From assembly GCF_013403565.1 (NCBI RefSeq), contig NZ_CP058629.1:1-30683 (forward strand): 30,683 nucleotides of DNA, written 5' to 3'. The position numbers and the translations under genes are program-made. This document shows, piece after piece, positions 1 through 30,683 of the stretch. This stretch comes from Chitinibacter bivalviorum (GTDB lineage: Bacteria; Pseudomonadota; Gammaproteobacteria; Burkholderiales; Chitinibacteraceae). Each line of letters begins with the position of its first letter. The first letter of the stretch is position 1. The notes beneath the pieces are model-generated. The model was given only the letters and a program-made list of their open reading frames with translations. It searched no databases and was not told the origin of the DNA.

Positions 1-204
1 ATGCGCTACTGGACATTTGACCCCAACACCTGCCGCTTCGAGCGCGCGAGCAAGCAAGCCGCTTTGCACGCTGCCGACGTGGCCGTGGTCAACGACGACA
101 TCGACGTGCAGGTCATCAGCGATCACCAGCCGCCCAAGCGCTGGCCCAGCGGCGAGCCGCTGGTGGTGACTGGCGTCGAGTTCGAGCGCGAGCTGTTCGA
201 GTAG
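1..204 (+). CDS. Hypothetical protein, 67 aa, first gene after the linearization point
   Basis: I do not recognise a family. The ATG is base 1 of the window. If the molecule is circular, its Shine-Dalgarno GGAGG lies at 30673-30677, six bases upstream, and the preceding gene stops two bases before this ATG. That makes it the second gene of an operon that continues through 3209. The protein is small, soluble and acidic toward its C-terminus, with no membrane segment or cysteine-pair motif apart from a single Cys near residue 11. The stop codon runs directly into the TA-rich repeat at 202-236. The start could be further upstream only if the window is not circular. Confidence 0.65.
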   Translation: MRYWTFDPNTCRFERASKQAALHAADVAVVNDDIDVQVISDHQPPKRWPSGEPLVVTGVEFERELFE

Positions 205-236
205 GTATGTAGGTATATAGGTAGGTATATATATAC
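202..236. repeat. Intergenic TA-rich repeat, copy A
   Basis: Units of TAGGTAT(G/A) followed by TAGGTAGGTATATATATAC, filling the gap between the first gene and the HAD gene. The right 20 bases match the reverse complement of copy C (26092-26119), with only a 4-base gap further left. It occupies the place where the ribosome-binding site of the 237 gene should be, so it may affect that gene's expression. Confidence 0.8.
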
Positions 237-806
237 ATGAAGCCCACAAGAGCCATTGTCTTTGACGCCTTCGGCACCCTGATCCGCTACACCACGCGCC
301 CGGCACCCTACGGGCGTCTGGTGGACGCAGCAGGGCGGCTGGTGGATCGGCTCGCCTGCCTCACGCGCAACGTGCCGATGGCGACCTTCGCCGCCGAGCT
401 GGGCGCAGAGAGCAGCTTGGACATCATGGAAGCCGACTTGGCCGAAGAGCTGTCCGGCCTGCGCCTGTTCCCCGAGGTGGCCGACGTGCTCGCCAAGGCG
501 CGGGCCGCAGGCCTGCGGCTGGCCGTCTGCTCGAACCTTGCCTATGAGTACGGCCCGGCCGTGCGCGGCCTCGTGCCCGAACTGGACGCCTACGTGTTCT
601 CCTACGAGGTCGGGGTGGCCAAGCCACACCCGACGATGTACCGGCTCGCGTGCGCCGAGCTGGGCTGCGCTCCGGCCGAGACGGTTTTCGTGGGCGACAG
701 CAAGCGCTGCGACTTTGACGGGCCGCAGGCTTTCGGGATGCAGGCTCGCTGGCTGGATCGCAGGGGAGGGCAGTCGCTGGTCGATGCCCTCAAGGGAGTG
801 CTATGA
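237..806 (+). CDS. HAD-superfamily hydrolase, dehalogenase-type motif I
   Basis: A 189-aa HAD-fold hydrolase. Motif I is FDAFGTL with nucleophile Asp10. The second position is Phe instead of Asp, as in haloacid-dehalogenase-like members (DAYGT) rather than typical phosphatases. Motif II is the Ser of AVCSN, motif III the Lys of GVAKPHP, and motif IV the Asp of VFVGDSKRCDFDG. Substrate cannot be told from sequence. It is the third gene of the 30118-3209 operon. The start is odd: copy A of the TA-rich repeat ends just before the ATG, leaving no good Shine-Dalgarno at normal spacing. It overlaps the next gene by four bases (ATGA). Confidence 0.85.
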   Translation: MKPTRAIVFDAFGTLIRYTTRPAPYGRLVDAAGRLVDRLACLTRNVPMATFAAELGAESSLDIMEADLAEELSGLRLFPEVADVLAKARAAGLRLAVCSNLAYEYGPAVRGLVPELDAYVFSYEVGVAKPHPTMYRLACAELGCAPAETVFVGDSKRCDFDGPQAFGMQARWLDRRGGQSLVDALKGVL

Positions 807-1240
807 AAAAAGAACTCGATGAGCTGCTGTGCCAGCGCTACCCGCTGATCTTCGCGGATCGTCGCCGCTCCATCAAAGAGAGCTGCATGGGCTGGGGCTT
901 TTCATGCGGCGATGGTTGGTTTGACCTGATCGACACCCTCTGCGAGCGCCTGCAATTCTGGACGGATCGCAACGGAGCGCCGCAAGTTGTCGCCCAGCAG
1001 GTCAAGGAGAAATTCGGCACGCTGTGCTTCTATCCTCGCGAAGCTAACCAAACGCAGCGGGGAATGATCTACATGGCCGAGGCCCTGTCTGCCCGCATCT
1101 GTGACCAGTGCGGCAGGCCGGGTCAGACGCTGGTGCATGAGCACTGGCACATGACCCGGTGCGCGGAGCACGCCCCAGTGGGCGCGATCACGCAAGCGGC
1201 TTTCATTGCTCAGAGGAAAGTGCCGGGGATTGCGCCATGA
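803..1240 (+). CDS. Conserved-looking hypothetical protein with a possible zinc-binding cluster
   Basis: 145 aa, start overlapping the previous stop as ATGA with GGGAG just upstream. The C-terminal third holds ICDQCGRPG and, about 20 residues later, HEHWHMTRCAEH. This Cys/His arrangement could bind one zinc ion. The first half is rich in Trp, Phe and Asp. I do not recognise the family; proteins of this kind occur on phages and plasmids of proteobacteria as hypotheticals. Translational coupling on both sides argues that it works with its operon partners. Confidence 0.75.
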   Translation: MKKELDELLCQRYPLIFADRRRSIKESCMGWGFSCGDGWFDLIDTLCERLQFWTDRNGAPQVVAQQVKEKFGTLCFYPREANQTQRGMIYMAEALSARICDQCGRPGQTLVHEHWHMTRCAEHAPVGAITQAAFIAQRKVPGIAP

Positions 1241-1506
1241 ACGCATCCTCACCCATCGCCGAAACGGCACGCCTTGAGGCTGCCACCGAGACACTCGCCG
1301 AGTACATCGGGTACTTGAACTGTGAGATCGACTTGGAGCAAGAGCAGGCGGCCCCGAACTACGAACGGATCGCGGCCCTTGACCACGAGCTGACCACTGT
1401 TCTTGGCGAGCGCCGGGCACTGACGCCGAGCAATCGCGACATCATCAACCGGGCGCTCTACATCTATGCCCCGGTATTGAAGCGTATGCACGGGGGCACG
1501 CCATGA
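1237..1506 (+). CDS. Hypothetical protein, 89 aa
   Basis: Starts at the ATG overlapping the previous stop (ATGA, 1237-1240). An in-frame start upstream at 1159 would overlap the preceding gene by 80 bases and is less likely. The protein is largely helical by composition, with an acidic Glu/Gln-rich segment near residues 30-45 and a basic C-terminus. No family recognised. Its stop overlaps the next start by four bases. Confidence 0.7.
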   Translation: MNASSPIAETARLEAATETLAEYIGYLNCEIDLEQEQAAPNYERIAALDHELTTVLGERRALTPSNRDIINRALYIYAPVLKRMHGGTP

Positions 1507-1739
1507 CCCGCGACGAACTGATTGCAGCCGTCCCCGTATACGAGCATGAGGGCCGCCCGTTCTACGTGAGCCTTGCCGAAATTCCGCAGCCGTGGCGTGA
1601 CCAATTTTGGACTGCGCTCTATGGCTCACAGTGCCCCAAGATCGACGGCGTAGAGCGAGCGGCCTACGCATGGGACTGGCAGTGCTGGGCGCATGGCAGT
1701 TGGTACGGGAGGCATGGGCCGGAGGGATTGCAGCCATGA
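1503..1739 (+). CDS. Hypothetical protein, 78 aa, Trp-rich
   Basis: Coupled to both neighbours by ATGA overlaps. It has seven or so aromatic Trp/Tyr residues in the C-terminal half (WDWQCWAHGSWYG), unusual for a protein this short and suggestive of a small structured domain or a binding partner. No membrane segment. No family recognised. Confidence 0.7.
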   Translation: MTRDELIAAVPVYEHEGRPFYVSLAEIPQPWRDQFWTALYGSQCPKIDGVERAAYAWDWQCWAHGSWYGRHGPEGLQP

Positions 1740-1948
1740 CCGATCCCGTTGTGTGGCACGCGCTGCATCGGCTGGCTGATTACCCCGTGCTGGATGCCTT
1801 GGCTCGTGAAGGCACCAAGGCAATCAAGCTGGACGGCAGGGCTTGCCGGTACATCTACGAGGCGGCGCTGCCCCGGATCGACTGGCAAGCCGTGTTGCCT
1901 AGCGAACGGGCCTTCATGCTCTTGCTGGGCATTGAGGTGCGGCCGTGA
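1736..1948 (+). CDS. Hypothetical protein, 70 aa
   Basis: Begins at the ATG overlapping the stop of the preceding gene (1736-1739). A longer in-frame reading from 1607 would lie inside that gene and is rejected. The protein is predicted helical and soluble, with no recognisable motif. Its last codons overlap the GTG start of the HAD gene (GTGA, 1945-1948). Confidence 0.65.
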   Translation: MTDPVVWHALHRLADYPVLDALAREGTKAIKLDGRACRYIYEAALPRIDWQAVLPSERAFMLLLGIEVRP

Positions 1949-2682
1949 TCCTCTTTCTCGACTTCGACGGCGTATTGCATCCAGACGCGGCGTACTTAGT
2001 TCGCGGGCGGCCGGAGCTGCGCAGCGGGGGCGAACTGTTCATGTGGTCTTGCTATCTGGTGGATGCGCTGGCCAGCGCGCCGCATGTCCGCATTGTTCTG
2101 AGTACAAGCTGGGCGCGCGAGCTGCGCTTCGCCCGCGCCCGCGACTACCTGCCTGCCGAGTTGCGGCAGCGGATTATTGGAGCCACTTGGCACTCCGGGA
2201 TGGCTACCGACGACGAGCACCGGCCTCTGGGCAGAGACACATGGTGGGACACGTCAACGCGCTACCAGCAAATCCGCCGCTACGTGGATCGCGCAGGCAT
2301 CACTGACTGGATCGCCGTCGATGACCAGCCAGAAGGCTGGGCCGACACCGACCGCGACAAGCTGGTGTCCACCGACAGCAATCTTGGCCTGTCCGCGCCT
2401 TCGGCGCGCGTTCGCCTCGCGGCTGCCGTCGGCAACATGGCTAGCGCGTGGGCCGTAGCTGACGCAATGGCTGGCGTGCTGGTCATTCCGCAAGTCGAGC
2501 GAAGCGCGTCCAGCGCTGATTTGGTGCAGTGGGTCGAGTGGTGGCAGTCTTCCTACCTGCGTGCCACCGAGCTACCACCCGACCAGATTGCCGCCATGAA
2601 GGCTGGCCACTGGTGGCCGCCTGTCTCCGCCGTGGAAGTCCGCGCAATGCCACCGGCCATCGCTCGGAGGCGCATCCCATGA
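1945..2682 (+). CDS. HAD-fold phosphatase-like protein (RNA-repair HAD type)
   Basis: 245 aa from a GTG start coupled to the preceding gene (GTGA). Motif I is FLDFDGVLHPD, with Asp6 and Asp8 both present as expected for a phosphatase. Motif II is the Ser/Thr of VLSTSW, and the acidic motif IV is AVDDQPEGW near residue 130. The DFDGVLHP start plus STSW is typical of the HAD domain found in nucleic-acid repair contexts (the 'Swiss Army Knife RNA repair' HAD family), which I infer from motif pattern only. The C-terminal 90 residues are an uncharacterised extension. The downstream exonuclease gene overlaps by four bases, so phosphatase and nuclease are made together. Confidence 0.8.
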   Translation: MILFLDFDGVLHPDAAYLVRGRPELRSGGELFMWSCYLVDALASAPHVRIVLSTSWARELRFARARDYLPAELRQRIIGATWHSGMATDDEHRPLGRDTWWDTSTRYQQIRRYVDRAGITDWIAVDDQPEGWADTDRDKLVSTDSNLGLSAPSARVRLAAAVGNMASAWAVADAMAGVLVIPQVERSASSADLVQWVEWWQSSYLRATELPPDQIAAMKAGHWWPPVSAVEVRAMPPAIARRRIP

Positions 2683-3209
2683 TGCTGGTCATCGACCTTG
2701 AGGCCACCTGCGACGATGGCGATGGCCTCCCGGCGAGCGATATGGAGATCATCGAGATCGGCGCGGTGTGGGCTACGGTTGAGGGCAGCGTGCTCGACAC
2801 GTTTCAGGCGCTGGTACGCCCCGTGGTACGCCCTCAGCTCACTCCGTTTTGTCGGCAGCTCACCAACATTCAGCAGGCCGACGTGGACGGTGCCGAGTTG
2901 TTCCCAGCGGTCGCGGCACGGCTGGCCAGCTTCGCCCAACGCCATCAGGCACCGGGCGCAACGTGGGGGAGCTGGGGCCAATTCGACGCCAAGCAGCTTG
3001 CGCGTGACTGCGAGCGACACGGCATCGAAAGCCCGCTCGCAGCGTTCGAGCATGTGAACCTCAAGCGCCGGTTTGCTAAGGGCCGCAAGATCAAGGAAGT
3101 GGGGATGGCCCGCGCGTTGCAGATGGTGGGCCTGCCTCTCGATGGTTCGCACCATCGCGGCCTCGACGATGCCCGCAACATCGCCAAGCTCCTTCCGTGG
3201 TCGCTGTAG
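2679..3209 (+). CDS. DEDDh-family 3'-5' exonuclease
   Basis: 176 aa from the ATG overlapping the HAD stop, with GGAGG about eight bases upstream. An earlier in-frame start at 2529 would lie within the HAD gene. Exo I is VIDLEATC (Asp and Glu), Exo II is the Asp of WGQFDAKQL, and Exo III is HHRGLDDARNIAKL with the His and Asp that define the DEDDh (RNase T/DnaQ/KapD) group. All four metal-binding acids and the catalytic His are present, so the enzyme should be active on DNA or RNA 3' ends. It is the last gene of the operon; the TA-rich repeat B begins at its stop codon. Confidence 0.9.
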   Translation: MMLVIDLEATCDDGDGLPASDMEIIEIGAVWATVEGSVLDTFQALVRPVVRPQLTPFCRQLTNIQQADVDGAELFPAVAARLASFAQRHQAPGATWGSWGQFDAKQLARDCERHGIESPLAAFEHVNLKRRFAKGRKIKEVGMARALQMVGLPLDGSHHRGLDDARNIAKLLPWSL

Positions 3210-3245
3210 GTAAGTAGGTATATATATACCTATATACCTACATAC
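3206..3245. repeat. Intergenic TA-rich repeat, copy B
   Basis: Contains a perfect 18-bp palindrome, TAGGTATATATATACCTA, at 3215-3232, flanked on both sides by further GTAGGTA / TACCTACATAC units. It starts on the stop codon of the exonuclease gene and lies about 30 bp before the promoter of the toxin-antitoxin operon. Confidence 0.85.
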
Positions 3246-3276
3246 ACGCAGGAAGCCGGGGGGGAGGGGTGTCGCC

Positions 3277-3310
3277 TTGCGATTGTGCGCGGCGTGCGAT
3301 ACAATGTATC
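3277..3310 (+). promoter_or_regulatory. Promoter and operator of the dinJ/yafQ-type operon
   Basis: -35 TTGCGA (3277-3282), 17-bp spacer, -10 TACAAT (3300-3305). The -10 is embedded in the perfect dyad GATACA-A-TGTATC (3298-3310), a likely operator for the antitoxin or antitoxin-toxin complex, as expected for an autoregulated RelB/DinJ operon. Confidence 0.75.
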
Positions 3311-3336
3311 TCAATCAGTCGCAACAGGAGGCCGTC

Positions 3337-3618
3337 ATGGCTGCTACCACCACTATGGTTCACGTCCGCGTGGACGAGAACGTCAAGGCGCAGGCTGCGG
3401 AAACGCTGGCCTCGATGGGCCTGACCGTCTCCGACGCGATCCGCGTGTTCCTGACCCGCGTCGTCGCCGACAAGGAACTGCCGTTCGCGCTCAAGGCACC
3501 GAACGCCACCAGCCGCGTCGCCATCGCCGAGGCCAACGAGATCATCAAGAGCCGTCGCGCTCGCTTCGCAACCGCTGATGCGCTCCTGAATGACCTCGAA
3601 GAAGCCAGCCGCAAGTAA
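3337..3618 (+). CDS. RelB/DinJ-family antitoxin
   Basis: 93 aa. The start is the ATG preceded by ACAGGAG at 3324-3330. Earlier in-frame ATGs would fall upstream of the predicted transcription start. The N-terminal half (VHVRVDENVKAQAAETLASMG, then LTVSDAIRVFLTRV) is the RHH DNA-binding domain typical of DinJ. The C-terminal tail is a basic, flexible toxin-binding segment. It should bind and neutralise the YafQ-type toxin encoded next and repress its own promoter at 3277-3310. The toxin gene starts inside this gene. Confidence 0.9.
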   Translation: MAATTTMVHVRVDENVKAQAAETLASMGLTVSDAIRVFLTRVVADKELPFALKAPNATSRVAIAEANEIIKSRRARFATADALLNDLEEASRK

Positions 3619-3919
3619 GCGGGCGAACCTGCCTCGCGCGTCGGACTACACCAAGGACTTCCTCAAGGACTGGCAGCGCCTGTCCCACTCCGGCCGGTAC
3701 GACATGAACCGGCTGAAAGAGGCCATGACGCTGCTGATCGCCAACGACGGGCCGCTGCCGCCTGAATGGCTCGACCATCCGCTGACGGGTGACTGGGTAG
3801 GCCATCGTGAGTGCCACATCGGCGGCGACTTCCTGCTGATCTACACGCTCGACGACTCGGGCAAAAGCGGCTTGGTCGTTTTCGTGCGCAGCGGGACGCA
3901 CTCCGAGCTGTTCTCGTGA
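3590..3919 (+). CDS. YafQ-family mRNA interferase toxin
   Basis: 109 aa, overlapping the antitoxin by 29 bases. The family core starts around residue 16. The catalytic pattern of YafQ is present: His in DHPLTG, His and Asp in CHIGGDF, and His and Phe in GTHSELF. The residue equivalent to YafQ Trp68 is Phe here, a conservative change. Family members cut mRNA at the ribosomal A site. The first 15 residues are an extra basic extension; a start further in is possible but lacks a better ribosome-binding site. The last base pairs overlap the next gene as GTGA. Confidence 0.88.
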   Translation: MTSKKPAASKRANLPRASDYTKDFLKDWQRLSHSGRYDMNRLKEAMTLLIANDGPLPPEWLDHPLTGDWVGHRECHIGGDFLLIYTLDDSGKSGLVVFVRSGTHSELFS

Positions 3920-4335
3920 GCCTGCATCCAACCCTCGACCCACAACTGACCGGCAACGTCGGTCTGTACTACTGCTGCTATCGGCTCTCGCTGATGGGAT
4001 GGAACGTCATGCCCACGGCGCGCAACGCGCGAGGGGTGGACATCATTGCCTACAGCCGGGACGCTTCCCGGTTCGTCGGCGTGCAAGTGAAGGCCCTGAG
4101 CAAGCGCAACCCGGTGCCGCTGGGTACATCGCTCGACAAGGTGATGGGCGACTTCTGGATCATCGTGAACAAGGTCGCCACCGCGCCCTCGGCCTACATC
4201 ATGCTGCCGTCCGAGGTCACAGAGCGCGCGCACCGTGGCGAGAAAGAGGGCAGGGTGTCCTACTGGCTACAGCCGACCGACTACGAGCACGAGACGTTCA
4301 AAGAGGCGTGGGAGCGCATCGGTCACGGTGCGTAG
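3916..4335 (+). CDS. Small PD-(D/E)XK-nuclease-like protein coupled to the TA pair
   Basis: 139 aa from a GTG that overlaps the toxin stop (GTGA, 3916-3919); an in-frame start at 3811 would lie inside the toxin gene. The segment RGVDIIA (Asp42) followed by VGVQVKAL (Gln57, Lys59) fits the D...(E/Q)XK core of the restriction-endonuclease fold, in the QXK variant seen in several Holliday-junction-resolvase-like and DUF-type families. No cysteine cluster or membrane segment. Its position makes it a third member of the toxin-antitoxin operon. Function unknown; activity as a nuclease is inference. Confidence 0.7.
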   Translation: MSLHPTLDPQLTGNVGLYYCCYRLSLMGWNVMPTARNARGVDIIAYSRDASRFVGVQVKALSKRNPVPLGTSLDKVMGDFWIIVNKVATAPSAYIMLPSEVTERAHRGEKEGRVSYWLQPTDYEHETFKEAWERIGHGA

Positions 4336-4347
4336 GCACCAAGAAAG

Positions 4348-4368
4348 CCGCCTCGCATGGCGAGGCGG
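4348..4368. terminator. Hairpin between convergent operons
   Basis: Perfect 9-bp stem CCGCCTCGC / GCGAGGCGG with a 3-base loop, lying just after the plus-strand TA operon and 80 bp after the minus-strand ppl-like gene ends. There is no clear U tract on either strand, so it may act as a weak or factor-dependent bidirectional terminator. Confidence 0.55.
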
Positions 4369-4446
4369 TGAAAGACTGCGGGCTATCAGGGAGGAAAACG
4401 CCGCTACAAGGCAGTCTCCTTGATTATCAGCGCGTAGGGCAGGGCA

Positions 4447-7101
4447 TCAGAACTCGTACTTCTCTTTGCGCTGGATAAAGGCATCGCGCCCGCCTTCCAG
4501 AATGCTGGCCACCTGATCCCGAATCACGGGAACGTCAATCGAGCCTTGCGCTTCCAGCCCGAGACGCCCTTGGTTTTCAGCGGCCGTGAACACGCCAATC
4601 CACTCGGCATCACCGAACACCGGAATGTTCGCGTTGTGTGTGGCGAACAAGAACTGCCGACTGGTCTTTGCCTCCCTCAACTCGGCGACGATCCGATCTG
4701 CGATGAAGGCATTGTCAAGGTTGTCCTCCGGCTGATCCATGAGAAGGGGGTCAACGTTCTCAAGCAGCAGCATGTGCAGGATTGCCGTGCACTGCTGCCC
4801 CGTAGAGAGCTTGTTGAGCGGCCGGAATACCGCATCGGCTTGGCCGTGCGCGACATTCAAGAAGATGTCCACGCGATGCTCCAGCTCCAAGGCCTCCAAC
4901 TCCATGAGCTGAGACGACTGGAGCTTGGTGAGTGCGTCGGCCACCATCTGCGTGACGCCCCAATCGAGTTGTACGTCGGCAGACCCTTTCTGAATCGACT
5001 GGGCCAGCGACAGCGGGCTGATCGTCTCAGCATCCTCAATGAACGCAAGCCGCTTTTCGCCAACACCGTCCAGCTTGCAACCCAGCAGGAAGGTCATCAA
5101 GGGCGTGCGATCAGCCTCCGGCACGATCTCCACCTTGAGCTTGCCCTCAAGTCGTCTGTTCAGCTTCTTCGCGGCCTTCTGCAACGCCTGTATGCGTTGC
5201 GCACGCAAATCAGACAGCTCGGCCAACAGGTTGCGCCGTTCCTGACGCAAGGTGTCGCGCTGGGACTCGTGCGTAGTCGCCCGCGACTTCATTGGCTTGA
5301 TGCGCTCGATCTCCCCCATCAACTTCTGATAGGCAACACCGACCTCCTGCCCGCTCTTTCCAGCAGTGGCGGGTAACGTGCGCAGCGCTTTCTCCAACTC
5401 GACATCGTGGGCCTGAATCGCCTGCTGCCATGCGTCATGCTGGGTGGTGAACTGTCCGGCCTTGTCATCAAGTAAGGCCTGCATCGCGGTCAGATGGCCG
5501 ATGAACCCCTGCTTTAGTCCATCCAGCGTCGTGCGCATGGCGAGCAACTGGGTAGCGTCAGGCAAGCCCTCAAGCGCCTCATCGTTGATGAAGTCAAGGT
5601 CAGGCAAGCTGTCACGCAGGTCTGTAAGCGCATCGCGAAAGCTCTGTACGCCCTCGGTCGCGGTCTTGGCAATCTCTCGCTCGCGCGCGAGCAATGAGGT
5701 CTTGGCCAGCTTCTCTTTGATCCCCAGCTCATCAAAACCGCGAAGCTGCTCTTCCAGCTTGGGCAAGCGCTCAACCTGTGCATTCAGCTCGTCGAGATCG
5801 GTCAGGGACTTCGTGAGCTTCTGCTGGTTGTCCTTCAAGCGCCTATGCACGTCGGCGCTCTTGGACTCGTACTCTCCGTCTTGAGGAAGGAAGCGATCCA
5901 GCAACTGCACCCGGCTGGTTTCATCTTGGGCCAGCTCGTAAATCTCGTTCTGCCCATAAATGTCGATGCCCGGCAGCAAGTCGCGCGGGAGCAGGGTCGA
6001 GACGTTGCCATCCATGTCACGCACCATCGGCGGCTCGCCATGACGACGCGAAATGGTGTACTGCTTGCCGTTCTGGGCAGAGGACACCACTGTCAGCTCA
6101 ACCCGACCGGCCGAGCGACCAAGGTTCTCCTTGATGATCTCTTGGTGGAGCTTCTGCGCCTGCTTGCCTTTGGGTGGCAAGTCCAAGGCGAAGCGCAGGC
6201 ATTCGAGCAAGGTTGACTTACCCGTTCCACGACCGCCGATCACCGTGTTGAGATGGTCTGAAAAATCTACCCGGACGCCATCAAGGTAGCCACCGGCCAC
6301 CGTCATGCGTACCACCTTGCCAATCGGGCTTTGGGCCTGCTGCGAGTTGAGACGGACTCGCGATCCCGGATCGAGGAAGGCCACCTTGAACGCCGCGAAA
6401 GTGGGCCGTGTCATCTTGATGAAGCACGTTGCGCTCGGCTGATCCAAGTCATCAGGCTTGGCAACATCCTTGGCATTGATCGCTGCCACAGGACGCTCAC
6501 GCCGGTAGCTGTCGTCCTTGTTCAAGAACACCTTGCGATAGAAGTCACCCTCGATGCTCGTGAGGTCGTCTATCGATCCCGGAATCTGGGCCGCGCGCAG
6601 CTTGGAATGCTTCCATACGTGGTTCAGGCGGTTTTTCAGCAGCCCGCTCTCCTGCGTGCAATGTGCAGCGTAGATGAACCCGCCCAATAGATCGACCTCT
6701 TCGATCAGCTCTTCCGAACTCAACCGAGAAGGCCGGATGCCATCCGCTGGGTCATGCAGCTTGAGGTTGCCAAGGTAGCGATCAAGCTGCTGCACCGTGG
6801 TGTCCTCGGGGAAGAGACAAACGTAATGCGTCTTGTCGTTCGAGGCGATCTCGAAGCCGGGAAACACCACGATCCCGTGCGGCTGTAGCACCTGACGCAG
6901 AGCATCGACGCTGGCCACGCTGCCGTGGTCGGCTAAACCGACAACCTTGATACCCAGCTCAAGGCACTTTTGAAGCAGCGCTTGGTTGTAGCCGCCCTCA
7001 TCCAGCCCGTGATCGGCTCCCCTGTAGGTGCCGTTGTAGCCAACAGGATTGACCTGTAGCGCGCAGCGCCAGAATCGTGCGTAGGTGTATTGATCGCTCA
7101 T
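4447..7101 (-). CDS. PHP-domain + SMC-like ATPase (Ppl/TrlF-type), putative defence protein
   Basis: 884 aa with strong Shine-Dalgarno GGGAGG five bases before the ATG. The N-terminal 240 residues resemble a PHP metal-dependent phosphoesterase: ADHG (His59), GFEI (Glu83), THY (His92), AAHC (His147) and Asp212. The usual final S-D-x-H His is Ala here. The remainder is an SMC/RecF-like ATPase: Walker A GGRGTGKST (289-297), long coiled coil (about 410-690), signature LSTGQQ (765-770), Walker B LLMDQPEDNLDN (786-797) and a D-loop. Architecture matches TrlF-family ATPases and the antiviral Ppl proteins reported in defence-gene surveys. It follows the restriction-modification gene on the same strand with a 91-bp gap, so the two are probably co-expressed. 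DNA sensing by the ATPase with a PHP effector is inference. Confidence 0.8.
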   Translation of the reverse strand: MSDQYTYARFWRCALQVNPVGYNGTYRGADHGLDEGGYNQALLQKCLELGIKVVGLADHGSVASVDALRQVLQPHGIVVFPGFEIASNDKTHYVCLFPEDTTVQQLDRYLGNLKLHDPADGIRPSRLSSEELIEEVDLLGGFIYAAHCTQESGLLKNRLNHVWKHSKLRAAQIPGSIDDLTSIEGDFYRKVFLNKDDSYRRERPVAAINAKDVAKPDDLDQPSATCFIKMTRPTFAAFKVAFLDPGSRVRLNSQQAQSPIGKVVRMTVAGGYLDGVRVDFSDHLNTVIGGRGTGKSTLLECLRFALDLPPKGKQAQKLHQEIIKENLGRSAGRVELTVVSSAQNGKQYTISRRHGEPPMVRDMDGNVSTLLPRDLLPGIDIYGQNEIYELAQDETSRVQLLDRFLPQDGEYESKSADVHRRLKDNQQKLTKSLTDLDELNAQVERLPKLEEQLRGFDELGIKEKLAKTSLLAREREIAKTATEGVQSFRDALTDLRDSLPDLDFINDEALEGLPDATQLLAMRTTLDGLKQGFIGHLTAMQALLDDKAGQFTTQHDAWQQAIQAHDVELEKALRTLPATAGKSGQEVGVAYQKLMGEIERIKPMKSRATTHESQRDTLRQERRNLLAELSDLRAQRIQALQKAAKKLNRRLEGKLKVEIVPEADRTPLMTFLLGCKLDGVGEKRLAFIEDAETISPLSLAQSIQKGSADVQLDWGVTQMVADALTKLQSSQLMELEALELEHRVDIFLNVAHGQADAVFRPLNKLSTGQQCTAILHMLLLENVDPLLMDQPEDNLDNAFIADRIVAELREAKTSRQFLFATHNANIPVFGDAEWIGVFTAAENQGRLGLEAQGSIDVPVIRDQVASILEGGRDAFIQRKEKYEF

Positions 7102-7192
7102 ATTCCTCCCTGATTTCTACAGTTGCGATGCATGGCGACGCGCTACAGGACTATCGGCTGCACCTGCTATTAGTTTTCCGTCATCGAACTCA

Positions 7193-10100
7193 TTACTGGC
7201 GAAGTGCGATTTCAGCTTCAATGATCTCAGCAGCAGCAGCCCTGACCTTGGCGACGATATTGGCCCGCTTCTTAGAGTCATGCTCTTGATGGGCCTGCTT
7301 CACTAGCTCAGCAAGCGCCTTGTGCTCGGCCAAACTGGCGTCATACTCAGGCAGACTCACATGCTTGAAGATGTCGCCCATATTGGTTGCCACGTTGTGC
7401 GCCTCGATCATCTCCTTGACGATCTCCGAGTGCAGCAATCCGCACAAGTAAAAGGCTGGCTCCGGCTGGTCGAAGTCGGCAAAGTAGAGCTTGTGGTCAG
7501 GGACATAAACACGCGGCCCGTAGCCCGGCACAGACCCAGACGCCACGACGGCCGCTGAAAAATCGCCGGTCATCTCGGCCCAAATGACCTTATAGGGTGC
7601 AAAGGTGTAGTCGCCCACGTTGTAGATTGCGAAGAAGGGCGCACCCTTCATGCGCGTCTTGAAGGTGGAACGCGACTCCAAAAACGACTTGTAGGCTTTG
7701 AAAAACTTGAATGTCTTGGGATTCGTGTGACTGCTGTAGCGCGCCGCAGCGCTGTCCAATGATGCCCGGTCAATGCCCTTATTCGGCACAAACGCATAGA
7801 GCGTGTTCTCCGGCAGGAAATAGCATGGATGGAGGTCGCCTGCGCCCTTTGCCAGGGGAAACAAGCTCTCAGCCTCAACCCAGAATTCGCGCGGCTGCCC
7901 CAAGTCGGTTTTGCCTTCATGTGGCCGAGTTCGCACCTTGACCGTCTTTGTTGCAGGGTTCGAGTCAATGACATCCACAAAATAGACGCCATTCAGGTCA
8001 GTCGTGATGCCCTTACGGCCGTTGACCCAAGTAGAGGGGCCAAACATCGGCTGACATGCGGCGAAGTGCCCCGGCTTCATGATGGCCCAAGGAGCCCCCT
8101 CCATAGTCTGCGAGACGGGATTGGCTTCCATCTGAATCACATCCACAAGATCAGCCACCTCTGCACGATGTAGACGTGGGTCGATTGCCTTCAAGCGAGC
8201 CACTTGACCGCCGCGTCCCTTCTTCGGATTGCCTGCATTGTCGGTCTTGGGCTTGCCAAGCCAGACACGGTAGTCCAACGGATAGCGGGTCGTACCCCCT
8301 ATCTTCTTCGTGAACATGGCGACAGCCGTTTTATTCGCCGCGTCTGGAAACGGCTTTAGCTCCTTCATGTCATCGATGGAGATAGGCACCAAGCGGTCGG
8401 TTGCATTGATGCGGAAGCGCCGGAAGCCTTGCGACGAAGGCGACTGGAACACCGTCTGCGTGATGACAAACACCAACCGTCCATCTTCGACCAGCCACTT
8501 GTCAGCCGTCGTGTAGGTGATGATGGCGGAAATGTCTAATTCGTTGCCACCATGGAACTTGGTGTCCGAGAAGATGGCGTACTTTTCGCAGGTGGGCTTA
8601 GCTCGGTTCCGGTATGCCTCTGGGAGATTCGACCATCGTACCCAAGGCGGATTACCAACAATGGCATCAAACTGTCCAGCAGTAGCTGACCAAAAAAAGT
8701 TGCGCACGATCCTGAACCAAATACCGTTCCAGTTCTGCCGATGCAGTGCGAGCACTTGGTCATAGGTCGTCTTGAGGTGGTCATTCCACTCATCGGCCTG
8801 CGCCTTGCTCAGTATCTTGGCTTTCACCAGCGCCTTAGAGACGGGCGGGAATTCAGTGTCGTTTTCAACCTCTTCTCCCATGAGCTGGAATACTTTGTCG
8901 AGCAACACGCGATCACGCGCCAAGTCGGCAGGTAGAACAACTTGCAGATTTGCTTGCTGGCTGCCAATGCTGTACTCGACCACCTTTTGATCGCCGTCAG
9001 GGTGGGGGGCAGGGGAGTACACCGCATCAGCTAAGAGAACGGGAATCTCAACGTCTTTACCCTTGCACTGCTGCAACAGGTCTGCGATAGCGATCAGGAA
9101 GTTGACGCGAGAGGATTGCACAGCAAGTGGGTTGAGGTCGAAGCCCCAGACCGTCGTGGTCAGCATGTCCACGGTCTGCTCAGCAGTCCATCCCGCCGTC
9201 AGCGCTGCTCGGCGCTTCTGCTCAATAGCCTCCAGCAAGAACGAACCAGACCCGCATGTCGGGTCAAGTAGCCGAGCAGCAAGCCACTTGTCTCGCTTGT
9301 AGCCAAGCTTGGCCACAGAGTGCTCGACCAACCAGTCCGGCGTGTAGAACTCGCCAAGGCTCTTGCGCAATTCCTCCGGAACCAAGTCCTGATAGAAGTC
9401 ACGCAGAACATCGCGCGAGCGGCCGGTCTTCTTGATGGTATCGAAGCGATAGACCGAAAGCTGGGCCAGCAAGGTGCGAATCGCCAAGCACATCGACGTG
9501 CGGATCGCCTTCTTGGTTGTGGCATCCAGATACCAACTAAAGATGGCTTCTTCGACGAAGCCATGCAAGCCGACTGCGTTGAAGAACCCGCCGTTCTCGA
9601 CATCCGAGCGTAGGGCCTCAATCAGGGCTTCGTCCGATCCGAGAGCCAGTAGCTCATGGATCAGGGAAGTGCTTGACGCCATGCCATGTGCAGCCACGAT
9701 CTCGGCCGCGATCAGCTTCATCAGCAGAGAATGAAAGGTGTGGGTGACGAAAAGCTTGGCAGGCAAGTCAATGGCGGCCGGGCCTGCGAAGTCAAATCCC
9801 AATGACCCATTGATCTTCTTGCGCTGTTGAATGCTGAGGTCAGCAGCCTGCCCATACAAGGTTGCCCATTCCTCGAAGAGCATCTTGATTTTGCGGTTGC
9901 CGGGCTGCCCAAGAGCGTCAGCAAGAGCATTGGACAGTTCCTGCATGAACTCGCGGCCTGTCTCGGATAGATGCCCAAAGTCCTCGGCTAGGTTCTCCGA
10001 TGTGATGGCTCGCCGGAAATTTGCTCTCAGCGCATCGACCACCATCTGGAAGGCAATGGTCGAGAACGGCATCAGTGGCTGGTGAACGATCTTGCCGTCT

Positions 10101-10447
10101 TGGACTTGGGCAAAGCCCACATGATCGCCGTCGATGGCAATACCGATGTAGTCCTTCTCATCCAGCCCTTGCTCAGCAGCCAAGCGGGGGATGTATTTCA
10201 AGAGACGACCATCGGTCGCCTCGATGAACTTCGGACTTGTCTCACTCCCCTTGAAGAGGCCGGGGCCTTTGAACTCGATGACGACGTTGTTGTAGCTGGA
10301 GTCGCGTTTGGCTCTCTCCGCGTCCAAGTCGATCTGCAAGGCCTCTTCAAGCCCCTTCATCCATGCGTGGCGTACTTCTTCCTCGTTGACCCACTGCTTG
10401 CGGCGGCGATTGATGAGGTCGTAGCCCTTCTTGGTATTGGTGTCCAT
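7193..10447 (-). CDS. Type IIG-like fused restriction endonuclease / N6-adenine methyltransferase
   Basis: 1084 aa from the ATG at 10447, chosen because AAGGA precedes it; an earlier in-frame start at 10495 would overlap the resolvase gene. N-terminal nuclease candidate: Glu34/35, Asp49 and VVIEFK (Glu58, Lys60), fitting PD-(D/E)XK. A helical connector follows. The methyltransferase has motif X GEFYTP (365-370), motif I DPTCGSGSF (395-403), FDLNP (436-440) and catalytic NPPW (599-602), the gamma-class adenine N6 arrangement. Residues about 620-1084 would hold the target-recognition domain. Such enzymes methylate one strand of the site and cut nearby, needing no separate methylase. It begins 16 bp after the resolvase gene, an unusual partner, and is followed by the PHP-ATPase gene. 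Confidence 0.85.
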   Translation of the reverse strand: MDTNTKKGYDLINRRRKQWVNEEEVRHAWMKGLEEALQIDLDAERAKRDSSYNNVVIEFKGPGLFKGSETSPKFIEATDGRLLKYIPRLAAEQGLDEKDYIGIAIDGDHVGFAQVQDGKIVHQPLMPFSTIAFQMVVDALRANFRRAITSENLAEDFGHLSETGREFMQELSNALADALGQPGNRKIKMLFEEWATLYGQAADLSIQQRKKINGSLGFDFAGPAAIDLPAKLFVTHTFHSLLMKLIAAEIVAAHGMASSTSLIHELLALGSDEALIEALRSDVENGGFFNAVGLHGFVEEAIFSWYLDATTKKAIRTSMCLAIRTLLAQLSVYRFDTIKKTGRSRDVLRDFYQDLVPEELRKSLGEFYTPDWLVEHSVAKLGYKRDKWLAARLLDPTCGSGSFLLEAIEQKRRAALTAGWTAEQTVDMLTTTVWGFDLNPLAVQSSRVNFLIAIADLLQQCKGKDVEIPVLLADAVYSPAPHPDGDQKVVEYSIGSQQANLQVVLPADLARDRVLLDKVFQLMGEEVENDTEFPPVSKALVKAKILSKAQADEWNDHLKTTYDQVLALHRQNWNGIWFRIVRNFFWSATAGQFDAIVGNPPWVRWSNLPEAYRNRAKPTCEKYAIFSDTKFHGGNELDISAIITYTTADKWLVEDGRLVFVITQTVFQSPSSQGFRRFRINATDRLVPISIDDMKELKPFPDAANKTAVAMFTKKIGGTTRYPLDYRVWLGKPKTDNAGNPKKGRGGQVARLKAIDPRLHRAEVADLVDVIQMEANPVSQTMEGAPWAIMKPGHFAACQPMFGPSTWVNGRKGITTDLNGVYFVDVIDSNPATKTVKVRTRPHEGKTDLGQPREFWVEAESLFPLAKGAGDLHPCYFLPENTLYAFVPNKGIDRASLDSAAARYSSHTNPKTFKFFKAYKSFLESRSTFKTRMKGAPFFAIYNVGDYTFAPYKVIWAEMTGDFSAAVVASGSVPGYGPRVYVPDHKLYFADFDQPEPAFYLCGLLHSEIVKEMIEAHNVATNMGDIFKHVSLPEYDASLAEHKALAELVKQAHQEHDSKKRANIVAKVRAAAAEIIEAEIALRQ

Positions 10448-10463
10448 TGTTGTCCTTCTGTTT

Positions 10464-11048
10464 TCAGTTCTGCCGCTTCGGCTCGGGCCGCCCAATAGGA
10501 GCTACCTTGTAAATTGTGGTTCGCGAGACACCGTACAGCTCGGCGATTCGACCGATGGGGAGCTTCTGCGCGTCCACCATCTCGTTGATCTCTTTGATCT
10601 GGGCCTCGGTGAGCTTTGGCTTCCTCCCGCCGGCGCGGCCTCTGGCTCGGGCTGCGGCAAGGCCTGCACGGGTGCGCTCGCGGATCAGGTCACGTTCCAT
10701 CTCCGCGAACATGCCGAACATCGCGTACATGGCCTTGCCCATCGTCGAGTCGTCGAAAACGACTCGCGGCTGCAATAGCTCGATGTACACGCCAGCAGCA
10801 CGCAGCCTGTCGGCGATCTGCACAAGGTCGGAGAGAGAACGTCCCAGCCGGTCGAGCTTCCAGACCACCAAGGTGTCGCCACGCCGCAAGCGCCTCAGGC
10901 ACTCGGCGAGCTGAGGCCGGTCAGCGCTCTTGCCGCTGGCCGTTTCCTCGTACACGTCGTCGCACCCGGCTTGCCTGAGAGCATCCCTCTGCAAGTCCGG
11001 GTTCTGGTCGCTTGTCGAGACACGCGCGTATCCGATGCGCTGCTCCAT
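10464..11048 (-). CDS. Serine resolvase (small serine recombinase)
   Basis: 194 aa. The N-terminal catalytic domain shows RIGYARVST with catalytic Ser11, then KLDRLGRSL and the E-helix region AEMERDLIRERT. A C-terminal helix-turn-helix (IGRIAELYGVSRTTIYKV) binds DNA. The likely target is the three-part res site just upstream (11079-11152 plus 12065-12092), where it would resolve plasmid multimers or cointegrates. The gene is 16 bp from the restriction-modification gene and in the same direction, so transcription starting in res would serve both. Its res site is split by the mini-transposon at 11162-12044, which may impair resolution. Confidence 0.92.
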   Translation of the reverse strand: MEQRIGYARVSTSDQNPDLQRDALRQAGCDDVYEETASGKSADRPQLAECLRRLRRGDTLVVWKLDRLGRSLSDLVQIADRLRAAGVYIELLQPRVVFDDSTMGKAMYAMFGMFAEMERDLIRERTRAGLAAARARGRAGGRKPKLTEAQIKEINEMVDAQKLPIGRIAELYGVSRTTIYKVAPIGRPEPKRQN

Positions 11049-11078
11049 TGGCCATCCCCGCCCTCAAGGCACAAAAAA

Positions 11079-11152
11079 TGTCCAGCAAAGGTGTGTTTGC
11101 TGGACGTTGATAAGTTGACGGCAATTTTAACAGCCAGGGAGCACTTTGGACA
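11079..11152. other. res subsites III and II of the 10464-11048 resolvase
   Basis: Subsite III is 28 bp (11079-11106), beginning TGTCC, with perfect 10-bp arms GTCCAGCAAA / TTTGCTGGAC around a 6-bp spacer. Subsite II is a looser 38-bp dyad (11115-11152) running from TTGAC to GGACA. Their centres are 41 bp apart. Together with subsite I, now at 12065-12092, this gives the usual Tn3-type res geometry once the inserted element is removed. Confidence 0.75.
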
Positions 11153-11192
11153 GGCAAAACCTGTCGTTTTCAGAAGTCAACCGCACGAAAAA

Positions 11193-11771
11193 TCAGGTAT
11201 CGGCTGCACGGGCGCGCATCACGGTTTGCCGGCTGGTGCCCAGCTTGCGGGCCAGGGCTGAAACGCTCTCCCCGGCCGCCAACCCGTCGCGCACGGCCTG
11301 CTTCTGCTGCTCGCTGAGCGTGGCCGGGCGGCCCAGCGTCTTGCCCTCTGCCTTGGCCCGCTTGAGGCCCGATTGCGTGCGCTCGATCAGCAAATCCCGC
11401 TCGAACTGCGCCACGGCATTGAGGACATTCATCGTCATCGTGCCTGCCGAACTGGTCAGGTCAACACCGCCAAGGGCGAGACAATGTACGCGCACGCCCA
11501 TCCCGGCCAGCGCCTTCACGGTCAGACTCACGTCGATGGCATCACGGCCGAGCCGATCCAGCTTCGTGACGATGAGCACGTCACCGGCCTCCAAGCGATC
11601 CATGAGCTTGGCGAACCCTCGGCGCTGCGCAATCGCCGTGCTGCCCGAAACCGTCTCCGTCACGATCCGGCGCGGCTCGACCTGGAAGCCGACGGCCTCG
11701 ATCTCTTGAATCTGATTCTCGGTTGTCTGGCCTGTCGTGGACACGCGGACATAGGCGAAGGTGCGCGGCAT
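11193..11771 (-). CDS. tniR: TniR-type serine resolvase inside the mini-transposon
   Basis: 192 aa from the ATG at 11771 (MPRTFAYVRVST); the in-frame start at 11813 adds 14 residues not seen in the family. Catalytic Ser10 in RVSTTGQ, the conserved VTETVSGS, TKLDRLGR and FERDLLIERTQSGL segments, and a C-terminal helix-turn-helix (VSALARKLGTSRQTVMRAR). Sequence is of the TniR/Tn21-group resolvase type that resolves Tn402/Tn5053 cointegrates. It ends only 31 bp from the left terminal repeat. Likely acts at 11860-11885 and adjoining repeats. Confidence 0.88.
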   Translation of the reverse strand: MPRTFAYVRVSTTGQTTENQIQEIEAVGFQVEPRRIVTETVSGSTAIAQRRGFAKLMDRLEAGDVLIVTKLDRLGRDAIDVSLTVKALAGMGVRVHCLALGGVDLTSSAGTMTMNVLNAVAQFERDLLIERTQSGLKRAKAEGKTLGRPATLSEQQKQAVRDGLAAGESVSALARKLGTSRQTVMRARAADT

Positions 11772-11784
11772 GGGTCGGAATCGT

Positions 11785-11885
11785 CCGTATAGGGCGTCCG
11801 AAATATCGCCCATGTCCGAAATAATGTCAATCTAAGTTTTGGACAGTCCCTGTTTCCCCTGTCCGAAACCGCTCGATTTCGGACA
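11785..11885. other. Candidate res site of the TniR-type resolvase
   Basis: Upstream of tniR, the motif GTCCGAAAT occurs twice as a direct repeat near 11797-11822. At 11860-11885 lies a perfect dyad of 9-bp arms TGTCCGAAA / TTTCGGACA around an 8-bp spacer. The size, TGTCC start and position just upstream of the resolvase gene fit a res site with its crossover subsite at 11860-11885. Not verified against a known res. Confidence 0.6.
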
Positions 11886-11950
11886 CCGCCAAGCTGCCAG
11901 TCGCCTCGTGCAGAGGACTTTTGAGCCACGCCGCCTTCGCGCGGCGTTTC

Positions 11951-11994
11951 GTGCGTAGGACTGCTGACGCCCATCGTTCAGAAGTCCTACGCAC
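11951..11994. repeat. Long inverted repeat in the mini-transposon
   Basis: Perfect 12-bp arms GTGCGTAGGACT and AGTCCTACGCAC separated by 20 bases, in the otherwise non-coding right part of the 883-bp element. No U tract follows on either strand. It lacks integron attC core motifs. Role unknown. Confidence 0.6.
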
Positions 11995-12064
11995 CAGAGG
12001 CAGCAAATCCAGTGAGCGGGTGCAGTCGCCTTCTGAAAATGACAAAACCGCCCCTTGCGGCAAC

Positions 12065-12092
12065 TGTCCAACAAACCACCGTTTGCTGAACA
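12065..12092. other. res subsite I, displaced by the mini-transposon
   Basis: A 28-bp dyad beginning TGTCC with arms GTCCAACAAA and TTTGCTGAAC (8 of 10 positions paired), closely related to subsite III at 11079-11106. With the 883-bp element and one AAACC copy removed, its centre would be 57 bp from subsite II, as expected for a crossover site. Confidence 0.72.
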
Positions 12093-12128
12093 CTTGCCGG
12101 GTTACGATGAAACACCAACAAATGCCGC

Positions 12129-12551
12129 TCACTGCCTGCCCTGCCACGCCTTCACGGCCTCGGCCTGCGCCTGTGCCGCATATCCTTCATCGAGACTGCC
12201 GAAGGTGTCCGCCGCTACCTCGTCCATTAGGGTCTGCAAGGCCGTGTCGACACTATCCGCTTGCGCAACAAGTTGGGCCTGTCGGCGGGCTTCCATCGCT
12301 GCCTCGGCGGCTTGCAAGTCCTCTCGGTCTTGCAGTTCCTCCACGATGTTTTCGCGCCAAGTCGCATCACTGCCCGCCTCGTTGCATAGCTCGCTGAGAC
12401 GCTGCGCGGCATCCTCTGAACGAGCAAAAAGCCGCGCACATCGCAGGATGCGGGCGGCTTCTTCCGGGTTGCCTCTGGCTTGGTCGAACAAGAGCATTTC
12501 GCCCACGGCGGCGAGGGCTTCAAGCTCAAGCTGCTTGTCGTCGCCGCTCAT
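12129..12551 (-). CDS. Hypothetical protein following BrnTA, 140 aa
   Basis: Starts with an ATGA overlap on the brnA-like stop (12548-12551), so it is the third gene of the brnT operon. It is acidic, Ala/Glu/Gln-rich and predicted almost entirely helical (for example residues 85-130), with no membrane segment or catalytic motif I can identify. Family not recognised. Coupling suggests a role with the toxin-antitoxin pair or the mob module, but nothing in the protein shows which. Confidence 0.7.
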   Translation of the reverse strand: MSGDDKQLELEALAAVGEMLLFDQARGNPEEAARILRCARLFARSEDAAQRLSELCNEAGSDATWRENIVEELQDREDLQAAEAAMEARRQAQLVAQADSVDTALQTLMDEVAADTFGSLDEGYAAQAQAEAVKAWQGRQ

Positions 12552-12868
12552 TTCGCGTGCGCCTTGTGCGCCTCAACGTAGGAGCGCAAAACAGCATTCA
12601 TGCGCGACTGATAACGCTTGCCGGTGTGCTTGAAGAACTCCAACACTTCGGCATCAATGCGCAGCGTGATTTGCTTCTTGGTGTGGGGCAATTGCTCCGC
12701 TGCCTTCATCCAGACAGCATCAGGCAGATAGGGTGCATCGCTATAGTCGATCTGCTCATCCGGCATCGAGGCCACGGCATCCAGTCGCGCCTTCTGCTCT
12801 GCGCTCAACTGTGGCGGCTTCTTGAGGTCAAGAGTTCGCTTCACGATATTGCTTTCTTTCGTCGGCAT
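12548..12868 (-). CDS. brnA: BrnA-family antitoxin
   Basis: 106 aa from the ATG at 12868, inside the end of brnT (41-base overlap). The upstream in-frame reading to 13039 would run through brnT and is rejected. The C-terminus carries the BrnA/DUF4415 signature KKQITLRIDAEVLEFFKHTG followed by YQSRMNAVLRSYV, an RHH-type DNA-binding domain; the N-terminal part would wrap the toxin. Toxin-first order with overlapping genes is the standard brnTA layout. It should repress the promoter at 13116-13144. Confidence 0.9.
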   Translation of the reverse strand: MPTKESNIVKRTLDLKKPPQLSAEQKARLDAVASMPDEQIDYSDAPYLPDAVWMKAAEQLPHTKKQITLRIDAEVLEFFKHTGKRYQSRMNAVLRSYVEAHKAHAK

Positions 12869-13106
12869 TTGCTTTCCTCGCAGAGATAAGGCGGATGGTT
12901 TCCTCGTGTCGGACGGTGTAGACCACATACAGGACAGCCGAGTAGGCAAGCCCAATCGTTGCCCAACGATCTTCCCCGTAGTCCTCGCGTCCGTCGTAGG
13001 CTTCAACCCGCCCGGAGTCGTAAAAAACAAGCTCGGCATCCTCGAAGGAAACGCCGTGCTTTTTCAGGTTTCGTGCCGCTTTATCGGCGTCCCATTCAAG
13101 TTCCAT
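12828..13106 (-). CDS. brnT: BrnT-family toxin
   Basis: 92 aa, the usual BrnT size. The conserved features are seen in order: EWDADKAARNLKKHGVSFEDA at the N-terminus, then GEDRWATIGLA, VLYVVYTVR and IRLISARKA near the C-terminus, including the Lys, Arg and Ser/Ala-Arg-x-Ala positions of the RelE-like active site. Family members are ribonucleases that arrest translation. A long reading to 13652 on the same frame lies inside mobA and is rejected. Promoter at 13116-13144. Confidence 0.92.
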   Translation of the reverse strand: MELEWDADKAARNLKKHGVSFEDAELVFYDSGRVEAYDGREDYGEDRWATIGLAYSAVLYVVYTVRHEETIRLISARKANADERKQYREANS

Positions 13107-13115
13107 TGTGTTCTT

Positions 13116-13144
13116 ATTGTAGCGTCTTTTTGTAGTTACATCAA
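13116..13144 (-). promoter_or_regulatory. Promoter of the brnTA operon
   Basis: Read on the minus strand: -35 TTGATG (13144-13139), 17-bp spacer, -10 TACAAT (13121-13116), ten bases before the brnT ATG. The spacer and -10 contain the near-repeated elements ACTACAAA and GCTACAAT, possible BrnA contacts. It lies in the 41-bp gap between mobA and brnT. Confidence 0.7.
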
Positions 13145-13147
13145 GTC

Positions 13148-15817
13148 TTATCGACTCATGCCGGGTGAGTTGTCGCGCTCGATCTTCTGCGCCTTGGCCT
13201 GCTCCTGCTGGCGTACAGGCTCGCGCCCTTCCAGCTTCTCCCACTGCTGGCGGTACTTCCCAAGCTCGGCGGCTTGCCGGTCGCCTGCGGCGCTGTAGGC
13301 ATAGCGGGCGGTGCGCTGCGCGTAGTCGTTCCAGTCGCGCCCCTCGTCCTTCTGCCGGGTGGCCGGGGCGCACTGGCGGATAGCGCCCTCGATGGCGGCT
13401 TGATCGTGGCCGGTAACGCGCATCCGCACGGCAATCATGGAATCCACGCGGGACAAATCCACCTCGCCGCCCTGCTGCCGCTTGAGCACGTCGCGGTAAT
13501 GCCGCTGATAGGCGTCGATCGCGCTGCCGCTGGCCGCTGCAAGCTCCAAGGCGGGCTTGGCCTTGCTGCGCTCGGGCTGCTGCGCCTTCAAGGCGGCTTG
13601 CCGCTGATACTCGGCGTCGATCTGGCTGGACAGAGCCAGCGCCTTGACGCACTCGCGGCGCTCGGCCTTGAGCAAGCGCACCTCGGGATAGCTGCCGTCC
13701 TCCCGCTGGTGCTTGGGCTTGCGGTTCTCGTAGCCGGGTGCGCGGTGCGGATGGATAGCGCCCGATAGCTTCGGGTCGCCGTATTCGCGGTTCAGGGCAT
13801 CGCTCAGCCGGTTGCCCACGTCCTTGTCATGGACCGTCCCCAGCTTCGGCACGGTGATGATGGCCTGATAGTTGCCGGGGCTGGATTCCAGCACGGCGGC
13901 GGGCTGGTAGCCGTCCTTGATAAGCCGCTCCAGCTTCTCCCGGCTCATGTCGTCGATCAGGATGTGATGCTTCTTGTCCGATAGCGGCGTGTAGTAGAGG
14001 TTTTCGCCCCTGCGCTGTAGGCGCTGCATCTCCGGCGTGCGCTGCTCAATCTCCTGCGGCGTGAAACCCCGCGTGATGCCGTCCTTTTTGTCGAGGATGA
14101 AGGTTTGCTTGCCGCCGTCCTCGCGCATCTTGATGCTTGTCACCCGGTAACGCTCCGCGCCTACCGCTTCCGCGTACCGCTCGAACTGCTTTAGCTGCTC
14201 CGATTTCATCGCTTGCGCCCTCTCCTGCTGTATCCGCTGCCGCTCCCGCTGGATGCTCTCCTGAAGCTCAGAATTCGTGATCTTGAAGCCGTGCTCTGCT
14301 GCTAACTTCACGCACATGGTCTTGTATTCGTCGCACCCTGTCACGGTGAAGCTGCCCCACTTCTGCGCCGATAGCTGCAAGGCGGCAAGCGTGCTGTCCC
14401 GGTTGCGCCAGTCGTGAATGTCGATGCTCTTGCCCTTGTCCACGAAAGACACACCCCCGCCCCGCCCCGCTTCGTCCTTGCGGCTGTAGTGCACCTGCTG
14501 ACCGACGATTTCCGGCACATAGGCGCGGATGTCTCGCACCGTCGGCGGCTCGCTGCGGTCGCCCTCGATGCGCTGCGGTTCACTGGCCCGGTGCCGCCAC
14601 TGCTCGGCAAGCTCCGGGCTTTTCTGCATCCGCTGCCACTGCTCCAGGTCGGGATAGGGGCGGAACTGCTGCCGCCACTGCTCACGCTGCTTCTGGTGTT
14701 TCTCTTTCAAAGCGGCTTTCTCTGCGGCCTGCTCGGCGGCAATCACGCTGCGCATGGCGTTGAGCACTTCGCCCTTGCCTTTCCAGTTGCCGCGCATGAG
14801 TTCATCGCGGCGGGCCTTCTGCTGCTCGGCCAGTTGCTTGCGCTCCTGCTCCTGCTGCTTGTCCAGCGCCAGCTTGGCCGCGTTCTTTGCGGCGTAATGA
14901 GCCTTGCGCCCGGTGATGTAGTCCTTCCAGCCCGGCACGTCTGGCTTGATAGGCTCCGGCTCGCGCTGCGCTACCTGCTGATGCTGCGGCGCGGGCTGAT
15001 ACTCGCCTAGACGCTTCTGCATCTTGGCAAGGCTTGCGTTGCGGTCTACGTCGCTGGCCTTCACGCCAACATCCCCGACAAACACGGTTGCCCCGCTGCC
15101 GGTTTTCTCGTAGCGCATCCCCTTGGCTGCTAACTCGCGGTGCAACTGCTCCCAGCTTTGCGCCTGCTTGATGATGGCTGCACCGTCCTCGATGGCGATA
15201 CGGTGGGCTGACTTCTCCCCGGTGCGGTTCTCCATGTCCCGCTTCTTCTGGTCGGGCTGGCGTGGCTTTTCCGGGTCGTATGGCGCTCGGCCTAGCTCCC
15301 CGTTCTCCAACACCTGATAGCGCCCGTTTTGCTCACGCTGCCAGCCTTGCGCGTGCTCAATCCGGGCAATGGCCTTGTGCGCCATTTCGATATCAAAGCC
15401 CCGGTTAATCTCGACAATCTTGAGCTTTTCAGGATGCACACGGTTGATGGCGATGTGCAGATGGATATTGTCCGTGTCTTTGTGCAAGCCGTAGATGGCC
15501 TGGTGGTCTTTCCATCCGAGTTCTTCCATGAAGATGCTTACTGCTTCTTCCACCTGCTCCGAGCTGGGCTGCTCGCCCTCTCGCCAACTCATGATGTAGT
15601 GATTGACCGGGTTCTTGCTGCGCACGGATTCAGCGGCAAGGGCTACCATTTCTTCACGCTGTGCGGCGTGGCCGTCACAGAGGAAACCGCGTCCGTTGGC
15701 GTACAGCACCTTTTCATCCGGGTTCTGGTTGTGCGGCTCGCGGATGTAGTCGGCCAAGTCGCGGATGCTCCCCGTCTTGTGCTTGGTTTTTGAGTTCGGC
15801 ACCTTCTTAACGATCAC
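13148..15817 (-). CDS. mobA: MobA relaxase (MOBP, IncQ2-like) fused to a RepB-type primase domain
   Basis: 889 aa. The N-terminal relaxase has Tyr24 (ADYIREP) as likely nicking tyrosine and the three-His motif LHKDTDNIHLHIAIN (His112, 119, 121), diagnostic of MOBP relaxases such as RP4 TraI and pTF-FC2 MobA. A long charged coiled-coil linker follows (about 330-420). The C-terminal half carries an LPD7-like segment and a RepB-type primase domain (around 620-710: PAAVLESSPGNYQAIITV, then SGAIHPHRAPGYENRKPKH) as in IncQ plasmids, where it primes single-stranded DNA replication. It would nick oriT at 16306-16313. The gene overlaps mobB by 11 bases. Confidence 0.92.
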   Translation of the reverse strand: MIVKKVPNSKTKHKTGSIRDLADYIREPHNQNPDEKVLYANGRGFLCDGHAAQREEMVALAAESVRSKNPVNHYIMSWREGEQPSSEQVEEAVSIFMEELGWKDHQAIYGLHKDTDNIHLHIAINRVHPEKLKIVEINRGFDIEMAHKAIARIEHAQGWQREQNGRYQVLENGELGRAPYDPEKPRQPDQKKRDMENRTGEKSAHRIAIEDGAAIIKQAQSWEQLHRELAAKGMRYEKTGSGATVFVGDVGVKASDVDRNASLAKMQKRLGEYQPAPQHQQVAQREPEPIKPDVPGWKDYITGRKAHYAAKNAAKLALDKQQEQERKQLAEQQKARRDELMRGNWKGKGEVLNAMRSVIAAEQAAEKAALKEKHQKQREQWRQQFRPYPDLEQWQRMQKSPELAEQWRHRASEPQRIEGDRSEPPTVRDIRAYVPEIVGQQVHYSRKDEAGRGGGVSFVDKGKSIDIHDWRNRDSTLAALQLSAQKWGSFTVTGCDEYKTMCVKLAAEHGFKITNSELQESIQRERQRIQQERAQAMKSEQLKQFERYAEAVGAERYRVTSIKMREDGGKQTFILDKKDGITRGFTPQEIEQRTPEMQRLQRRGENLYYTPLSDKKHHILIDDMSREKLERLIKDGYQPAAVLESSPGNYQAIITVPKLGTVHDKDVGNRLSDALNREYGDPKLSGAIHPHRAPGYENRKPKHQREDGSYPEVRLLKAERRECVKALALSSQIDAEYQRQAALKAQQPERSKAKPALELAAASGSAIDAYQRHYRDVLKRQQGGEVDLSRVDSMIAVRMRVTGHDQAAIEGAIRQCAPATRQKDEGRDWNDYAQRTARYAYSAAGDRQAAELGKYRQQWEKLEGREPVRQQEQAKAQKIERDNSPGMSR
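14448..14470. repeat. G-rich 23-mer, copy 1 (inside mobA)
   Basis: Plus strand begins GACACACCCCCGCCCCGCC; on the coding strand it encodes Gly-Arg-Gly-Gly-Gly-Val-Ser. Identical over 23 bp to the copy at 16699-16721, which lies in mobC and is read in another frame. Confidence 0.85.
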
Positions 15818-16118
15818 GGCTCAACCTCTCGATGTAGGCTTTCACTGCCAGCAGCGCTCCGGCTGTTTCCTTGCTGTAAACGCCTCCGCTCTCGTTGTGG
15901 ATGTGCTTCAGCAATCCACCGATGCGCCGCAGCTCCTTGAGCATCACGGCGTCCGCGTTGGCAATGATCGGCCTGCCAAAGTAGCGGCGGCGGACAAGCT
16001 CCGACATGCTCAACCCGGCAAGGTCGGCATCCTCTTTCAAGCGGGCCTTTTCCGCTGCGGTCAGCCGTACATTGATAACGGCGTCCAGCGGTTCCGGCCC
16101 TTGCGTTTCAAATGGCAT
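15807..16118 (-). CDS. mobB: MobB, relaxosome accessory protein
   Basis: 103 aa from the ATG at 16118, preceded by GAAAGAGA. A longer in-frame reading to 16337 would translate through the oriT and is rejected. The region INVRLTAAEKARLKEDADLAGLSMSELVRRRYFGR is the RHH-type domain of MobC/TraJ-like relaxosome proteins (pTF-FC2 MobB is of similar size). It should bind oriT DNA and help load MobA. Overlaps mobA by 11 bases and is read divergently from mobC across oriT. Confidence 0.88.
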   Translation of the reverse strand: MPFETQGPEPLDAVINVRLTAAEKARLKEDADLAGLSMSELVRRRYFGRPIIANADAVMLKELRRIGGLLKHIHNESGGVYSKETAGALLAVKAYIERLSRDR

Positions 16119-16135
16119 CGTGTCTCTTTCTCGCC

Positions 16136-16158
16136 GGGGCGGCGGGGGCGGGGTGTGT
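16136..16158. repeat. G-rich 23-mer, copy 2 (oriT side of mobB)
   Basis: Opposite orientation to copy 1, ending GGGGCGGGGTGTGTC, immediately upstream of the mobB start region. Diverged from the identical pair by a few bases in the G runs. Confidence 0.7.
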
Positions 16159-16366
16159 CTTGGACAGTAAGAAGCGAAAGCGCCGCACTGTCCGGGGTCA
16201 AGGGGCGCGCCCCTTGCAGGATGAGCCAGACCGTGAGAAGCGAAGCGCCGAATGGGCAGGCGGGGATTGGCAGGAACATGGCGTAGCCATGTGTATGACA
16301 ATCCGCATCCTGTTAAGCTCAACCACTCTACTATCATATCAGCAGTTTAGGTGCACGGGACGCACT

Positions 16367-16394
16367 TTGCAACAAGCATAAAAGGCGCTATGCT
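16367..16394 (+). promoter_or_regulatory. Candidate promoter of mobCDE
   Basis: TTGCAA (16367-16372), 16-bp spacer, TATGCT (16389-16394), then AAAGGAG at 16418-16424 before the mobC ATG. It lies beyond the nic site, so relaxosome binding may repress it, as in related plasmids (inference). Confidence 0.55.
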
Positions 16395-16431
16395 GTCAAC
16401 TCCGCAACCAGTGAGCAAAGGAGTTAGCAGA

Positions 16432-16788
16432 ATGAAATACACAACAGAGCAGCTAGAGGCTATCGCTTCAAAGCTTCGTGAGATGCCGCCAGTCGAAAAG
16501 AAGAAGCAGGAGCACAGCAAGCAAGAGGCCGTGCGCGTGCTATCCAAAGAGATTGCCGCTTTGCAAAAGCGTGGATACACGCTTGACCAGATTTCCGAGA
16601 CGCTGCGCGGCGAAGGTCTGAGCATCGCAACCCCAACGCTCAAGAGCTACTTGCAGAGAGCAAAGCCAGCGAAAAAAGCCCCGGTGCAAGCACCGGGAGA
16701 CACACCCCCGCCCCGCCCCGCCGATAAGAAGCCTGCGGATACATCGAAGGCGACATTCACCCCGAAACCTGACAGCGACGACATTTAA
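16432..16788 (+). CDS. mobC: MobC, mobilization accessory protein
   Basis: 118 aa from the ATG at 16432 with AAAGGAG eight bases upstream; the in-frame start at 16351 lacks a ribosome-binding site. The length equals what I recall for pTF-FC2 MobC. The N-terminal 75 residues look like a helical DNA-binding region (LDQISETLRGEGLSIATPTLKSYL resembles a helix-turn-helix). The tail is Pro/Lys-rich and encodes DTPPPRPA from the G-rich repeat copy 3. A role in oriT binding or strand opening is inferred from position and family. Confidence 0.82.
   Translation: MKYTTEQLEAIASKLREMPPVEKKKQEHSKQEAVRVLSKEIAALQKRGYTLDQISETLRGEGLSIATPTLKSYLQRAKPAKKAPVQAPGDTPPPRPADKKPADTSKATFTPKPDSDDI
16699..16722. repeat. 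G-rich 23-mer, copy 3 (inside mobC)
   Basis: Same 23 bases as copy 1 and in the same orientation, here read in the plus frame as Asp-Thr-Pro-Pro-Pro-Arg-Pro-Ala near the MobC C-terminus. Confidence 0.85.
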
Positions 16789-16800
16789 GGAGTAAGCAAC

Positions 16801-17484
16801 ATGGCGAAAAGCATTTACCTGATCGGTGGCAGCAAGGGCGGCGTTGGCAAGTCGCTTGTTACGATGGCAACGGTTGATTACCTGCAAGAGCGCGGCGAAA
16901 GCGTCTTGCTGATTGAGTCTGACACCTCTAACCCGGACGTATGGAAAGCCTATAAAGAAAGCACGGAAACGGAGCTTATCAATCTGGATGAGGCGGACGG
17001 ATGGATTCAGCTAGTGAACCTGTGCGATAGCAAGCCGGATAGCGTCGTGGTAATCAACACGGCAGCACGGAATAACAAGGGCGTGAGCGCCTACGGTGAA
17101 ACACTGAATAGCACGCTTGAAGAACTCAAGCGCAAGCTGGTCACGCTGTGGGTGATTAACCGCCAACGGGATAGCCTCGAACTGCTCAAGGAATACATGG
17201 ATGCAATCCCGAACTCGGCCGTTCACGTGGTGCGCAATGGACACTTCGGAGAAGAAAAGAAGTTCGAGCTTTACAACGGCTCCAAGCTGCGCACGGCGGT
17301 AGAGGAACGCGGCGGGAAATCGGTGACATTCCCGGACATGGCCGACCGTGTGAGCGATGACATTTACAGCAAGCGCATGAGCATTGCGGTAGCACTCAAG
17401 GAACTGCCCATTGGCAACCGTGCGGAGCTTACGCGGTGGCGCAACGAGGCCAAAAAGGTATTGGAGGCCGTAGTCCATGAGTGA
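16801..17484 (+). CDS. mobD: MobD, ParA/TraL-like ATPase of the mob operon
   Basis: 227 aa, starting after GGAG 12 bp beyond mobC. Deviant Walker A GGSKGGVGKS (residues 9-18) and a VVINTAARN segment in the Walker B/A' position place it in the ParA/MinD-like ATPases, as TraL of RP4 and MobD of pTF-FC2. It is not the plasmid's partition ATPase, since a separate parA is at 29295. In pTF-FC2 such genes raise transfer frequency. It overlaps mobE by eight bases. Confidence 0.85.
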   Translation: MAKSIYLIGGSKGGVGKSLVTMATVDYLQERGESVLLIESDTSNPDVWKAYKESTETELINLDEADGWIQLVNLCDSKPDSVVVINTAARNNKGVSAYGETLNSTLEELKRKLVTLWVINRQRDSLELLKEYMDAIPNSAVHVVRNGHFGEEKKFELYNGSKLRTAVEERGGKSVTFPDMADRVSDDIYSKRMSIAVALKELPIGNRAELTRWRNEAKKVLEAVVHE

Positions 17485-18115
17485 CCTAGACGACAGCTTT
17501 GCAAAGCTGCTCGGCAGGCAACCTAGTGACGCGGAGCGGCAAAGTCTTTACCGGGTTCGGGATGCGCTCGGCCTGAAAAACAATGATGCGCTGTGGCTGG
17601 TGCTCATGGCCTTGCAACACTACCAAGGCCAGTATGAGAAGTTCCCGCAAGCGATAGCACAAGCGGCCAAAGATACCTTGGTCAATTTCAAGGTAACGGC
17701 GGATGCAACCGTGAAAGCATCAGCGGAAGCAGCCAAGGCGGATTTGGCGCAAGCGGTAGCAGCAGCAGCGCAAGAGGTCGCGCACAACACATCGGCAAAG
17801 CAGATGTGGCAGTGGGCGGCGGGCTGCATCGCGGTGGCCTTCCTGTGCGTCGGCCTGTTCGGCTGGTACATGCACAGCAGCGGCAAGGATTCGGGCTATC
17901 AGGCCGGATACGGCGCGGGATACACCGAAGCCAAGGACGAGAAAGCGGCGGCGGCATGGGCCAACACGCCAGAGGGGCGCTTGGCCTACCGCTTCGCGCA
18001 AACGGGAAGCCTCGCCAGCTTGGCGAAGTGCGATAGGCCGGGGTGGTACGTCGAAAAAGGCGTGTGCTACGTCAAGCCCGCATCGGATGGCACCTACGGA
18101 TGGAGGTTGCCATGA
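17477..18115 (+). CDS. mobE: MobE, TraM-like membrane protein of the mob operon
   Basis: 212 aa. The N-terminal part (residues 1-110) is helical and Ala-rich. One membrane segment is visible at about 112-131 (WAAGCIAVAFLCVGLFGWYM), followed by a 75-residue C-terminal domain with Gly/Tyr repeats (GYQAGYGAGY) and two Cys near the end. This layout and the position after mobD match MobE/TraM-like proteins. It probably links the relaxosome to the membrane-bound transfer machinery supplied by a helper plasmid. Confidence 0.82.
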   Translation: MSDLDDSFAKLLGRQPSDAERQSLYRVRDALGLKNNDALWLVLMALQHYQGQYEKFPQAIAQAAKDTLVNFKVTADATVKASAEAAKADLAQAVAAAAQEVAHNTSAKQMWQWAAGCIAVAFLCVGLFGWYMHSSGKDSGYQAGYGAGYTEAKDEKAAAAWANTPEGRLAYRFAQTGSLASLAKCDRPGWYVEKGVCYVKPASDGTYGWRLP

Positions 18116-18864
18116 GAATCAAGATCAAAGGAGAAATCACGGCAGAACGCCTAGCGGAAGCACTGCACGCAGCAGCAGAAAAATACGAAGCTGTGAGGCC
18201 GGGGCACAAGGTCTATGGGGCCAATCTCTACCTAACCGCCTTCGATGCTGATGGTCTGCCGTTCGATCTGGTAGACCATCGCGGCGAACCGCTTTCGATC
18301 ACCATCGAGGCCAAGTCTGGCGAACTGGTAAAACCAGCACTCACAGCAGAGGGTGAAGCACACCGACAGAAAGCCAAAGAGGAAGCACGAAGGCAAGCTG
18401 AAGAAGCGGAAGCTGAAGCACAGCGCAGACACAGGCAAACCTTAGACGAATACGAACAGGAGCGGCAAAAACGACGGAAAAAGGAAGCCGAAGCAAGAAA
18501 GCAATTTGAGGACGCGAACGCAATCACTGCCGAACTCTTGAAAACCATGCCGGAACGCTTCATCGACGAACTGAACAAAACCGTGCAAGGCGTTTGGGAC
18601 GACCTCAAGCCAACCGAAACGCAAGGCAAGAAGAAGGGCCAGCCGAAAGCGCTACCAGTCTTTTCCATCCATGCGGACGGGCTGGTGCTTTCCGTCGAGA
18701 CATGGAAGAACCCGCGCCGGGTTCTCAATCCGCTTTGCACACTCCAGCACGGCGAAATAGCCCCATTCTGGATGCACGAAGCGTGGTTAGAAGCCATGAG
18801 GCGGATAGTCGATCTGCTGGATACGCTCACCGCAGCCCCGGCAGAGGCCCTAGAAAGCCAGTAG
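18112..18864 (+). CDS. Hypothetical protein at the end of the mob operon, 250 aa
   Basis: Starts with an ATGA overlap on the mobE stop (18112-18115). A first domain of about 85 residues precedes a strongly charged coiled coil (about 82-140, Arg/Glu/Gln/Lys-rich), then a globular C-terminal part with several Trp residues. No catalytic motif or membrane segment seen. I do not recognise the family. As the last coupled gene of mobC-mobD-mobE it probably has a structural or regulatory role in mobilization, but the sequence does not show one. Confidence 0.75.
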   Translation: MRIKIKGEITAERLAEALHAAAEKYEAVRPGHKVYGANLYLTAFDADGLPFDLVDHRGEPLSITIEAKSGELVKPALTAEGEAHRQKAKEEARRQAEEAEAEAQRRHRQTLDEYEQERQKRRKKEAEARKQFEDANAITAELLKTMPERFIDELNKTVQGVWDDLKPTETQGKKKGQPKALPVFSIHADGLVLSVETWKNPRRVLNPLCTLQHGEIAPFWMHEAWLEAMRRIVDLLDTLTAAPAEALESQ

Positions 18865-18896
18865 AGGCGTTTTCGCCTGCAAGGAAGGGGGTAGCG

Positions 18897-18920
18897 GCGG
18901 GGCGGGGGCGGGGGTGTGTC
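18897..18920. repeat. G-rich 23-mer, copy 4 (after the mob operon)
   Basis: Opposite orientation to copies 1 and 3, with one extra G. Together with GGGGG at 18886-18891 it provides four runs of four or five G within about 35 bp, enough for an intramolecular G-quadruplex. Confidence 0.75.
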
Positions 18921-19098
18921 TGCAAGGGCTTTAGCCCGCGCAGGGCGAAGCCCGAAGGCAAGGCTTCAGACGACGCCTAAAGCGGCGGCTGAAAGCCGCG
19001 CATGGTAGAAGTTCTTTAGAACTTCTTAGACCGGAATTTTGGAAAAACGCGAAAACTCAGTACTGACAAGGGTTTGCGGGCGTTTTTGTGGCTTGTCA

Positions 19099-19142
19099 GG
19101 TTACCACCTGCGCCGGGGGTGGTTACCACCTGCGCCGGGGGC
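19099..19142. repeat. Two tandem 22-bp iterons
   Basis: Two adjacent copies beginning GGTTACCACCTGCGCCGGGG, identical at 21 of 22 positions (the last base is T, then C). A 22-bp period matches that of IncQ2 iterons; functional IncQ origins normally have three or more. Confidence 0.85.
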
Positions 19143-19272
19143 TTGAATTAAATTAGATAAATCTCTTATTGATAGACAAACACACTACACTTAATACCCA
19201 TTATGTTAAAAACGACAGGATTCATGAAAATCATCAGAATTGTGCAGGATGGTTCACCTATCGATTAGATAT

Positions 19273-19481
19273 GGGGTCTGAAGGCCAATAGAACGAAAAC
19301 GTACGTTAGTGAAGTAACTGTCTGATATATCGAAACATAATGTACATTGGAAAACGCCATCAAAACGGTGTCTTTTTAATCGAAAATTGGCACTTAACGG
19401 ACTTTCTTGTCTACTAATCGATTTTTCAGACGATAATTTTCCTCTTACCGTACGTTTTCGTACGGTTGGACCTCAAACCCC
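19273..19481. mobile_element. 209-bp gamma-delta (Tn1000)-type miniature element
   Basis: Left 38-bp end at 19273-19310 starts GGGGTCTGAAGGCCAATAG and right end at 19481-19444 (minus strand) starts GGGGTTTGAGGTCCAAC; both share the internal block ACGAAAACGTACG with the Tn1000 end. The two ends agree at 29 of 38 positions. No transposase. The inside has a TGTCTGATATAT stretch at 19319 that resembles a resolvase subsite. No flanking 5-bp duplication (GATAT versus TTTGA). The right end truncates resD, so it marks a rearrangement junction. Confidence 0.7.
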
Positions 19482-19778
19482 TTTGAGCGTGGCAAGCTGC
19501 ACAAAGGGATAGGGCGGCACCAGAGAAAAATCACTCAGGGTCAATGCCAGCGCTTCGTTAATACAGATGTAGGTGTTCCACAGGGTAGCCAGCAGCATCC
19601 TGCGATGCAGATCCGGAACATAATGGTGCAGGGCGCTGACTTCCGGTGCCAGCAGATATTTTGGCAGTTTGCCTTGGATCAGAGCCATCTGACGCAGGGC
19701 TAGTGCAGCCGGATAGTCAATAGCTACCGGCAGCGGTGCGGACTGTTGTAACTCAGAATAAGAAATGAGGCCGCTCAT
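19473..19778 (-). pseudogene. resD: Truncated ResD (F-type tyrosine recombinase), N-terminal 99 aa
   Basis: The N-terminal core-binding part of the F-plasmid ResD/D-protein tyrosine recombinase (SYSELQQSAPLPVAIDYPAA at residues 6-25). After ATLK the reading frame enters the miniature element's end and stops two codons later. The catalytic C-terminal domain with the R-H-R-Y residues is gone. Within the fragment the segment WNTYICINEAL departs from the family's WNTGARINEAL, removing the first catalytic Arg. The gene cannot make an active recombinase. Confidence 0.85.
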
Positions 19779-20227
19779 GGCGTTGACTCTCAGTCATAGT
19801 ATCGTGGTATCACCGGTTGGTTCCACTCTCTGTTGCGGGCAACTTCAGCAGCACGTAGGGGACTTCCGCGTTTCCAGACTTTACGAAACACGGAAACCGA
19901 AGACCATTCATGTTGTTGCTCAGGTCGCAGACGTTTTGCAGCAGCAGTCGCTTCACGTTCGCTCGCGTATCGGTGATTCATTCTGCTAACCAGTAAGGCA
20001 ACCCCGCCAGCCTAGCCGGGTCCTCAACGACAGGAGCACGATCATGCGCACCCGTGGCCAGGACCCAACGCTGCCCGAGATGCGCCGCGTGCGGCTGCTG
20101 GAGATGGCGGACGCGATGGATATGTTCTGCCAAGGGTTGGTTTGCGCATTCACAGTTCTCCGCAAGAATTGATTGGCTCCAATTCTTGGAGTGGTGAATC
20201 CGTTAGCGAGGTGCCGCCGGCTTCCAT
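19779..20227. other. Non-coding flank of the tet(C) locus
   Basis: 449 bp with no credible gene. From about 19855 onward the sequence is, from memory, the same as the DNA downstream of tet in pBR322/pSC101. Open frames here, such as 19986-20324 minus, are low-complexity shadows. The left part is the former upstream region of resD. Confidence 0.7.
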
Positions 20228-21418
20228 TCAGGTCGAGGTGGCCCGGCTCCATGCACCGCGACGCAACGCGGGGAGGCAGACAAGGTATAGGGCGGCGCCT
20301 ACAATCCATGCCAACCCGTTCCATGTGCTCGCCGAGGCGGCATAAATCGCCGTGAAGATCAGCGGTCCAATGATCGAAGTTAGGCTGGTAAGAGCCGCGA
20401 GCGATCCTTGAAGCTGTCCCTGATGGTCGTCATCTACCTGCCTGGACAGCATGGCCTGCAACGCGGGCATCCCGATGCCGCCGGAAGCGAGAAGAATCAT
20501 AATGGGGAAGGCCATCCAGCCTCGCGTCGCGAACGCCAGCAAGACGTAGCCCAGCGCGTCGGCCGCCATGCCGGCGATAATGGCCTGCTTCTCGCCGAAA
20601 CGTTTGGTAGCGGGACCAGTGACGAAGGCTTGAGCGAGGGCGTGCAAGATTCCGAATGCCGCAAGCGACAGGCCGATCATCGTCGCGTTCCAGCGAAAGC
20701 GGTCCTCGCCAAAAATGACCCAGAGCGCTGCCGGCACCTGTCCTACGAGTTGCATGATAAAGAAGACAGTCATAAGTGCGGTGACGATAGTCATGCCCCG
20801 TGCCCACCGGAAGGAGCTGACTGGGTTGAAGGCTTTCAAGGGCATCGGTCGACGCTCTCCCTTATGCGACTCCTGCAATAGGAAGCAGCCCAGTAGTAGG
20901 TTGAGGCCGTTGAGTACCGCCGCCGCAAGGAATGGTGCATGCAAGGAGATGGCGCCCAACAGTCCCCCGGCCACGGGGCCAGCCACCATACCCACGCCGA
21001 AACAAGCGCTCATGAGCCCGAAGTGGCGAGCCCGATCTTCCCCATCGGTGATGTCGGCGATATAAGCGCCAGCAACCGCACCTGTGGCGCCGGTGATGCC
21101 GGCCACGATGCGTCCGGCGTAGAGGATCCAAAGGACGGGTGTGGTCGCCATGACCGCGTAGTCGATAGTGGCTCCAAGTAGCGAAGCGAGCAGGACTGGG
21201 CGGCGGCCAAAGCGGTCGGACAGTGCTCCGAGAACGGGTGCACATATAAATTGCATCAACGCATAAAGCGCTAGCAGCACGCCGTAGTGACTGGCGATGC
21301 TGTCGGAATGGACGATATCCCGCAAGAGCCCCGGCAGTATCGGCATAACCAAGCCTATGCCTACAGCATCTAGGGTGACGGTGCCGAGGATGACGAAGAG
21401 CGCATTGTTAGATTTCAT
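20228..21418 (-). CDS. tet(C): Tetracycline efflux MFS transporter TetA class C
   Basis: 396 aa, full length, the class C protein known from pSC101 and pBR322. Twelve hydrophobic segments; motif A GALSDRFGRRPV between helices 2 and 3 is intact. It exports a tetracycline-divalent metal complex in exchange for protons across the inner membrane. Transcribed divergently from tetR through two tet operators at 21442-21486. Compared with my memory of pBR322, a few bases near the 3' end differ, so this is a natural allele and not obvious vector carry-over. Confidence 0.97.
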   Translation of the reverse strand: MKSNNALFVILGTVTLDAVGIGLVMPILPGLLRDIVHSDSIASHYGVLLALYALMQFICAPVLGALSDRFGRRPVLLASLLGATIDYAVMATTPVLWILYAGRIVAGITGATGAVAGAYIADITDGEDRARHFGLMSACFGVGMVAGPVAGGLLGAISLHAPFLAAAVLNGLNLLLGCFLLQESHKGERRPMPLKAFNPVSSFRWARGMTIVTALMTVFFIMQLVGQVPAALWVIFGEDRFRWNATMIGLSLAAFGILHALAQAFVTGPATKRFGEKQAIIAGMAADALGYVLLAFATRGWMAFPIMILLASGGIGMPALQAMLSRQVDDDHQGQLQGSLAALTSLTSIIGPLIFTAIYAASASTWNGLAWIVGAALYLVCLPALRRGAWSRATST

Positions 21419-21441
21419 AGACGGTGCCTGACTGCGTTAGC

Positions 21442-21486
21442 AATTTATCGGTGATAAATTACGCCATTAGAACTTATCAGTGATAA
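21442..21486. promoter_or_regulatory. Two tet operators between tet(C) and tetR
   Basis: O1 at 21442-21460 is a perfect dyad AATTTATC-GGT-GATAAATT. O2 at 21474-21486 is TTATC-AGT-GATAA. Spacing and sequence match the tetO1/tetO2 pair bound by TetR dimers, controlling both divergent promoters. Confidence 0.93.
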
Positions 21487-21510
21487 ACTGTCAAACATGA
21501 GAATTCACAC

Positions 21511-22209
21511 ATGAAAAAGCTCCAACGCGAGGCCGTGATCCGAACCGCGCTTGAACTGCTTAACGACGTGGGCATGGAAGGTCTAACGACGCGCCGACTG
21601 GCTGAGCGCCTCGGTGTGCAACAGCCAGCGCTCTACTGGCATTTCAAGAACAAGCGTGCGTTGCTCGACGCACTTGCCGAAGCCATGCTGACGATAAATC
21701 ACACGCATTCGACGCCAAGGGATGACGACGACTGGCGTTCGTTCCTGAAGGGCAATGCATGCAGTTTTCGACGGGCGTTGCTCGCTTATCGCGATGGCGC
21801 GCGTATTCATGCCGGGACGCGGCCAGCCGCGCCGCAGATGGAAAAAGCCGACGCGCAGCTTCGCTTCCTTTGCGATGCTGGCTTTTCGGCAGGTGACGCG
21901 ACCTATGCGTTGATGGCAATCAGCTACTTCACCGTCGGCGCTGTTCTTGAGCAGCAAGCTAGCGAGGCAGACGCCGAGGAGCGGGGCGAAGATCAGTTGA
22001 CCACCTCAGCGTCTACGATGCCGGCGCGCCTACAGAGCGCGATGAAAATCGTCTACGAAGGCGGTCCGGACGCGGCATTCGAGCGAGGCCTGGCTCTCAT
22101 CATCGGCGGTCTTGAATGGGTTCATGTGCAGCTCCATCAGCAAAAAGGGATGATAAGTTTATCACCACCGACTATTTGCAACAGTGCCGATAAAAATATA
22201 TCATCATGA
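21511..22209 (+). CDS. tetR(C): TetR class C repressor with a replaced C-terminus
   Basis: 232 aa instead of about 219. Residues 1-203 match TetR(C): helix-turn-helix (TTRRLAERLGVQQPALYWHF at 26-45), tetracycline pocket and most of the dimer core. After IIGGLE the family's last 16 or so residues are replaced by about 30 unrelated ones (WVHVQLHQQ onward) because the gene runs into foreign DNA upstream of aph(3')-Ia. The dimer four-helix bundle is nearly complete, so the repressor may still work, possibly with altered stability. Confidence 0.92.
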   Translation: MKKLQREAVIRTALELLNDVGMEGLTTRRLAERLGVQQPALYWHFKNKRALLDALAEAMLTINHTHSTPRDDDDWRSFLKGNACSFRRALLAYRDGARIHAGTRPAAPQMEKADAQLRFLCDAGFSAGDATYALMAISYFTVGAVLEQQASEADAEERGEDQLTTSASTMPARLQSAMKIVYEGGPDAAFERGLALIIGGLEWVHVQLHQQKGMISLSPPTICNSADKNISS

Positions 22210-22254
22210 ACAATAAAACTGTCTGCTTACATAAACAGTAATACAAGGGGTGTT

Positions 22255-23070
22255 ATGAGCCATATTCAACGGGAAACGTCTTGCTCGAGGCCGCGATTAA
22301 ATTCCAACCTGGATGCTGATTTATATGGGTATAGATGGGCTCGCGATAATGTCGGGCAATCAGGTGCGACAATCTATCGATTGTATGGGAAGCCCAATGC
22401 GCCAGAGTTGTTTCTGAAACATGGCAAAGGTAGCGTTGCCAATGATGTTACAGATGAGATGGTCAGACTAAACTGGCTGACGGCATTTATGCCTCTTCCG
22501 ACCATCAAGCATTTTATCCGTACTCCTGATGATGCATGGTTACTCACCACTGCGATCCCCGGGAAAACAGCATTCCAGGTATTAGAAGAATATCCTGATT
22601 CAGGTGAAAATATTGTTGATGCGCTGGCAGTGTTCCTGCGCCGGTTGCATTCGATTCCTGTTTGTAATTGTCCTTTTAACAGCGATCGCGTATTTCGTCT
22701 CGCTCAGGCGCAATCACGAATGAATAACGGTTTGGTTGATGCTAGTGATTTTGATGACGAGCGTAATGGCTGGCCTGTTGAACAAGTCTGGAAAGAAATG
22801 CATAAGCTTTTGCCATTCTCACCGGATTCAGTCGTCACTCATGGTGATTTCTCACTTGATAACCTTATTTTTGACGAGGGGAAATTAATAGGTTGTATTG
22901 ATGTTGGACGAGTCGGAATCGCAGACCGATACCAGGATCTTGCCATCCTATGGAACTGCCTCGGTGAGTTTTCTCCTTCATTACAGAAACGGCTTTTTCA
23001 AAAATATGGTATTGATAATCCTGATATGAATAAATTGCAGTTTCATTTGATGCTCGATGAGTTTTTCTGA
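22255..23070 (+). CDS. aph(3')-Ia: Aminoglycoside 3'-phosphotransferase APH(3')-Ia
   Basis: 271 aa, full length, the Tn903-type enzyme (MSHIQRETSCSRPRLNSNLD). It phosphorylates the 3'-hydroxyl of kanamycin and neomycin with ATP. Catalytic loop VTHGDFSLDNLIF with Asp and Asn, then the metal-binding Asp of GCIDVGR, and C-terminal LMLDEFF. The IS903 copies that usually flank it in Tn903 are absent here. It lies 45 bp after the chimeric tetR. Confidence 0.98.
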   Translation: MSHIQRETSCSRPRLNSNLDADLYGYRWARDNVGQSGATIYRLYGKPNAPELFLKHGKGSVANDVTDEMVRLNWLTAFMPLPTIKHFIRTPDDAWLLTTAIPGKTAFQVLEEYPDSGENIVDALAVFLRRLHSIPVCNCPFNSDRVFRLAQAQSRMNNGLVDASDFDDERNGWPVEQVWKEMHKLLPFSPDSVVTHGDFSLDNLIFDEGKLIGCIDVGRVGIADRYQDLAILWNCLGEFSPSLQKRLFQKYGIDNPDMNKLQFHLMLDEFF

Positions 23071-23364
23071 TAGTTAGTCTTTGTAGAGACACAAACCTGA
23101 AATTCCGGACACCGCGCTTCAGGACATCTCCCTGGACGCCGATATCTGGCAGTATCCGGACGGTACTATCGAACGCCGGGCCAACGGTACTACCTATTGC
23201 CCAAAGAGCAGCAGGGAGCTACGCCATCGAACAGGCACACCGGGTCAGACTCCTGAGTCTGCGCGATATGAGTGCGAGCTGCGCGTGACGGAAGGCGCTC
23301 TCAGGCGTTGCGGCGGCAGGTTGAGCCACCTCCGCGCTTCATCAGAAAACTGAAGGAACCTCCA
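23071..23364. other. Spacer between aph(3')-Ia and strA
   Basis: 294 bp without a gene. The last 120 bp resemble, from memory, the leader that precedes strA in RSF1010-type sul2-strA-strB clusters; the first part is a fragment I cannot assign. AAGGA at 23354-23358 is the strA ribosome-binding site. Confidence 0.5.
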
Positions 23365-24168
23365 TTGAATCGAACTAATATTTTTTTTGGTGAATCGCAT
23401 TCTGACTGGTTGCCTGTCAGAGGCGGAGAATCTGGTGATTTTGTTTTTCGACGTGGTGACGGGCATGCCTTCGCGAAAATCGCACCTGCTTCCCGCCGCG
23501 GTGAGCTCGCTGGAGAGCGTGACCGCCTCATTTGGCTCAAAGGTCGAGGTGTGGCTTGCCCCGAGGTGATCAACTGGCAGGAGGAACAGGAGGGTGCATG
23601 CTTGGTGATAACGGCAATTCCGGGAGTACCGGCGGCTGATCTGTCTGGAGCGGATTTGCTCAAAGCGTGGCCGTCAATGGGGCAGCAACTTGGCGCTGTT
23701 CACAGCCTATCGGTTGATCAATGTCCGTTTGAGCGCAGGCTGTCGCGAATGTTCGGACGCGCCGTTGATGTGGTGTCCCGCAATGCCGTCAATCCCGACT
23801 TCTTACCGGACGAGGACAAGAGTACGCCGCAGCTCGATCTTTTGGCTCGTGTCGAACGAGAGCTACCGGTGCGGCTCGACCAAGAGCGCACCGATATGGT
23901 TGTTTGCCATGGTGATCCCTGCATGCCGAACTTCATGGTGGACCCTAAAACTCTTCAATGCACGGGTCTGATCGACCTTGGGCGGCTCGGAACAGCAGAT
24001 CGCTATGCCGATTTGGCACTCATGATTGCTAACGCCGAAGAGAACTGGGCAGCGCCAGATGAAGCAGAGCGCGCCTTCGCTGTCCTATTCAATGTATTGG
24101 GGATCGAAGCCCCCGACCGCGAACGCCTTGCCTTCTATCTGCGATTGGACCCTCTGACTTGGGGTTGA
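23365..24168 (+). CDS. aph(3'')-Ib: Aminoglycoside 3''-phosphotransferase StrA
   Basis: 267 aa from a TTG start with AAGGA seven bases upstream, as in known strA genes; a longer in-frame reading from 23272 adds residues outside the family. It inactivates streptomycin by ATP-dependent phosphorylation. Catalytic loop CHGDPCMPNFM and the following metal-binding Asp in LIDLGR are intact; the C-terminus LRLDPLTWG is the usual one. It overlaps strB by one base. Confidence 0.97.
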   Translation: MNRTNIFFGESHSDWLPVRGGESGDFVFRRGDGHAFAKIAPASRRGELAGERDRLIWLKGRGVACPEVINWQEEQEGACLVITAIPGVPAADLSGADLLKAWPSMGQQLGAVHSLSVDQCPFERRLSRMFGRAVDVVSRNAVNPDFLPDEDKSTPQLDLLARVERELPVRLDQERTDMVVCHGDPCMPNFMVDPKTLQCTGLIDLGRLGTADRYADLALMIANAEENWAAPDEAERAFAVLFNVLGIEAPDRERLAFYLRLDPLTWG

Positions 24169-25004
24169 TGTTCATGCCGCCTGTTTTTCCTGCTCATTGG
24201 CACGTTTCGCAACCTGTTCTCATTGCGGACACCTTTTCCAGCCTCGTTTGGAAAGTTTCATTGCCAGACGGGACTCCTGCAATCGTCAAGGGATTGAAAC
24301 CTATAGAAGACATTGCTGATGAACTGCGCGGGGCCGACTATCTGGTATGGCGCAATGGGAGGGGAGCAGTCCGGTTGCTCGGTCGTGAGAACAATCTGAT
24401 GTTGCTCGAATATGCCGGGGAGCGAATGCTCTCTCACATCGTTGCCGAGCACGGCGACTACCAGGCGACCGAAATTGCAGCGGAACTAATGGCGAAGCTG
24501 TATGCCGCATCTGAGGAACCCCTGCCTTCTGCCCTTCTCCCGATCCGGGATCGCTTTGCAGCTTTGTTTCAGCGGGCGCGCGATGATCAAAACGCAGGTT
24601 GTCAAACTGACTACGTCCACGCGGCGATTATAGCCGATCAAATGATGAGCAATGCCTCGGAACTGCGTGGGCTACATGGCGATCTGCATCATGAAAACAT
24701 CATGTTCTCCAGTCGCGGCTGGCTGGTGATAGATCCCGTCGGTCTGGTCGGTGAAGTGGGCTTTGGCGCCGCCAATATGTTCTACGATCCGGCTGACAGA
24801 GACGACCTTTGTCTCGATCCCAGACGCATTGCACAGATGGCGGACGCATTCTCTCGTGCGCTGGACGTCGATCCGCGTCGCCTGCTCGACCAGGCGTACG
24901 CTTATGGGTGCCTTTCCGCAGCTTGGAACGCGGATGGAGAAGAGGAGCAACGCGATCTAGCTATCGCGGCCGCGATCAAGCAGGTGCGACAGACGTCATA
25001 CTAG
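24168..25004 (+). CDS. aph(6)-Id: Aminoglycoside 6-phosphotransferase StrB
   Basis: 278 aa from the ATG at 24168, which shares its A with the strA stop codon. It phosphorylates streptomycin at the 6 position and complements StrA. Catalytic loop LHGDLHHENIMF and metal-binding VIDPVGLVGE intact. Full length, ending KQVRQTSY. The Tn5393 terminal repeat begins about 25 bp after its stop. Confidence 0.97.
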   Translation: MFMPPVFPAHWHVSQPVLIADTFSSLVWKVSLPDGTPAIVKGLKPIEDIADELRGADYLVWRNGRGAVRLLGRENNLMLLEYAGERMLSHIVAEHGDYQATEIAAELMAKLYAASEEPLPSALLPIRDRFAALFQRARDDQNAGCQTDYVHAAIIADQMMSNASELRGLHGDLHHENIMFSSRGWLVIDPVGLVGEVGFGAANMFYDPADRDDLCLDPRRIAQMADAFSRALDVDPRRLLDQAYAYGCLSAAWNADGEEEQRDLAIAAAIKQVRQTSY

Positions 25005-25029
25005 ATATCAAGCGACTTCTCCTATCCCC

Positions 25030-25110
25030 TCGGAACACATCAATCTTACCGGAGAATATCGTTGGCCAAAGCCTTAGCGTAGGATTTCGCCCTCTCCCGC
25101 AAACGACCCC
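25030..25110 (-). mobile_element. Right terminal inverted repeat of Tn5393
   Basis: Read inward on the minus strand it starts GGGGTCGTTTGCGGGAG and continues into AATCCTACGCTAAGG, the Tn3-family end of Tn5393, which carries strA-strB. I assign 81 bp from memory of that transposon. The transposase, resolvase and left end are not present in the window, so only the strAB end remains. Confidence 0.8.
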
Positions 25111-25571
25111 CGAAAGCAAAACAGGATGAACAAGGTCGATTCATATCAAATAAAGCCAAGCAGAAAGCAGGACTGAATAAGTCTATTCTTAATGTGGGCT
25201 GGCATGTGATCGAGACTTACACCTACTACAAGGCTTATTCATCCAGCAAAGCGGTATTTAAAATACCCGCACCAACAACCAGTCAGGAGTGCGCAAAATG
25301 CGGTCACACTCATCCCGACAATCGCAAAACACAAGCCCTGTTTGTTTGCGGTAATTGTGGAAATACTGACAATGCAGATCACAATGCATCACTGGTTATC
25401 AAGAAGCGGGCAATTAACTTAATTTTGGACACTGGAACGGTGTTATCTGGCGATGGGGTTCTGCGAACTCAGTCGGATAGTGGACGTGGAGGCAATCGTA
25501 AGACTGGCCGAGCCAAAAGCTCAACCAGCAGTGCTCAACGAAGCGTCAAAAAAGAAAAGCTGGCCGCTTAG
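25111..25571 (+). pseudogene. tnpB: 3' fragment of an IS200/IS605-family tnpB
   Basis: The open frame continues upstream without a start until it hits the Tn5393 end, so the 5' part was lost when that transposon inserted or recombined. About 150 codons remain. They include the C-terminal zinc ribbon CAKCGHTHPDNR...CGNCGNTDNADHNAS of TnpB (OrfB_Zn_ribbon), with the last RuvC Asp in ADHNA. The RNA-guided nuclease lobe and first two RuvC acids are missing. A hairpin with CGCT/AGCG and CTC/GAG arms at 25585-25605 is probably the insertion sequence's right end. Confidence 0.88.
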
Positions 25572-25623
25572 GTTAGTTTGGAAGCTCGACCGCTTTAGCA
25601 GCGAGTAGTTCACCAGGTGCGGC

Positions 25624-26036
25624 TCAGTCCGGCGTCCAGTCCTGCGGGTCGAACAAATCTGGTTCTTGCATTGGCGGCTGGCTCATGAGGTCGTGGTATT
25701 CGGGGACGTCTCAGAAAACGGAAAATAAAGTACGTTAAGCCATTGGCATGGCCACCGCTCTCGCAAACGATCATTTTCAAGAAGCCACCGTGAGAATGCG
25801 GGCCGCGCCAGTGCTGGCCTTGTCCGTCCCGTTCTCGAAAACCGCTCTCGAATCGAGCCGCCGAGACTGCCGAGTTTCGAGAACAGCCGAAACGCCGCTT
25901 CCAGCGGCAGACGCCACACGCAAAGCCGCGCCGTTGCTGGATCGAGCATTCCTTAGCGTGCTTTAAATTCCGTTTTCTGAATCGACCCCTGGTAGTTTGC
26001 ATGGGAGTCGATCTCCGGTGATGAACAAGCCACCAT
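25624..26036 (-). pseudogene. Small ORF split by the 288-bp miniature element
   Basis: The 5' piece (26036-25990, minus) and 3' piece (25693-25624, minus) lie on either side of the element. Joining them at the shared TACCA, with the inserted DNA removed, gives a continuous 38-codon frame from ATG to TGA (MVACSSPEIDSHANYHDLMS at its start, ending DWTPD). A GTG 30 bases further up (26066) could start it earlier. The acidic C-terminus resembles a protein tail. No family recognised; the reconstruction is inference from frame continuity. Confidence 0.5.
25702..25989. mobile_element. 288-bp Tn3-family (Tn21-type) miniature inverted-repeat element
   Basis: 38-bp ends at 25702-25739 (GGGGACGTCTCAGAAAACGG...) and 25989-25952 on the minus strand (GGGGTCGATTCAGAAAACGG...), agreeing at 31 of 38 positions and typical of Tn21-group ends. 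No transposase or resolvase gene inside; about 210 bp of GC-rich filler. It fits the non-autonomous TIME class. TGGTA abuts the right end; on the left TGGTA is also present but separated from the end by three bases (TTC), so the target duplication is imperfect. Confidence 0.85.
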
Positions 26037-26091
26037 CCTTGCGTCACGACTTCCCCAGCGCCACACAAGCCGCTTGATTCGCTCGATTTGT

Positions 26092-26119
26092 GTATATATA
26101 TACCTACCTATATACATAC
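26092..26119. repeat. Intergenic TA-rich repeat, copy C
   Basis: GTATATATATACCTACC followed by TATATACATAC. Its reverse complement matches copy A (205-236) except for a 4-base gap. It lies upstream of the split small ORF. Confidence 0.85.
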
Positions 26120-26484
26120 GGTTTTCAAGTGGAAGCCGGGTCAAGGGCGTGACCGGAAGCCGCACGCGGAGCACAGGGCGCAGCCCGAGCACCGAACGGG
26201 TGAGGATCACGGCGCAGCGCACCCTTGATGCGGCTGGAACGACCAGAGCCTCACGTCAGAGGGGGATGTCAAGGGCAAAGCCCGCCCACATTCCCCCGCG
26301 ACGTGTGGGGCAAGACCCCACGCGGGAAGCCGAAACCGAAGGGGTTTCGGTCGCCGGGACGGCGAAAGCGGCAGGCCGACCGACAGGGAGGGAAGATCGA
26401 AGCCCGCAGGGGTCGAGACTCGGCACGAGGCTCGATGCGAAGCACGAGAGCCCGGTCGATGCGCAGCAGCGAGCCGCCCGAATT
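26120..26484. other. Structured non-coding stretch
   Basis: 365 bp without a credible gene; the open frames on both strands have no recognisable protein content. Two strong hairpins adjoin: GTGGGG-loop-CCCCAC (26305-26321), extended by CCCGC/GCGGG arms to 26295-26326, and CGAAACC-GAAGG-GGTTTCG (26331-26349). Could be the decayed 3' half of the truncated primase gene, an RNA, or an origin element. Confidence 0.45.
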
Positions 26485-26838
26485 TCACTGCGGCCGAACT
26501 GGACGACGCTGGCCAGCCACACCGGCACCGGACGAAAGCAGCTTGACGGCCTTCACGAAGTCGATGCCCAACAGGTGCATCACGAGGTCGATGCCGCCAC
26601 CTCCACCCTTCCCTGCGCGCACGTCAAACCACTTGAGGCCCGTCACCAGAACTTCCCAAGCAAAGCCCGAGGGCGACGACAAAAACAGCCGCACCGTCCG
26701 CTTGTCCTTCTCCGGCACGAAGTCAGGATCGCGACGCCAGAACAACTGACCATCATCGCGCAGCTTGTCGAGCACCTGCGACAGCGGCATCTCTCGCACC
26801 CATGCGAGCGTTTCATCGTCAAAAGACCGTCGAGCCAT
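26485..26838 (-). pseudogene. Primase-like (DUF3991/TOPRIM-type) protein, probably truncated
   Basis: 117 aa from an ATG with GGAGG nine bases upstream. The sequence FLSSPSGFAWEVLVTGLKWFD followed by GGGGGIDLVMHLLGIDFVKAVKLL resembles the N-terminal zinc-finger-like region of plasmid primase proteins that continue into a TOPRIM domain. Family members are usually 300 aa or more; here the frame ends shortly after this region in GQRRPVRPQ and no TOPRIM acids follow. I infer 3' loss connected with the rearranged stretch at 25610-26484. It lies downstream of repA on the same strand. Confidence 0.6.
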
Positions 26839-27047
26839 ACGCTACATCCTCCGAACTCCATTCAACCGACACGGCCGCCACGCCGAAAAGTGACAGGGGG
26901 GCCGCGCTGACGCGCGGCGAAACACCCTCCGGGCTTCGCCCTGCGCGCGGGATGATGGATAAGTCCTGCGGACTTACCCACAACCCACTTGCGGCTACTC
27001 GCGTTTGAAAAACGCTGGGGCTACTCAAAACCAAAACCAGCTCCATC
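26839..27047. other. oriV: Candidate oriV downstream of repA
   Basis: 209-bp gap between repA and the primase-like gene. Contains the inverted repeat TAAGTCC-TGC-GGACTTA (26960-26976) next to ACCCACAACCCACTTG, and a GC-rich stretch with GCGCGCGG. ColE2-type initiators act at a short site just downstream of their own gene, which is this location. No iterons are seen. Confidence 0.5.
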
Positions 27048-28268
27048 TCAGCCATCCAGCACAGGCACGACACCCGGCCCAGCAGGAAACAGCTCAAGGG
27101 ACACCGAAGCAGCACCCGGAACCCCGGCCCCCTGCGGGGCGGCAGTTACCTGATGTGCACCATGTTTAACATCCTCGGCCTTGCCCGAAGCGCCCCCCAA
27201 AATCGCCACGGCGACGGGCTTGAGCACTTCTTCGAGCACATGCTTGTAGGTGGCCACCGTCTGCCTTGTGAGGCCCGCCACGCGGCCGATAGCGGCTTGC
27301 GTGAGGGCTTCGCCCTTCTGTTGCAGCAGGCGGCACGCGGCGCGCACCTTGGACTCGGTGGCCTTGTGGCGCACGTCGTGGGTGCGGGCGGCGGCGAGGC
27401 GCTGCCGCTCGATCAGCGGCAAGTCCTTGTCGAGCTGCATCACGCCCCGGTGGCACCGGCCGCAGCCGGTGTAGCGATCCCACGTCCAGCGGGCGACCGA
27501 CTTCACCGTGGCCTTGAGTGAGGACTGGGCCAGGTTGTCCATGAAGCCCAGCTTCTGGAAGCTGTTGCGGTTGTGCGCATAGGCTTCGAGCAGCCGCGTG
27601 AAGGTGGCAAAAGAGCCGCGCTCGCGCTCACGGTTCACGATGGAATAGGCGTAGTGGCGCAGGTGCTCGAAGAGGATGCAGTGCCGGGAATGGCTCACCT
27701 CGTCGAACTGCGGCCCCTTCCCCCACGGGCTGGACACAGCCAAGTCCACGTAGTCGGCCAACTCCCCCAGCTCGTAGACGTGGGCGTGCAGCTCGTGCGT
27801 CAGCCACCAAGGATGGCCGGGCGTCTTGGCCACGGGGCCGCTGTGGAAGTCGGTGTCGGCATCGAGCCGGGCAGCGAAGGCCTCGTAGACGGCCTTCATG
27901 TACGCGATGGGCTTGCTGCGGGCGGCCTCGGTCGTGCAGACCGGGGGAATCGCGTAGTAGAGGTGGCTGTGGCCGCTTTGGCGGTTGCGGACGATCAGAT
28001 TGGGAGCAGGAAGCCCAGCGTCCTCCCAGATCATCGCCTTGGTGTGGTCGAGGTCGAAGATCAGCCAGCTCACAAAGCCGGGCCGATTGACCTGCATGTA
28101 GGGGTAGCGAATGGCGTATTCGCGCGGCCGGACGCGGGTGGCCGTCTTGTCGTCAGAGCAACGCGGCAGATAGGGCGCTTCCGTGAGCACGCGATTGAGC
28201 GCGGTGCCCGACTGGAAAAAGCGATCTGCGGTCTGGTTGTCTCGTGTCTGTGCCGTTGTACCTGCCAT
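27048..28268 (-). CDS. repA: Replication initiator, ColE2/Replicase family (primer-making Rep)
   Basis: 406 aa with GAGGGG before the ATG. The N-terminal domain has IRYPYMQVNRPGFVSWLIFDLDH (Asp72, Asp74) and GHSHLYYAI (His100, His102), the catalytic pattern of the Replicase/archaeo-eukaryotic-primase-like Rep proteins of ColE2 and IncP-6/IncU-type plasmids. A PriCT-1-like segment follows, then a helix-turn-helix (AAIGRVAGLTRQTVATYKHVL, about 330-350). Such proteins bind their origin and synthesise the primer for DNA polymerase I. Expression is probably controlled by the antisense RNA over its leader at 28341-28465. The C-terminal 60 residues are Pro/Gly/Ala-rich and probably disordered. Confidence 0.88.
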   Translation of the reverse strand: MAGTTAQTRDNQTADRFFQSGTALNRVLTEAPYLPRCSDDKTATRVRPREYAIRYPYMQVNRPGFVSWLIFDLDHTKAMIWEDAGLPAPNLIVRNRQSGHSHLYYAIPPVCTTEAARSKPIAYMKAVYEAFAARLDADTDFHSGPVAKTPGHPWWLTHELHAHVYELGELADYVDLAVSSPWGKGPQFDEVSHSRHCILFEHLRHYAYSIVNRERERGSFATFTRLLEAYAHNRNSFQKLGFMDNLAQSSLKATVKSVARWTWDRYTGCGRCHRGVMQLDKDLPLIERQRLAAARTHDVRHKATESKVRAACRLLQQKGEALTQAAIGRVAGLTRQTVATYKHVLEEVLKPVAVAILGGASGKAEDVKHGAHQVTAAPQGAGVPGAASVSLELFPAGPGVVPVLDG

Positions 28269-28306
28269 AACCCCTCATCACACGTCCCGTAGGGGCGTGC
28301 GCACGC

Positions 28307-28335
28307 TTGCGTGCAGGGGCTAAGACTCGTACAAT
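28307..28335 (+). promoter_or_regulatory. Promoter of the antisense RNA opposite repA
   Basis: -35 TTGCGT (28307-28312), exactly 17-bp spacer, -10 TACAAT (28330-28335). It faces away from repA and toward the terminator at 28434. Confidence 0.75.
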
Positions 28336-28340
28336 GGAAG

Positions 28341-28465
28341 CACTTTCAGTCGCTTTATTGCACTGGTACAGAGTTCACCCGCCAAAGCGAACGCTGTATT
28401 TGTCTGGGCACCCTGCCCGGTTTATCTGTCAAGGCCCGCTCGCCAAAGCGGGCTTTGTCGTTTCT
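28341..28465 (+). ncRNA. Candidate antisense RNA controlling repA
   Basis: From the predicted start six bases after TACAAT to the terminator, about 120 nt. It is complementary to the repA leader, whose coding sequence starts at 28268 on the other strand. Internal hairpins include AGCG-AAC-GCT (28386 region) and GGGCA-CCC-TGCCC (about 28406-28418). ColE2-type plasmids use just such a short leader-antisense RNA to limit Rep synthesis and copy number. No protein is credible from the short frames here. Confidence 0.7.
28434..28465 (+). terminator. Rho-independent terminator of the antisense RNA
   Basis: Perfect 7-bp stem GCCCGCT / AGCGGGC (28434-28440, 28447-28453) followed by TTTGTCGTTTCT. Orientation fits the plus strand only. 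Confidence 0.75.
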
Positions 28466-28515
28466 GACTCTCCAGTTTTGTGCTGTCTGGTCAGCTCTCT
28501 CCTTTGCCATGACGG

Positions 28516-28827
28516 TCACTCGTCGGCATCCACAGACGCCGGTGCTTGCTTGTAGCCTCGCACCATCGTCTTGGGCACCCAGTGCTCCGTGTTCACATCA
28601 AACTTCATGATCCCGTAGGACTGCAAAACGCTTGCAGCTCCATCGAGACTCTGGAAGTACCGAAGGCCGCCACGGGCAGCACCCAGCACTCGCTCATTCA
28701 TTCCGGCCCGCACCACGATCAAGAGGCCCTTATCACCGGGTTCCACTCGGGCGGCGGAAACCGACCCAGCGGCGATGAGTTCCTTCAAAACCTTCGGCGC
28801 GACCACACTAGCAGTTGTCGTCAGCAT
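28516..28827 (-). CDS. Hypothetical protein in the parC position, 103 aa
   Basis: A small soluble protein with an N-terminal helical region (VLKELIAAGSVSAARVEPG), an ERVLGAARGGLRYF segment with several Arg, and an acidic tail. The first part reads like a DNA-binding helix pair, but no family is certain. It lies between repA and the parAB genes, where IncP-6 plasmids carry parC in my recollection. A strong promoter ends only two bases before the ATG, so the mRNA may be leaderless, or the true start lies slightly downstream. Confidence 0.65.
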   Translation of the reverse strand: MLTTTASVVAPKVLKELIAAGSVSAARVEPGDKGLLIVVRAGMNERVLGAARGGLRYFQSLDGAASVLQSYGIMKFDVNTEHWVPKTMVRGYKQAPASVDADE

Positions 28828-28829
28828 CG

Positions 28830-28858
28830 TTTATACCTTATTCCGCGCCCAATCGCAA
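28830..28858 (-). promoter_or_regulatory. Promoter of the 28516-28827 gene
   Basis: Minus strand: TTGCGA (28858-28853), 17-bp spacer, TATAAA (28835-28830). The ATG follows two bases after the -10, so transcription would begin at or just after the start codon. Confidence 0.65.
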
Positions 28859-28910
28859 CAATATCATGTTTCGTTGCGCCTGTCGCTGCATGGTGTTGGT
28901 GTCTTCATTT

Positions 28911-28930
28911 GTATGGACTATAGTCCATAC
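28911..28930. promoter_or_regulatory. Perfect 20-bp palindrome, putative operator
   Basis: GTATGGACTATAGTCCATAC, perfectly self-complementary, about 80 bp upstream of the 28827 start and 10 bp from repeat copy D. Contains TATAGT on both strands, so it may overlap a -10 element. Confidence 0.75.
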
Positions 28931-28938
28931 TGGAAATC

Positions 28939-28976
28939 GTTATATATATACATAGATAGGTATATACATACCTATC
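28939..28976. repeat. Intergenic TA-rich repeat, copy D
   Basis: GTTATATATATACATAG followed by the dyad GATAGGTATATACATACCTATC. It abuts the stop codon of the RHH partition gene. Confidence 0.8.
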
Positions 28977-29298
28977 AGCGCTTGAGGAAGGCTTCGAGCG
29001 CCTCGACCACGAGGTCTTTCTCGGTGACGCGCGTGCCCTTCTCTTCTGAGCGCTTGAGCGCTTCGCGGCGCAGGCGATCAGCCAGTTCCTCGGGGAAGTT
29101 GAAGATTTTTTGCACCCGTGCGCGGCCGTAGCGCTGCGTTTCCTCGGCAGCGGGCGGCGTGGCGGCCGGTGGCGTGGTCACGGCCGCAGGTGCCACCAGC
29201 GGCTTTTCGGCCTTGTCCGCCTCCCCGCCTTCAAGGAAGGCGGTCGGGTCTTTGGGCGGCTTGAACTGCGCCGTGTTGGGCTTGCCCTTCATGCTCAT
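28975..29298 (-). CDS. parB: Small ribbon-helix-helix partition protein (ParB/ParG-like)
   Basis: 107 aa from the ATG overlapping the parA stop (ATGA); the longer in-frame reading to 29412 would lie inside parA. The N-terminal 55 residues are Pro/Ala/Thr/Lys-rich and disordered. The C-terminal part (RVQKIFNFPEELADRLRREALKR, then VTEKDLVVEALEAFLKR) is an RHH dimerisation and DNA-binding domain. A mobile N-terminus with a C-terminal RHH is the ParG plan. In such type Ib systems this protein binds the centromere and represses the par promoter. The TA-rich repeats around parA are its most likely sites. Confidence 0.8.
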   Translation of the reverse strand: MSMKGKPNTAQFKPPKDPTAFLEGGEADKAEKPLVAPAAVTTPPAATPPAAEETQRYGRARVQKIFNFPEELADRLRREALKRSEEKGTRVTEKDLVVEALEAFLKR

Positions 29299-29921
29299 GC
29301 CATCACCTCCTTGAAGAAGGCTTCCATCTCGGCAATGGCGGCTTGATCGCGGCCCAGCTCCTGAACGCTCGCGCCTTCGCCGATGGCGCGGCGGAAAGCC
29401 ACCCGCTCGCACACCTTGGTCGGCAGCACGGTCAGCTTCTGCTCGGCCAAGAATTCCAGCATTTCGGCCGCATCCTTGGTGCGCGGATCGACACGGGTCA
29501 GCAGCACGCGCACATCCAGCTCGGGGTTGTAGTCGCGGGCCAGCTCGACCACTTCCAGCAAGTCGGTCATGGCGGCAGCGTCCAGATTGCTCGCGCCAAT
29601 CGGGATCACGGCACGCTGGGCCAGCAGCAGCGCGGAGCGCAGACCAACCGAATCACGGCCACCGGCATCAACGACGACATGCTCGAAGCCGCTGGCCAAC
29701 TGCTTGCCTTCGGCCAAGATCGCCTTACCAGCGAGGCAGGTGGTGGTGGGCGACGGGTCGTATTGCGTCTCACGACGCCAAGCAGCCCAGCTCGCGGCCG
29801 AGGCCTGCGGGTCGCCGTCGATCAGGAGGGTCTTGCCCTGCCGGGCCAGCATCACTGCCAAATGCACAGCGGTCGTGGTCTTGCCGACGCCGCCCTTGGT
29901 GTTCACACACGCGAAGATCAT
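29295..29921 (-). CDS. parA: ParA partition ATPase (type Ib, ParF/IncC-like)
   Basis: 208 aa with TAGGAG nine bases before the ATG. Deviant Walker A KGGVGKTT (residues 9-16), Walker A' at LIDGDPQASA, and Walker B VVVDAGG. No N-terminal helix-turn-helix, so it is the short type Ib form, as ParF. With the RHH protein it segregates plasmid copies over the nucleoid. Repeats E and F lie in its upstream region, E directly before the ribosome-binding site. Confidence 0.93.
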   Translation of the reverse strand: MIFACVNTKGGVGKTTTAVHLAVMLARQGKTLLIDGDPQASAASWAAWRRETQYDPSPTTTCLAGKAILAEGKQLASGFEHVVVDAGGRDSVGLRSALLLAQRAVIPIGASNLDAAAMTDLLEVVELARDYNPELDVRVLLTRVDPRTKDAAEMLEFLAEQKLTVLPTKVCERVAFRRAIGEGASVQELGRDQAAIAEMEAFFKEVMA

Positions 29922-29930
29922 GGGGTGCTC

Positions 29931-29952
29931 CTATAGATATATATACATACCG
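29931..29952. repeat. Intergenic TA-rich repeat, copy E (parA leader)
   Basis: CTATAGATATATATACATACCG; on the parA strand it reads CGGTATGTATATATATC and then overlaps the TAGGAG ribosome-binding site, so a protein bound here could also block translation. Confidence 0.85.
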
Positions 29953-30011
29953 ACGCAGCAGCAAAGCGGCTGACCATCGACCTGCCGGGTTCCTCCCCGG
30001 CGCTGGGACTC

Positions 30012-30034
30012 GGTAAGTATATATATACCTACCG
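30012..30034. repeat. Intergenic TA-rich repeat, copy F (parA promoter region)
   Basis: Near-perfect dyad CGGTAAGTATATATATACC then TACCG. On the minus strand TTGTGG lies 16 bp before TATACT inside this repeat, a possible parA promoter that the repeat-binding protein would occlude. Copies E and F are separated by about 60 bp. Confidence 0.8.
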
Positions 30035-30117
30035 ACCACAAGCGAATGGTAGCAGACTTTCGCGCCATCGCGTATAGTTTTAGTTGTACGCAACAACAAG
30101 TAGAAGAGAACGCACCG

Positions 30118-30681
30118 ATGCAGTTCAAGGTCATTCGACACCGCAACAAAGACGGCTCTTACAGGAAGGGCTACCGCGTCCAGTGCCTGCGGCGCGTCCG
30201 CGAGGTAACGCCGGATTTCCCGGAGGGGAAGAACGTGCAGCGCGTGATGGCCACGTTCGACCGTGAAGCGCGCGAGCTGCCTGCTGATGTGCGGGCCATC
30301 CTCACCCCGGCCGAAGTCGAAGAGTGGAAGGAATGGCGAGTCAAAGAGGACGAAGAGGAGTTGGCAGCGGCTGCCCAGTTTGAGCTGGACACGCTCGCTG
30401 AAAGCGCACGGGTGGCACGCATGGGCTTGGCCAAGGGCTATGCAACCACCACGCCGGACAACGCCGTCGCTATCCGCAAGGAGTTTCGAGCGCTCGCGCG
30501 GATGCTGATCGAGCTGGGTCTAATGCCTGAGCCGGTGCGCGGCCGCCCGGAAAAGGAAGAAGAGAGCGACTTGCCACTGCTGCCCAACTTTGCGCCGCCC
30601 GGCACGCCCGCCTACGAGTCCTACCAACGGCTGCTCGACGAGCACGAGCGAAAGAAAGCACAGACCAACGACGGAGGCTGA
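30118..30681 (+). CDS. Hypothetical protein, 187 aa, first gene of the 30118-3209 operon
   Basis: Starts at the ATG preceded by TAGAAGAGAA; read divergently from parA across repeats E and F. Highly charged and largely helical, with an N-terminal 35-residue beta-like segment (FKVIRHRNKDGSYRKGYRVQ), an acidic helix around residues 60-100 and a Pro-rich region near 150. No known family seen. Its stop is two bases from the window end, and GGAGG at 30673-30677 serves the next gene at base 1. Confidence 0.75.
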   Translation: MQFKVIRHRNKDGSYRKGYRVQCLRRVREVTPDFPEGKNVQRVMATFDREARELPADVRAILTPAEVEEWKEWRVKEDEEELAAAAQFELDTLAESARVARMGLAKGYATTTPDNAVAIRKEFRALARMLIELGLMPEPVRGRPEKEEESDLPLLPNFAPPGTPAYESYQRLLDEHERKKAQTNDGG

Positions 30682-30683
30682 CC

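Follow-up and report, generated by a model that had tools for sequence, protein, structure and literature searches.

Two of the partition systems closest to the one considered here use a ribbon-helix-helix (RHH) protein as ParB. In the omega/parS system of pSM19035, an RHH ParB acts on several separate sites made of short tandem repeats, which together form the centromere, and the account cited describes such sites also at the promoters of partition and copy-control genes (PMC9499535). In the ParFGH system of TP228, in which ParG acts on parH, a small ParA is combined with an RHH ParB that has a flexible N-terminus; the descriptions cited report degenerate tetramer boxes, AT-rich spacers and operator repression (PMC7308502, PMC5016525). 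A parABC-repA cluster is described for IncP-6 plasmids (PMC4785139).

Here, we analyzed a stretch of 30,683 nucleotides from Chitinibacter bivalviorum (the window), which is the entire contig C3 and a whole plasmid contig. Its partition and replication genes are the following.

parA, 29295..29921, minus strand: ParA-type ATPase of 208 amino acids, with CbiA (1.1e-19) and AAA_31 matches
parB, 28975..29298, minus strand: candidate RHH protein of 107 amino acids, the proposed reader of the arrays described below
parC, 28516..28827, minus strand: ParC family partition-associated protein (NCBIfam NF041544, 115.7 bits, cut-off 95)
rep, 27048..28268, minus strand: replication initiation protein with Replicase and PriCT_1 matches

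The size and the CbiA and AAA_31 matches of the parA product are those of the small ParA-type ATPase of type Ib ParABS systems; its score against NCBIfam ParA_partition is 166.9 bits, below the cut-off of 180. The parB gene, encoded after parA, is unannotated and its product has no match in Pfam or NCBIfam, but its homologs bear the name centromere-binding protein. A structure model of this ParB has helices at residues 70-87 and 93-106, and PutA and Arc are the VIA rows for this model; a first model had a helix at 61-66, and VIA listed nothing for it. Foldseek gave no RHH match with either model. Sequence searches of the PDB returned a single unrelated match for this ParB (E 8.5) and two unrelated matches for the distant homolog from locus L019; ribosomal protein L23, the best match of a ParB profile search against the PDB (E 0.0077), was taken as chance. 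With distant ParB homologs, Pfam gave sub-threshold matches only, e.g. Omega_Repress with the L019 protein (E 0.016).

The sequence-only reading had pointed to six TA-rich repeats between genes, and all six are present.

Array A, 202..236, plus strand: 9 tetramers (run 202-237), filling the gap from a 67-aa gene, whose stop codon is the TAG of the array, to the HAD gene
Array B, 3206..3245, plus strand: 10 tetramers (run 3207-3246) including an 18-bp palindrome; follows the exonuclease gene and precedes relB
Array C, 26092..26119, plus strand: 7 tetramers (run 26093-26120), about 370 bp beyond a 117-aa gene
Array D, 28939..28976, minus strand: 9 tetramers (run 28941-28976), immediately following the parB stop codon, in the gap from parB to parC
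Array E, 29931..29952, minus strand: short, broken array immediately before the start of parA
Array F, 30012..30034, minus strand: 5 tetramers (run 30014-30033), between parA and a divergent 187-aa gene

The palindrome in B is perfect, as had been claimed, and reads TAGGTATATATATACCTA at 3215-3232. The proposed shared motif GTATATATATAC, on the other hand, is exact in A, B, C and F only, while D has TTATATATATAC and E has GATATATATAC. A better description is a lattice with a period of 4 bp, in which TA recurs at every fourth base to give TANN tetramers, mostly with GG to the left and CC to the right of a TATATA core. Stop codons directly adjoin A, B and D; for A and B, the preceding gene ends with the first TAG of the array.

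The arrays are far beyond chance expectation. A scan of the whole window found no further run of at least four TANN tetramers, and Markov sequences of order 1 or 2 contain 0.02 such runs per window length. The five-tetramer pattern TANNTANNTANNTANNTA matches the window 20 times, with overlaps, and was absent from all 100 dinucleotide shuffles; in the 3.68-Mb genome, it is found 20 times on the window contig and three times on contig C1, and the same pattern read backwards occurs nine times. When arrays were shuffled individually, the observed run was reached in 1 (A), 0 (B), 40 (C), 0 (D) and 24 (F) of 2000 trials. Together, the Markov and shuffle controls speak against a chance origin of the arrays. 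E alone is weak, with a run of three that was reached in 1464 of 2000 shuffles, and is counted as an array because several relatives have a run of five at its place.

The ends of the window lie between two genes that are adjacent to each other in relatives. Because the contig ends thus join neighbouring genes, the sites follow each other on the circle in the order C-D-E-F-A-B and span about 7.8 kb. The repeats had been called dispersed; they do form six separate sites, but all of them lie in one backbone block around parA. Alignment across relatives, proposed earlier as a check, showed that each place holds an array in 6 to 10 of 11 compared loci (A 9, B 8, C 6, D 9, E 10 and F 10), where absence of a site from L014, L015 or the pXAC33 piece, which are partial records, may mean unfetched DNA. 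C is lost in L009 and L011, and F is rebuilt in L012. In several relatives, E is a run of five about 27 bp before parA and F lies about 108 bp before parA.

This record of gains and losses bears on the idea that the arrays are recombination seams, as suggested as an alternative in the sequence-only reading, or else mobile repeats or neutral microsatellites between modules. Array lengths change by whole units, as expected from slippage, e.g. the 12 bp by which array A is longer in Vitreoscilla, and the alignment with L011 breaks 7 bp after C. However, of the 80 alignment ends against nine relatives, only three come within 20 bp of an array; one of these is the end of a fetched record (L014) and another a divergent stretch (L012). 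Recurrent borders lie elsewhere, near 790-799, 2680-2683, 3922, 4430-4434 and 25990. Moreover, the arrays hold their place and lattice while the neighbouring DNA diverges, and their spelling depends on the type of ParB. We therefore consider an origin as seams or microsatellites very improbable.

By contrast, the arrays go with ParB homologs, on different replicons. Of 399 genomes of the order, only two contain the core palindrome AGGTATATATATACCT, and these are the two with close ParB homologs. In all 12 loci whose ParB has the beta-strand type of the window protein (KIFNF), arrays lie on both sides of parAB, before parA and beyond parB, in some of them despite otherwise diverged flanks; in loci with a more distant ParB (K.FR), they are present upstream of parA in 14 of 21 and after parB in 10 of 21, the parA start being an estimate only in L042, L044, L050 and L051. 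The two types spell their arrays differently. Counted with equal thresholds over all 12 KIFNF and 21 K.FR loci, tetramers in runs of at least four are GG/CC in 56/239 and GC in 0/239 for KIFNF, and GG/CC in 0/173 and GC in 65/173 for K.FR; in runs of at least three, the corresponding numbers are 56/248 and 0/248, and 3/242 and 75/242. From one set of 22 loci, 16 entered this comparison: L023, L024, L025, L027 and L035, all with arrays, were left out as near copies and L043 as the second contig of the L044 strain. L052, a weak match, lay outside the comparison. L038 is of the K.FR type with TAGCTA spelling, and the other K.FR loci have TAGCTA in 15/20 and TAGGTA in 2/20. L019 is the environmental Pseudomonas plasmid pA62H2, and its arrays are spelled TAGCTA.

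ParB residues 63, 65 and 67 presumably face the DNA, as judged from the range of the Arc alignment and from the DNA contacts of Arc, and they may read the GG step, e.g. in TAGGTATATATATACC. That residue 67 alone sets the spelling was considered and set aside: on the tree, this residue (N or R) changes once and the spelling twice, and one residue change against two spelling changes permits no test.

The same comparison makes it very doubtful that another plasmid protein binds the arrays, i.e. Rep, with the arrays as iterons, or ParC. In favour of this, rep and parC share the block of the arrays. However, arrays accompany parB beside trfA in L017, and L017, L018 and L019 have arrays with parB but no annotated parC. 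Conversely, the Comamonas plasmid L013 encodes Rep (49%) and ParC (51%) homologs together with a different parAB (ParA 27% identical, ParB without a match to that of the window) and has no TANN array, i.e. no TANN run of five. Instead, AATACGTATT occurs in it four times, against 0.01 expected, at 11009 and at the counterparts of A, C and the parA upstream region. Five other records with relatives of its ParB turned up; in all three that were fetched, ATACGTAT lies at most 60 bp upstream of parA. The rep region showed no tandem repeat set, and Rep iterons were rejected since the arrays track parB across replicons rather than belonging to the rep gene and origin.

Based on these data, we suggest that the six sites are candidate arrays to which the plasmid's own ParB would bind, as part of a type Ib partition system that combines a small ParA with a putative RHH ParB, a reading to which we assign a probability of roughly 0.8. 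It retains from the earlier proposal a centromere or operator set for the 107-aa protein, for which the association with its homologs, the 399-genome scan and the spelling that tracks protein type all speak, binding being predicted from sequence. D, E and F supply the short direct and inverted repeats at the par operon typical of type Ib systems. In this model, one ParB dimer would probably take two tetramers (8 bp) of the TANN lattice, with recognition through the GG/CC tetramers and spacing through the TATA steps. D, E and F beside parAB would form the core centromere. A, B and C, which belong to the same 7.8-kb block, would act as satellites and bring further ParB dimers to the partition complex. 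E and F may also serve as operator, so that ParB would limit its own operon.

An alternative that we regard as unlikely, though less so than the two above, is that the arrays are mainly transcription operators, at which an omega-like ParB represses the backbone genes (parAB, parC, the HAD gene and relBE) and partition is secondary. Omega sets a precedent for both roles, as overlap of its parS sites with the copS, delta and omega promoters is described (PMC9499535); in the window, parA is preceded by E and F and parC by D. However, a sigma-70 consensus scan of 28300-30200 found no promoter, the 32-bp gap filled by A leaves no room for an ordinary promoter, and the array at A is kept in L027 and in the pXAC33 par-rep piece, although the HAD gene is gone after it in the latter. 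The more specific idea that one partition protein coordinates several backbone promoters also finds little in the layout: only E and F are in the region upstream of parA, and B does not overlap the relB promoter read by hand but lies upstream of it.

These results supply the window backbone with a candidate ParB and a candidate centromere and tie it to IncP-6. A homolog 97% identical to the 107-aa protein is encoded in the record of pHS87a, for which the printed account cited gives "parA and parC" only (PMC4739549). For pPE52IMP, the paper cited states that a parB gene was not found (PMC9501424). The partition module of this plasmid is a different one (ParA 28% identical), but the position between parA and parC is likewise taken by an unnamed 109-aa protein, and short inverted repeats flank the pair. 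A literature text search that covered few subscription papers, where an earlier description is possible, returned no paper with any of three exact array strings.

Compared with omega/parS, in which 7-bp WATCACW repeats and separately transcribed genes are described (PMC9499535), the window has a 4-bp TANN lattice and no contiguous 7-bp repeats, a parAB operon and extra sites away from parAB. In TP228, one continuous centromere and the operator lie upstream of the operon according to the descriptions cited (PMC7308502, PMC5016525), whereas the window has arrays on both sides of parAB and three satellites; within the window arrays, GG/CC tetramers alternate with TATA tetramers. With the IncP-6 cluster, the window shares the order parA-parB-parC-rep and a ParA that is 93-94% identical (93.3% to L020 and 93.8% to L054), while the IncP-6 ParB is only 38-39% identical (37.6% and 39.4%), of the K.FR type and accompanied by GATAGCTAGCTATC arrays. 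Because ParA is nearly unchanged while ParB and repeat spelling change, natural pairs exist for testing how centromere and reader can change specificity without loss of function, and the same pairs could show whether such a change sets plasmid compatibility. Because spelling changes together with ParB, the family would preserve a record of recoding in a plasmid centromere. We tentatively speculate, at somewhat less than even odds, that this is a multi-site centromere in which the two free letters of TANN (GG/CC, GC or other) are a code read by the ParB beta-strand, and that lineages recode ParB and every site, even those several kilobases away from parAB, with the ParA motor and the site positions unchanged. 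If so, recoding would create new compatibility groups, and through the satellites the partition complex could mark the entire backbone block. The ParR/parC families of Clostridium perfringens, for which family-specific pairing of protein and repeat is described as tied to compatibility, resemble this proposal; however, those are ParMRC systems with divergent motor proteins (PMC9426499), whereas in the window family ParA is nearly constant and ParB and its sites differ.

The six dispersed TA-rich intergenic repeats located by a sequence-only reading are all present in the window, at the coordinates listed here with the partition genes. The exact string GTATATATATAC is found in four of the six sites (A, B, C and F), and the rule common to all six is a lattice with TA at every fourth base.

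Sites, their tetramers and the partition genes of the window
202-236, array A: TAGG TATG TAGG TATA TAGG TAGG TATA TATA TACA
3206-3245, array B: TAGG TAAG TAGG TATA TATA TACC TATA TACC TACA TACA
26092-26119, array C: TATA TATA TACC TACC TATA TACA TACG
28939-28976, array D: TATA TATA TACA TAGA TAGG TATA TACA TACC TATC
28975-29298, minus strand, parB: 107-aa candidate ribbon-helix-helix (RHH) protein
29295-29921, minus strand, parA
29931-29952, site E: short and broken here, a run of five tetramers in several relatives
30012-30034, array F: TAAG TATA TATA TACC TACC

Beyond these arrays, no run of at least four TANN tetramers (TA plus two free bases) was found across the window, and first- and second-order Markov controls gave 0.02 runs of four or more per window length. 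The five-tetramer pattern has 20 overlapping matches in the window compared with none in 100 dinucleotide shuffles.

The window is the complete contig C3 of a 3.68-Mb genome of four contigs. The genes at its two ends are adjacent to each other in relatives, so it is read as a circular plasmid opened at a start codon. In this circular form, a block of ~7.8 kb contains all six sites in the order C, 117-aa gene, rep, parC, D, parB, parA, E, F, 187-aa gene, 67-aa gene, A, HAD, further genes, exonuclease, B and relB. In six relatives, five complete and one (L010) covered for 50.0 of 52.1 kb, 31/31 arrays of at least five tetramers lie in a single backbone segment (3.1-6.7 kb, depending on the relative), with none outside it in the available sequence.

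Elsewhere in the window, a 22-bp unit is perfectly duplicated in tandem in the accessory region (19099-19141), and two large minus-strand genes (4447-10495) encode products of 884 aa, whose neighbour in locus L007 is annotated as a TrlF family AAA-like ATPase, and 1100 aa, which by eye resembles a combined restriction-modification enzyme. A perfect 20-bp palindrome, GTATGGACTATAGTCCATAC (28911-28930), lies in the interval from array D to the start of parC. Of 18 loci scanned, nine contain the inner 18-mer of this palindrome, and a 14-bp core of it is additionally shared by L020 and L054, which are of IncP-6 type, making it a candidate parC operator.

Among 11 loci, some of them partial, an array is kept at A in nine, B in eight, C in six, D in nine, and E and F in ten each. 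In Pandoraea, sites C to F carry rebuilt arrays, and in Vitreoscilla site A is longer by 12 bp, i.e. three tetramers, with the lattice unbroken. Two loci (L009 and L011) have other DNA where C would be. In Nitrosospira and Comamonas endophytica, the parAB surroundings are strongly diverged and poorly alignable, yet arrays still precede parA and immediately follow parB. The alternative that the repeats are recombination seams of the backbone is disfavoured. In Chitinilyticum, an additional long inverted array, GGCGTACATATATATGTATATATATGTACGCC, lies upstream of parA between the two usual sites.

ParB homologs at ~30-50% identity have arrays mostly in the same two places, in another spelling (e.g. 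GATAGCTAGCTATC). We compared loci with the window's own ParB beta-strand type, KIFNF, and with the K.FR type of more distant homologs, using runs of four or more in both groups. Arrays lie upstream of parA in 12/12 and after parB in 12/12 KIFNF loci; for K.FR loci, the counts are 14/21 and 10/21. GG/CC makes up 56 of 239 KIFNF tetramers and GC none, whereas GC makes up 65 of 173 K.FR tetramers and GG/CC none. In a looser TANNTA count without L038, TAGGTA/TACCTA occurs in 12/12 KIFNF versus 2/20 K.FR loci, and TAGCTA in 0/12 versus 15/20. TAGCTA was not found in the Arsenophonus, two Zymomonas, Pantoea and Deefgea loci; the Arsenophonus plasmid (L021, 3222-3390) instead has a perfect tandem array of a 16-bp unit, TTGATATCTAACTATC, immediately in front of parA. 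These counts support an association between spelling and ParB type; because the tree shows one change of the ParB residue against two changes of spelling, the comparison is no test of one single residue. ParA is almost constant while ParB and the arrays diverge: identities to the window are 93.3%, 93.8% and 91.8% for ParA in L020, L054 and the Deefgea plasmid L057, and 37.6%, 39.4% and 42.7% for ParB. Deefgea piscis D17 carries two plasmids (L057 and L060) that differ in ParB type and in site motif (AC/GA tetramers versus ATACGTAT), as would be expected from a link between site code and compatibility.

Comamonas resistens pZM22-2 (L013) has homologs of the window's 117-aa gene (79%), rep (49%), parC (51%), the 67-aa gene (70%) and HAD genes (70 and 77%), while ParA identity is only 27% and a comparison of the two ParBs detected no match. 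This plasmid lacks any run of five TANN tetramers; instead, AATACGTATT occurs four times, always intergenic (0.01 expected): in the 67-aa/HAD gap (A's place), ~400 bp beyond the 117-aa gene (C's place), upstream of parA and at 11009. In 3/3 fetched relatives of this ParB, ATACGTAT lies at most 60 bp upstream of parA. The site positions are retained, and the sequence at them goes with the resident ParB. Across 399 genomes of the order, AGGTATATATATACCT occurs in two, the window's own and G208, and its reversed control in none; the ParB family profile matches in five, with close homologs (E ~1e-57) only in the same two. G208 has one AGGTATATATATACCT copy 8 bp after its parB match.

Among described modules, pHS87a, for which PMC4739549 names parA and parC, encodes a close homolog of the window's ParB (97% identical). 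The IncP-6 parABC-repA is described in PMC4785139, the accessible part of which mentions no site. For pPE52IMP, whose partition module differs from the window's, parB was not found according to PMC9501424; an unnamed 109-aa protein is encoded between parA and parC (L062, 25830-26985), is weakly similar to the window's ParB (E 1e-4) and is possibly another ParB with a further code, short inverted repeats flanking the pair (GCTGCTACCTAGCAGC upstream of parA, GCTGCTAGGTAGCAGC after). An exact-string literature search with three array sequences found no paper; subscription papers, including a detailed parH study, lie outside its coverage and may describe the arrays.

Based on the lattice, its conservation and its co-variation with ParB, we infer that the candidate RHH protein binds the arrays as centromere, as the sequence-only reading had proposed; its further idea, coordination of several backbone promoters, is unproven. 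Array A fills a 32-bp gap too small for an ordinary promoter, and because no promoter room is left, a structural rather than a regulatory role of A is favoured. In the model we suggest, D, E and F would form the core partition complex, E/F would be the operator at which parAB is repressed, and A, B and C would be satellites. Each Omega dimer binds one 7-bp repeat and full ParA activation requires at least four contiguous repeats (PMC9499535), while ParG coats a tetramer-box array (PMC7308502, PMC5016525). By analogy with both, a ParB dimer would occupy two tetramers and an array would hold two to five dimers. The system is best read as a type Ib partition system of a new form, in which the natural record of code change is unusually readable.
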